Assembly: GCA_030272155.1 (NCBI GenBank)
Contig: CP126204.1
Span: 3,525,501-3,589,500 of the forward strand
DNA from: Tetradesmus obliquus
Taxonomy: Eukaryota; Chlorophyta; Chlorophyceae; Sphaeropleales; Scenedesmaceae
Length of the DNA: 64,000 bases
Direction: 5' to 3'
Position 1 is the stretch's first letter. Every line of letters begins with the position of its first letter. Positions 1 through 64,000 of the stretch are shown here, in pieces. Both the position numbers and the translations under genes were made by a program. The notes under the pieces were generated by a model. The model saw only the letters and a list, made by a program, of their open reading frames with translations, did no database searches and was not told where the DNA came from.

Positions 1-2
1 TA

Positions 3-195
3 GTGCGTGTCAAGGGCCCCTTTGCACTGGAGCTACTGCCCAAGCTGCCTCGCAAGCCAGCAGACGAAGGTCATGACCCTGGAGCCAACTTCGGACGGGA
101 TGATTCCAAAGCACCTGACAACCCCAGAGTGCGGCCACGTGTGATGCGCTGGGCTGGCAACCGCGGGGTAAGGTGCAAGTGGATGCCCACTGCAT

Positions 196-232
<37 letters not shown>

Positions 233-1561
233 CGCAAGCACCTAGAGCCCTGGTGCCTAATGCTGCTTGCTGTGTGCCGTTTGGCAGCAATGATATTTGC
301 ACTTGCCATTGTCTGTAGAGGTCGGCTGTGTGGCAGCTCTACAGTATTGCTCTGCTTGGGTTGCATCAGCTTGCGCACGTGCGCCTTGCATGCAAGGAAA
401 CTGTGCAATGCTGCATGCTTGCATGAGGCCGCAGCACCTGTCTCAAAAGCTAGCTGTACTTTCATTTGCAGTCAAGTTGTCGCGGTAGTGATTTGCTTTA
501 CTGCAAAACAGCTGCACGTTGCCAATAGATTGATGCGTTCAATGCTTGCAGGAAACGCTGTATGCTGACGTGTACCAGGAATGCGGTGGTCAGCTCACAG
601 CAGCAGAGGCGGCGGCTGTTGCGCGCTGGAGGGCAGCAACTGGCGGTGCAGCAGCACAGCAGGCAGCAGCAGCAGCGGAGCCGTGGGTGACTGAGCGGCA
701 GCTGCAGGAGTCAGGCATGCTGGACAACCCTTACCATGTGCAGGTAAGAGTGCTGGCTGGGGTGTATTCCAGAATCCTGTAGTGATCAAGGATTTAAAAG
801 GCAACAGAGTTTTAGAGGTTTGAGCAATTGGCTATTGGAAAAACAATGTTACAAGCATGCACAGCACATAGCACAGGGAACAGAAGAGCTGAGCAATTGT
901 GACCAGAACATTATGCACTCAACGCATGCGGAAGTGCTTCCTGCCTGTTGTCTCTCTTGACAGAAATATTGCACGTTGCATACATGATCACTTTTACTTG
1001 CACCAGATCAAGTGGTATGCTTGCAACGCAGGTGGAGCTTGGCCACACGGAGTATGGCCGCTTCGGCAGCCGCCTGCTGAAGCAGATCACCAAGGCTTTC
1101 TTCCCACGCATCCATGCTGCGCTGAAGCCTCTGGCAGCAGAAGAGACCAGCATGGGCGAGCAGGAGATTGACCATGATGGTGGGTGCTGGGTGAAGTCAT
1201 TTGTGGAATAAGTGCTTCTTATATGTCACACGAGGCATTCCTGTATGCTGCTGCAGAAGCAGCTGACACATCCTGCCACTCTCCTATGCGCATCACCGCA
1301 GGCTCAAAGAACAACTGCAGCAGATGGAAAGTCCAACGTTACACAATAGTCATGCAAGGCGGCGCACCACAAGATGGCAGGCATATGTGAGAGGCTGCAG
1401 CGCACAGCGCGATGCCGGGCTGTGTAACCTGCAAACGTGTGTGATTCCTTGGGCTAGTGGAGCAAAGCGTTGCTATTGTGCAGAAATGTCACATTACATG
1501 GTGTGGTGTATTGTTAAGAATGCTACTTCAGATCAGGTGGCAGTTTCTGATGCTGCTGGCC

Positions 1562-1605
<44 letters not shown>

Positions 1606-2948
1606 ATTCAGAGGCTGTGAGGGCGCTGCGGGCAGCCGTTGCATCAGACGTGGCGGACGAACAGAAGGCAGCTGCACATGAGCGCAAACGGGTGAGACAC
1701 ATACGCCACCTTGAACTTGCAGCATACAAAAACAGCTGCAGAGTTGGTGGCTATTGCTTGCACAGCTATTGGTAGATAAGCAGAAGGAAGCTGCACGCAA
1801 TGCAAGTGGGTGAGGCATGTTGTTACATGCTATAACATGTCTAATGATGACAGTGGCACTGCTGTGGAAGGCGGTGTTCAGGATGGGGTTTCAGGCAAGG
1901 GTGTAGTTGTGAGTGCTCTTGCCTCGGTGGTTGCTGCTGCTGCTGATGCGAGCATTCATGCTGCAGGCATGTCCTTATGTATGCACAGAGTATCATAATC
2001 AGCAGGAGCAAGACTGATTAAGCTAGTGCTTCACTGCTCACGCGCCCCTTTACCCCATCAGGGCATGCGCATTGCAATGCGTGCTGTTGACACAGAGGTT
2101 GCATGTTGCATGTGAGCATTCTGATCACATCCAACCCGAGTGGGCATCCAATATCATCCAACGCACTTGTATTGAAACAAAAGGTGTCACGGAACGCTTG
2201 GGTTAGTACCCCGCTTGCTGACCACGTGCTGCGCCGTGCTGTGTCGTGCCGTGCCATGCCGTGCTGTGCAGGCGAAGCTGTTGGTTGACGCCCAGGCTGG
2301 TGACAGGAATGCGCTGCTGCAGATCATGACAGACCAGACGGCTAATGTCTACGGTGAGTGTGGCTTCTTTGTGATGTGATGCCAAGTTATGTAAATAAGA
2401 GACGATTGATGTACATCACGTGCGTGTCAAGTCATGCATCAGTTGCTGGCAAGCAGTCAATAGCACAACAGCCCAAGCATGCTTGTCTTCAGTGGGTGGT
2501 GTGAATGTATATGACGGAGCTGCAGAAGCAAGGGGAGGCTGCAGCTGCTGACAGCAGGTGGTGTCCCTGCCGGAATCTCAGCTACATGGGAAGATGCACC
2601 TACGCACACTCATGAACTTGTTTTGGGGGGCACACCTAAATTCATCTATGCACTTTTTGTGCAAACATCGTCTCTTTACACATGGCTTTCCTCATGGACC
2701 TGCTGCAACACATGTGTGCCGCAGGGCGTGAAGACGATGATGACGATGACGAGCTTGATGACGATGACGAGGATGACGACGGTGATGACAGCGAGGGGGG
2801 CATGGGCTTCCTGTCAGCCATTCGTCATGGGCGGGCACTGGAGCTTGCAGCTCAGCTGGGCGTGAACGCCCAGGCTTCGAACCCTGGACCTTCAACGGGT
2901 GCAACGGGCCCAGGGTTCTTATATACTACATGTAGGGCAAGTCTGTAG
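3..2948 (+). CDS. 3' part of a six-exon gene, function not recognised, acidic C-terminus
   Basis: I join exons 3-167, 552-743, 1032-1179, 1612-1691, 2272-2353 and 2725-2948. All junctions are GT-AG and the phase carries through (0, 0, 1, 0, 1), which is the main support. The 5' end lies outside the window. The product begins with a Pro/Lys-rich stretch (ELLPKLPRKPADEGHDPG), then an Ala-rich helix, a segment LLKQITKAFFPRIHAALKPL, a charged helix EQKAAAHERKR, and an Asp/Glu block (2733-2800) followed by GFLSAIRHGRALELAAQLGV. I recognise no family. The last ~20 codons may be read-through of a lost boundary, so the stop at 2948 is less certain than the splice sites. A decayed copy of the 1612-1691 exon end with its donor lies at about 1785-1812. 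Confidence 0.55.
1569..1604 (+). repeat. (CTG)n tract just before a 3' splice site
   Basis: About twelve CTG units end in an AG acceptor at 1610-1611, directly before the exon at 1612. The same arrangement recurs at many introns in this window. Confidence 0.85.
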
Positions 2949-3448
2949 CTTGGCACCTTGACTGCTGGTGCGACGGCGCCGTCCGTCAGAGTTGTACAGG
3001 TGGCTTGGCTGATGCAGAGCTGAGCAGGCTTTGAGTCTGGCCAGTTATTTAGAGCACGCTGCACACAGTTGTGTGATTCTCCAGGCCTCGTATGTACACT
3101 GTAACCATGTAGGTACATTACATCCGATTATGGGGATGATTGCAGGTACAGCCGGTTGTATTGAGCCTTGTTCACCCAGAGTTGACGGCTCCTGGGTACC
3201 CGTCATTGTCGTACTTGTTGACGCTCTGCATTCATCCCCAAAAGACACCCCTTCAACGGAACGATGATACACATTCGACTTATGCTGGATTGATTGCGAC
3301 GTACGTTCGGCCCTTGTTGCTTACTTTTTACCACAACACAACGAAGATACTGCACTGTCACCCGACCTTCCACCGCGAAAATCACCAAAGAGCACAATCG
3401 CGCAGAGCTAGTATCGCTGACTGACATAGCAGCACACGCAAGCGACTG
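2949..3448. other. Intergenic spacer
   Basis: Lies between the acidic-tail gene and the LRR gene. It is less GC-rich than its neighbours and has no open frame with coding character. It should hold the 3' UTR of the left gene and the promoter of the right one, but I see no clear TATA box. Confidence 0.4.
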
Positions 3449-3476
3449 ATGCACCGCACAATGAGCAGCAGCCAAG

Positions 3477-3510
<34 letters not shown>

Positions 3511-5671
3511 CGAGGAACCATCTGCCTGTCCCCTTGACAATCCCAAGGCCTTAATACCCCTTCTCAAGCATACTAACATCAGTCAAAACCAGCAGGTGCT
3601 GCTCCTCCTGCAGCAGACTTCGAAGCAGCTGCATGCAGCAATCACAGAGCACTGCGCGGCGCAGCTGCAAACAGTGCTGCAGATGCAAGATGTGCAGCAA
3701 GCTGCGGCTTTCTGCAGCTGGCTAGGCAAGCACAGCAGCTTGCTGTGCAGCTTGGATGTGCAGCTTATCAGCAGTGCTAGAACCAGCAGCACAGCCGACT
3801 GGTCTGCTGCAGTAGCTGCGCTAGCTGCTGCCTTGCAGGACGCAGCAACAGCTGATGCTCTGCACCTGCGGCAGTTCTCACTATGCGGCAGTCCTGCAAG
3901 TGTGGCCTTGCTGCAGGCATTGTCAGCTGCTCAGGTCACCCAGCTGACGCTAGATGTTGGGTTTGGTGCCAGCAGCAGCAGCAGCAGCAGCAGCATGGGG
4001 CCTTACCAGCTCTTGCAGGATCTAACAGCCCTGACAGCTCTACGCAGCTTGAGTCTGACTGGCAATGGCCCAGCAGCAGCAGCAGCAGCAGCATCAGCAG
4101 CAGCAGCAGCAGCAGAGGATGAAAAGGTGCTAGCACCACTGGCACGCCTGCAGCAGCTAACAGAGCTCAGCATGGGTCCAGCACGACCTGAGCAGCTGCA
4201 GCAGCTGCCACCCAAACTGCAGCAGCTGCATGTGGCAGTAGATCTAGGGTGCCATGTGCAGCGCATAGCGCAGCTTGCACGGTGGCTGGAGCAGCACAGC
4301 AGCAGCGTGGTCACTTTGCAGCTGGGGGGTGGGGGTGGCCTGCAGCAGCAGGCGCCGGGATGGGCAGCAGCGCTGTCAGCAGCAGCTGCACCAGGCAATG
4401 GCATGCTCGAAGCACCACCAGCAGCGCTGCTACAGCAACAGCAGCAGCAGCAGCAGCAGCGGTCAGTTTTGCAAGAACCTGGGGCTCCTTGGGCTCCCAT
4501 ACTGCGGCGGCTACAGCCCAGCTTGGTCAAACACCTGGTGTGCCCCGTTGACTTTACCAACGCAGCACAGATGCAGGCGCTGTGTGAACTGACAGGGCTG
4601 CAGTCCCTGTGGGTGTGTGAAGCCAAAGGCAGCTCGCACAGGTGGCCAGGCAACAAGGAGATGCTGCTGCCGCTGTCTGCTCTGCAGCAGTTGACTCGGC
4701 TGCGTTTGGAGTGTGTGCGCAAGGAGCAGCTGCCGCTGCTGCAGCTTCCGCTGCTGCAGCAGCTGCAGGTGGAGCTCTGTGGGTCAAGTATACTTGATGA
4801 GGCATCGCCACCTGCACACATATCTGCTTTGCAGGGAAGGAGAGCATTCAAATGTCCAGCAAATGTTGCGTATGGGGCAAACAGGCTGCAGCTGGGGCAC
4901 TTGACAGCGCTGCGGGTGTTGAGGCATGCTGGCCGCGGCAACTGCTGCTTGCAGGAAAGCGATGTCCTGCCAGCTGGCTTGCAGGAACTTGAGTGGGCGG
5001 GGCGCCAGGCCAGCTGCAGTATGCAACCAATGCTGGGGTTTAGTTATTTGCAGAAGCTGCATCTGGCATTTGTTGAGGCGCCTGCAGCGTGGCAGCTGCA
5101 GCAGCTAGGCAGCATATGCAGCTTGCAGGAAGTGGGGCTGGAATACAGGCGGCAGGCGCAGTGTAAAGCAGTAGGAGCGGCTGCTTGGCTAGCATTGCCT
5201 TTGAAGGCGCTTGTGTTTGAGCGTACAGCACAGTGTGTAGTGGAAGCAGGTGTGCTGGAGGTACTAGCGGAGCTTAGTGGGCTCACAAAGTTGAGCTTGT
5301 CGTGTTTTGACAATGCTGAGCGTGTGAGAACCGGCGCAACAGCAGAAGCAACCCTGCAGCAGCTTGCAGGAAAGCTGCAACAGCTCACTGCCCTGCGGAG
5401 CTTGTGCTTGACTGGTTTGAAGATGCGCCGCGTTTTTAGTATGCCAACGTATAACGCAGATGGTGTGCGCGCTCTTTTGGAGGCATGTGGTTCTCTGTCA
5501 CTGTTGACCGAACTGCTGGTGCAGCTGCCAGTGCTGCTCAGTTATGTGGATGAAAAGCAGGTTTTTCAGATGCAGCCGCTGCTGCCGCAGCTGCGGATGT
5601 CCAAGTGTGGAATGGTCAGGGGCCGCGATATTCGCAGCACGCAGCTGCTGCTGACACAGACCCCTCATTAG
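3449..5671 (+). CDS. Intronless leucine-rich repeat protein, possibly with a degenerate F-box-like N-terminus
   Basis: A single 740-codon frame. After a poly-Gln run (residues ~11-20) comes PLLKHTNISQNQQVLLLL, followed by a Leu-rich helix with LHAAI, which resembles the helical start of algal F-box-like proteins. From residue ~90 to the end there are irregular leucine-rich repeats (LTALRSLSLTGN, LQQLTRLRLECV, LSGLTKLSLSCF, LTALRSLCLTGLKM), interrupted by Ser, Ala and Gln homopolymers encoded by CAG-type runs. Such proteins usually act as protein-interaction scaffolds; no partner can be inferred. The frame ends at a TAG at 5669-5671. A second in-frame ATG four codons in (3461) is an alternative start. 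A truncated, broken copy of its 3' half follows at 5795. Confidence 0.8.
3478..3510 (+). repeat. (CAG)n coding poly-Gln
   Basis: An eleven-unit CAG run inside the LRR gene, read as Gln. Related runs at 3971-3994 and 4072-4117 are read as Ser and Ala. Confidence 0.9.
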
Positions 5672-5794
5672 TTTGCTGTCTCCCCTGCTGAAATGCAGAG
5701 GGACAGTTGCTCAGTATCAATGGGTTTGGTAGTTCAACTTTTTCCGCATAGCAGTGCTTGTGGGAGCTGCTGGTTGTTGAAGTTGCACCTGGTT

Positions 5795-6525
5795 TCTTTT
5801 TGAGCCACCTGCACCGTGGCAGCTGCAGCAGCTCGGCAGCGTCATGCATACGGTATGTAGCTTGCAGGATGTGGGTTGCAGTACAGGAGGCAGCCTGAGG
5901 CGCAGTGTACAGCAGCAGCAGCGGCTGCATGGCTGGCACTGCCCATGAAGGAGCCGATGTTTTTGCATACATGAAGGAGCATTGCTCGAAGGTGCGCAGT
6001 TGTGCACTCACCATGCCTCACCATGCCAAAAACTGTCAATTTATACAGCACAGTGTGTGGTCGAGGCAGGTGTTCTGGAAGTGCTTGGTGCGCTTACTGG
6101 TTTGATCAGGTTGAGCTTCACATGCTGTGGCAGCGCTGCATGCGCTGAGAGAGGTCTGCAAGCTCAATCGACGCTGCAGCAGCTTGCAGGAACAGTGCAG
6201 CAGCTCGCTGCGCTCAGGTGTTTGGGCTTGTCAAAGTTAAAGATGCGCGGCTGTTGTGAGTCGCCTGTTAGAGCTCCGAGCGCCACTGGCTGGCAGCGCA
6301 GTTGGTGTGCATGCGCTTGATGATGTGCATGCACTTGTTGCGGCATTTGATTTATTGTTGAAGTGACTGAGCTGCAAGTGCAGCTGCCGATCACGCTCCC
6401 AGAAGCAGAGCAGCAGCTTGGGAGTTTGCAGCAGCTGTTGCCGCAGCTCAGCTCAGTGCAGGTGTCAGAGTGTGGCTGGTATGCAGGCCACCGGCCTTGC
6501 AGCTGGCATTTTCCACCTAATCGAT
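5795..6525 (+). pseudogene. Decayed tandem copy of the 3' half of the LRR gene
   Basis: Aligns by eye with 5080-5600: both carry the words for PAAWQLQQLGS, then the poly-Gln/Ala stretch, then AQCVVEAGVLEVL, LQQLAG, LRCLGLSKLKMRG and a QLGSLQQLLPQL-like end. The copy is broken by frameshifts and by inserted sequence around 5965-6045, so no long frame survives. One segment stays open at 5982-6320. It is in the same orientation as, and directly downstream of, the parent gene, which indicates tandem duplication followed by decay. Confidence 0.75.
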
Positions 6526-6529
6526 AACG

Positions 6530-7168
6530 CACAGGTGCAACTGAAGTATTACAAGGATGTCTCTACGTTGTTATGTTGACTGCACAGCCTGTGCTGCGGC
6601 AGCACTGTTGGACATGGAGTTGCTGTTGTAGCTGGTTCTGGTGTTGGACCAGCATCAAACGCACGAGTAATTGCCTGTATTTGATGGTAAGCGCATGCTG
6701 TGAAGGATAGCATCACGCTACGCACGATGAACTGGCTCTGGGCACCTAATCTGAAACGTCAGCTGCAAGTGTAGCTAGTAGTCACCAGGTGACGAGATGG
6801 ACCTTCCTGGGACCACACACCTGCGGTTGGAGGCCTTCAACACCTTCTTATTAGTTCGTCGTATCCATATGCGTGCCACTCAACAGGGTCTGTGTAGCTG
6901 AAATGCACATTAACAGAAAAGTTCGTCGATTTGAACTTCGCCGGCGAACCATGTCATGGTTCTGTGCCGGGGGTTGACTGAGTTCTGCACCTGCGAGAAA
7001 AAGAGAAGTTTCCTGCAACTTTGTATCTTCCCTTTCCTTCTTCCTTCAGTGCGATCGGTCATCACCCCAGCTAGCAATTAGCACAACACAGCTGCACCTG
7101 TGTAGGCGCCTGTCGCTCAAGCCACACTGACAGACGAGCAATACTACGTAACTACAGCAATATATACG
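6530..7168. other. Intergenic region upstream of the GH16-like gene
   Basis: No coding frame is supported. An AT-rich ATATATA stretch sits at about 7161-7167, immediately before the ATG at 7169; it is too close to be a normal TATA box for that ATG, so the transcription start may differ. Confidence 0.35.
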
Positions 7169-8195
7169 ATGACAGGACGCCCTCCAGTGATGGTTGGGTG
7201 CGGACTGGTCGCAGTGTTGCTGTTGCTCGCCCTGCAGCCACTGGATGCCAGGACTCCGCGTCGCAGCAAGGTGTGTATAACGATCTTTAAAGCCTTGCTG
7301 TCAATCTGGTTCCTGCAGACGGTGCTGATCGTTCGCCTCCATGCTCTACAGCAACCGGACCCGGCAAACACAGACGACAGGGGCAGGCCCTTGGACCCTT
7401 TTAAAGGCCCAGCCAAGAAACAACCAAGTGAGCTTTAGCAGTACTAGGTTCCTGCAAAGGAGATGTGCTGCAGGCAACACCCAAAGTAGGCCAGCAGCAG
7501 CACCAGCAGCAGCAGCAGCAGTTCAACAGTGCAGCAGCAGTTGCAGGACCCCGTGCCAGCCCCCCACAGCTGGAATGACTGGTAGCATAAGCAGCCTTCA
7601 CACCAATCAACGTGTTTGCTGGAATATACTTCAGCCCAGCCCTGTTTTCAACATGGCACCCACTTTGTCAGCAGCCTATGCCTGCAGCACTGCCAGGCTG
7701 CCTCTCTGCTGTACTGCGGCATACTTTTTTACCAGGGGGAGCAAAACCCTTCTGGCTGGCCATACACAGCAAGCAAGCAAACTGCGGCATAGTTCAATAC
7801 ACCACACACACCAGCGCAACTCATGTGTCACTCGCAGCGCAAACCCAAGCATACCTTCAACCCTTTTCATTGCCGCCGCTGCCCACACAGTACTCGAGAA
7901 CTCAGCTGACCTGCAAGCATGCGGCGCGCCAACTTTCGAGTGGCCAGCTGGCAGCGGCTTCTGCTGGTACTCCCGCAGCAGCGGCGGCTCCCTGCAGGGC
8001 CCTGGACCCAACTACTTTAACACCAGCAATGTAGCAGTTGCTGCCTCGGGCTCGCTGCAGCTAACAATTCAGCAAGTTGGCGGCAGCTTTGTGTGTGGGG
8101 AGGTGTTTCTGGACAGGAGCCTGGGACTGGGAGACTACATCTTCACGGTGAGCAGCAGCAGCAGCGGCGGCGGCAGCAGCAGCAGCAGCAGCAGC

Positions 8196-8235
<40 letters not shown>

Positions 8236-11200
8236 TGCACGTCCGTCCTGCAAGTCTTTGTGCGACAGGAGCAGAGAAGCAGCAGCAGCGTGCTTGGCCT
8301 GTCCTGCAAGCGTCTATACGACAGCAGCAGCAGCAGCTGCAGCAGCAGCAGCTGCAGCAGCAGCAGCTGCAGCAGCAGCAGCTGCAGCAGCAGCAGCTGC
8401 AGCAGCAGCAGCGTGAATTGCCCTTCCTGCAAGCATCCACATGGCAGGCATAGGCTGCTTGCACAACCTGGTGTCGGGGTATGTGTTTCTCAGCATCTTG
8501 ACCACCAGTACAGTGTCAAGATGTTGCGGCAACTATGGAACAGCAGCAGAAGAAGCATCGGAGTGCAGTCCACAGGCAGCCAAGGCAGCTGACAGCACTA
8601 TGGTTCACATGCAACATGCAGTGTGTCAGCATCCTTAACATGTATGGTGCTGACTGTGTTCATTGCATCTCCAACATGTCATGTGTTCAATGCTGTACCT
8701 GCAGGTTGAGACGGACCCCAGCACAGTGAGTGGTGCAGCAGCAGTGCAGCTGTCACACAGTGTGGCCGTGTAAATACCGACTTGCTCTCTGGTTTCCTGC
8801 AAGGCAGCGCATGCAGAAGCCATGCACAGCAAACTCTCAACACAGCAGCAGCAGCAGCATTGTGTTGGAATGATGTCTTGTTAGTACAGCTAGTTTGTTG
8901 ATGCGCCCTTGCTCACATTCACTGTTGCTACAGCCTCGCATGGGGTCAGCGACTTCTGCATTATGTGCATGCTCTGCGCAGATGGACTTCTGCATTGTGT
9001 GCATGCTCTGCGCAGATGGACAAGACCCTTGTGGGATCGCCATTCCTGTACGCTGACAATGGCAATGAGATCGACGTGATTGAGTACTCACGGGTGAGAT
9101 GTGTTGCAGTTACTATTTGTTGCAACTAGGTTTTTTGGCACACTCAAACATAGATAGGCTATGATTCAACAATGCTGCTGATTTAAATGCGCCTTGCATT
9201 TGTCTGCCCATGCTGTGCCAGCTTCGCATTGCGTGTGACACAGCGTGGTTGGTGGCGCTGCTGCGGCATGTGAATGACCCCATTCTATGCTGCCGCTGCC
9301 GCTGCTGCTGCTGCTGCTGCTGCTGTTCTGCTGCACACCAGTGGAATTTGCCAGAGATTGAGAACAGCCAGTTTGTGCTGCAGCCGTATACTTTCCAAGG
9401 CTCAACAAAGCGGTACAACCAAATAGGTGAGCCATGGTATACCTACGTAGGCCTGCCAAGTACATATTGTCAGCTGAATCTGAGGGAAACTCTGCTGCTG
9501 TGTCAAGCAGCTCAAGCATGTTTGCGGCCAAGCAGTTTCCAGACAGTTCGAATTGTTCCAGGGGCAGCGACAGGGAACGAGTCTCACTAGGCACCTCCCA
9601 TCTCAGCCAGATTACTAGCCATTGATGCCGTCATTTCAAGCCACGGCGAAGTGCCGCATCAACCCCATCAATAATATGCATTCTTCTGATCAGCACGTCG
9701 CCTTCTTGCATGCCGCAGCCGGCTCCTGCACGGCCCGCATGCGCTGGTCTGGCACCAGCCTGCACAAACCAGCCGCAGGTCTCCGTACCGCTGTAGAGAA
9801 CAACACATGCAATTCGTGTCTTGGTTGCTGCAGGCGGCTCCTACACGGCCCGCATGCGCTGGTCTGGCACCAGCAAGCCCAGTGAGGTGCTGTTTGAAGC
9901 GTGGAGCCCCTCCGGCACCTTGGTGGCCAGCTGGGCAGCAGAGAGTGAGTGGCACATGATCAATCTCACAGCACAGATGCCTGTTGTGCTGTTCATATGT
10001 TGCCTTTTTATGTTGCTGTTTTATGTTGCTGTTTGAGGCGTGGAGCCCCTCCGGTGCCTTGGTGGCAAGCTGGGCGGCAGAGAGTGAGTCGCCTTGCGGA
10101 ATGCATTGTGTAGACACCTGCTGTGGGGTTCATGTGAGGCTGTAATGTGTTTAGCTTTACGTAGCTGTTTGAGAGTAGCTGTTTGAGATGTGGAGCCCCT
10201 GTGCCGCCTTGGTGGCCAGCTGGGCGGCAGAGAGTGAGTCGTCATTGCTGTTTTCACTGGATTTCTGCGTACGTCATGTGGTCCGAACGCACCGATGTGT
10301 TGGTGTGCATCACGCTAAAATGGATGGACGCTTTTAACGCCTGTTCGCATAGCTGACGCTGCCTCAATGAATCCGACATCCTTGCTGCTGCTACTGCTGC
10401 TGCTACTGCTGCTGCGCTGCCACTGCTGCTGCGTTTGCTGCGGCTGCCCTTCCCTGCCGCAGACGGCACTAACTTTTTGCCTTCGCCGGAGCGCGTGCAC
10501 ATCAACCACTGGATCTTCAAGCCTCAGGGCATCTCCAACCCGCTGCCTGCCGGTTTTGGCAGCTCGCTGTTCTCACTGTCCTGCTTCAAGCACTGCCCGC
10601 TGGGCGATGCCAGCTGCACGCCGATGGGAGTGATGCCATCCTGCGCAGGGGGTGGCGTTGTGCCGCCTCCTCCAGCCCCAAGGTGCGTTTAGGTCAACAG
10701 TTTGGATGCAGACAGCAAACATCAGGCATGGGATGTGCATGGAGTTGCTAGCTTAAGATGCGGCACTGTTTAACTGGTCACTGTATCAGGTGGCGTGCAG
10801 TAGCCCAGTGTGTGCTTGAGTATTATCAAACTTGGTTCAATGCCCGCTGGGCAATGCCAACTGCACGCCAATGGGAGTGATGCCATCCTGCACAGGGGGT
10901 GGCGTGCAGCCTCCCCCAACCCCAAGGTGGGTTGAACCTAGTAGGTCAACAGCTGGATGTGGACACTAAATGTCTGGCTTGGGCTCTGCGTGGAGTTGCT
11001 AGCCTATGATGCAGCACTTGTGGCATATGGCTACTCTGGTAGGTGGCGTGAAGTAGCCCAGTGTGTGCTTGATTACCATTGGCTTCAAGCACTGCCCGCT
11101 GGGCAATGCCAACTGCACGCCAATGGGAGTGATGCCATCCTGCACAGGGGGTGGCGTTGTGCAGCCTCCTCCAGCCCCAAGGTGGGTTGAACCTAGTAGG

Positions 11201-12097
11201 TCAACAACTGGATGTGGACACTAAATGTCTGGCTTGGGTTCTACGTGGAGTTGCTAGCTTATGATGCAGCACTTCTGGCGTATGATTACTTTGGTAGTTG
11301 GCGTGTATGTAGCCCAGTGTGTGCTTGAGTACTATCAGCTTCGTCCACTGCCCGCTGGGGGTGCCAGCTGCACGCCGATGGGAGTGATGCCATCGTGTGG
11401 GTCAGGTGGCGTTGTGCCGCCTCCTCCAGTCCCAAGGTGGGTTAGGTCAACAGTCGGATGCAGACACTGAATGTAGTAGCTGTGCACTGCTCAGTCACCA
11501 CTGCCAAGTGTGGCACCCAATCAAAATCAAACGAGCAAGACACCTGCAGCTGCCATGGAAAGACATGCAAACAATTATGCTGGGAAGGCTGATGCTTGCG
11601 TGCTGTGCTGCTTTGCCGGCGTGCAAACCCCAACTCACAATATGCAAACCCGCTTTCCATCCCTCCATTTGCCTGTCTGTCACCGCTCTTGTTTCAACAG
11701 CAGCCCAAACCCCAGCCCAAGCCCCAGCCCCGTCCCTCTCCCAACTTTCACGCCCACCCTCGCCCTCAGCTTCACCACCAACAAAAACAAGGGCACTAAG
11801 ACCTACACTTGCACCGCCAGGCTCACCGTCCAAGCCACATCCGGCGGCCAAACCCCAAGCGGTGTAAACCTCAACTGGAATTGGTCAACTCGCTTTTCTG
11901 TGGCTAACTCAGGCTTCCCTTATTCTGGGCTTGGCAGTACATCCAGCAGCGGAGTATTCAGCAGCACAGCTCCCCAGAGTGGCGTCATGTCAGCAGCAAC
12001 GGGTGGATGCACGTTCTCAGTGGACAGCGTTGACCTGGCTGGCTGGCAGCTAGCGGCAGGTGTGCAGCTGCCTTTGAAGGTCTCTCAGGCGTGGTAG
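7169..12097 (+). CDS. Secreted GH16-like glycosidase with Pro-rich linker and C-terminal Ig-like domain
   Basis: Model: 7169-7427 (perhaps with an in-frame intron 7271-7318), an exon starting near 7910 and ending at 8147, microexon 8705-8725, 9016-9093, 9342-9426, 9834-9944, 10463-10682, 11701-12097. Phases agree from 8147 onward; the start of exon 2 is unresolved. Residues 1-27 form a signal peptide (hydrophobic VAVLLLLALQ). The middle has the jelly-roll signature of GH16-like proteins: GPGPNYF, CGEVFLDRSLGLGDYIFT, then EIDVIEYS, an intact ExDxxE catalytic motif, and FVLQPYTF. A Pro/Ser linker leads to a C-terminal domain with YTCTARLTVQATSGG and GGCTFSVDSV, typical of an Ig-like module. The family hydrolyses or remodels beta-glucans or galactans, so a role at the cell wall or matrix is likely. 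Introns are loaded with partial exon copies. Confidence 0.7.
8152..8234 (+). repeat. (AGC)n tract at the start of an intron
   Basis: Starts four bases after the donor at 8148 in the GH16-like gene. Interrupted CAG/CGG units. Confidence 0.85.
8321..8412 (+). repeat. Compound CAG/CTG tract with PstI-like CTGCAG period
   Basis: Repeats of a 15-base unit (CAGCAGCAGCAGCTG), about six copies. CTGCAG at each joint makes the tract locally self-complementary. It lies in the second intron of the GH16-like gene. Confidence 0.8.
8705..8725 (+). other. 21-nt microexon of the GH16-like gene
   Basis: Encodes VETDPST, flanked by AG and GTGAGT. It joins GDYIFT to MDKTLVGSPFLYAD in phase 0, and the joined words fit the family's conserved order. 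Confidence 0.65.
9713..9762 (+). repeat. 5' echo of exon 9834-9944
   Basis: A copy of the acceptor and first ~45 bases of the exon (words for GSCTARMRWSGTS), 121 bases upstream of the real exon. It has lost its downstream half. Confidence 0.75.
10023..10237 (+). repeat. Two 3' echoes of exon 9834-9944
   Basis: Copies at about 10030-10084 and 10177-10235 repeat the last ~60 bases of the exon (LFEAWSPSG..LVASWAAE) plus the GTGAGT donor. The second has lost the SPSG wording. Both lie downstream of the parent. Confidence 0.8.
10828..11436 (+). repeat. Three 3' echoes of exon 10463-10682
   Basis: The last ~90 bases of the exon (CPLGDASCTPMGVMPSC, Pro-rich end, AAG with donor GT) recur with exon ends at about 10924, 11180 and 11434. 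Spacing is roughly 244-256 bases, so flanking intron was copied too. Confidence 0.85.
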
Positions 12098-12435
12098 AGC
12101 TGACAGGTGCACAGGCTGGCGGCAGTACAGCTCCACAGATTGGTGTCATGTCAGCAGCGCTGGGCGGCTGCACGTTCTCAGTGGATGCTGTCAGCCTACC
12201 CTGGCTGGCAGCTGGCGCCGGGTGTGCAGCTGCTGCTGAGAGTCTCTCAGGCGTGGTAGAGACAGCAATGGCTTGCTGTGGCAGTCTTGTGGCGGTTGAC
12301 GCCATCATCATGCCCGGCTGGCAGCTGGCGCCGGGTGTGCAGCTGCCATTAAAGGCCATGCAGCTGTCAGCCCGGCAGGCTAGCAGCTGGCGCCGGGTGT
12401 GCAGCTGCCGCCGAAGGTCTCTCAGGCGTGGTAAA
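12098..12435 (+). repeat. Copies of the terminal exon of the GH16-like gene
   Basis: Directly after the stop, 12121-12262 repeats the end of the Ig-like domain (SGVMSAA, GGCTFSVD, GWQLA.GVQLPL, VSQAW). Two shorter copies of the last part follow at about 12290-12355 and 12375-12435. Confidence 0.8.
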
Positions 12436-12439
12436 GCTG

Positions 12440-14630
12440 CCTTGAGCTGTACGCACTTGGTGCTTTGTGGCGCAGCAGGGGCTGCTGGCGGTGTGCTGAG
12501 GCAGTCAGTTGTGCAAGGTGGCTCTTCAGGGAAGGATTCTTGCGACTGGCACATGTCGACCAGACGCAAAGGGGAAACAAACCTCAAGACTCATGAGACG
12601 ATTACGGGCCAGCTGGTTTGTGTGGCTGGTGGGATCCGCATGTGCGGCATGCATCTGGCTGGCTGCAGCAGCACCCTGGGGGTTGCGGTGTGATTTGAGC
12701 AAAAGACAAACAGCTGGCAGCACCATGCTGCTGCGTGCGTCATGCTGGTGGCTAGTATTGCCAATGGACTGCCTGCATCAACAGCGGCAAAAGATATACA
12801 ATACACCATATGGGCGTGCCTCTGTGTGTGGGTTGTGTGTGGAAGAGCGGGGCAGGGGTTGCTGGAATGACCTGTACGCTGGGCTTGAAGCTGAGGTCAT
12901 AAGAGGCTGGCACATGCACCATCCTTACAATTTGTTTGACGTTGGCGCAATTGATCAATTACGAGCTTGCTGCTTTGTGTGCACCTCCCCCTCCTCAACA
13001 CTGGCAGCGGCTTCCATCTCAGGATACACATGAAGAGCGCAGCTGCACGCTAGCATGCGGCACGTCTGCAGGGTTAGAGGTTGCAGTTTGTGGTCACTTG
13101 GTTGCACTTGGGTTTGGGAGGTATCTGGCATGCACCACACCTGCATGCGACACGAACTGTGGATGGCTTGTGGCGTTCAGGGACACCAGCCAGTTGTTTT
13201 CATGAAATGCTTTACCAATTTGTGCTTTACTGGCTCTTGCTGTGCAGCTGCATGCGACAGTCATGTGATCCTGCCCTCACAGCTTTACAATTTAAAAGTC
13301 ACAGTCAAACTGCGGATGGTCCGCAATGCGCGGCTGAGCCTGCCTGCGCTTGCAGGGGTTGCTGCTGCATGCCTGCCTGCTCCCTGTTCCCAGTGCAAGC
13401 GCTTATTGCAGGGGTTGGCGTTGCATGCCGCCCTGTTTGCACTGCAAGCAGCAGTCAATCTCATTCGCATGACGCTGCCCGTCAGCGTGTGACACCTCAG
13501 TCACATTTGGTCATTTGGTCATACATGAGGCACCTTACTGTTGTTGTACATTTATAATTTTTCAGTAGTAAGTTCATCTGACGTGGACAACTGAAGGCGA
13601 CAAGCAAGCGAGGGCGCCGGGGGTCGAGCCTGCGACCCAAGGATTTGAAGGCCGGTGCCCTGGGACTTTTAGTCAGGACTTTTAGCCGACTTTTAGCACT
13701 TTTACCACAAGTCCGGAGGGTAGTCGACACCGAGGCACCTTACTGTTGTTGTACATTTGTAAGTATACACCACAGCACGGCACTTGGCCTGCTGCTTACA
13801 TGCCACTGTTGTTTTCTACGAGTACTTTGTCTTTACACACTGATCAGAAGCTGCCGTTGACGTCACCTTGCGGTCAGGCGTGCTGTATGCTGCCTATGCA
13901 TGCCAGAGGCCAGCCAGCTGTTGTTTTGGCACTTGAGAACTGTTGATTTGGAGGGGTTGTGGTGTAGTGTGCTCCCCTGTGTGCTTGTGCACGGCAACCG
14001 AAACAGCCAGAGCATCCTGGCTACCTTTGTTTCCTCTGCTTTGTTTGCTGTCTGAGACGCTGTCTTGAACCGTTGGACGTGCCTGCTAGCTGCCTGCAGC
14101 AGTGTACTGCAGATGCAATGCCCTAGGTACATGCCATCTTGACTGAGGTTGTAGCAGCACAGTCTACACGCATGCCATAGCTATGATGCGAAGGTTACCT
14201 CACGGTGGCTGTATAGCCAGCCTATATATATGCATGATGCAAAGGTGCTATTTTGTTGGTGGCAGCTGACATTCACTGACGGCGTTAGTTTGTGCCTTGT
14301 GACAGTCGACAGACGCTTGTCGTGCATCTTGTGGCAGGTGCAGCATGCCAACAGCTGTTCACGGTGGCTGCTCGATCTGAACACGCAGCAGCACTTGATG
14401 AAACTGCTAAGCACGGTAGTACCGCACTGCCTGGCGCTCACGGCATAGCAAGATTTTGCACTCATCATCTTTACACCTGCGCACGGCCAACAATATCATG
14501 CCACTGAGCTCACCACGACCTACCCTCGAACTTTGAAAGGCAGCAATGCCTGCGTCAGAACCAGTTTTTCCATGTCTAGCTTGCAGACCGCAGCAAGCAC
14601 CTATCGAGTCTCCTCTACACAACAGCCGGC
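12440..14630. other. Intergenic region without supported genes
   Basis: Short frames only, none with family similarity or splice logic. 13600-13700 holds a GC-rich inverted motif (GGGTC ... GACCC) followed by four spaced copies of a word built on ACTTTTAG. Two copies of a ~27-base word, centred on CACCTTACTGTTGTTGTACA, lie at 13531-13557 and 13734-13759. Confidence 0.4.
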
Positions 14631-14637
14631 GCTGCAA

Positions 14638-14828
14638 CCCACCCCGTGCAACGCCTAGCGCCGCACAGGCGTCAGCTTCTGCCGCTTGCTGCTGCGCCTT
14701 CCAATAGCACTGCCGCCTCCCGGAGGTCCCATAGTATGGTCCCCCTGCTGCTGCTGCCGCTGCTACTGCTGTTGGTGCAGCCATGCCGCCAATGCCTAGC
14801 ACGTCCCTCCCAAACTGCTCCTCACGCA
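14638..14828 (-). pseudogene. Duplicated 3' end fragment of the HOS1-like gene
   Basis: Matches 18081-18275 in the same orientation, about 3.4 kb away: both encode EE-FGRDVLGIGG, an Ala-rich run, then GRR and a basic end. Indels break the frame after GTSGRR. No upstream exons accompany it, so it is a transplaced fragment, not a gene. Confidence 0.75.
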
Positions 14829-15116
14829 CCGCCAATGCAGTGTACAAGTGCGCACCGCCGGCCAGACAAGGCCACAGCATACCATCTGACACGACCCTTG
14901 CTAGCAAACATGCTGGCAGCTGCTTTCTAGTTGATATGCTTTGAACATGCGTGCAAAAAAATCATCTGAACAACGTGCACCTGAAGAAGTGGCAACTTGA
15001 AGTCGCTGCCGTTGAGCTGACGCGCAGCCTGCCAGCTGTGCTGACGCCTGCGTCCTGAAAACAAGCCTAGCCACTTTCTGGCTCCTCATGCACTGCAAAG
15101 AATGTGACGTCCTCTC

Positions 15117-16505
15117 CTACAAGTACTGGCCTCCATTGAGGGTGCAGTCTGGTGCAATCACAATGCCAAAAGACAGTTCACGCCATGCATGTTCGGCATC
15201 ATCTGGGCTGCATGCCCCCTCAGCAATCTTCATGACCCCTTGCCTATCGAACAACACTGCTACTTTTGCACCCTTATGGTACTCATAAAAGTCCTGCAGC
15301 AGTGTGGCAGTGAAACACACATCCCCTGTGTTGTCTGGTTCAAAGAACTTCATGCCATTAAATATGCTGCCGAAGCCATAGCCGAGCCCAAAGGGCTGCT
15401 GCAAGCACGCACGCGACAGCAGCTCTGCGCCGCTGCCGCAACTCGCTGCCGCCAGCACGCGCTGAGAGAAAATATCCTCAGCAGCGTCGTCAGTGAGCTC
15501 TTCTGCATGCACACGCAGGAAACGCAGAGCAGGCCGCAGCAGCTGCTGCAGATCCAACTTGAAGCCAACAAACAGCAGAGCCTCCAGCTGCTGCTGCAGC
15601 TGTGTGTTCATCTGCTCCACCTGCTTCTCTGTCAGCTGCATTACCACAGTAGCTTCTTCCCCTTGCCAGCGCACCAGTGTGCGCTCACTGTTGCTTGCTC
15701 CTTCATCACAAATCAGAAAATGATTATCATCTTCAAGGCTGTAGGTTCCTGACAGATGCAGCTGCACTGTCTCACATGCCGGTGCAGCTCCAGCTGCGCC
15801 TGCTGCTGCGCCAGTGCCACCCCCCAAGTGGCCCTCGCGGCTGCTGCTGCTGTTGCTGCTGCTGCTCCTGGCAGCATTGCCACTGTCTGCTACAGCCAGT
15901 GACACCTCCAGCTGCGGCTCCATGCAGCTGCCCAGCAGTCCTGCAAGCTGGCCCATCACTGCTTTGCTGCAGCCCACCGCATCAGCAAACAGCAGCATGT
16001 TCAGCAGCTGTGCCTGGCTGTACCGCCCTGCAGTGCGATCCAGCTCGTGATCCAGGGCACCCAGGTTGCTGTAGAGCACCTCCAGCACTGCTGTGACTGT
16101 TGACTGGCTGACTGGGCTGCCGTTGACCAGCAGGTTGCTCAGGTCCCAGGTGTCGCTTGCAGGAGACTCACGCAGGCAGCTGCATACCAGCCGCAGCACC
16201 TGCATTTCGAAGCAGCAGGGGGTGTGATGCTCACTCTGCAGTTGATGTCGACTGCATCTGCCAAGCATGCTGTCAGCGGGCTTCATTGAATGCACTGTGC
16301 AGCACTCAGTGCTATCCGTGACTGAAGCGCCCACAAGACGCTGTAGATCTTGCATCATTACATGCATTCTGGTACTACAGATGCGTTTCAATATGCATAC
16401 CTCATTATTCGCCGGGATGCGGCCTCCATCAGCGGTGGGCACCGTCAGAGTAGGCTTTGCTGCGTTGTTTGCGGCGAACTCTGCATAGCTACGCCTGTCA
16501 GCCAT
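15117..16505 (-). CDS. BTB/POZ-like domain protein
   Basis: Two exons, 16505-16401 and 16199-15117, giving about 395 residues. The 201-bp intron (GTATGC...ATGCAG) is in frame, so an unspliced reading would also stay open. Removing it gives IPANNE joined to VLRLVCSCLRES, which is how BTB domains read. Next come LLVNGSPVSQSTVTAVLEVL and a helix QAQLLNMLLFADAVGCS. A Ser/Gly/Ala linker follows, then an unrecognised C-terminal domain (LVRWQGEEATVVMQL, FGLGYGFGSIFNGMKFFEP, LSFGIVIAPDCTLNGGQYL). BTB proteins usually act as adaptors for Cullin-3 ligases or as oligomerisation modules; which applies here cannot be said. Confidence 0.65.
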   Translation of the reverse strand: MADRRSYAEFAANNAAKPTLTVPTADGGRIPANNEVCILKRICSTRMHVMMQDLQRLVGASVTDSTECCTVHSMKPADSMLGRCSRHQLQSEHHTPCCFEMQVLRLVCSCLRESPASDTWDLSNLLVNGSPVSQSTVTAVLEVLYSNLGALDHELDRTAGRYSQAQLLNMLLFADAVGCSKAVMGQLAGLLGSCMEPQLEVSLAVADSGNAARSSSSNSSSSREGHLGGGTGAAAGAAGAAPACETVQLHLSGTYSLEDDNHFLICDEGASNSERTLVRWQGEEATVVMQLTEKQVEQMNTQLQQQLEALLFVGFKLDLQQLLRPALRFLRVHAEELTDDAAEDIFSQRVLAAASCGSGAELLSRACLQQPFGLGYGFGSIFNGMKFFEPDNTGDVCFTATLLQDFYEYHKGAKVAVLFDRQGVMKIAEGACSPDDAEHAWRELSFGIVIAPDCTLNGGQYL

Positions 16506-16509
16506 ATAG

Positions 16510-17860
16510 CCTTTTGAGCGACCAACAAGTTTGATACTCTAGGTTACTGGTGCGACGGGCTGAATAACTGCAAGCTCGGTGGCCTTGCATTTGCTGAGTG
16601 CCGCAACCAAGCAAGACCCGCGTTAGTTCGCAGCAACAAAACACATGAAAACTGAAGTGTAAGTTTTTTAAGGTGGTTCGAAGGGACTTTGAGGTACGTA
16701 CCCCGTCCAAGGTTTTACCCGAGCACCGTGCAGGTCCAAGGTACAGCCCAAACCCCCGCCCAACCTACACGCTGGCTAGCTGTGACAACTGTAAATGTCG
16801 CGCAGCGCTGTATTTAATTGGTATAGACTGCGTGACGCAAAGCCGTAATGACCACATGGCGCAGCTGGTGCAGGGACAGGCGAAGCAGCTGCCCGGGTCA
16901 GGCTCGAGGTCTGTGCACACGCGGCTGTCACAGCCTGCACTCTGGCGTATGGCAGCAGAGTGCAACTGCAAACACGTAGGTCATGCGTGGAGCATCTGCT
17001 GCACGACAGGGGAGTGAGCAGCAGAGGCTATGGACAGCAGCAGTACAGCAGATCATGTCAGAGTGCAGTGCACTGAGTGCAAGTTAAGCACAGGAAGCAG
17101 AGTTGCTTCAACCGTCCGGCGCATGGCAGCAGAAAGCAGCTGTCAATGCCCTGAATGTGCAAGAAATAACCATTATGAGGCGGATGCGGGTGATCGCAGC
17201 ACTTTGCTGGGTGCACGCACACGTCAGCACGTACGAGGACAGAAGGCTCGCTTCCCGCACACGCACGGACAGCAAATCCCAATAAACTTGCATGTAAAGT
17301 GCCTTCAAAAACTACATGCAAGCAGAACGCCATCCAAGGGCTGCAAAGGACAGAAGGCGCCATGCAAGGGCTGCGAAGGACAGAAGGCTCGCCTCCCGCA
17401 CACGCACAGGCAGCTGACCCCGTTATAATTGCATCGAAATGCTCGCAAAAGAATTATTTGCAAGCAGAACGCCATCCAAGGGCTGAAAAGAAAGTAGGGC
17501 TTGTAGGGCTTGTGCTACGCCCTAAACCTGCGACTGTGACGTGTCGCACAGCGAGCCCCGGTAATCCCTTCATGACCTAAAGGGTAAATGTCGCGCAGCT
17601 CTGTATTCAATTGGTACAACGTGCAAGCAGGTCAATCATGCAGCTCTACAAGAATGCCAATAGTCTGATACTTAGATAGCTAGTCACCTGTTCCACTGCA
17701 GGCACAGGTGTTGATGGTGTCTAGTTGGTCACACTCGCACAAAATCTTTACAAATTATCCGTTCTTTTATAAGAATATATAACACTGTTACCTCTGAGAG
17801 GTAGCTTTGCTGGCAGGTGGTCGACAGGTGCAACACTGTGCACATTCATTGCTGTACGCT
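16510..17860. other. Intergenic repeat-bearing region
   Basis: No gene supported. A ~45-base word starting GTAAATGTCGCGCAGC occurs at 16793-16838 and 17585-17625. A ~115-base block (GGACAGAAGGCTCGC ... CCATCCAAGGGCTG) at 17238-17345 recurs at 17377-17486, partly also at 17348-17370. Confidence 0.5.
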
Positions 17861-18096
17861 TGTGCCATAACAGAGCGGCCTGCCTTGCAGCTTTGAAAGC
17901 AAGTTATGACTCCACAATAAGCAAGAACAGCCATGGTCCACAGCATCACACGCTGCCGAACCTCCGATCACCACCACTTCCACACCGAGGCCGCCTCAGT
18001 GTATGCGGCATACATGCATACCTGCCGCTGCAATTGGCCATAAGCAGCCTGTGCCATGCAGCGTTGCATGCAACACGCTGCACCCCGCCACAACGC

Positions 18097-21000
18097 CTAG
18101 CGCCGCACAGGCGTCTGCTTCAGCCTCTTGCTGCTGCGCCTGCCAGCAGTACTGCCGCCTCCATAAGTCCCACCTGCTGCTGCTGCTGCAGGTGTTGCTG
18201 CTGCTGCTGCTGGTGTTGCTGCTGCAGCCTTGCCTCCAATGCCTAGCACGTCCCTCCCAAACTCTTCCTCACTCATTGCAAACAGCCCAGGCGCTTGCTG
18301 GACAGCCCCAGGCGTGCTCATTCCTGCAAAGCCTCCCGCAGTGTCTGCTGCCGCTGCTGCTGCACCGCCAAACAAGCTGCCACCTACTCCACCTGATGCA
18401 GCAGCAGCAGCTATGCCGCTGCGGCCGCCAAATGCTGCTGCTTCTGCTGCAGGTGCTGGCGTGCCAAACAGCAGAGGCACAAACTCGCTGCTGCTGCCGC
18501 TTGCTGCCGTACCCTGCTGCTGCATGCCGCCGTTGCCTGCAAAGCCCTGGGGTTTTGTGCTAGGGTTTTCAAGGGCCACAGAACCTGGGCCAGCTTCTGC
18601 CAGCACCTCACCGCCAAAGAGTGAACCCTGCAGGAGAGCAGCATTGGCAGCCCTGACACCCACTGCTGCTGCTGCTGCTGCTGCTGCCGGTGCTGCTGCT
18701 GCCGCTGCTGCTGGGCTTGCCTCCATACCCGCATCCATATCCGTGTCTGCTGCAGCATCGCCAGCTGCTGCAGCTAAGCTGCAGTGAACGCCAGGCTGTG
18801 CTGCAATCAGCTGAGAAAGGAACACTGCCGGCTCGACACCCCTCTGCGCCAACACCACTGCCGGCACACCTGACACGGCGGCAGCTGCTCCGCGGCTACT
18901 TTCTGCATCTGCAGCAGCAGCAGCAGCAGCTGACAGGCCCGCAAGGACTGGCGTAGCAGCACCCCCAGCAGCTGCTGTTGTTGCCGTAGCGCGCAGTGCT
19001 GGCGGCAGCGCCGCTGCAGCAGCCGACATGAGTGTGTGCAGCTGCCGCTGCAGCAGCGCAGCGCTCGCAGATGTGTCAGCTTTTGCCCCAGGGCTAGCTT
19101 TGTATTCTGCGTATGCTGCCAGAGCTTCCAAGCTGCGGCCCCTCTGCAGGCGGCGACAGCCACACCACACACAGTAGCAGCAGCAGCAGAACACCACAGT
19201 TAGTGACATGGCGTTGCCTCAGGGTGCACTGATTGAAGGCGGGGGCGACAGCATTCTAGATGGTTATCAGAAAACCCTTGACAAAACTTGGTTTTTGATA
19301 CCTGTAACTTAACGACAGCACAGAGCCCACCTGCAGCAGGTACAGCGGCAGCGCATGGCCCACTGGTTGCCCCGCAGCCATGCCAGCGCAGCAGCCCTAC
19401 CCCTGGCCACACACACCTTAAACGCACAAAACACACTAAACCACACACCCTAAACCCACATGCCAGCCCAGCAGCCATACCCCTGGGCACACAAACCCTA
19501 AACCCTCATGGCCGTAATTTACCCAGGAGCTGCAGAGCTGCCTGGGTAGTCACTCATTCACTCACTCACTCACTCACTCACAGCCCTACCTGCTCCTCAC
19601 TGACGACGATCCCATACACCGCAGCCACAGCATGCCGCAAAGTTAGCTTATCCTCGGCATCAGGTGGAAGAAGCCAGAGCCCAGCCGTACAATTCTTCAC
19701 AGAACGACTCTTTGTGAAGATTTGTACCGCAGGACTGGATTCTTCCACCTGAGGCCGAGGACGAGTTGACTTTTGATAGCAGGCGTGGCTACAGCTGTAC
19801 ACACTTGATGTGTACTCGAACACTTCCTAAGCAAATTACACCCACTTCATGCAACAATAGCAGCACAATACGTGTATGTGAACATTTGATGTTCACGTAT
19901 ATGCAAACAGGCCTTTCAGCAGCAGCAGCAGGCCAGCACCCACCTGCAGCAGGTACAGTGGCAGCACATGCCCTCCTGACTGCCCCGCAGCCAAGCGCCC
20001 CGTGAACCAGGCCAGCAGCGCTGACTCCTCATCAGCATCCAGCATCCACAAACTTGGCATGTAGAAGCACAATTTGTAACTCAAACAGCAGCTAGTAACT
20101 TAACAATAAACAGCAGGACACTACGAAAACACCCTTTTCCTACAGCCATACAAAAACCAGCCGCACTCTTACCTGCAGCAGTTACAGCGGCTGTACATGT
20201 GCCCTGCTGACTGCCCCGCAGCCAAGCGCCCCCTGAACCAGGCCAGCAGCGCTGACCCATCATTACTGCTGCCGGCCCCATCCAGGACAGCCACAGCATG
20301 CAAACATACAACTGAACACACTGATTCTTCACCCACTCATTGAAACAACAGCACCAGGGTTTCACAACTTATAACACCAGGGTTACACAACTTATAAGTC
20401 ACAAACAGCATGATCAGCACACACACATTTTGTACCATCATCAGGCCAGCACCCACCTGCAGCAGGTACAGTGGCAGCACATGCCCTCCTGACTGCCCCG
20501 CAGCCAAGTGCCCCGTGAACCAGCCCAGCAGCGCTGACTCCTCATCAGCATCCAGCATCCACAAGTCTGGCATGTAGAAGCATGATCTAAAACTCAAACA
20601 ACAGCTAGTAACTCAACAAGAAAGCAGCAGGACAATACAAAGAAGCGCCCTTTTCACAAATCATAGAGAAACCAGCCGCACTCTTACCTGTAGCAGGTAC
20701 AGCGGCAGCACGTGCCCTCCTGACTGCCCCGCAGCCATGCGCCCCCTGAACCAGCCCAGCAGCGCTGACTCCTCATCGGCATCCAGCGGCAGCTGCAGCA
20801 GCTGCTGCAGCCGTGACTGCTGCTGCTGCTGTTGCTGCTCGTCTGCTGTTGCCCATGCAGCTAGCTGCTGCATGAGGGCCCTTACATGGCTGGTGCGCTT
20901 GGAAGGATGCAGCTGCAGAGCGCAATGCATACACACACAGAATGCGGCAAGTACGAGCGTAAGTGGCAGCAGATGATAAGCAGCAATCTTGACGATGGCT

Positions 21001-24000
21001 GGAGCGCTTGGCGAGCAGCAGCTGCAGCACACACGCAGCACATGCAGCATCAAACTATCAGTGGCAACCAGCGCCGCGCAAGTTGCCCATGCAGCTAGCT
21101 GCTGCATGAGGGCCTTCACATGGCTGGTGCGTTTGGAAGGATGCAGCTGCAGCACACAGCACACACAGCACAGCACACTTGGCAGCGCTGAGACGCTAAG
21201 CAGCATACATGGCAGTGGCGGGAGCGCCTGAAAGGGTGCAGCTGCAGCACAAGCAGCACATACAGCACCCATATTGCAATCAGTAGCAGCACCAGTGACA
21301 GCACACACTCAGCAGCAACCTTGACAATGGCTCAAGCGCTTTGCGGGCAGCAGCTGCAGCACACACGCAGCACATGCAGCAGCAAACTGTCAGTGGCATT
21401 GACCGCAGCGCGAGTTGCCCATGCAGCCAGCTGCTGCATGAGGGCCTTCACCTGGCTGGTGCGCTTGAAAGGATGCAGCTGCAGAGCACACAGGACAGCA
21501 CAATTGGCAGCGCTGAGACGCTAAGCAGCATACGTGGCAGGGGCTGGTGCGCTTGGAAGGATACAGCTGCAGCGCACACAGCACAAACGCGCACAAATAT
21601 TGCAATCAGTAGCAGCATCAGCGACAGCACACACTCAGCAGCAACCTTGACAATGGCTTGAGCGGTTTGGTAAAACGCAGCTGTAGCACTCGCAGCACAT
21701 ACAGCACACACAGCATGCGGTAAGTATCAGCATCAGTGGCAGCACACAGTCAGCAGAGAAGTAGACAATGGCTCGAGCGCTTTGGTAGAATGCAGCTGCA
21801 GCACACGCAGCACACACAGCATCGTGGCAGCACACAACCAGCAGCACACAGGACCAAGGCACGCACGACTGCAAAAGAGACAGCTTTGTGCAACCACACC
21901 AGCAGCTGATTCAAGTCATCAGAAAAAACACACGCACCTGGCTGCAGTGCCGCTGCAGCTCCGAGAAAGCCTCTGCCAGCAGCCCACAGCCCATGGCAGC
22001 ACACAAGAAAAACCCCACAAGTCAGAGGCAAGTCCACAACACAATGCCCTTTGCTCAGCGCACCTGAATGCAGTGCCGCCGCAGCTCTGAAAAGGCTTCT
22101 GCCAGCAGCCCGCAGCCCAGCTGCACCCTCAGCAGCACCTGAGCCTCACGCAGCGACAGCTGCAGCCCATTGGCACTGCTGCTGCTGCCGCTGCTGCTGC
22201 TGCTGGTGGCGCAGCGTGCGCGCTGCACTGCCAGGGCTGTGGTGGGGCGGCCTGCTGCAAGCAGCGCTTCTACAAACCTGCGCGGTCACAACAACAGTGC
22301 ACATGCAGCAGCTGAAAAGAGAGCACAATGATGATGATGCAAATTGTTGTTGCCGTCACTGTGCCAGATGAAGAGGGAGATATACCTTGCCAAACACCAT
22401 TATAGGCGAACCACGGCAGCTGCAATAGCACGAAGCAACCAGAGGACTGGGGCAGCAGGGGCTGATAACCCAGCAGCAGATACATCATGCGTGGCAATAC
22501 AGTGGCTCTCCTCCTCCAAACTGCCCAGCTCAAAAAGTACCCTCACTGCAACCTGCATGAAGATTACCTGAAAGGTGTGCTTGGGCACGCCACAGCACCC
22601 AGCAGGTTGCAAGCCTCATCAAGCGCCGCACTGCTGCTGCGGCTGCCGCCTTGCTGCTGCTGCTGCTGCTGCTGCAGGGCGCAGTCCATGAGGTAGTGGC
22701 ACTGCCACTGCTGCACCAGTGTGAGCGGCAGCTGGAAGCCCTGCAACGACAAGGAATGACAAAAGTGTGACGAGCGGATGCATAATTAACATTGGTCAAT
22801 GGGGTTCACACACATGCAATACGCCTGGTGAAACACACGCAAGGTTGATACGCAGCAGCACAGTATTGCGGCCCTTCGCCATCCGTGCAACAGGCCTTGA
22901 ATCCCCTGCTGCAATTTCAGGCCCCTCAAACATCACTCACATACCCAAATGCTACTACGCTGGCCAGCCAGCCGCCATTCAGCTGACACTAATGCCCTGG
23001 CCCACCTCTGGTGCACAATATGTGAATTTGAAGACTACTTCATCCTGTTTCTTTGCTTGCTGCCACGCACACAAGCCACAGCCAATGCTGGCCAGCCAGC
23101 CGCATATAGCAAAAGCTGTTGCCCTGGCCCCTCAACACCAGTCAGTGTGCGTTTAGTTGTTGAACCATCCCGACCTCTCGCTTGCTGCTCACTTACGTGT
23201 GCAAAGGCCACTGCGCTGGCCAGCCATCCGCCATCCAGCAAATAGTACAGCAGCAGCGCCAGCTTAGCACGCCAGGCAGCAGCACCGCAGCCGCCACTCA
23301 TAAATAAGCCCTCCACGCAGCCCACCACATCCGGGTAAGGATATGCCAGCTGGCGCTGCCCCTCCGATGTAACAAGTAACTGATCTGCCAGATTATCCAG
23401 GAACAGACGCTGATGTGGCGCGGCCGATCGCTTTCCTGCAAGCGACGCCTGCCAGGCGGGCAGCGAGTCGTGCGCGGGGCAGGGCTTGCAGGAAAGTCCT
23501 GCAAGCTGGCTGCCTTCGGCTTGCAGGAAGCCGCTGCTGCTGGCTGAGCGGGAGATGAGGGAGGGCTGGCCTGGCCGCTGCTGCTGCTGCTGCTCCAGCC
23601 AGCCGAGGACCTGCGTTGTCTGCTGCAGCAGCTGCAGCGTGCTGAGCAGTTCCTGTGCGCTGCGGCTGTTGAGACAAAATTTGCAAAAATGACAAGCCCA
23701 GTCACAGGTGAAGTTGTGTGTCAGGACAGTGTGCGGCAGGATCAGCAGCAATGCGATGCGATCTGCGGTTGAAGCAAACAATGGGCCAGGGACAGCAAAC
23801 AGCTTGATACAGATCCAGGTACAAACAAACAACCAGCTGCTGCTGATACAGGGTACTATCATGCTAGGCTTGGTGCTCATGCTGCAGTGACAGTGCAGTA
23901 CAGCAGTTTGTCTCACCTGCTCGTGCTGCCAGGTGGCAGCGTGGACTGCAGAGCCCCGGCCACTGACAGCAGCGTCTTGGTGGCATGTGCGAGCTCTATG

Positions 24001-24359
24001 ATGCTATCAGGAGATGTACCAGACTGAAAGAGGCGCAGCACTCGCTTATGCAGCTCGCTAGCTGTTGCAGTGCACCAGCCTAGCACAGCAGCGGGCTGCA
24101 GTAGCTGCCACTCCTCCGGATCAGCGCTGCTGAAGTCCTTATCGTTGCAAACAATCGCCACGTAATCACAGATGAACCAGCCGAGGTTGGCTTCGAAGAT
24201 GGCTGTCAGCAGGCCGTAGAACTGCTGCTGCAGGTCGCCATCGAGCAGTGCTTGTAGGCCGAACCTCTGAGCGAGCACTCCGATGAATGATCTGACAGAT
24301 TCAGATTTTAAGTTTGTTAAAGGCGAGTCCACCAACGCCTGCTGCAAGCGCAGGGCCAT
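18097..24359 (-). CDS. HOS1/ELYS-domain nucleoporin-like protein with C-terminal FG motifs
   Basis: Model: 24359-23917, 23665-23197, 22740-22568, 22277-22064, 20912-20688, 19143-18097; 857 codons with every phase matching. The middle follows plant HOS1 in order: ALDEACNLL, then FVEALLAAGRPTTALAVQRA, LREAQVLLRVQLGCGLLAEAF, and DADEESALLGW through LPLYLLQRGRSLEALAAYAEY. These are hallmarks of the helical ELYS domain that anchors nuclear-pore proteins. The C-terminal ~200 residues are Ala/Gly-rich with SLFGG, LLFGTP, AAFGG and SLFGG, like FG nucleoporins, and end with a basic GRRSSKRLKQ, a likely nuclear signal. I see no N-terminal RING, unlike land-plant HOS1. A plausible role is pore-associated mRNA export or gene regulation. 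Introns around exon 20912-20688 are packed with its copies. Confidence 0.7.
19434..19509. repeat. Short interstitial CCCTAAA-type words
   Basis: CCCTAAACCC at about 19449 and AACCCTAAACCCTC at about 19496, with degenerate forms between. This matches the Arabidopsis-type telomere unit but too few copies are present to call a telomeric array. Confidence 0.35.
19551..19580. repeat. (CACT)n microsatellite
   Basis: About seven tetranucleotide units in the last intron of the HOS1-like gene. Confidence 0.9.
20985..21800 (-). repeat. 5' echoes of HOS1-like exon 20912-20688
   Basis: Longer copies of the exon start (LHPSKRTSHV.ALMQQLAAWAT) lie at about 21148-21070 and 21478-21408. Short copies of the acceptor and first bases recur at about 21020, 21240, 21350, 21570, 21680 and 21795, along with shared intron words (GCAGCACACACGCAGCAC). 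Confidence 0.75.
21936..21998 (-). repeat. 3' echo of HOS1-like exon 22277-22064
   Basis: Repeats the words for GCGLLAEAFSEL-RHC and the donor, about 130 bases downstream of the real exon end. Confidence 0.75.
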
Positions 24360-24950
24360 GTTGTACTGCTGCTGCTGCTAGCCCTTTTGAACTGGAAGAG
24401 AGCTTTACATGCCCGAGACAGCGATCGTCGTGATTGTCAAAGAACGCATTTCCTACAGGCCACCGGCAAGACTGATGAGCCAGGGTGTGCAATGCACTGC
24501 TGTTCAACAACTCGAACCTGGATGCAGGCGTCATAACACATCACACACTGTGCAACAAGTCGTTGCCAACAACCCTAACCCCTGACAGGCAAAAGCCAGG
24601 GGCGACTGGCGTGACATTGAACCACTTGGGTTGATCCTGCGATGCTTCAATGGGCGGAAAATTAGCTCAAAACTTCTGTGCTGCAAGCAAAACCAGCACT
24701 TGCCCAGGTCCGACCATGCCACTGATCCAATGTAATCCATACACATCTCCACAGAGACACCAGCGCAACTGCCAAACTACCTGCCCATCAGTCCTGGTGC
24801 CCATGCCTTCACGCTCAATTGAGGGGCAGATCAGGATCTTGCACGCGCCCACTCTTCACCCAGACAGGCCTGCTGCTCCCGCTGAGGAGAGAGACCCAGC
24901 AACCTCGATGCCCAACAGGATGAACCTGTAATAGGGTTTGCTGCTTGTGC
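24360..24950. other. Intergenic region
   Basis: Separates the HOS1-like start from the end of the lumen-protein gene. Short frames on both strands (for example 24531-24752 minus) show no recognisable domain. Confidence 0.4.
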
Positions 24951-24954
24951 TGCG

Positions 24955-25111
24955 CTCGCTTCGGGCAGACAAGGCTCTCCCGCATATCTCTTGTGTGTTG
25001 GTGTTGCTGCTTCACACCCACATCATCCCAAGAACCCTGCCTCCACTGCTGTAGGTAGGGCCTGCTGCTTTCGGCGATGCAGACGAGGCTCTCACACGTG
25101 TCCACTTCAAA
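24955..25111 (-). repeat. Two copies of the lumen-protein terminal exon
   Basis: VDTCESLVC at about 25108-25070 and DMRESLVCP at about 24998-24960 copy the GVDTRESLICPN end of the real last exon, downstream of its stop. Confidence 0.7.
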
Positions 25112-25143
25112 AGACAGCTGCTGCTGCTGCTGCTCCTTACGTC

Positions 25144-27110
25144 TCAGTTGGGGCAGATGAGGCTCTCCCGTGTATCCACTCCCGTGGTGGGGTTGGTGCC
25201 GTTAGCAATCTTGCACAGGAACATCTGCTGGTCCTTACGCAGCACCACATCGCTCCAGTCGGTGTTGGTGATGTTCACGTTCTGCAGGCAGCAGCAGCAG
25301 CAGCAGCAGCAGCGTCACATTAGGAAGAAATAAGGAATCGCTGGTCCTTGCGCAGCACAACACAAATCCGCATACCACATGCAACAGCCGGACACGAAAT
25401 TGTGTGTTGTGCAAGAATGAGCCCGCCAACACCGCATCAGGAAAATCCGCATCTTCAGATGTGCCGGACCCCAGGCCTGCCAGCGCCATGTCGGCTGTGC
25501 TGCCTAAACACCCAACAATAACACATGCTGTGATACCCACTTTACCTCAGCGGCCCTACAAGGAATGCTTTGCCACACAGACTTGAAGACAACAAGACAA
25601 CACACTAATGCATTACAGCCGCACCTTGAACTGCGCGTTGTTCACAAAAGCTCCCGCCAGGATTGCATCTGTGAAGTCCGCATCCTCAAAGTTGCCGGAC
25701 TCAAGGTCGGCTAGCGTCATGTTGGCACCCTTGAAGTTAGCGCTCTCAGCAAGGGCAGAGAAGAATGACACACCTGCGTAGCAAGCACAGCAGTGTTACA
25801 CGTGTTGTAATCGAGGTTGAAGATTTCATACGATTTTGAACAGGTCAGTTCAAAGTCCGAAGCCTGCGGCTTCTACATTCGACAAGGTGCTGCGAAACTC
25901 TGGCATCTGCAAGCTTGCTTGTGAAGCTTGTGAGGTGAGTATTCCAAGCCGTCAGTTCAACACAAAGATTCTGCTGCACTGCTGGTAGCTCTGTCGCATC
26001 CGCGCCACTGCTGGCACGCTGCCGCTGCTTGGTGGCTGCTGCTGCTGCTGCTGCTGCTGCTGTCGCTGCTGCTGCTGCTGCTGCTGGGCTCTCACCTGTG
26101 AGGTCTGAGCCTGAGAAGTTGGCCCTGCGCAGCACGGCCTTGGTGAAGGAGCGCTTGCGCAAGTCCTGCAGCAACAACACATGCAATGCGGAGATGACTG
26201 CTTTGTTGCATGTGTTTGGCGCATGCATGCGGCATGGCGACTGGAGTGACTGCCAGCAACAGAAGCAAGCAGGGATCAGCATCGCCTTAGTGCAGGAGCG
26301 CGTGCGCAAGTCCTGCAGCAACAACACAGGCGGCCAGCCAGGCCCACCTCTCATTTTGCAGTGCAGGACTGAATACTCAAGCTGGCATACTTGTGATGCT
26401 TACTTAAAGCGCAAAGCCTCGTGCCGCGCATGCATGCTGTTGCGGTGTGGCCAGCAACAGTGAACCGATAGCAACCAGGCAGCTCCAAGCCATCGCTGCG
26501 GCGAGTTGTAACTGCTGCCGCAGCCAGCTGCCAGCCTCTGCTGCATGCATACTCCACATCAGATTGACATGTATGGCGTGAAGTAGTATGTCACAAATCA
26601 GCAGCTGCTGTTCACCTGGTTACTCAAGTCCTGCCCATCAAGGGGTGTGCTGATGCCGCCGCCACCCGACACTGCCTGCGCACCCATTGCCATGGGGCCT
26701 AGCAGCAGCAGCGCTGCCGACGCTGCCACAGCTGCACCGCCTAGCAGCTGGCTGGCAAGGCTTTGTTGCTGCTCCTGCGGGGATGAAGTTGTGGAGTTGT
26801 GGGCATGGAAATGTATGCTGGGAGTGCAGAAGCACGGCGGTGACCAGTGACACCTGGCGCAATATCTTGTTGGTGTTTACCGCTGCAGAATGCTTTGGGA
26901 GCTTGTTAGTGTATAGCACCAGGTGCAGCGTGAAATGATGCGGACGTTGATACTGTTTGTGGCAGCAGCTACAGCGGGGCATTGACACAGCGGGTGTCAC
27001 TGCGCTGTGTGTTGGCGCAGCCTGGCAGGAACTCACCTGTGAATGTGCCCTGCATACTACACGTGCTGTTGCTCCTGCATATGGTATTGAAAATGCTTGT
27101 GGAGTCAGCA
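25144..27110 (-). CDS. Thylakoid-lumen pentapeptide-repeat protein
   Basis: Exons: an upstream one ending at 27037 (ATARVVCRAHSQ), then 26774-26616, 26165-26096, 25773-25625 and 25281-25144, with phases 0, 0, 1, 0. The start codon is not resolved and may lie in a further upstream exon. The N-terminus reads as a bipartite plastid/lumen signal: basic ARVVCRA, then hydrophobic AAVAASAALLLLGPMAM ending in AQA, a typical thylakoid processing site. The mature part has A(D/N)LxX pentapeptides (VLRRANFSGSDLTG, ANFKGANMTLADLESGNF, DADFTDAILAGAF) and ends with WSDVVLRKDQQMFLC and GTNPTTGVDTRESLICPN, as in lumenal pentapeptide proteins of plants and algae. The biochemical role of the family is unknown. 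Confidence 0.8.
25388..25507 (-). repeat. 3' echo of lumen-protein exon 25773-25625
   Basis: Repeats the words for DADF.DAVLAGSF..N.QF with the donor, 237 bases downstream of the parent. Substitutions (for example SGTSEDADF) show it is not under the same constraint. Confidence 0.75.
26262..26315 (-). repeat. 5' echo of lumen-protein exon 26165-26096
   Basis: Acceptor plus words for DLRTRSCTKAMLI, copying DLRKRSFTKAVLR about 150 bases upstream of the real exon. Confidence 0.7.
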
Positions 27111-27476
27111 CGGTCGAAAGTGAGGAGGAGAGAGCATCTACTGTGTGTGGTGTGTGGCCGTGCTGCTGCTGCTGCTGCTGACACAGTGACGGAACGGCTG
27201 GCAAGTCAGTCAGCACGCGGTAGAGCCGCACCTGAAGAGGCTAAGGGACGTGCTACTGCATGGCGCTGAGTTGCCTGCAAGCGAAATGAAGCACATCAGC
27301 TTCGATACCCCTGGAAGCGAGATCGCCAGCTCAGCTGCATGAACATTGTCTTGCTGTCCACACTGATTAAATGATTAAAAATGTTACAAACGCACCAATG
27401 TGGGGCACGGCCTGATGCTGGTGAAAGCCATCGTGTGTACACTCAGCAGCACAGACAGCAGTGGCAGCACACAAAA

Positions 27477-27731
27477 TCAAGCAAGCATGCACACTACTCG
27501 GGTCAAAGTGCAATCAACAATATAATTTAGTTGCGATAGCAGCCTCATTGGCAGTGACAGGTGGGGTACATGCTGCCCAGGGTGCAGCACAACTGCTGCG
27601 TCATCATCTGTCACAAAGATGATCCCAGCAGGACCCAGTCCTGAGACACTGTCCAGAGCTACAAACACGTTGATGAAACTCCCAACACACACTTTGGGCA
27701 ACCTGTAACTTGTGACATGTGAACTGGGCAC
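27477..27731 (-). other. Possible small coding frame, unrecognised
   Basis: An 84-codon frame with a protein-like stretch (GSFINVFVALDSVSGLGPAG, VVLHPGQHVPHLSLP). No domain recognised and no splice partner found. It may be a fragment of the mobile element to its right, or chance. The rest of 27240-28547 holds nothing I can name. Confidence 0.2.
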
Positions 27732-28547
27732 ACCACGATCAAGTGGTGTGATGCTGCAGCATGCGTGTCACCGCACGCACCGTGCGACCTTGGCAAGGTC
27801 CACAGGTGCTGTACAGCACGCTGAGAATGGAGAAGTGCAAGATGCCTGTATCTTTTGACATGCCAGCACACCCTTAAAAACCTTGCAGTGCAGGCACAAA
27901 TACATGGATGCTGTACAGCTGCGACTGTACAGCCTTGGCCAGCAGTACAGTACTGCTACGCGACCAAGCTCGCCAACAGACAACACAGTACTAACTCAGG
28001 GCCAATGCTCGCTGATCTAAGAAATGTGAAGCCCTGTCACCTAACAAATCAGGCAGCTTCAACCATCATAGCAAGTAACTACCAGCCCAGGGCCTGAATT
28101 GCCCAACAGACTATGAGCAATGTCGATGCTGCAGTCATGTCCTGAGATGCTACGCGCCTGCAATGCAACCATTACCAGGCATGCGAGCATTGCTGCTTCC
28201 TTGCTCCTGCAAACAAAGCCAGAGGTGCTGTCTGCCAAACACCTCAAGGTGGCCATTTACAGGTCATGCCCATGGCAGTTGCTTTACACCGCGACGTAAA
28301 TTGACAAATGCTGCCCAATGTAGCCCTCGGCACTCAGCGCTTCAAGGATCATGATTGCCTTAGGTTTGTTACAATATCCCCGTCTTGACTTAACATAACA
28401 ACAGACATGCCAGCAATGAGTGAGGTTGGGCCAGAAGCGGGCAGGCTACGCGTGTGCCGCGCACACAGCAGCCGCCAGAGCAGTGACAGCTCAGCATTCT
28501 CAGCTGAGCAGCACACAGCACACATCCCAACCCACTCCCCACCTCAC

Positions 28548-29099
28548 TCAAATTGCTGCACCAGGCAGGCTTGCGATCTTCTCCTGCATCATGCGCGTGA
28601 CAGCACATTTCTGCGCTGCCGACATGCCGACATACAGCAGCCACGTGTCAGACTGCCAGTCACCGTGTATGCGAATGAACAGCGGATGCACCCCGCATTG
28701 AAAGGCCCACGTGGCGCCGCCTCGCCGCAGCGAGTGCCCACCATATGCAGAGGGGTCCAGGCCACACGCCTTAATCAAATCCTTCAGACCCACCAGCAGA
28801 CGAGAGTATGTCAGGGGCACATACACACCACCCTGCACATGACCAAACGCCGGTGCATCCCCATCTGCAGGATGCAACGTGAACAGCTTCTGCAGCCAGG
28901 CGTATGGGTCCAAAACGTGTCCCTTCACCCCTTGAATGGTGATGACCTGCTGCCGCTGCCGAAACTGGTTGGTCTTTGACATGGTAACTGTGATATGCAC
29001 ACAGTAAGCCGCATGGTCAAGCACAAAGTTTTTGCGCCGCAGCACTGCCATAGACACAGGGCCAAGCCCAACACCGTCCACACACAAACGCGCATGCAC
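28548..29099 (-). mobile_element. Tyrosine recombinase fragment (C-terminal catalytic part)
   Basis: Open for 183 codons. The C-terminal half has the tyrosine-recombinase hallmarks: GGHSLRRGGATWAF contains the H-x-x-R pair, HGDWQSDTWLLYV supplies the His/Trp position and the candidate nucleophile Tyr, and upstream MSKTNQFRQRQQVITIQG fits the strand region before the active site. The first catalytic Arg is not visible, so the 5' part is missing, frameshifted or beyond 29099; similar sequence seems to continue to ~29150 in another frame. Eukaryotic proteins of this kind come from DIRS-like or Crypton-type elements. No reverse transcriptase or terminal repeats were found nearby, so the class cannot be fixed. 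Confidence 0.7.
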
Positions 29100-29462
29100 A
29101 AACGTTGCTCCCGTACAATCAAACAGCTGGCATTCAAGCCAAGCTGTATCTGCTTTACTAAAGCGAAATCACACTACCATGCACTTGAACCCTGATGACA
29201 ACAGCCTAGTCAAACTAACACCTGTCAGTCCTCATGATCCCTGCAGCACAAAACGTGCTTACCACATTGTATAAGAACAAATTACACATCCTCCGAGTCC
29301 TCACGGACCGCAGTGGATGCAAAACTGCGCATTCAAGCTGTCATCGGCGGTGCTTCTTCCCTGCTTCCGCTTCAGAGGTGCGCCTGGTGAGTGGCATTGT
29401 TGCTGCGCCTTGAAAGGTGCCACCTGGTGTTACCGACAACTAGTCACATTTTGATATTGACG

Positions 29463-29582
29463 TCATTTGCGCTCGTACAGTATGAATTGCGACTTGCGGC
29501 CCACCTTGTCGTACAGCCCACGCGCCCTGCAGCGGCAGCAGCAGCAGCGGCAGCAGCAGCAGCAGCAGCAGCGGCAGCGGCA

Positions 29583-29621
<39 letters not shown>

Positions 29622-32154
29622 GGTATTGATGCACCAGGTCAGCATGCACCAGGCAGGACAACATAATTGCGTGCACGTCACGCAGTGCCAAAATCTTGCA
29701 GGAGGCGGCAGCAGCAGCTTGTCTCACGCCTGCTGACAGGTGTCAGCCTCAGCAACGCACCTGTAGTTCTGCTCATGTGTCTGCCAGTACACCTTGGGCG
29801 CTCCCTTTTTATCTGCCAGCGCGTACACAGCCTCAATCAGCGCCTGGCCCACCCCCTGCGCACGGACCTGCAGTTGGCATTCGTGTGCACCACGGCATAC
29901 GGGCAGTCCGTTAAACGTTTGTGCGCACCACGGCACAAGGGCGGTCAGTGAGCCGTGCAACTGCGGGACATGCTCAAGCGTGCTATTGCAGCTCAGGGTG
30001 TCTGTACATCTCCCTGCCTTGTACAAGGCAGCCCAAGCTGGCAGAACCACTGCGTAGTGTCCAAGGCAGAGCATGCAAGAGCAGCAAAGCCAGCACACAT
30101 TGTCCACGCTTGTGCAGGGCGTTGTCACCGAGCTGGCACGTGATTGAGCACAAGCCAGGCTTGATACATGACTGCCAGTGCACGCACCTTTCCATCCACA
30201 TACAGGTCCTGCACACGTCAACATAGCAGAAGCAGGCAACAGAACACAGCAGTGCAGGCAGTGATATAGTCAAACAGAATGCGTTGGGCAGGTAGCTGCT
30301 GCTGCTGCTGCTGCTGCTGCATGACCAACCTTGAACCAGGCTCAGAGCGGTCCGTCCGCATAGAGTTGGGGTTCAAGTCTAGGTGCCTAAACTGAAACTC
30401 AAGCCTTACCTCCAGGTAGCAGTAGTGTGTGGCACACCAGATGGACCTATGGATAAGCATTCAGGAGCTAATGTTGGGGTCAGGGTCTAGGTGCCTAAAC
30501 GCCTAAACATAAGCCTCACCTCCAGGTAGCAGTAGTGTGTGGCACACCAGGTGGACCTATGGATAAGCGTTCAGGAGCTAGTGTTGGGGGTAGGGTCTAG
30601 GTGCCTAGATGCCTAACCTAAAAGCTCACCTCCAGGTAGCAGTAGTGTGTTGCACACCAGGTGGACCTATGCAGCAGCACATGCGCTAGCCCCACAACCT
30701 GCAGCAGCAGCAGCAGCAGAGTGGGCAACCCTGGGATGCTTCCCGTATGTCTGCAGATGCTACATGCCACCAACACCAGCTTGGCTTGCTGCAGGTATTG
30801 CTGCACGGAACACCAGCATAAAAATTGCTGCTGCCCTGATACACAACTTGGGGACAGAGGTTATGCTGCACCTTGCCTGCTGCAAGTCATGCCGACTGAA
30901 AAGCATAACCGACCACCAGCGGTTGTGTGGGATTACGTGCAGCCGTGCCAGCTCACCAGCCCACCCTCTTCCTGATATGCGACCAGGCCGATGTGGTTGC
31001 CCTGCAGCACCAGATAAGTCATTTCATATGATATAAGCTATATTCATATGATATAACAATGTGTGTTGTCAACACAAGCAACATCAGGGCTACACGCATG
31101 CGTCTGCTGCTAACTACACCGCTCTTAGATCAAACAGAAGAAGCGCAGCACACATGGCTGCAGGTGCTGTACGATAGCAGGCACTGCGGCAACACATGAC
31201 ACCTTGATGCCAAGTGCAGTGTGATCACGGTGGAGATGGGCTCATGCTGGTGCGCTGCATGACTCACTGCTGCATGGCTACCTTGAAGTTCATGATCTCA
31301 TGCTCTGCACTTCACTGGGAGCTTCTCACCTCCCCTCCCGCCATGAGGCGCTGCCAGCACAGCTCAATCACATTCTCAGGGACACTGGCCTTGTACCTGC
31401 AACACAAGACACATCACTTGATGTTTACGAAGCAGCCTCTTCCAACTCCAGTACAGTCAACTCCGTGCGCGCTGCGCCTATTCACTGCATGCTAAGACGA
31501 CTGGCGTTGCTCGTTGATCGCCTGCCTACCTTAATGTACCGGCACCCGTCCCCTTTCCCTGCTTGCACAGCCAGAATTTATTCTGCTGCTACTGCTGCCG
31601 CCACTGCTGCTGCTGCCGCTGCTGCAGCAGCCGCCGCACATGCTGCAGGCCTCACCAGGCGATGTAGTCGAGGAACAGCTCACGCCAGCGAGGCTTGTCA
31701 GATGCCTGCAAGAGGACAGCAGACTTGTACTCATTATTCAAAAGCATACTGCAGGCAGTGGATGCAACGAACATGTGACAGTGCTGTAAAAGCTGCAGCA
31801 TCATGAAAGTCAGCGATGAGTATGGCTTGATGTGTGTGCCAGCCTGCTGGCATATGTGGTGACATCAATCTGTGCAGTACGGCATAAGACCCTTGACACC
31901 GGATGTACGTGTATGTTCACCTGGAGGGGCCGTACAAATATTGCAGTGCTACCTGGCTGCTGGGGCTCGTCATCACCAGAGGCACCTGCCGCAGCAGGCT
32001 GGGCTGCTGCTGCTGCTGGCCGCATCTGGCAGCTGCAGCTGCGCCTGCTGCGTACTGCTGGATGCAGCAGTGGCTGCCGCAGTACGGTGCGTGCCTGGCT
32101 GCTGCTGCAGTGAAGGCAAGGCGAGGACGAAGGTGGTGCACAGCTGTTCAACAA
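29463..32154 (-). CDS. GNAT-family N-acetyltransferase
   Basis: Exons 32154 (or 32025)-31921, 31705-31656, 31396-31330, 30698-30630, microexon 30208-30188, 29867-29761 and 29526-29463; phases 0, 2, 0, 0, 0, 2 all agree. From the inner ATG (32025) the product is 160 residues, the normal GNAT length; the outer ATG adds 43 low-complexity residues. Order of motifs: AIFVRPLQ ASDKPRWRELFLDYIAWY (N-terminal strand and helix), ENVIELCWQRLM, GLAHVLLHRSTWC, DLYVDGKVRAQGVGQALIEA (acetyl-CoA-binding motif A, R-x-x-G-x-G), YWQTHEQNYR, and GLYDKVGRKSQFILYERK at the end. The substrate (polyamine, amino acid or protein amine) cannot be told from sequence. A TTACA at 29282-29286, TGTAA on the gene strand, is a candidate polyadenylation signal. 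Confidence 0.8.
29527..29620 (-). repeat. CTG-rich tract before the last GNAT acceptor
   Basis: About 30 CTG/CCG units on the gene strand run up to the acceptor AG directly before 29526. Confidence 0.85.
30188..30208 (-). other. 21-nt microexon of the GNAT gene
   Basis: Encodes DLYVDGK between an AG and a GTGCGT donor. The words are the conserved lead-in to the acetyl-CoA loop, so the exon is needed for a normal protein. Confidence 0.7.
30400..30562 (-). repeat. Two 3' echoes of GNAT exon 30698-30630
   Basis: HRSTWCATHYCYLE plus donor recurs at about 30560-30515 and, as HRSIWCATHYCYLE, at about 30448-30404. The spacing is ~115 bases and the following intron words (AGGTTTAGGC-like, TAGACCC) are copied too. 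Confidence 0.85.
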
Positions 32155-33335
32155 GTTGGTGTGATGGTTGGTGTACTGGTAGTGGATGGTGGGTGCAGTG
32201 TTGAAGCAGTGGAAGCAAAATGTGGAAGTGGCTGTTTAGTTGCCTGGCTCTGCAGCAGGTAGCTTAAAAGTCAACTATACCTGCGACGCGCCAAATTTCA
32301 ACAACAGCGTCCCCAGCTTGCAGGAAACCAGGCATGGCACGGACAACCCTGGCATTGCGGTGCACAGCAGAGCTGCAGCAGCTGCTGGCTCGACTAGGGC
32401 TTTGCTGATCTTCCTAGCTGTGGCTGCCAGCAAACATTGTAGCTGCTGAAGCTCACCTGCACCTGAACGTTTGTTTTGAAGCCAGCATTTTGGCTCAAAC
32501 ATGAACACTAGAGCCTGTGAGCTACGCCGCTGCTGCACCAGCACTGTGCAAGAGCGCAAGCTGGCCAGGATCCAGATGATGACTGGCAAGCCCGTGCAGC
32601 TGCTACGTGTCTGTGCGTATACACTTCAAGTCTAGGGCCTGTTCAAGGCTTTGATGCACAGACAGCATCGTGTTCCCCACCCATGCCCCACCCATGTCAT
32701 TGTCAGTGGGTAGATGACATGCGCTGGTTACTGCGGCCTGATCACGTGCCACAAGACACCAGCTCCTGTCTAAGACTCTTGGACGCTGCACTATCAAAGC
32801 TTCAAATGACAGCAGCAGCGCCAAGACATCGTAGGGAGCCCGGCCCGGCCAGGTGAACTGTGCTGCAGTCGCACACGGCACGAGTTTCGTGTGATTATTC
32901 ATCGCAATTTATCAATTACGTTTTACGTCAAGATATCACGTGCAACGCTGTTGCAGTGGCCCTGCAGGAAGCAGCAGCAACTGCCATGCTGACTCAGCTG
33001 CACTGTTGCAGACCACTCACTTCACAGCCACCTGCACCACTCTGCTTGCTGCTGCTGTTTCTGCCTTCATCATCAGGCACTCAAGCTTGTCATCTGGTAC
33101 AACTCTACCAGCGCATCTGTGCTAGGAGAGTTTGCCCTGCCAGCAGAACAAAGCACAAACATACAGCAGCGAGCAGTGCACTGCACCCATCCAGCAGTAG
33201 CAGCCAATAGGCTTCAACCAAACGCCAGATCCCATCCAGCAGTGCCACAGGCTCTGCAGCTGTCTCCCAGCCACACCAGCTGGCAGCTTTCACCACCAGC
33301 AGCTGTCCTGCAAGCAGCCCATCCGAGCAGCAGCA
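32155..33335. other. Divergent intergenic region between the GNAT and isomerase genes
   Basis: The two genes face away from each other, so promoters for both should lie here. No clear TATA box or coding frame was found. Short poly-CAG words occur. Confidence 0.4.
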
Positions 33336-34399
33336 ATGGCACAGTTCATCACCACACAGAAGAAGCAAGGCTATGCCATCATCAGCATTGCAAAGGAGCC
33401 AGTCAACAGCTTTGACACTGCCATGTGGCAGGCGCTGCATGCGGCGCTGCAAGCAGTAGAGGCAGACAGCAGCATGCGCGGCGTGATCATCGCAAGCGGC
33501 TTGCAGCGAGACATCTTTACAGGTGAGGCTAAGCGGCAACTGCTTGAGGGCACGCACGCATGCAGTTGTCTGAACAATATTTGCAGGATGCATAGGCGGT
33601 TGGGCATGCATTCTGTTGTTAGGTGCAGCTGTAGGTCGTTAGCTCGTCTGCAGGTTTGCGCCAGCCCACAGCAGCAGCAGCAGCAGCAGCAGCATGCGAT
33701 GTGACAGGCGCTGCATGCAGGCAGCGCTGCAAGCAGTGGAGGCAGACAGCAACATGCGCGGTGTGATCATCGCAAGCGGCCTGCATCGAGACATCTTCAC
33801 AGGTAAGAAGCGCCGCAAGTGCAGCAAGCACGCGCGTATGCGGGTGTCGTGTAGGATAGATGGGCTGTGGGGCATCTGTTTTGTTGCTAGGTGCAGCTGT
33901 AGGTCGTTAGCTTCATCTGCAGGTTGGCGCCAGCCCACAGCAGCAGCAGCAGCAGGAGCCTCCTGGATCCCGCAGCACGTGTGTATGCTGTTACAGCCGG
34001 CCGTTGTGGTTACAACACTGCTGATGAGTGACCACAACTCATCGCGTCCGTCGTCGACCCCACACCGCTCTCACAAGCGCACAGCAATGCACCTTGCCCC
34101 ACGGCTACTGGCTGTGACTTTCTTCTTCTTCTGCTGCCACTATCATCATAGCCGGGAAAGGTTTGAAGGAGCTTTACGCCCCGCTTACAAGCGCGCAGCA
34201 GTACGCCACCTTCTGGGAGGCGCAGAGCCGCTGCCTGGTGGGCACATCTGAGACCTGCTGCTGCTGCTGCTGCTGCTGCTTGCTTATCCCTCCGCAGCCG
34301 TCAATGACCTCAAGGAGCTGTACGCGCCCCTCACCAGTGCACAGCAGTACGCCACTTTCTGGGAGGCGTAGAGCCGCTGCCTGGTGGGCACGTCTAAGA

Positions 34400-34448
<49 letters not shown>

Positions 34449-35930
34449 GCTGATCTCTCCGCAGCCGGCAATGACCTGAAGGAGCTGTACGCGCCCCTCA
34501 CCAGTGCACAGCAGTACGCCACCTTTTGGGAGGCGCAGAGCCGCTGCCTGGTGGGCATTCACAGCAGCAGGCTGGCCACAGCAGCAGCAATCCGTGGCGC
34601 GTGCCCTGCCGGCGGCTGTGCTATCTCGCTGTGCTGCGACATGCGGCTCATGACGGCTGGCGCTGGGGGTGCCATTGGCCTGAATGAGGTGGCACTGGGC
34701 ATACCTGTGCCCAAGTACTGGGCGGGCGTCATGGTGCAGGTGGGCGCATTTGGGGTTTGTGTGGCTGTTTGGTTGTTTGTGTTGTGGTGCATTATGTTAT
34801 GCATTTGGCTGTTGGGCTGAGTGAGGTGGCGCTGGGCATCCCTGTGCCCAAGTACTGGGCGGGCGTGATGGTGCAGGTGTGTTCACGCGTATTGCTTTGG
34901 GCATAGTATATTTTGTATAAATGATTCGGTGCCAGTTGTGTGATGTTACAACAGCACGCCCCGCACCGTGCGCTGCTGCTGCACCGCCTGCAGGTCTTTG
35001 GGCGTGAAGCTGCTCAGCGGCTGCTGCTGATCGGCAGCATGGTGCCTCCCAAAGCTGCACTGCTGCTTGGGTTCTGTGTGGTCTTACGCCACATGCCGGC
35101 ACCCTGTGTTGGCTGCTGTGCCGCCTGCAGGTGATTGAACATGCAGCTGCTGAGGGGCTGCTGCTAAGCGGCAGCATGGTGCCTCCTCAACGTTCTGCTG
35201 ATGTTCTTTATTTTTGAAGTAACACACTAACACATCCTGCGCTGCTGCTGGACTGCCTGCTCGCCTCTTTCTTAATGTAGGTGATTGGGCATGCAGCTGC
35301 TGAGCGCCTTCTGCTGAGCGGCAGCATGGTGCCTCCCAAAGCTGCGCTGCAGCTGGGGCTGGTGGATGAGCTGGTGCAGGACAAAGCGCAGCTGCTGCCA
35401 CGTGCTGAGGTGAGCCATTCATACAAGCTGTTGCATGTGTTGTATGGAGCACGAGCATGGTCCGTGTCACATTGCTGCAGCAGGTGCGGACGACATAGCA
35501 CAGCTGCTGCCACACGAACTCAAAACTTGAATTCAAGACCTGCCGGGACACTGCCAACCTGCAACTGCTGGTCTTGGTGCTTGCAGGAACTCATGCAGCA
35601 GGCAGTGAAGCTGCCAGGCGGCGCCAGGGCAGCCACCAAAGCAGGCCTCTAAATGCAATGCCTGCCTGAACATAACTGTCCTGCAACTGCTGCTGCTTGC
35701 AGGAACTCATGCAGCAGGCGGTGAAGCTTCCAGGCGGCGCCAGGGCAGCCACCAAGGCAGGCCTGAGAGGCGACTTTGACGAAGCATGGCTGCAGTATGC
35801 ACTCACATGGGAGGCCGGGCCGCAGGGTTTTGCACGCATCACAGACCCTAACACGGTGGCGTCTGTGGGTGCGGCGATCCAGCGGCTGTCTAAGGGCGGC
35901 GGCAAGAAGCAGCCTCAGTCGAAGCTGTGA
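33336..35930 (+). CDS. Peroxisomal delta3,delta2-enoyl-CoA isomerase (crotonase superfamily)
   Basis: Exons 33336-33522, 34465-34739, 35281-35409 and 35703-35930; phases 1, 0, 0; 272 residues, the usual length. Crotonase motifs appear in order: GVIIASGLQRDIFTAGNDLKE (first oxyanion-hole strand, joined across intron 1), IRGACPAGGCAISLCCDMRL (second oxyanion-hole loop) and IGLNEVALGIPVP, where the Glu after LN is the family's catalytic base. GHAAAERLLLSGSMVPP and ALQLGLVDELV complete the fold. These enzymes shift 3-enoyl-CoA double bonds to the 2-trans position during beta-oxidation of unsaturated fatty acids. The last residues, QPQSKL, are a textbook PTS1 signal, so the enzyme should work in peroxisomes. 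Every intron contains partial copies of adjoining exons. Confidence 0.88.
33704..33802 (+). repeat. 3' echo of isomerase exon 1
   Basis: Copies 33428-33522 with a few changes and its own GTAAGA donor. The intron word GGTGCAGCTGTAGGTCGTTA at 33622 recurs at 33891, so the unit is ~270 bases of exon plus intron. Confidence 0.85.
34153..34447 (+). repeat. Two 5' echoes of isomerase exon 2, each with a (CTG)n tract
   Basis: 34160-34246 and 34301-34396 copy the exon start (DLKELYAPLTSAQQYATFWEA through SRCLVG). The second has CGTAGAG, giving a stop. Each copy is followed by a CTG tract of different length (34256-34282; 34399-34446) that leads to the next acceptor. Confidence 0.88.
34818..34876 (+). 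repeat. 3' echo of isomerase exon 2
   Basis: Repeats LSEVALGIPVPKYWAGVMVQ plus GT donor about 137 bases downstream of the real exon end. Confidence 0.85.
34994..35190 (+). repeat. Two 5' echoes of isomerase exon 3
   Basis: 34994-35071 (VFGREAAQRLLLIGSMVPPK) and 35131-35190 (VIEHAAAEGLLLSGSMVPP) each follow a CTGCAG acceptor and lose the exon's second half. Confidence 0.85.
35588..35652 (+). repeat. 5' echo of isomerase exon 4
   Basis: Copies the acceptor and first ~60 bases (ELMQQAVKLPGGARAATKAG), then runs into a stop. It lies 115 bases before the real exon. Confidence 0.88.
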
Positions 35931-37240
35931 TGGGCGCTGGGATACATGCATGTGGCAACTTGCTTGCGTGAGAGCAGCAGTTGCAGCAGTAGTGGAGGGT
36001 GTCTCTGGTTTTGGGGCAGCTCGTCTGTCAGTAGGTAGGTTGTAATGCCACCGCATAGGACTTTCCGACTGTCCAGTGCAAGTTGCTACTAGCGTGGTCC
36101 TCAACGCAGTATACTGTATGTGCCTGTGCTGTAGCAGCTCGGCAAAACATATGCGCTGCTCAGGTTGGTGGTAGCAGTGGAATGCGCTGGCTGGCAATGC
36201 CTGTTTCATAAACATTCAATCCACGTCATGATGCCGAGCAGCTCCAACAGGCAGCCGTCGCTGTGGAGGCTGATAGTGATGATGCAGTGTGCTTATGATG
36301 TCACTGTGCTAAGCCACTGCCACGACAGTCTGAGCTGCTGTGCCTGCAACTGGCTGCATGCCCCGGCTGCAGCCTCCATAATTTGGCACCTTATTACTGG
36401 CAGTTCTGCGCTACTGTTGCACCAGCACTTGTGCAAGCAAGACACAGCTGTGCAGCAGCAGGCATGGACTTGCCTCTGCTCGACCACACAGCCCTGATGC
36501 CACAGGACGCATCATACGCCGCTATGGCGAGCCGTTCAACCCTCATGTAGTTTTGTGTGGCTCGCCTTCACATTATATGCTGTCAGCAATGCTGGCAGTT
36601 GCAAGCTCCGGAGCTCGAGCCAGGTTCAGCCTGAGGATATACCCGAATCCGAGTAAGAGTTCTGCTGGAAAGGCTGGAGTCGTAATAGTAAAATCAAGCT
36701 ATAGGAATAACCTAAAAGTGAAAATGGACTCGACATTGCGAGACATCCAGGATTCGTCAACATCAAGCGGGAAGAGCTGCTCCCGCCAAAATGCAGGTGC
36801 TGCTGCGAAAGCGCAATGTATTGCATGTTACACGTAGGGACGAGAGACTAGCGTGAAAGTCGCAGCAGCAACGACAAGAACGTCTTCAATGGGTCTGCTG
36901 TCAGCAGCAACGCTGAATCTCAGTTTTCATTGCACATGGCCACTTGGCAGCTGCATGCACAGCTGAAGCATACTCCCAGTAACATTGTGTGCTTTATGGC
37001 AAAGCTGCTATGCTGTTTGTGCCAGTCCGAAGTTGAAGCAATGCTGACGTGGCAGCTTATCACCAGTGGTAGCCAGGTGCGCCTGCTGGGCTTCGGTGCA
37101 AGTTCCTTTATAAGCGTCAAGTCTGCAGCACTTTTACAACAGCAACACTCCAGCACACATCCTCTGCATCAACATACAGCAACAAATGAATAACAATTCA
37201 ATTTCATCTTACTATTGCATGTCAGCAACAGCAAAACACG
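35931..37240. other. 3' flank of the isomerase gene and intergenic DNA
   Basis: TGTAA at 36041-36045, 111 bases past the stop, fits the green-algal polyadenylation signal. The rest is lower in GC and shows no coding frame or repeat I can name. Confidence 0.4.
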
Positions 37241-37379
37241 CACTTAATGCCATTGGGAGGCCCCATGTCCGGCAGATACAAGCATCGCAAGGAAGCGGCT
37301 GGCGTAGGCGATGCTCAAAGTGAGTGGGATATGGTGTGGTGTGCAGTGTTGTATTGTGTGATGTGGCGTGCAGCAGCAA

Positions 37380-38165
37380 ATGCCAAGTTGTGCGCGGTGC
37401 TGTGGTGTGGGATGGGGTGCGGCACTTGCTCCCTGCTGTGTTGCACATGAGTGTGGCGAATCTTGCCCCCCTGTGCAGCAGCTTGAGTAGCGAAGCCAAG
37501 TCGTGTGCAGCGGTGTGCGGCACTTGCTCCTTGCTGCGTTGCACAGGAGAGTGGCGCAACTGCCCCCCTGTGCAGCAGCTTGAGTAGCAAAGCCAAGTCG
37601 TGTGCAATGGTGTGGTGCGGTCTTTTGTTGTGTGCGGCCCTCGCTCCCTGGCTCTTGTGCCCTGACACTAACTGCTAACTGCTTCTGCCGGTGCACGTGC
37701 CTGCTTTCATGCCTGCCCTGCTTGTGCTGCACGCAAGCCATCCCCCGTACAAGGTACGCCAAGGCACATTCCCCCATATGGCCCGGGCGCCCCAAGGGAT
37801 CCCCTCGACCGAACAAGAATGGGGTGCGCTTCTGCAAGCAGCTAGCAGTGCTGAGTTCAGACAGCTTTGCGCATTGTGTTACGAGTTATCGAGTTGTGTG
37901 GTGTGGTGTGGTGTGGCGTGGTGTTGTGTGCGGCACATGCTCCCTGCTGCTGCAATAGGTCTGTGGCACAACTGCCCTCCTCACGCAACAGCTTGTGTAG
38001 CGGCTCTTTGCGACTGCAACGGGTCTGTGGCACAACTGCCCTCGAGGCGCAGAAGCAACTGCAGCACTTGCCTATTGTGTGTGCGTGCGGTCACAGATGG
38101 CACATGCTCCCTGCTGATGCATTGGGTATGTGGCACAACTGCCCTCCCCGCGCAACAGCTTGTGT
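37380..38165. repeat. Diverged minisatellite units, left flank
   Basis: Two or three ~97-base units (37430-37620; words GCTTGAGTAGC, GCCAAGTCGTGTG) and three ~100-base units (37930-38165; words CTGTGGCACAACTGCCCTCC). Both are related to the main array at its right. Between them, 37655-37770 carries a unique block starting GACACTAACTGCTAACTGCT that recurs near 41290 and 41958. Confidence 0.7.
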
Positions 38166-41100
38166 AGCATATGCCAAGTTGTGTGCGGTGGTGTGGTGTG
38201 GTGTGCGGCACTTTGCTCCCTGCTGCTGCTTGTGGGACTGTGGCAAACATGCCCGCCATAAGCTGCAGCTTGAGTAGCACAGCCAAGTTGTGTGGCGCGG
38301 TGTGGTGTGGTGTGCGGCACTTTGCTCCCTGCTGCTGCTTGTGGGACTGTGGCAAACATGCCCGCCATAAGCTGCAGCTTGAGTAGCACAGCCAAGTTGT
38401 GTGCGGTGGTGTGGTGTGGTGTGCGGCACTTTGCTCCCTGCTGCTGCCTGTGGGACTGTGGCAAACATGCCCGCCATAAGCTGCAGCTTGAGCAGCACAG
38501 CCAAGTTGTGTGGCGCGGTGTGGTGTGGTGTGCGGCACTTTGCTCCCTGTTGCTGCTTGTGGGACTGTGGCAAACATGCCCGCCATAAGCAGCAGCTTGA
38601 GTAGCACCTTTGCTCCCTGCTGCTGCTTGTGGGACTGTGGCAAACATGCCCGACATAAGCTGCAGCTTGAGTAGCACAGCCAAGTTGTGTGGCGCGGTGT
38701 GGTGTGGTGTGCGGCACTTTGCACCCTGTTGCTGCTTGTGGGACTGTGGCAAACATGCCCGCCATAAGCAGCAGCTTGAGTAGCACCTTTGCTCCCTGCT
38801 GCTGCTTGTGGGACTGTGGCAAACATGCCCGCCATAAGCTGCAGCTTGAGTAGCACAGCCAAGTTGTGTGGCGCGGTGTGGTGTGGTGTGCGGCACTCTG
38901 CTCCCTGCTGCTGCTTGTGGGACTGTGGCAAACATGCCCGCCATAAGCTGCAGCTTGAGTAGCACAGCCAAGTTGTGTGGTGTGGTGTGGTGTGGTGTGC
39001 GGCACTTTGCTCCCTGCTGCTGCTTGTGGGACTGTGGCAAACATGCCCGCCATAAGCTGCAGCTTGAGTAGCACAGCCAAGTTGTGTGCGGTGGTGTGGT
39101 GTGGTGTGCGGCACTTTGCTCCCTCTGCTGCCTGTGGGACTGTGGCAAACATGCCCGCCATAAGCTGCAGCTTGAGCAGCACAGCCAAGTTGTGTGGCGC
39201 GGTGTGGTGTGGTGTGCGGCACTTTGCTCCCTGTTGCTGCTTGTGGGACTGTGGCAAACATGCCCGCCATAAGCAGCAGCTTGAGTAGCACAGCCAAGTT
39301 GTGTGCGGTGGTGTGGTGTGGTGTGCGGCACTTTGCACCCTGTTGCTGCTTGTGGGACTGTGGCAAACATGCCCGCCATAAGCAGCAGCTTGAGTAGCAC
39401 CTTTGCTCCCTGCTGCTGCTTGTGGGACTGTGGCAAACATGCCCGCCATAAGCTGCAGCTTGAGTAGCACAGCCAAGTTGTGTGGCGCGGTGTGGTGTGG
39501 TGTGCGGCACTTTGCTCCCTGCTGCTGCTTGTGGGACTGTGGCAAACATGCCCGCCATAAGCTGCAGCTTGAGTAGCACAGCCAAGTTGTGTGGCGCGGT
39601 GTGGTGTGGTGTGCGGCACTTTGCTCCTTGTTGCTACTTGTGGGACTGTGGCAAACATGCCCGCCATAAGCTGCAGCTTGAGTAGCACAGCCAAGTTGTG
39701 TGCGGTGGTGTGGTGTGGTGTGCGGCACTTTGCTCCCTGCTGCTGCTTGTGGGACTGTGGCAAACATGACCGCCATAAGCTGCAGCTTGAGTAGCACAGC
39801 CAAGTTGTGTGGCGCGGTGTGGTGTGGTGTGCGGCACTTTGCTCCCTGCTGCTGCTTGTGGGACTGTGGTAAACATGCCCGCCATAAGCTGCAGCTTGAG
39901 TAGCACAGCCAAGTTGTGTGGCGCGGTGTGGTGTGGTGTGCGGCACTTTGCTCCTTGTTGCTACTTGTGGGACTGTGGCAAACATGCCCGCCATAAGCTG
40001 CAGCTTGAGTAGCACAGCCAAGTTGTGTGGCGCGGTGTGGTGTGGTGTGCGGCACTTTGCTCCCTGTTGCTGCTTGTGGGACTGTGGCAAACATGCCCGC
40101 CATAAGCAGCAGCTTGAGTAGCACCTTTGCTCCCTGTTGCTGCTTGTGGGACTGTGGCAAACATGCCCGCCATAAGCTGCAGCTTGAGTAGCACAGCCAA
40201 GTTGTGTGCGGTGGTGTGGTGTTGTGTGCGGCACTTTGCTCCCTGCTGCTGCTTGTGGGACTGTGGTAAACATGCCCGCCATAAGCTGCAGCTTGAGTAG
40301 CACAGCCAAGTTGTGTGGCGTGGTGTGGTGTGGTGTGCGGCACTTTGCTCCCTGCTGCTGCTTGTGGGACTGTGGCAAACATGCCCGCCATGAGCTGCAG
40401 CTTGAGTAGCACAGCCAAGTTGTGTGGCGCGGTGTGGTGTGGTGTGCGGCACTTTGCTCCTTGTTGCTACTTGTGGGACTGTGGCAAACATGCCCGCCAT
40501 AAGCTGCAGCTTGAGTAGCACAGCCAAGTTGTGTGGCGCGGTGTGGTGTGGTGTGCGGCACTTTGCCCCCTGTTGCTGCTTGTGGGACTGTGGCAAACAT
40601 GCCCGCCATAAGTAGCAGCTTGAGTAGCACCTTTGCTCCCTGTTGCTGCTTGTGGGACTGTGGCAAACATGCCCGCCATAAGCTGCAGCTTGAGTAGCAC
40701 AGCCAAGTTGTGTGCGGTGGTGTGGTGTGGTGTGCGGCACTTTGCTCCTTGTTGCTACTTGTGGGACTGTGGCAAACATGCCCGCCATAAGCAGCAGCTT
40801 GAGTAGCACAGCCAAGTTGTGTGGCGCGGTGTGGTGTGGTGTGCGGCACTTTGCTCCCTGTTGCTGCTTGTGGGACTGTGGCAAACATGCCCGCCATAAG
40901 CAGCAGCTTGAGTAGCACCTTTGCTCCCTGTTGCTGCTTGTGGGACTGTGGCAAACATGCCCGCCATAAGCTGCAGCTTGAGTAGCACAGCCAAGTTGTG
41001 TGGTGTGGTGTGGTGTTGTGTGCGGCACTTTGCTCCCTGCTGCTGCCTGTGGGACTGTGGTAAACATGCCCGCCATAAGCTGCAGCTTGAGCAGCACAGC

Positions 41101-41215
41101 CAAGTTGTGTGGCGTGGTGTGGTGTGGTGTGCGGCACTTTGCTCCCTGCTGCTGCTTGTGGGACTGTGGCAAACATGCCCACCATAAGCAGCAGCTTGAG
41201 TAGCACAGCCAAGCT
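38166..41215. repeat. 109-bp minisatellite array
   Basis: About 28 unit-equivalents of a 109-base repeat. Landmarks in each unit are CAGCTTGAGTAGCACAGCC, AAGTTGTGTGGCGCGG, GTGTGCGGCACTTTGCTCC, CTTGTGGGACTGTGGCAAAC and ATGCCCGCCATAAGC. Several units lack ~40 bases (GAGTAGCACC then TTTGCTCC), at about 38600, 38783, 39398, 40120, 40626 and 40916, and form a higher-order pattern. The minus strand has no stop in any frame over most of the array, because the unit lacks stops on that strand and 109 is not a multiple of three. I regard those long frames as by-products. Confidence 0.92.
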
Positions 41216-41435
41216 GTGTAGCGTGGCGTGTTGTCTGCATCACACATGCGCATGTAAATATGTCTTTAATAGCTCTTCTGCTTGACCCTGACTAACAGCA
41301 CTGCTACTGCTGATACCTGTGCCTACCTTCCTGCATGCCATGCTGGTGTTGCACGTGAGTCATCCCATCACATGAGCCACGCCAAGGCACAGTCCAACTA
41401 CAACCTGGCAGAACCCCTTCAGACGATCCAGAACA

Positions 41436-41830
41436 TGGTGAGCTTGTGCCGCATCTTGCCCACCCAGAGCAGCAGCTTGTATAGCACAGCTAAGGTGTGT
41501 GCAGTGGTATGGCGTGGCGTGCGACGCTTGCTCCCTGTTGCTGCTCTAGGGAGTGTGGCACATCTTGCCCACCCACAACAGCAGCTTGTGTAGCACAGCC
41601 AAGTTGTGTGCAGTGGTATGGCGTGGCGTGCGGCACTTGCTCCCTGTTGCTGCTCCTGGGAGTGTGGCACATCTTGCCCACCCACAGCAGCAACTTGCGT
41701 AGCACAGCTAAGGTGTGTGCAGTGGTGTGGCGTGGTGTGCGGTACTTGCTCCCTGTTGCTGCTCCTGGGAGTGTGGCACATCTTGCCCACCCACAGCAGC
41801 AACTTGTCTAGCACAGCCATGTTGCGCGCA
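41436..41830. repeat. Related ~109-bp minisatellite subfamily
   Basis: Just under four units with landmarks CATCTTGCCCACCCACA, CAGCAGCTTGTGTAGC and GCAGTGGTATGGCGTGG. Spacing between matching points is 109 bases (for example 41497, 41606, 41715). Confidence 0.88.
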
Positions 41831-42049
41831 GCGGGGTATGATGTTCTTGAGTGACACAATCCGCAACCTGCCAGCGGTCACAGCTCCTTCTGTGGAATGC
41901 ATACGCGGGTCGCCAACCTGTATTGTATTGTTTTTCATCAACTTTCTTTCTGTCCCTGACACTAACTGCTACTGCTGGTGCATTTGCCTGTCTTGGTCTG
42001 GTCCCTACATGGGCTGCACCTGAGTCGGCTCAACTTAAGTAATGCCAAG

Positions 42050-43195
42050 GCGACGCAATGTGTGTATTACCAGGCACGGGGCATTTAGACATAGATGCTG
42101 ATTATGATTCTCTATCTGGAAACTGCAATCTCACTCTGGACAAACCAAGCATGAGGTGCGCTTCAGCAGGCAGCCAACAATGTTGTGTGCACGCGAATCG
42201 GCGCACCGTGCTGTGCTGTGGTTGTGCATGTGCAAGCGTGTCCGGCTGACAGGCTAGCCTGCTTGTTACAAAGCATGCAACCCGCGCAACCAGCATGCTC
42301 CTGTCCGCCCTCCCCGCGGCAGCGTTGCCGCTTGAAGATCAGCGTATGCATCGCCAGGCGCGCTCATGTCACCACATGGCCGCGTGCTTCAATGCATACC
42401 ACGCATCACCCACCAAAGCTGCCATTGCCAGGCCAAGGTATCAGGAGTCCCACTCCGGAGTGGATCAGCATGGATCCATGACAGACTTTAGTCTGGCAAC
42501 AGCAACACACACTGGCAGCGCCCGCTGCTTCACGATTTGTGTGTTACACGACGGGAACACAGCCCGTTTTCGAGCCAATGACAGGCTCATTGGGCAACCA
42601 CCTGATCCATCAGCCATCCACTGGATTCGGCCAGTTACTCTAGCGCATTGGCAAGCTGCACTATGGCAAGCAGCCCCTAATCCTGACTACACGTACAACA
42701 GCCCTCCTCCGCTTAGCCACTGCACGGCATCCTTCTGCATCGTCAATTTCAAAGCTCCTCCAGTCAAACATGGTCAACACATTGCGCCCAGCAGACTTGG
42801 TGATACTAAAACAGGTTGACGCAGGAGGTTCAGCCATGGTGCTTTGGGGGGGCGCCAACCAGCCATGTGAGTGCGCATTAAGTTGCATTATGCTTCACTG
42901 CAATGTCTTTTGGCTGCAACTCATAATAAAGACGCCACTCGCTGTCCTTTGAAGTTTACCAACCACGCAAGGCCACACAGGCACACCCTGCAAGCAGCAG
43001 CTGCCATTGGCACGGCCCTTCCCAATAACATGCTGCTGCAACTCATCACTTCTTGGCGTACTGGATGCTGTCTCGCTTCTGGCTGACGCCGCCTGGCTTC
43101 TGCTTGGCTGCCTTGCTGCGTGCCAGCTCGGGGGGCACCACCGCCTTGCTCTGCCCACACAGTCAAACCTGGTCAACGCACTGCACCTGGCAGAC
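42050..43195. other. Region of small duplications, no firm gene
   Basis: A minus-strand frame at 42661-42834 starts MAEPPASTCFSITKSAGRN and has protein-like wording but no splice partner. Another minus segment, 43130-43050, reads ELARSKAAKQKPGG to DSIQYAKK and stop; its last ~30 bases recur at 43397-43440. Plus-strand words around TGGTCAACACATTGCGCCC at 42770 recur at 43168. These look like remnants of one or two genes broken by duplication. Confidence 0.3.
42515..42645 (+). repeat. Dispersed repeat, copy 1
   Basis: ~125 bases starting TCACGATTTGTGTGTTACAC. The reverse complement occurs at 52258-52366, about 90% similar by eye. Read on this strand it encodes TICVLHDGNTA.F.A.DRLIG. Confidence 0.75.
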
Positions 43196-43286
43196 ACTAA
43201 TTACTAATTACTAATTACTAATTACTAATTACTAATTACTAATTACTAATTACTAATTACTAATTACTAATTACTAATTACTAATT
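43196..43286. repeat. Perfect heptamer array (ACTAATT)13
   Basis: 91 bases, thirteen exact copies, AT-rich inside GC-rich DNA. It grows out of a GACACTAATT word that is part of a small local duplication. Confidence 0.97.
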
Positions 43287-43565
43287 TGGCCGTTCCTGGC
43301 AATACATCCAACCTGCAAGCCCAGCTAGGCACACCCAGCAGGCTGCAGCAGCTGCCGCCACCCTCGTCCTCAACATCTGCTGCCACAGCTGCTTCTTCCA
43401 TGTCCCTCCTCACTTCTTGGCGTACTGAATGCTGTCCCACTTCTCGCTTCAATCCGATTGGTGGGCCACCAGGGCTACCAGGCCTGAGTACCAAGAGGCC
43501 CAATCCATGTTCAAACTTCAGTCAGGCAGCACGACATGCAGCACCAACACGCCACGCCAGCTGCA

Positions 43566-46500
43566 TCATTCCACCAGGGCTGCCAAGCCTGAGTACCAGG
43601 AGTCCCACTCCATGAAGTCTGGTACAGCACCAGCACACTGCTGCTGCTGCTCATGCTGCTGCTCAACAAAGCAGCCAGCAACAGCAGCATGCCCACTGAA
43701 GACAGCATCACTTGCTACACCAGACATGCCATTAGCGGCAATCAGCCCCACGCCAGCCGCAGCACTTGCTGAGCTCTGCAGCATGCCACCTTTGATCAGT
43801 GAAAGGCCCTCTACTGTTGCGCTGCGGTCACCGCCATCACCTCCTGCACCACGTGCATCACAATCATCAGCAGCACTGCTTGCCAGCTGCTGCCCTTGCC
43901 TGCCAGGGCCTAGCAAGCTGCAGCCAGCACCCTGCAGCTGCTCAGCAGCACAGGCAGCATTGCTATTGGTGCCACTGCTGCCACCCAAGCCCTGCCATGG
44001 CAACTCTACAAGCGCCTCACTGCCCTTGCCGCTGCCGTCACCAGTGCCCCTCCAGCTGTGTGCATTACTCGTGCAAGTCTGCTGACGCGCTGTACTGCAG
44101 CTGCCAGTTGCTGCTGTCGCTGCGTCTTCAAGCAGCAGCCCTTGCAGCAGCCCGCACACAGAAGCTGCTGTCGCCTGACCAGCAGTTGCTGCTGCCGCTG
44201 CTGTGTTTCGACCAGGCTTCTCTGTGCTGCTGCACCCCATCTGCTGCTGCTGCAGGCGCGGCAAGGGGCGCGGCCGCAGCTGGCTCCTCAGCTGCTGCTG
44301 CAGCGCCGTGAGCGCAGGGCAGTCTGCTGCTGCCAGCTGCTCAGGCAGGCTGGCTTGCTGCCCTGGGGCCTTCAGCTTGGGCAGCTTGGCTGCACAGCAA
44401 GTGAAAGGCAAGCACATGTCAAGTAAAAGGTCACATTCAGGTCCAAGGCACACTTGAGCCCTGGGGCCTTCAGCTTGGGCAGCTTGGCTGCACAGTGACA
44501 GCAATGGCAGATAAAAGTGCAAGTCAAGTAGAAGATAAGTCATATCCCAGGTAAGTCAAAGGCAAGCAGCAGGCATGAGCGGCTGCACGGCACACCAGCG
44601 CAAAGGTCAGCTCCATGCCCCTGCAGTGTTATCGCTTGGCTGTTTGCTGTGCTTGCAATAACAGTGTTGCAGCAGCTGCTGGTAGCCATCAAACAGCACA
44701 TGCACAGTTGCATTTGTCCGCTGGCGCCATGTGGCATACACAGAAGCCCTCTTGCTGCCCACCTGCCAGGGACTTGACACTGGCCCAGGGCATGCCGGCA
44801 GTGAGGCCCACATCTTGCGCTGCAGGCAGCTCAGCGAAGCTGGGAGCCACAGGGCCCTGCGCAGCATCAGCAGGCAGTCACGCAAGTGAAGGCAGCACGG
44901 TTAGTACTGGCATCAGGTGTGAGTGTTGTAGCAGCTGCGAGTATGAGACTGCGTGAGAGGCGGAACCACTGTCAATCAGGCAGGTTAGACAGCATGTGCC
45001 CTGAGCTTGGGCCTAGGAATGCTGCTGGGCAGCCTACCTCCATGGGGGTGCTTGGTGCTGCCCAATCAGCCTGTGCTGCGCTGGCATCAGCTACTACCGC
45101 TGCTGCGGCAGGCATGTCTGCTGGTGTTGTGCCGGTGGTGCCTCCTGCTTCTGCATGCTGCTGCTGCTGCTGCGTCTGCTGCTGCTTCTCCTCGTCCACG
45201 CACTTGTCGCTGGCCGCTGCATGCCCTGCTGCTGCAACTACATCACCAGCTGGTGACAGCCGCGGCTGCTGCTGCTGTGCCAGCTGCAGCTTCATGCTGC
45301 CGGATCCTGCTGCTGCTGCTGTTGGTGGTGGTCGCTCTTGGTCTGGCTCGGCTGCTGCACCCACAAGGCCACTGACTGCTGCCGGTGACGCCGGCAAGCC
45401 TCCACAGGCTTCGGATGCCGCTGCTGCTGCAGCCTGACTTGTGGCTGCTGAGGTTGCAGGGAGATGAAGTGACGCACTGGAACTCCCGTGCAGTGCTAGT
45501 GCTGCTGCGCTTAGCTGTGCCTCGCTGCTGCACTCTTCAATGACACTCACACACGCAGCATCACCGGTGCCTGCTTCAGCCACTGCGGCAGTGGTGTCTG
45601 CGCCTGCTGCTGCTGCCGCTCCTGCAGGCGTGTGGTCAACAATGACAGCTGTGGCCTCCAAGCCACAGCTCGCCAGCAGCTGCTGGCTCAGTGCCTCTGA
45701 CCCAGGGCACTCAGCTTCAGCTACTGGTGGTGCAGCAAAACCTGCTGCTGCTGGTGATGGTGGTGCGGCCTTTGAGTCTGCTACTGGAGCAGCAGCAGCT
45801 GCTGCTGCTGCTGCTGATGGCTGTAAGGAAGTTGCCCTGGGTGAGTCTGCTGCTGGAGAACCTGCTGCTGCTGCTGATGGTCCCGCAGGAGTTGCAGCTG
45901 TGCTAGCTGCCATTGCTTCTGTGATGGTGCTGTCAGCGGCAGGTGCCTGCACATCCCGCTTCTGAATGCCCAGGTGAGTGCTGCGCCGCTTGCGCTGCAG
46001 CTGCAGCTGCTGCTCCTGCTTCTGATCTAGCTGCATCTGCACATCCCGCCCTGCGCTGCAGCTGCCGCTAGCAGTGCTCCCACCCACAGCAGCAGCAGCT
46101 GCTGCTGCTGCCTGGCTTGCAGGAAAGAGGGAGGACAGTGTGCCTGGCCCTCCTGCAAGCGCAGGGGCCTTAAAGCTCCTGCTTCCTGCAAGTGCAGCCG
46201 CTGCTGCTGGTGTGCGCGCACTGCTACTGCTGTTTGTGCTGGTGGTGGCAGCACTGCTGTTAGCAGGGGCAGTCACAGCAGGTGCAAGCAGCCTTCGCCG
46301 CTTTTGAAGGGGCAGCTGCAGGCTTGGCAGGATGAGGGATACAGAGGTCCCTGCAGCTGCTGCAGGCTCTGACACCAGCTCCGTGGCTGCTGTAATGGCT
46401 GTTGCTGCTGTTGCTGCTGCTGCGAAGCTGCTTGCAGGAACTGATGCGGCTGCTGTGCTGGCAGGTGCTGTGAAGCTTGGCGGGCAGCGGAGCAGCCTTG

Positions 46501-47149
46501 CAGGACTGCCTGCAGTCAAAGCTGTAGGATGCTGTTACAGCAGGTGGAGCTGCTCCTGCTGCTCCTGCTGCTGTTGGTGCTGCTGCTGATGGCGTGCATG
46601 CAGCTGCCTGGGGCTTGCCAGTGCGCAGCACTGGCAGCTTGAAGGGACGAGCTGCAGGCCTCTGCAAGCTGGGCGTGATTTGACCAGGCTGTGATGCTTT
46701 GGAGATGTTTGCTGCGCCGGGTACCTGGGCAGTGGGATATCAGCAGCATCAACAGCAAGGTGCTCAGCTGTCCTGCAAGCAGCAATGCTGCCAGCACCTG
46801 GGAGATCCTGCCTCAAGTGGAAGCTGGTCTGCTGGGCATGCTATGCGGCGTATGCTGTGCTGCTGTTGCTGGTGAGAGTCTCACTCACTGGTTTCCCTGC
46901 TGCAGGCTTGTCCTGCAGGGCTGTCCCTTCATTTGCAGCAGCTGAAGCACTTGCATCTGCAGTTCCTGCTGGCAGTGCCGATGGCTGTTTGAAAGGCAGC
47001 CTCACTCTGAAGTGTGCCCTGCCACTGGGTACCGCGGGAGGGTCCATGATGTGGTGTTGCTTGAAGTATTGCTGGGCCAGATGCAGTGTTTCGGCATGGC
47101 TTCCGAGCACCTGCAAGTTTAAACAAACCCCAGACCCTGTCTTAACCAA
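43566..47149 (-). CDS. Large disordered Ala/Ser/Gln-rich protein with basic nuclear-type signals
   Basis: Supported exons: one near 47115-46870 (VLGSHAETLHLAQQYFKQHH, FRVRLPFKQP), a main exon ending at 45038, 44856-44763, and 44389-43566; the last three join in phases 0 and 1. The link between the first part and the main exon (46870-46510) is unresolved; a frame change near 46520 needs an intron I cannot place. A further minus frame at 47581-47375 (LAECVERLRTP, LHELPVYNRLDALP) could be the true first exon. The main exon is almost all Ala, Ser, Gln and Pro with basic KRRR and RKRRSTHLGIQKR, suggesting a nuclear protein. The C-terminus ends DFMEWDSWYSGLAALVE. No family recognised. Confidence 0.5.
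44448..44495 (-). repeat. 5' echo of exon 44389-43566
   Basis: Repeats the acceptor and the first ~40 bases (CCAAGCTGCCCAAGCTGAAG) about 104 bases upstream of the real exon. Confidence 0.75.
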
Positions 47150-47581
47150 CTACCCTGCCTGGGGGCACATGCTGCCAAACCATCTCGTGCATGGCAGCTG
47201 ACTTTATTGCGCTGGTTACGTGCATCGCTTATCAAGACCGCTATCTGCGCCCACCTGTCCAGACCTGCTGACCCGTTTGGTTGGACAGTGAGCGACGAGC
47301 GTACCCTCACCAGCTGCCCGTAATCCTGTCACGTATTGGTTTACCAGCCGGCTCGTCCAAATAGGCTGCTACGGCTATCTGCTGTTCCCGTGCCCGAAAC
47401 TAGTCCTCGCATCAGCATCCCTGGGTGCTGGAAGTGCGTCAAGACGATTGTAAACCGGTAGCTCATGCAGGTAGGTGCCGTGTAAGGAAGCATTGTCTGA
47501 TGCTGGCGTTCGCAGGCGTTCGACACACTCAGCAAGAGGGGTTTGATGGTGCTGCTTGCAGGGGGTGGCATCGACCTCCAA

Positions 47582-47893
47582 AGCAGCGAATAGGGCATTT
47601 TGCAGGCCTTACCGGCCTTCTCGGGCCCATGTAACGCGGGCGTTCGCCCAGGTAAGCTGCTGTGCTTCAACTCACCCCTCACGCCTCAGCGCCGAGGATC
47701 AGAGCGTGCTGCATAGCTCAAACGACGATCTATCGCCATGGAAAGCATCACGAAGCTGCAGCGTGCCTGCAGAAGCCTGCATGCAGTCTGGCGGACTTTT
47801 CTGTTGAGGTGCAGCTGCTGTTGTTGGGCCTTGACTGGGGTGGTGGTGCTGAAGCCGCAATCGTTGTCACTGCACTCGTAGGCTGAGAGGCGC
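47582..47893. promoter_or_regulatory. Possible shared divergent promoter
   Basis: About 310 bases between the likely 5' end of the disordered-protein gene (minus) and the ATG of the coiled-coil gene (plus). No clear TATA box. This call is from gene arrangement alone. Confidence 0.3.
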
Positions 47894-49771
47894 ATGGTGC
47901 GCCTCACAGTTGCTGGGCCTCCAGATGGACAGCCACCTCGTGTCATTGAGGTGGATGATCCGCTGTCATCGCCTGCTGAGCTGATCGTCACCAGCGAAGT
48001 GCCGATCCAGAAAGCAGGCATCACCAAGTCGGAAGCCAGGGAGCAGGCAGCCATCATCCAGTGAGTGGCGCAGGCAGCAGCAGCAGCAACAACAGCAGCA
48101 GCAGCTGGCTCTATTGCCAGGCAGAGGCAGCTGCAACAGCGGTCGCAGTGGCAGCAGCAGGCCCAGGCGGCATGCGTTCGCGAGCGGTTGGCTGCAGTCG
48201 CCAGCAGCAGCAGCAGCTGTCGTTTCGTTTTCCTGGATGTTGCAAGGTGGTAAAACTTTAGCATCAACAGTCACAAACTGCTCCCATGCTGCAAATGTGC
48301 ACTTCACCACATGCTTTGTACCTCAAACCATGTGAGCAAAGCGTTCGGCGCGTGCAAGTGTGCATCGTGCAGTCTCACTCAGCCGCACTGTGTGAGCAAC
48401 TACTGTGCACTTGCAGCGCTCAGAGAGGCAAAAACATCCCCCCGATCAAAGAACTCCTCGCTGAGCCAAATGTTTCAGGTGTATTGTTGCATGATGCTTA
48501 CTCACTCAGTGGTGCTGTGCGCTTTACTGTGCACCTGCAGGGCTCAGCGAGAGGAGATCACCAGCCTGCGCAGGGCCCTGGCTGAGACGCAGGACGTGAT
48601 GTACAAGGGCAAGTCGGCTTACAACGACGTGGTGCAGACCAAGGACATGCAGATAGCACAGGTGCGCACACACAGCTGTGCAGCGGCGATTGCAAGTAGC
48701 TTGGGCTGCTGTTCCCTGCAAGTCAGAGTCATCTGACAACTACGCCCCACCCATTCCTGTGCGCCTGCTCACGTTGATGAGCAGTAACTCCAGCTGGTGC
48801 AATTGCTCCCGCGTTCTGTATTGCTGCTGTCGTGTCGTTCTATCATTGTTATTTGCCGTTGCTTCTGTACTAGCTTGTGACCAGCTGCGTGTGCGAGCGC
48901 CGACACAGTCGGGCCTGTTCTCTGACCAACCATTGCTGTCTTTTGTGCTGTTCTCACAGCTGTATGAGCTCGCAGCAAGCGGTGTACGTGAGCGCGCCCG
49001 CCTGCGGCAGGAGCTGAGCGAGATGCAGCAGGAGATGCAGGGCACCAAGCGCAGCTGCCTTCCTCAACTGCAAGTATAGATGCTGTTCTGATGTTGCAGC
49101 TGCAGAAGCTGGCGGCCAGCTGCGTGCGCGAGCGCCACCTCTTTTGAAACCAGCTCATTCTCCCTTACTCACCAGTTGGTTTGGCCGTATCCACCCCTGC
49201 ATTGCAGCTGTACGAGCTTGCAGCAAGTGGCGTGCGTGAGCGTGCGCGGCTGCGGCAGGAGCTCTCTGAAATGCAGCAGGAGATGCAGGGCACCAAGCGC
49301 CAGCTGCACGCGTTCATGGCCAGCCTGATGCAGCTCAAGAACAGCATGGACAGCGCAGGGGATGGCGACATGGAGCATGCGCTGGAGCTGCTGCAGGCCA
49401 GCAGCTGGACGGCCAGCCTGCAAGGTGAGTTTTGGGTGTTATGTTTCTTTATGTTTGCTGTTGGACGGCAGTTTGGATGGTGACATGGAGCACGCGCTGG
49501 AGCTGCTGCAGGCCAGCAGCTGGACGGCCAGCCTGCAGGGTGAGTCTGAGATTTTATGTGCTGTTATATCTGCCGCTTTATCTGTTATCTGCTGTTACGC
49601 TGGGACGGGGACATGGAGCATGCACTGGAGCTGCTGCGGGTCAGCAGCTGTTAGCCGTTGACCGTCGCTGTGCCTTGACCGGCGCCATGCATTGACTAGT
49701 GCTGTGAGTTTGACCAGCCGCAGGCTGGCAGCCAACTGCAGGCGGTTTTCTGCATCACTGCTGACCTCTCT

Positions 49772-49804
<33 letters not shown>

Positions 49805-50325
49805 GGTGTTGCTGCAGGGTCGCTGCCGCCGCTGTCTGCGGACGAGGACGTATACATGCAGCTGGTGCAGATGCAGAAGCTGAGCAACACGCTGGTGCAG
49901 GACATGAAGGAGTGAGTGATGAACGGCTGCTGGGCTTTTGCGTTTAGTTTGCATTGCTTCATTTGCATTGGCAGCGCAGTGACACAGCTGCTTGCAGTGC
50001 AGCATGCAGATGCCTTGGAGCTGCACCTAATGCTTGCTGCTGGCCTGCAAGTCTGCATGCCTAGTTTTGCAGCGTACTGCGGGCGTGCAGCGCATGGCAG
50101 TGAGCCAGCAGCCGCCGAGGCACGTGGATGCTCTGCACATCTAAGCGTAGCACTTGCTCCAGCTCAACTTGTGCAGCAACGTGTGCGCCGCGCATGCACC
50201 CTGTTGCTGTATGAAATAACAGCTTGTATCCGCAACAAGCAAGCGCCGTAAGCAGGTTGCCTCTGCTGGCATCGTTCAGTATGCGCGTGCAGTACTCAGG
50301 CGTGTCATACACCTGACCATCTTTG

Positions 50326-50357
<32 letters not shown>

Positions 50358-50975
50358 TGTTCACTCAGGGATGAGGAGCTGATGCAGCAGGGCTTGGAGC
50401 CCCGCAGCCGGCCAAACAGTTATGACAGCCTTGAAAGCCTTGACAGTATGGACTCAATCGACCTGCCAGTCACGCCACGCAGCAGCAGCTTAAGCAGCAG
50501 CAGCAGCAGCAAGCCACCAGTCAGCAGCGCCCCCAGCATCAAAGCTGCAGCACCAGCAGCAGCCAGCAGCAAAGCAGCAGCACCAACGCCAGCAGCAGCT
50601 GCCGCGAGCAGCAAGGTAGCAGCGCCGGTGCCTGCGGCAGCGAGCAGTAAGGTAGCAGCTCCGACACCAGCAGCTGGCAGCAGCAGCAGCGCACCGGCAA
50701 CGCCGCGTGCGCCTGGTGCGGTGCCTGCTACGCCAAGCAGTGCACCTAGCAGTGCACCGAGCACACCAAAGCAGCCGCCAGTGCAGCCGCAGGCGCCAGC
50801 CCAGCCAGCAGCAGCTCCAGCAGCAGCACCTGCAGCACAGCCAGCAGCGCAGCCGCAGCAGCCGCCCAGCAAGCCAAACAGCAACGGCGGCGCGCCCAAC
50901 TTTTTCCCGGGGCTTGGCGGGAACGGCAACAGCAGCAACGGCGGCGGGGGCTACTACAAAACCTGGAAGTTCTGA
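47894..50975 (+). CDS. Coiled-coil protein with disordered Pro/Ala-rich tail, function unknown
   Basis: Exons 47894-48060, 48541-48661, 49208-49424, 49818-49911 and 50369-50975; phases 2, 0, 1, 2; 401 residues. The ATG is the first after an in-frame TAG at 47879-47881. The N-terminus reads MVRLTVAGPPDGQPPRVIEV and VPIQKAGITKSEAREQAA. Residues ~55-200 are strongly helical with heptad character: QREEITSLRRALAETQDVMY, then LYELAASGVRERARLRQELS, EMQQEMQGTKRQLHAFMASL and YMQLVQMQKLSNTLVQDM. A Ser-rich stretch (NSYDSLESLDSMDSIDLPVT) and a long Ala/Pro/Ser linker lead to a Gly/Asn-rich end finishing GGGGYYKTWKF. It could be a scaffold or cytoskeletal linker, but I recognise no family. Confidence 0.75.
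48418..49145 (+). repeat. 5' echoes of coiled-coil exons 2 and 3
   Basis: At 48415-48440 a short copy of the exon 2 start (GCTCAGAGAGGC). At 48961-49055 a longer copy of the exon 3 start (LYELAASGVRERARLRQELSE to GTKR) with its own acceptor but no donor. At 49101-49140 a third, shorter copy (LQKLAASCVRERHL). Confidence 0.8.
49465..49645 (+). repeat. Two 3' echoes of coiled-coil exon 3
   Basis: 49478-49541 repeats GDMEHALELLQASSWTASLQ with a GTGAGT donor. 49606-49643 repeats DMEHALELLRVSS without a donor. Confidence 0.82.
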
Positions 50976-52257
50976 GGGTTCTGGGGGTTCTGGGGGTTTG
51001 AGGGGCTGATGGGCTGGAACCAGTGGGGTTTAGAGTGGGGTTCAGCAGCTTGTCGTGTTTGGGCAGTTGCTGCGTGTGGTGGTGTTTTGGCGACGCCTGT
51101 TAGCCCAGTGGTGGTGTGGTTTTGCTGCAGGCTTCAGGCAGCTGCGGTTTGTTAGGATGAAGCATGTCAAGGGGCTGCAGAGCATAGTGTGGGATGCATG
51201 GGTATGCATAACGCAGCATGTCTGCCAAAGCTTGCGGATGCTGCATGTTTCCTGGCTGCAGCGTGCTCAAGTTTAGAGCGCAGCTGCTGCACACATCACC
51301 TGTCAGCACTACTGCCGGTGTGGGTGCAGTGCATGAGGGCACACTGCCCATTTGTCCAAGGTTTGCTTGCACGATACCTCTGCACTGCAGTTCCCGCACT
51401 GCAGCCCCTGCATTGCAGCTCCTGCTCTTGTGTCCTTGAGCATGACTCTGGTTGCTGCAGACCCTGTTGCCGAGCCTGTTTGTGAGGCAGCAGCAAGGCT
51501 TCAGTGTCAACTTGGGACCTGCGGCACCTTGCCTGGTGGCCTGTTCATCCCCATGTGCATACGTGCATGCTGTTGCTGTTTGGCCTGCGTGTGTCAGACG
51601 AATGCTGCAGGCCGCGTTCTGGTTCTGTGTCGCGTCTGTGTGTTGTTCTTTCTGTGTGTCATACGCGCTGCTGGAGCCACGGCAGCAGCAACTGCCAGGT
51701 TGTTGTTGTGCCGTGTTTCAGCAGCATGCTACTTGCGTGTGTGTTGCGCGAGTATGTGTTGCAGTCTGAGGCTGTGGCTTTGTGTGTTCCGCCCTGTTGA
51801 GCTAACTTCTTGTATTGTATGCATCACTGTGGTGTTTGGTGTTTGTTATGCACATGTTATGTATGCATTGAGGCGGGGAGTATCAGGCATTCCTGTGTGT
51901 GCTTCAGCTAGTGACTGTTTTTGAAAGGCGTACAAGTTGTCGTGTAGTTGCTGGGACCAGCGTGCAACCTGCCATGCTGTCTGGCCATGCATGCCCGTTA
52001 GTGAACCAGGCCTGCAGGATTTGCTGCTTCAGCTGCCTCTGTTTGAAGACGTATGCATGTTCTTTGGCCGATAATGGGCCAAGCACGCACCAGCATGATG
52101 CTGCCATGCGTTGTGGGCCAGCTCGCGTCTATGTTGTGAAGGGGTTATCAGCGCCCTTAGCGCAATCTGGCCATGGGCAGGTGGTTCAAGGAGTGCTTAC
52201 GGCACTTGCTTGTAATTTGCTGGCTGTTGTCCTTCTGGTGCTCCAGGCGAGGCTGAA
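50976..52257. other. 3' flank and intergenic DNA
   Basis: No supported gene. The T/G-rich plus strand with many TGTGT words may be a long 3' UTR of the coiled-coil gene. Short open frames here lack domain words. Confidence 0.4.
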
Positions 52258-52366
52258 TCATGGTCACTGGCCAATTCCAGTGGATGGCTGATGTAGTGGT
52301 TGCCCAATGAGCCTGTCATGGGCTGGAAATTGGGCTGTGTTCCCGTCGTGTAACACACAAATCGTG
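52258..52366 (-). repeat. Dispersed repeat, copy 2
   Basis: Inverted relative to the 42515-42645 copy. It shares TCACGATTTGTGTGTTACAC and the following ~100 bases with small indels. Confidence 0.75.
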
Positions 52367-52547
52367 ATTGACCCAGGTTGACCAGCCCTTTGGTGCTTTA
52401 ACAGCGCTGTCATATCATGTATGCACACGTTGGTGGTTTGTGGCATCGACAGGCCAGCATTGCTGCACACAGCATGGCATTTGCTCAGATCGGGTGCCAC
52501 CAGTGAGACCTGTATGGTGTCCCGCTTTATCAACAACAATCAACAAC

Positions 52548-52915
52548 TAAGCTCGGTGCCGTTGCGGCCTGCGGCCCGGGTCGCCCACACAAACAAGTGG
52601 GCCCTTGCCCTTGCCTCCAGCCCATATGATGTTACAAATTCAGACGCGTGTCCTGCCATGTCCACTAAACTTGGTGCCGCCGCGGCCTGCGTGCAAAGCC
52701 GCCGCCTACACCAGCCATGATCGGCCCCTGCTTGGCTTTTGCTGCCACCACCATATGATATCATCTACCATAAACTACGTCGTCCTGCTTCTCAGCTGCT
52801 AAGCTCGGTGCTGACGCGGCCTGCGTGCAAAGCCGCCGCCTACACCGGCCATGATGGGCCCCTGCTTGACCTTGCCGTCACCATATCATTCATACAGATC
52901 AATCTAACGTGTGTC
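52548..52915 (-). repeat. Copies of the helicase-like gene's terminal exon
   Basis: Three downstream copies of the last ~75 bases (KQGPIMAGVGGGFARRPR... stop) at about 52800-52870, 52665-52735 and 52550-52590, spaced ~125-130 bases and increasingly diverged. Confidence 0.85.
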
Positions 52916-52927
52916 CTGCTGCCTCAA

Positions 52928-53317
52928 CTAAGCCCGGTGCCGTCGCGGCCTGCGTGCGAAGCCGCCGCCTACACCGGCCATGATGGGCCCCTGCTTGGCC
53001 TTGCCGCCCTTCTGCTTCGCCACCTCGGCCTGCCGCCTCTCCTCAGCCAGCTGAACCCTAAACAGCAGGGCTTTAGCCTCCGCTGATGTCAGCATATCCG
53101 CTGTCGCTGCTGACTCAGCGCCAACTGCTGACTCAGTGCCCACTGCAACTGACTCAGCACTCGCTGCTGACGTCAGCCGCCCAGGCCCTGCGGCTGACTC
53201 AGCGCTGCTGCTGCTGCTGCCGATTGGGATGTGCAGCTCCTGCATGCGTGCCAGCTGGCTGGGCGTGGCTGGCAGCTCAGGCAGGCCGTGCGTCTTGGCG
53301 TGGCGCAGCAGCTCCCT

Positions 53318-53389
<72 letters not shown>

Positions 53390-54509
53390 CGCCAAATGAG
53401 TTGTGTCACGGCCTTGTCAGCATATTCCTGCAAGGCTTGCCGTACCGGAGAGGTTGCCAGACGCAGCCAGCTTTGCAGGTGACACCCACAGCCAAGGAAG
53501 TCGAGCGCTGCTGCTGCCTCCCGTCTTCTGTTGCCTGTGTTTCTGCTTTGCGCATCAAAGCAGCTGCAGACACCTGCTGCTGCTGCTGCTGCTTGTGCTG
53601 TGTGCTGTGCTGTGCTGCCGTGCTCTCACCTGTGTGCATCCAGGCAGCTGTACCTCCTGCTGGTGGGCAGCCCAGCGGCACGCAGCAGCTCCAGCTGGCG
53701 GGGCGCTGCAGGGCAGAGCAGGAAGATGCAAAACAACAGCGATGTCAATGCACATGGCGATGATTGATGAAAGCAGCCCAGCGGCATGCCGCAGCTCCAG
53801 CTGGCGCGGCGGCCTACAGAACAGCGTAGCGCCATGATGTTATGGAACATGATGATATTGCAGGCGAGCTTTGAAGATGCAGCCTTTTGAGATTCTGCTC
53901 CCCTGCATGCGTTCTTGCTGGTCGGTGGTGTGGCTGGTGCTGGCTGCCATGCACAGGAATTCCCTTGGGCGGCGGCAGCAGCAACAGCTGCTGTCATTGT
54001 ATAAGCTAAACCACTTGCTACAATGACGGCTGGCGCCGCTACTTGCAGCACTCCACAGCGCCTGGCAACCACACACATGCTGCATAACACACAACATACA
54101 CATATATGTGCTCTGCGCCATGCTGCACAAGGCTGCATCACGCTTGCAGCACAGGCCACACTCACTTGCAAGCATTGCCGGCTGCTGCTCGCTGGCCTTG
54201 CTAGGCACCTTCCAGCCCCCAACCATGCCAGCCAGCCGCACTGCTGCCTCCCTGCTCAGAAAAGCATGCTGCTGCGTTACCAGCAGCGCTGCCACCCGCT
54301 CAGCTCTGGCCAGTGCTGCTGGCAGTGGCAGCGGCTTTGCCGCACTGCTGCTGCTGCTGCTGCTGGCGGCTGCTGCTGCTGCTGCAGGCTGGCCTGCGCT
54401 GTATGCAGTGAGCAGTGCTGTTGCTGCAGGGGCAGTTGCAATGGGATGCATAGAGCCATCTGGCAGCTCTAGATGCAGCTCATACAGGGCTGAGGGGTCA
54501 AGCCTCTTC

Positions 54510-54565
<56 letters not shown>

Positions 54566-54739
54566 CTTTCTGGCAGCAGCAGGCTTGATGGCAGGGGCAG
54601 CAGCAGCAGCAGCGCTGCCATCAAGTGCCAGCAAGAGGTCTCCGCTGTCAATGTCATGCTTGCCAAGGCTGCTGCTGCTGCTGTTGCTGCTGCTGTCAGC
54701 ACTATCCTGATCGTCTGTCGTGCGCCAGCCGTCATAAGC

Positions 54740-54777
<38 letters not shown>

Positions 54778-54833
54778 GTGGCCGGCGGCGGCGCCGTGGA
54801 GCTGCAGGCGGGTTGGCTGGCAGCAGCGCTGAC

Positions 54834-54868
<35 letters not shown>

Positions 54869-57800
54869 AGCTGGTGCAGCTTGGTCATCTGCTGCAACAC
54901 CTGCAGCTGCTGCTGCTGCGAGGCCGTCTCCTGCTGCTGCTGCTGCTGCTGGTATCAGCCAGAGGTAGCTCCCTGACATGAGATCCAGCAGCAGCCGCTG
55001 CCCGCTGATGACCAGCCAGGTGTGCCTGGGCCTCAGCCCGGCCTCAAACTGCGCATCCAGATCTTCAACCAGGGCTTTGCGGGCCGGCAAAACCTCGTCC
55101 CAGGCCCCTGAACCCTGCTGAACCCCGGACGCAAAACCGCCGGCGGCGGCGGCGGCAGCGGCTGCCGCGCCAGCTTCTGCTTTGAGAGCTTCCTTCGAGG
55201 GCCGTGCGGTGCTTCTGGTGAAGTTTGCGGTGAGCAGTGACTGCAGGAGGTGGTCTGCTGCTTGGCGGTACATGAGTGCGGTGCTGCCGCTGTGCACGAG
55301 GTAGGAGGGCGCGTAGGGTGACATGTGGCGCGTGATGAACAGCTGGCGGTCAGTGGCGGGCAGCCGCATCGTCTGCAGCGCAGCAAACAATCATACAAAA
55401 AATCAGAAAGGTAGGTACAAGAGCAGTAGGTAGGGGTGGGGATGACATGTGGCGGGTGATGAACAGCTGGCGATCAGTGGCTGGCAGTGGCATCGTCTGC
55501 AGCGCAGCAAAACAAACCAAAGAATACAAAAAATAAAGACCAGAAGTACGGGGTGGGTGGGCGCGCAGAGTAACATGTGGCGGTTGATGAGCAGCTGCCG
55601 CTCTGTGGCTGGCAGCCCCATGGTCTCCAGTGCAGCGCATCAGCCCCAAAACATATAGGGACAGTAGGTACAAGAGCAGTACGTGCAAGAACAGTAGGTA
55701 GGGGCGTAGGGTGACATGTGGCGGGTGATGAACAGCTGCCGATCTGTGGCCGGCAGCCGCATCGTCTGCAGCGCAGCGCATGAAACACAAGACAGAGAAA
55801 ATCAAGACCATGATCAGGGGTGGGTGGGTGGGCGCATAGGGTGACATGTGACATGATCAGGGGTGGGTGGGTGGGCGCATAGGGTGACATGATCAGGGGT
55901 GGGTGGGTGGGCGCATAGGGTGACATGTGACGGGCTAAGCGCAGCTGGCGCTCTGCGGCTTGCCGAACTGAAGCAAGCTGCTGCTGCTGACGCTCAGTAC
56001 ACTCAACTACAACCACACCAAGCTCACCAGAAGTGGACAGCCCTTGCACTGGCAACGGTCCACACACTGCATGGAGGAAATAGATAGGCTGACACCCCAA
56101 CACTGCAAGCCCGCACCTCGACGACGTAGCGGTCAATGGTGTTGTTGATGGTGCCACGGCTCCAGGCGGGGTTATACGGGATGCCATACAACATTAACAA
56201 GCAACTAAACCCTGCAGCAAGACGTGCTAAACCCAAGCCCGCACCTCCACCACATATCGGTCGATGGTGTTGTTCACGGTGCCGCGGCTCCAAGCAGGGT
56301 CGTACGGGATGCCGTGCCGCTCACAGAACACAGCCTGCGTCTCCGACATGGCACAAACCAGGCAGCAGCTGCTGCACGCTTTTCAAACCACGGCACACCA
56401 AAAATACCTCACCAGATTTCCTCACTCCCAGATTTGACATGGTGAGGCGAACCTGCAGGAAACGGATGTGCTAACAAAACCATCATGGTCATGGCATGAC
56501 GACCCACCTCCACCACGTAGCGGTCGATGGTGTTGTTGACAGTGCCCCTGCTCCAAGCAGGGTCGTATGGGATGCCGTGCCGCTCACAGAACACGGCCTG
56601 CGTCTCCGACATGGCCCTATCGCGCCACTCCATGCCTGCCTCGCGCAGCTGCGCGTCCATGGGGTGGGCTGCTTTGACCCAGGCCTCCGCCAGCAGCTGT
56701 AGCAGCAAGGGTGTAAGAGACAGGACATAAGTGACGCAGCTCTCGTTGAAAAAGGTCACGAAGTGAATGCCAACTTTGCGGAATGGCTGTGTTCATATAC
56801 GCCCGCCTCGCGCAGGTGGGCGTCGTTTGGGTGGGTTGCTGTGACCCAGGCCTCCGCCAGCAGCTGCAGCATCAAGGTTGCAAGAGACGCGGCACATGTT
56901 ATGCAGCTTTGAGATGAAGATGATTGATGGTGATTGCCACATCACAATATCGCCTGTTTGTATAGCCGCGCAGGTGGGCGTCCATGGGGTGGGCTGCTTT
57001 GACCCAGGCTTCCGCCAGCAGCTGCACAAACAGGGGCATACGCACCAGGCGCAGGCGTAAGAACACAACGGGATTGTTAAGCAGCACTGACTGTAGGACT
57101 GTTTCATGAAACAGTGCCTGGCAGTAAAGCGTGTAGGTATGCCTGTTGATCCATGACCGCCTCGCGCAGGTGGGCATCCATGGGGTTGGCTGCGTTGACC
57201 CACGCCTCCGCCAGCAACTGCAGCACCAAGAGTATGACGTGACATGCAAGGTACAACAAGATGACAACGCGGCTTAGGCAGAGACTCACACTCAGAGGGT
57301 GATACGCCACCTTGAGCAACAACAGTCAGCCATGTGAACACTAGTGCCAGTCATGTACCCCCGCTCACCCGTGCGCCAGGCTCCTCATCGTGTGCCCTCG
57401 TGCCCGGCAGCGGCGACAGCTGTCCCAGCCCCTCCTCTATTTCAGGCACCGCCGGCCTTTTTTCGATCAGCCTATCCCACTGTCCAACCCAATTGCGTTC
57501 TTGGACGCAAAACCACCCAGTCAAACTGAATGTCATCAAACAGCAAATGACAGGTGTTCTCAAATGTGTCCTCAAATGCAATCAAGCATCGCTCACCCTG
57601 TGCGCGCTGCAGGCTTCTCATTGGCTTGCCGCTCGTGCCAGGCAGCGGCGACAGCTGCCCCAGCCCCTCCTCTATCTCCGGCACCCAGCCACAGCAATTT
57701 TTCTTAGTCAGCCACAGCACCAGCAGCCCAGTCATGTTGGCTCCCACAAAAACCAGCCGTTCAACTCAGCTGAACTTCACCAACAAGTAAACTCCAGATG

Positions 57801-59161
57801 TCTTCAACGATACCCTAAACTGCATCAAGCATTGCTCACCCGTGCGCGCTGCAGGCTTCTCATCGGCTTGCCGCTCGTGCCAGGCAGAGGCGACAGCTGC
57901 CCTAAGCCCTCCTCTATCTCAGGCACCCAGCCGTGTTTCTTTTTATTCAGCCACAACACCAGCAGCCCAGTCATGTTTGCGCCCCTGCCGCGCTTTAGGG
58001 GTATAGCCCAGCTGCCGCTATCCAGGATCGTCCAGATCAGATCTCCGCGGCATGCGGCGACACTGCTGCTGCTGCTGCTGCTGGCAGGGGTCAGATCTGG
58101 GAGCGTGCTGCCGCTGCTGCTGCTGCTGATGGCGGCGGTGGCGGCTGCGGCTGCAGAGTCAGGTGGCGTGCTGCTGCTGCGGCGCCGACGGCTGCTGCTG
58201 CCGGCAGAAGTTGTGCCGTCACTTGCTGCTGCTGCTACTGCTGCACTGCTGCCACTTGCCAGTGCTCCTAGCTCAGCCGGCAGCAGCAGCTGCCCACAAT
58301 AAGAGCCAAGCACGTCACTGCATGTGAGGCTTCTATGACCTGCAGCAGCTGCTGCTGCTGAGACAAAGTCCACCACCACGCAGAGGCTTCCGCTGCTGCT
58401 GCTGCTGCTGCTGCCGGCTCCAGCTGCGGTTGGCAGCAGCACTGGAGCCAGCCGAGCAGCATATGCTGCTGCATCTGCTGCTGCTGCCAGCATCATGCAG
58501 CAGCTGATATCACTGCCAAGCAGTGCTGCTGCTGCATCACCTGCCAGGCTGCTGACCAAGACCCTGTCAGGACCCTCCCTGAAAGCGCCCAGCACAACAG
58601 CCTGCTCCTCCGGCGGCTGATTGTCATGTAACGATAAACTGCTGATACCCTGGAGGTTTAGGGTTACCGACAGCTGGCGGGCGTGTGTGGCACTGCTGGT
58701 GTATGCTACTGCCTTGCCACCGCTGCTGAAAGCTCGGTATGCTGCTGCTACAATGCTACTGCTGCTGGTCTGGCTACATAAGGCCATCCAAGGATCAGTT
58801 TCTGTTGCATCTGCTGCTGCTGCTGCTGCTGCTGAGTTAGCCTGGGTGCTGCTAGGCAGTAAGCCCGTGGGTATGCTGACAGCTGCCACTGGCCGCACCA
58901 TTCCCTCTGCTGCTGCCTGCGGCAGTGTCAGCTCAAACCCTGGGGTCAGGAACTCAGCTGCTGCTCCACTGCTGCTGCCTCCCACCAGCTGCAGCTGCTG
59001 CTGCTGCTGTGATGACTGTGTGTGTTGCAGCAGCAGCATTTGCCAGCCCCTGCTGCTGATTGACACCAGCAGCCTCCCTGGATTTGGCTCCAGGAACCGC
59101 AGCTGACGCAGCAGCTGCTGCGCTGCTGCTCTGAGCCCCTCATCAAACAAACTGCTGCTGC

Positions 59162-59200
<39 letters not shown>

Positions 59201-60044
59201 GGGCCAGGAAGCCCTCTTCAAATATTGCCAGGCCTTGCTGTGCTGCCTGCTGCTGCAGCAGCAGCTGCGTGGATACACCAGGCATCTGGCACATGCGCTG
59301 CAGATCAATCAGCAGCACTGTGTCTCGGGGTTTAATAAGCTCGCCCGGCAAAACCCTAGGGCTTAACCCCGCAGGGTTTAGCAGCGGCAGCAGGGTGGCT
59401 TTGAGCTCCAGAACCCTAGCCGGACTGCTGACGAGTACTAGTACTGTGTGGGTTCTGGCATAATGTGTTACAAGCTGTGCTATAACAGGGTTTATGTCTG
59501 CGCTGGGCGGCAGCCGCAGCAGGCTGCGCTGCTGTGCTGACAGCTGAGACACCACTGCTGAAACTGCTGCTGCTTGGTATGGCTGCATTGTGTCAGACGT
59601 GCTGCCGCCATTTGCTGTAGTACCTGGATGCAGTGCTGCATTGCTGCCATCAGCTTGCTGCTGCTGCTGCTGCTGCTGCTGGTGTTGGCTGGTCGCACCA
59701 GAGCAATATCCTTTCACCTGGCAGTGGACTGCATGCAGCTGCTGCAGCAGCTGCAGTGCGGGGAGCGGCAGCTGCTGCTGCTGCTGCTGCCATGACAGCA
59801 GTTTGCTTGTCTCAAGATGCTGCTGCGGCCCTTTGTGTTGATGCTGCTGCTGCTGTACATCTGTGTGGTGGCTTTCCTGCTCATGCTGCTGCTGATTTGC
59901 TGTATGGCTGCAGCTGTTCAAGCAATGAACTGATGTACACCGTACTGAGGCCTGAACGTTTTTGAAAGCAAGCAGCAAAGCAAACATGGGAGGTAACATG
60001 TAGGGAGGCGCCAGCATGAACAGCAGCAGCGGCAGCAGTCCCAA
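52928..60044 (-). CDS. SF2 helicase-like protein (IRC3/SSL2 style) with degenerate ATPase motifs and C-terminal helical repeats
   Basis: Exons 60044-57840, 56696-56508, 55372-54209, 53694-53630 and 53315-52928; phases 0, 0, 0, 2; about 1336 residues. The start at 60044 is uncertain and an upstream exon is possible. Exon 1 follows the helicase order: MQPYQAAAVSAVVSQL, HTVLVLVSSPARVLELKATL (motif Ia region), LLVSISSRG (motif III place), TLPQAAAEGMVRPV, then GKAVAYTSSATHARQLSVTL and GAFREGPDRVLVSS (helicase C-terminal domain). The Walker A place reads LPPSADINPV and the DEAH place IFEEGF, so catalysis looks lost. The tail has repeated ATxxQLxxLxxxxIP units (LPATDRQLFITRHM, LELLRAAGLPTS, ATPSQLARMQELHIP) with LTSAEAKALL, as in algal SSL2-like helicases. 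A non-enzymatic nucleic-acid role is inferred. Confidence 0.6.
53318..53387 (-). repeat. (CTG)n tract of ~23 units before an acceptor
   Basis: Nearly pure. On the gene strand it runs straight into CTGCAG, the acceptor of the last helicase-like exon. Confidence 0.92.
53768..53822 (-). repeat. 5' echo of helicase-like exon 53694-53630
   Basis: Acceptor CGCGCCAG and words for LELRHAAGLLSS, copying LELLRAAGLPTS, about 120 bases upstream. Confidence 0.7.
54512..54562 (-). repeat. (CTG/GCA)n coding poly-Ala
   Basis: Seventeen units inside the third helicase-like exon, read as Ala. Nearby runs at 54741-54775 (Ser) and 54835-54870 (Ala) are similar. Confidence 0.9.
55435..55965 (-). repeat. Four 5' echoes of helicase-like exon 55372-54209
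   Basis: LPATDRQLFITRHM-type copies, each with a CTGCAG-like acceptor, at about 55502-55440, 55625-55565, 55768-55705 and 55965-55920; the last keeps only ERQLRLARHMSPYAP. The last two also share a run of GATCAGGGGTGGGTGGGTGG, repeated three times at 55812-55912. Confidence 0.85.
56110..56362 (-). repeat. Two 3' echoes of helicase-like exon 56696-56508
   Basis: GIPYDPAWSRGTVNNTIDRY with donor at about 56362-56230, and GIPYNPAWSRGTINNTIDRY at about 56183-56115. Confidence 0.85.
56795..57222 (-). repeat. Three 5' echoes of helicase-like exon 56696-56508
   Basis: LLAEAWVKAAHPMDAHLRE-type copies with acceptors at about 57222-57150, 57022-56968 and 56868-56798. Each stops before the middle of the exon. 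Confidence 0.85.
57360..57740 (-). repeat. Two 3' echoes of helicase-like exon 1
   Basis: VPEIEEGLGQLSPLPGT with a GTGAGC donor recurs at about 57735-57595 and 57470-57365; the real exon end is at 57840. Confidence 0.85.
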
Positions 60045-62436
60045 ATGCTACATCTCAGGATCAGCAGCATGGAGCCTCTGAACACGACTCGAGTGACTGC
60101 TGTGTGCTGCCGAATGTAAACTACTTTCAAGTGCTTTCGAGGCTCTATGCGGGTAAGAAGAGCACTGCCGGGAGGCTCACCTCAGCAGCAGCAGCAGCAG
60201 CAGCAGCACTGGCACTACTGCCCGCAAGTGACTGCTGTGTGCTGCCGACTAAGGAGCCCAGTCGTCCAAAAAGCTTCGAGGAGATTTGGTAAGAGCGCAT
60301 GAATGAGCTTTGAAGATTGTATTTGCTTGGCTATCATCAGGACGCCTCACTGGCACTGGAGAGCGTCAAGATCAGTCTGCATAAATAAACCAAAAACCAT
60401 TGAAACAGTAAAGCGCTGCTGTGTGTCCTCCAGCATTTTGACTGTCTTCCGTACCTGGTGGCAACCTTGGGGTTGTTCTGCTGGGTGACTTGCTTGCTGG
60501 TGTGCAGCGCTTTTCTACATCGAAAACATAAATAGATGCATTCCAAATTTTCTGCAGTCGTTGGCTGCAGAAAGCTCTATCGCTAAGGTGCAGCGTAATC
60601 CTCTCAAGCTGAGTTTGCGCTCAACAACAGGAGGGATCAGCCCTTTGAATAATCCTTCAACAAAAGTCTTAACGAGCGTGTAGGCTTACTGGGAAGATCA
60701 CCAAAATGTGCACTAATTCAAACAGCAACTTCTCGCCTGATGATATCATAAATAATCGATCATTTATAAAGACAGCAGCTGGCGCGCGCCAAGGCCCTTG
60801 ATGGGGGCGGCCCCCATCATACTGTAAACGCTGTAGGAATCCCCACCCCTATGCTGAGTAGGGTACGATATGCATGGTACCATGGCCATATCTTTTCCAT
60901 TATACGCCGTCATACCATACCGTACTTGTAACAAGAGTCTGAGATCACTTGGCCATGGGTGTTGATGGCATGACTCATGCCCATATGCATGCCATGCAGC
61001 GCAGTGCGCTTGTGACATGCTGTTGCATCATGCAGGAGTCCTGCAAGGACTCAACCTGGAATCGTGATCCAATGATCATTGTGCTTTGCAACAAACTATA
61101 TGCAGCTTGACATACTGGAACCTGTCTGTACCTATAGGTAGCTGTAGCTATAGCTACGCGGCACTGACCTCCCATGCGGCAAACACGGCACCAGCCGCTG
61201 AGGGCCTCAGCCTGACTCAGGCTCAGTGAAACGGCCCGGGGCCGTGCAGGCCGCCGCAGGCATCATGCCATGCATGGCATCATATGATGGCCTATGGCAG
61301 TGTGACACAGCCTGACAAGCCTACACTGGCAGGTCTCTGACATTTTGCTGCAAAGCCAGGATGGCATGCGCAATTGAACGAACTACTTCATAGCAGCAAT
61401 TACTGCGAAGACATAGACCCCGAGCCACAGCGGCGCCGCCGGCGGCAAGCACGAGAACAGCATGCTGCACTGCAAGAGCTGTTCGAAAGACACAACCTAG
61501 ACAGCAGAATCACGGTAGCACTGACATAACTGGGGGTTGACCGGAGTCATATACAAGGAGACCTTGAAACGATCAAAACCATCTTGTGGTGGAGAACACA
61601 CGATAAGCAGCACTAGCAAGTGTCTTGGCACGAGCAGAAATGCTTCAGTTCTCGGCAGTGATCACTGCTTTGTCATGACAAACTTGCAGAAGATCTGGAA
61701 GGAACGCAGTGCAGTGATGGTGGCAGCAAGGAACGAATGCCACAAAACCAGCTCCAAGCTCAAGCTGGGCAACAAACCGAGAGCACAGGTAGCAGACCAA
61801 CTCATCGCAAACCACGACTGAGATAAGCACCAGCACATCGCCCGCTTGTGCCGTAGGGTCCAAGCGGACATGTAGAGGGTATGGAGCTTATAAGCTTAAA
61901 AATTATGGGTGCCGCCCCTGGCCACACACACACTCTGCAGCAGTAACTTGCTGTATCACTTGCCCAGAAGCTGCAGAGCTGCCAGGGTAGCCACTGACCT
62001 TCTCAATATGGTATACTGAGAATTAAAACCTCCCTCAGGCATTCACAGATGTGCTGGCAGGTCCAGCAAATGATGTGCCAAAAAAATCAACACACTCAAT
62101 GTGTGCAGTGACTGCAGTGTCAGATGCAGTGCTGATGACATGCAGTCATTCCCTGCGGGGAATCATTCGGATCATATCGGGGGATCACATCAGATACGGT
62201 TGTATCATTCCACATACACTAATCATTCTGTGTAGACCTGCACAACCTCCATCACGATGTTGATTTAGAAGCGTCGGTTCACATGTATGTGATGATCATG
62301 CAGGCAAGATTGTCAGGACCACTGGTCCGTCGACACAAACGCCTGAAGCCATTTCTTCAAGGTATACTGGCTCAGCACCGCCCCCAGTGTCCACACCAAG
62401 CACCTTTCAACAACCGCGCACGGCTCGTGCTGCTGC
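60045..62436. other. Gene-poor, palindrome-rich region
   Basis: No supported gene. A plus frame at 60104-60292 (LSRLYAGKKSTAGRL, PSRPKSFEEIW) and another at 61537-61821 (ETLKRSKPSCGGEH) have protein-like wording but no family or partner. From 60730 to 61290 palindromes are dense: GGCGCGCGCC (60781-60790), a hairpin GATGGGGG/CCCCCATC (60800-60818), CATGGTACCATG (60873-60884), and ATGCCATGCATGGCAT near 61266. Base composition is lower in GC than the neighbours. This may be an old mobile element. Confidence 0.35.
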
Positions 62437-63695
62437 TCAAGCCCTGGGCTTGAAAAACACCCTGTGCAGCAAGCGCTGCATTGACTGGCCCGGCTGCAAG
62501 CTGCCGCTGCGACTCGCATCCAACTCCATAGAGCCCAGCCCCACAGAGCTCAGCGGCGCCAGCAGCCCATCTAATGCCTCCTCTTCCTCATCTATGGGGC
62601 CCATTCTCTCGCTCCAACATGAGCCTGGCTGGTGCCCATCATCCTCATCTACCGCCACCTCATCCTCATGCTCTCGCATGTCACGCTCAGGGATGGTGTG
62701 CGGGATGCTGAGCATGCTGACCACGGCATCATGTGGCAGCACGTCGCCCCAGCCCTTGTCTGCCTTGCAGGAGAATAGGATCAGCCGCACGGGCTGCAGG
62801 AAGGCCCCCTTGGTGCAGTTGCTGCAGGTGCAGTATGTTTATGGTGCGCATGGGCAGCGCCGGGCAAGCGATGTGATTAGCAGTCAGCAGTGTGGTGGCT
62901 GACAAGAGTTGCTGGTCTGTGCGAAAGGTCCTGTAATGTCAACGGTGCTGCACAGGACGGTGCATATGCAGCAGCGCCTAACTATGTCTGATGTGGTGAG
63001 CAGTGGACCTGCAGCTACAAGGATGCCGCGCGTTGCTCTTCTTCTGGTGCGTACCTGGCAGATGGGATGGTATAGGCGCCGGCGTAGGGGAACATCAGCC
63101 AATCCCCATCGCGCAGGCGTGGCAGCTGCATTAAGCAGCAGGTACACATGCATAGGATCGGCAAACAGTTGGCAGAGCTGATCAATCTCTCTGCTTGCAG
63201 GATTATCACATGTGGCAGCGGACAGCGACAGTAGGAGCGCCTTGAACTGCACTGCACAAGCGAGGAGGCACACAGCAGACCCACGTCAAGTACATTACAT
63301 TCCATTACATTACATGCTCCACTCAACGAGGAGTGGGAACCCCAGTCAGGAGCCAACGAGAGGCTCATAGGGGGAGGAAACATCGAAGAACAACGAAGAA
63401 CAACAAGTACAGCGGAACCAACTACGTCACCAACTCTCATCACACGACAAGCCGCACACGCACACATACATATATGTGGCTGCACCTGTGCGTGTGCGTG
63501 GATTGTGTCGTGTTCCTTGCCGCTGGTGCCCATCAGCCTGCTGCAATGCAGGGACTCAAAGTGCTCGAAGGGACTGCCTTTGGGGTTGGCTCTGTGTGCC
63601 GCTGCTTCTTGCGGCTCCGCCTGCTCAAAGTCAATGACTGGCAGCAGCGGGTTGCGCAGTACCAGGGGACGCGGCTCCATGTCATAAACCACCAC
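62437..63695 (-). CDS. C-terminal part of an ornithine/diaminopimelate-decarboxylase-like PLP enzyme
   Basis: Exons 63695-63486, 63125-63055 and 62821-62437; phases 0 and 2 agree. Earlier exons should lie further right, past the window edge or unrecognised. The middle exon reads LPRLRDGDWLMFPYAGAYTI and joins to PSASNCTKGAF, which matches the C-terminal beta-barrel of fold-III decarboxylases (GDW ... GAYT). The exon before it (VVVYDMEPRPLVLRNPLLP) fits the strand ahead of the active-site loop. Where ornithine decarboxylases have a GPTCDGLD loop I read GSPFEHFES without the Cys; either it lies in a missed exon or the protein is a non-catalytic relative. The C-terminal ~90 residues are acidic (EHEDEVAVDEDDG), an extension not usual in the family. 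Confidence 0.45.
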
Positions 63696-63749
63696 CTGCT
63701 CAGCAGCAGCAGCAGCGGCAGCAGCAGCAGCAGCAGCAGCAGCACCAGG

Positions 63750-63792
63750 CGACTGGGCTCTATGTCTCAAAGCACCACCTACTCAACAGCAG
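63750..63792 (-). repeat. 5' echo of exon 63695-63486
   Basis: A broken copy of the acceptor and first ~30 bases (GAG.AGGTGGTG, then ACATAGAGCCC) about 80 bases upstream, with in-frame stops. A CAG/GCA tract lies between. Confidence 0.65.
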
Positions 63793-63799
63793 CATCAAT

Positions 63800-64000
63800 A
63801 GCAACAGCAGCACCAGCAGCAGCACCTTACACAGAACGACATGAGAGGTTGCAACCACCAGGTATTCCAGCTGCACTAGGCAGGACAGCACTGCTACAGC
63901 ATGATGCTACAGACCATCGAGGGCTTCCCACATTGCAGCAGCCAAGTGCATGTAGACCAGCGTGAATAGCATCATCAGCAGTAGATGGCTAATGGACATG
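63800..64000. other. Right edge, probably intron
   Basis: No coding wording on either strand. CAG-rich words at 63786-63825. Likely intron of the decarboxylase-like gene. Confidence 0.3.

Follow-up and report, generated by a model that had tools for sequence, protein, structure and literature searches.

Truncated direct copies of exon edges in Tetradesmus obliquus genes and their contribution to intron length

Exon-edge copies in the window

The window, a 64-kb stretch of Tetradesmus obliquus DNA, contains spliced genes whose introns carry truncated copies, here called echoes, of the edges of their own exons. In a gene of the enoyl-CoA hydratase/isomerase family at 33-36 kb (plus strand), exons 1 (33336..33522), 2 (34465..34739), 3 (35281..35409) and 4 (35703..35930, including the stop) were placed by protein identity and by reading the sequence. 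Over 272 aa the assembled four-exon protein shows 100% identity to T. obliquus OEZ86_008691, a match that places the start of exon 2 at 34465 rather than at 34482 as given by the gene finder, and the exon 2 ORF matches Pfam ECH_1 (E 1.1e-12). All three introns hold echoes. Downstream of exon 1 lies a copy of its 3' part at 33716..33804 (91% to 33436-33524, distance (d) 280), with cag/gtaag and thus its GT retained, and upstream of exon 2 lie an older copy of its 5' part at 34150..34243 (86% to 34463-34556, AG retained) and a younger one at 34294..34390 (95% to 34461-34557) containing an in-frame TAG. The second intron holds an exon 2 3' echo at 34812..34879 (93% to 34675-34742), with cag/gtgtgt retained and no visible intronic homology, followed by two exon 3 5' echoes that both retain ctgcag, at 34989..35071 (86% to 35276-35358) and at 35125..35186 (read directly, inside the 34937-35648/35075-35764 alignment). 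In the third intron, a weak exon 3 3' echo seen by eye only (~35479-35515) precedes an exon 4 5' echo at 35578..35648 (96% to 35694-35764), which is followed by TAA. The protein is built from full exons only, and a second protein, 90% identical, whose source name resembles a transcript-assembly accession, is likewise free of echoes. Use of the outermost splice sites in the isomerase mRNA would fit the identity of the annotated protein.

The same arrangement recurs at other loci. On the plus strand, a coiled-coil exon (49208..49424), located by tblastn with homologue P0122, has a 5' echo at 48957..49052 with ttctcacag retained, a 3' echo at 49475..49545 (96% to 49360-49430) with ag/ggtgag retained, and a further partial 3' copy at 49602-49650 found by self-BLAST; homologues P0121 and P0122 match both the exon and its 5' echo, and the echoed stretch is single copy in both of them. 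Several other genes keep labels from an earlier reading of the letters alone (the sequence-only reading). The GH16-like gene (plus strand) has one exon at 10463..10682 with 3' echoes at 10880-10952, 11132-11188 and 11387-11454, and another at 9834..9944, flanked by one 5' echo (9704-9766) and two 3' echoes (10034-10092, 10190-10239). In the HOS1-like gene (minus strand), a label that a Pfam search did not confirm, 3' echoes of the exon 20688..20792 lie downstream at 20455-20556, ~20154-20224, 19942-20043 and 19329-19383. Also on the minus strand are a lumen pentapeptide-like gene (26130..26331) in which 26130-26184 is repeated at 26277-26331 with 89% identity, a GNAT-like gene (Pfam match below cut-off) with an array of ~110-nt units in 2.8 copies (30361..30689), a predicted exon in a helicase/decarboxylase-like region (56508..56696) for which three echoes of the acceptor (56814-57233) and two of the donor (56114-56294) are seen, and a disordered-protein exon (43712-44389) with an acceptor echo at 44446..44495. 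A terminal exon can be copied past its stop, as had been proposed: 5048-5440 is repeated at 5774..6261 (plus strand, 71-74% identity), beyond the stop that ends the ORF at 5671.

Window self-BLAST, with the satellite at ~37-42 kb left out and low-complexity sequence masked, yields 72 pairs, 70 direct and 2 inverted. Hard masking was preferred to soft masking, under which self-alignment ran through CAG repeats. All but three of the direct pairs (67/70) lie less than 5 kb apart, three of these 67 at the satellite fringe, and the two inverted pairs are 9.7 and 27 kb apart. Every interval assigned to a named gene has direct pairs (2 to 20 each), the intervals having been matched by the analyst to gene names originally given without per-gene coordinates.

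Orientation, side and frequency of echoes

Counts were extended to 304 kb of the genome, comprising the window, 19 random 10-kb pieces and one 50-kb block. Exons were mostly predicted ab initio by a self-trained gene finder whose splice models were seeded with analyst-set consensus sites and stayed half tied to them; after removal of 58 echo-like predicted exons, 415 internal borders (217 acceptors and 198 donors) were available. A direct local echo is found at 60 of the 415 and an inverted one at 1, split between acceptors and donors as 31/217 and 29/198 for the direct ones and as 0 and 1 for the inverted. Mid-exon segments have a direct echo in 12/140 cases and an inverted echo in 1. Local repeats less than 1.5 kb apart number 234 direct versus 7 inverted, the direct orientation and short distance of small tandem duplications.

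These copies are real features of the genome, and we regard an assembly artefact as extremely improbable, because identity lies between 65 and 95% in 191 of the 234 local direct pairs and reaches at least 95% in just 8. Their almost exclusively direct orientation and their register with exons also speak against an artefact; no support for one was found, and only the L011 copies at 100% would, taken alone, be ambiguous.

The side on which an echo lies depends on the border copied. An upstream position is the rule for acceptor echoes (46/53; among the 44 aligned on that side, 40 retain AG) and a downstream one for donor echoes (45/54; GT retained in 34 of 41 aligned); up to six echoes come from one border, so these counts are not independent. 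Among nine genes supported by Pfam or homologous proteins, the figures are 25/26 upstream for acceptors and 21/21 downstream for donors. The rule of the sequence-only reading therefore holds, and its account is supported as far as local duplication across a single exon-intron border with the full exon staying spliced. Its mention of an extraordinary copy number is borne out by very many copies. That nearly every spliced gene is affected is too strong a statement, because the window is rich in echoes (17/55 borders) and the remainder of the sample less so (43/360); under a strict threshold and among genes with at least two tested borders, at least one echo occurs in 6/11 window genes and 20/48 genes of the whole sample. 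Many introns nonetheless carry such copies.

Reading frame and unequal decay

The echoes are free of reading-frame constraint. Indels in them are not multiples of three in 27 of 29 cases, and they contain 6 stops versus 9.6 expected under neutral drift (range 4-16, P=0.11), which leaves the proposal that echoes serve as new coding exons unsupported. Exon duplication giving mutually exclusive exons was also rejected, the copies being truncated, with one splice site each and the frame lost. Selection could still maintain echoes as parts of alternative exons, as decoys for splicing or as half-exons with a regulatory role, in keeping with the persisting similarity of exonic blocks and splice consensus and with the codon-position differences, which are 2.4-fold higher at third positions (15.7%) than at the others (6.5 and 6.8%). 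The third-position excess is slightly above what is expected when a neutral echo sits next to an exon under constraint, a point against the explanation that we prefer below, but it stems mostly from evolution of the real exon. Retention of AG (91%) and GT (83%) is little above the ~76-81% expected from per-site identity, under an alignment rule that favours retained sites. Together with the broken frame and a stop count not significantly below neutral drift, this makes selected echoes quite improbable.

A feature overlooked in the sequence-only reading is unequal decay within a duplicated unit: the exonic block of an echo resists decay, the intronic half does not. Some homology persists in register in the intronic flanks, where 32/84 pairs (4.2 expected) score beyond the 95% point of controls matched for kind and the others also stay above control (p=1.4e-4); this supports duplication of a whole unit that once included intron. 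In pairs with both halves alignable, the exonic half has diverged roughly half as much as the intronic one (median ratio 0.57, from per-event rows and medians only, some rows and the pooled figures being spoiled by overlapping array copies). When echoes are compared with one another, exonic similarity exceeds intronic at 24/24 borders (p=1.2e-7), a contrast inflated by ascertainment through exonic similarity. In a composite 514-nt duplication of the HOS1-like gene (19903..20776, minus strand), a case picked post hoc, the exonic block 19942-20043, compared echo with echo, matches its copy at 100/102 positions versus 216/255 outside (p=8e-6), a near-identical block within an older, more diverged duplication. 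At L011:2627-2959, a 59-nt block occurs in three copies with identical spacers, which looks like a recent unequal crossover. The similarity of exonic blocks beside decayed flanks points to conversion or unequal crossing over anchored in the exon, and conversion is inferred here from identity contrasts rather than seen directly.

Origin of the echoes and intron growth

We consider it probable that small duplications crossing an exon border survive, that their exonic blocks are refreshed, and that introns lengthen as a result. Small local duplications, possibly products of repair, arise widely in this genome, with a net insertion mostly of 90-140 nt and up to several hundred; those within coding sequence or over a whole exon would mostly be purged by selection, whereas those crossing one border would leave the exon intact if the outermost splice sites are used and would thus persist as echoes. 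With survival tied to the crossing of a single border, the side rule would be a matter of geometry. Targeting of borders is not needed: if duplications fall at random and those that disrupt coding are lost, 61% of the survivors cross a border. Of 98 recent pairs observed, 69 overlap predicted exons by at least 30% and 26 have no overlap; some blocks counted as non-exonic could belong to exons that prediction missed, as is probable for the pentapeptide gene at 26.1 kb. Being half of an exon, with a single splice site, an echo would be ignored by exon-definition-like recognition and left to drift free of the reading frame. Its exonic block would stay recognisable for longer, the exon being constrained and block-anchored conversion or unequal crossing over presumably refreshing the copies, while the intronic half decays and the intron is left longer.

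The recent pairs complicate a clean tandem origin. Their spacers have a median of 76 nt and in 54/86 cases are unrelated to either flank. Homology of the spacer to a flank is seen in 32/86, and the copies are adjacent or overlapping in 10/123 recent pairs. Copying could instead be bounded by the exon, taking only the exon edge and a few intronic bases, via RNA or by repair templated on a nearby exon, and inserting them with unrelated filler. Such copying would match the short blocks (median 50 nt), the peak of copy distances at 90-139 nt (54/123), the 54/86 spacers unrelated to either flank, and the position of block edges: in an annotation-free test of recent blocks, 56 of the 66 without a flank-matching spacer had a site score of at least 5, and 33 of these 56 end 0-9 nt past a strong splice site versus 5.7 expected. 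It is nevertheless unlikely, given in-register flanks above controls even for pairs without individual signal, whole-unit homology in some events (L019, L011, 10583-11474), and the 21/60 spacers that match the direct neighbourhood. Tandem duplication of the ordinary kind followed by neutral decay, together with an ascertainment effect, would need no conversion, the constrained exon alone keeping exonic parts visible. This would accommodate the roughly halved exonic divergence; the echo-echo contrast and the composite duplication weigh against it, and we hold it possible but doubtful. Visible flank homology occurs in 18/55 pairs versus 53/55 predicted by plain duplication and neutral decay, a shortfall that counts against our preferred explanation; the prediction has a self-alignment flaw, in that some exonic lengths may contain self-matches when d is short. 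Refreshing of the blocks by an exon-aware process, namely transcript-templated (RNA/cDNA) repair or conversion, or copying with ends set by splice sites, appears rather improbable; if true, the introns of this lineage would be continually seeded with splice-site-bounded exon fragments.

Other candidates for the spacers were rejected. Searches with 60 spacers over 304 kb gave 112 local matches, and 8 spacers yielded 23 weak non-local matches, one CAG-rich spacer accounting for 11 of them; a dispersed element is thereby rejected within the 304 kb searched. Inverted local copies account for 1/60. CAG/CTG runs of at least four units occur in 20/98 spacers versus 16% of matched segments, and around loci in 33% versus 38%, and are thus no trigger.

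Double-strand-break repair in rice gives tandem, partly tandem and non-tandem insertions of 10-1000 bp copied from within 200 bp of the break (Vaughn and Bennetzen 2014, as cited in PMC7407515); the algal copies resemble the tandem and partly tandem ones, but lie at exon borders (by survival, as read here), are old enough to have diverged and have decay-resistant exonic blocks. Repair-mediated duplication in vertebrates (PMC2671141) likewise draws its copies from DNA close by (mean 162 bp, with the donor no more than 5 kb away), yet that study set aside copies within 50 bp as tandem and includes an exon copied in inverted orientation, whereas the algal copies are almost all direct. The gain of introns when exon segments bearing AGGT are duplicated in tandem (review PMC3443670; potato case PMC4974935) also ties duplicated exon sequence to splice sites, but creates a new intron inside an exon, whereas in the alga existing introns grow. 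For AGGT-type gain, anchored comparison of intron starts with downstream exon starts and of intron ends with upstream exon ends in 340 predicted introns gave a score of at least 14 in 2/340 per end; the sole two-ended candidate (L021 4153-4278) is better read as an acceptor echo, with ctgcag preceding gaggtgg in both copies, and this type of gain was rejected. Introners (PMC9860276) share a large genome-wide effect on introns but are dispersed similar elements, whereas algal spacers and echoes match their own locus; related sequence in many unrelated introns was not found with the 60 spacers in 304 kb.

Border-crossing duplication thus read offers a countable, sequence-visible route of intron growth in one lineage with intermediate stages preserved, and a natural experiment on splice-site choice, in which duplicated donors and acceptors start identical and the outermost pair must win in a vegetative cell generally regarded as haploid. 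If exonic blocks are truly refreshed, these genes would also serve as a natural assay for gene conversion over very short distances. The proposed contribution to intron growth is supported by intron lengths, with a median of 590 nt for echo-bearing introns (n=24) versus 254 for echo-free ones (n=128). With the echoes subtracted, the former still have a median of 322 (p=0.005), which counts against our preferred explanation. Published mean intron length is 462 in T. obliquus (automatic annotation of another assembly), compared with 230-302 across four further green algae (PMC5966456 Table 1). Echoes account for a good part of the length of the longer introns in this alga.

Local direct repeats at exon borders

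Self-comparison of the window bears out the sequence-only reading that spliced genes carry echoes, i.e., truncated local copies of exon edges that keep one splice site and lie in the adjoining intron. The copies are real and local, and BLAST of the low-complexity-masked window against itself, satellite excluded, yielded 70 direct pairs but only 2 inverted ones (72 in total). The satellite-like array (37400-41850; units of ~109 bp, higher forms of 70, 179 and 288 bp) was left out of border and repeat-pair counts except one, in which 60 kb of the window was combined with 20 random 10-kb pieces of the same genome (one of them all N) and gave 291 direct and 6 inverted pairs at most 1.5 kb apart. 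When the satellite was excluded and a 50-kb block added, 234 direct and 7 inverted pairs were found within this distance. A perfect heptamer array, (ACTAATT)13, is located at 43196-43286, and an inverted pair of 109 nt at 89%, 42530-42638 and 52263-52367, spans 9.7 kb and is possibly a dispersed element.

Repeat coverage varies from 0 to 49% per readable 10-kb piece, indicating a very uneven density. No echoes were detected at 61 tested borders in random pieces L010, L014, L020 and L024, or at 23 tested borders in L015, L016, L023 and L028, and local direct repeats are absent at 27.5-29.3 kb of the window. The ORF at 28548-29168 (-), which we take to resemble the C-terminal part of a tyrosine recombinase, has IS66 as its sole Pfam match, below threshold.

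Exons were predicted with a two-strand gene finder, self-trained on the sequence with consensus splice sites as the start point; it converged on cag|gtgag for donors and on tgcag|g for acceptors, although the t-g ahead of cag was absent from the start model. After removal of 58 echo-like predicted exons, 251 good exons were kept for border counts. Local direct copies accompany 31/217 acceptors and 29/198 donors (inverted, 0 and 1) and 12/140 mid-exon pieces (inverted, 1), and echoes are present at 17/55 borders in the window versus 43/360 in the rest of the sample. The proposed side rule, whereby donor copies lie downstream and acceptor copies upstream, holds in the sample as a whole and is obeyed by 46 of the 47 echoes in nine supported genes, seven outside the window with Pfam matches and two inside with homologues, where 29/86 borders carry an echo; an eighth peptide put to Pfam, a fragment of one of the seven, had no match. 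This rule is a consequence of geometry, because a duplication across a donor with the full exon retained necessarily places the other copy downstream.

Echoes of the isomerase gene

The protein from four exons (33336-35930) of the isomerase gene, of the enoyl-CoA hydratase/isomerase family, is identical over 272 aa to the T. obliquus hypothetical protein OEZ86_008691. It is the sole clear Pfam match among 20 ORFs scanned in the window, where GNAT, helicase and an IS66 element appear as hints below the cut-off; all other window gene names are labels of the sequence-only reading. In intron 1, exon 1 has left one 3' echo (with GT) and exon 2 has left two 5' echoes (with AG); intron 2 likewise contains a single 3' echo from exon 2 together with two 5' echoes from exon 3. 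In intron 3, exon 4 is represented by one 5' echo, and exon 3 by a weak 3' echo recognised by eye only. An in-frame TAG interrupts one of these echoes, and another continues into TAA. None of the echoes is present in the annotated protein or in P0002, a relative at 90% identity with a source name that resembles a transcript-assembly accession. As each echo has a single splice site, a cell recognising exons as site pairs would skip it. Splice-site duplicates and exon sequences were reportedly the subject of classical work by Reed and Maniatis (1986).

Uneven decay of exonic and intronic parts

Recent pairs (adjacent, identity at least 90%; n=123) have a median similar block of 50 nt and a median spacer of 76 nt, with a distance of 90-139 nt in 54. 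Among the 98 with spacers of 25-300 nt, 32 spacers match a flank, 54 match neither and 12 are low-complexity. Independently of gene models, block edges lie 0-9 nt beyond a strong splice site in 33/56 cases versus 5.7 expected. Exonic and intronic identities are 0.871 and 0.696 in exon-echo pairs (n=85), and 0.839 and 0.693 in echo-echo pairs (n=63), with a non-homologous baseline of 0.630; echo-echo similarity is higher in the exonic part at 24/24 borders. Within a composite 514-nt duplication of the HOS1-like gene, an echo-echo block is identical at 100/102 positions versus 216/255 in its surround.

Selection on the echoes is disfavoured as an explanation: 27/29 indels break the reading frame, stops show no significant deficit (6 versus a neutral 9.6, range 4-16, P=0.11), and differences by codon position (6.5, 6.8 and 15.7%) are about those of a neutral echo paired with a constrained exon, if slightly beyond. 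Copying bounded by the exon itself is disfavoured too, as a less probable alternative, given that in-register flanks exceed the kind-matched 95% point in 32/84 pairs, the remaining pairs still giving p=1.4e-4; a same-locus shifted control concurs (17/85 above its 95% point; remaining pairs, p=1.3e-7). With both disfavoured, the remaining reading is that whole units were duplicated and that their exonic blocks were renewed, through either conversion or unequal crossing over. In random piece L011, three identical 59-nt blocks have identical spacers too, an arrangement suggesting that an exon and an older echo recently underwent unequal crossing over.

Intron growth and novelty

The suggestion that echoes contribute to intron growth is supported by a median length between good exons of 590 nt with echoes (n=24) versus 254 nt without (n=128). 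Echo insertions account for 14% of all intron bases sampled, and for 34% in the 11 window introns. With insertions subtracted, the median of echo introns is 322 nt, still above 254 (p=0.005). Echoes occur in 23/40 introns of at least 400 nt versus 0/36 below 200 nt, a contrast that is partly trivial because an echo needs room. Table 1 of PMC5966456 lists a mean intron length of 462 for T. obliquus (automatic annotation) versus 230-302 in four other green algae, which the echo-free introns of the present sample (mean 283) resemble. Under a random-duplication null, border-crossing duplications already constitute 61% of survivors, so targeting of borders is not required.

The kinds of event involved are already known; what is new is how densely they occur at exon borders, how large a part they have in intron growth and how unevenly the copies decay. 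Among the open-licence papers listed for the T. obliquus genome, intron gain or expansion, tandem repeats in green-algal introns, and partial exon duplication, no title or abstract opening describes such echoes, and the words "intron" and "tandem" are absent from PMC12571836.

Larger duplications were also observed. The direct pair 14630-14835 and 18076-18282 (85-87%, 3.4 kb apart), both members encoding a similar GIGG-containing stretch, is a larger local duplication of gene parts. A direct duplication of 1.2 kb in L023 (1-2646; 98.8%, distance 1456) is far larger and younger than the echoes, and contig C9 of the same genome holds several near-identical histone gene groups at 0.37-0.65 Mb.
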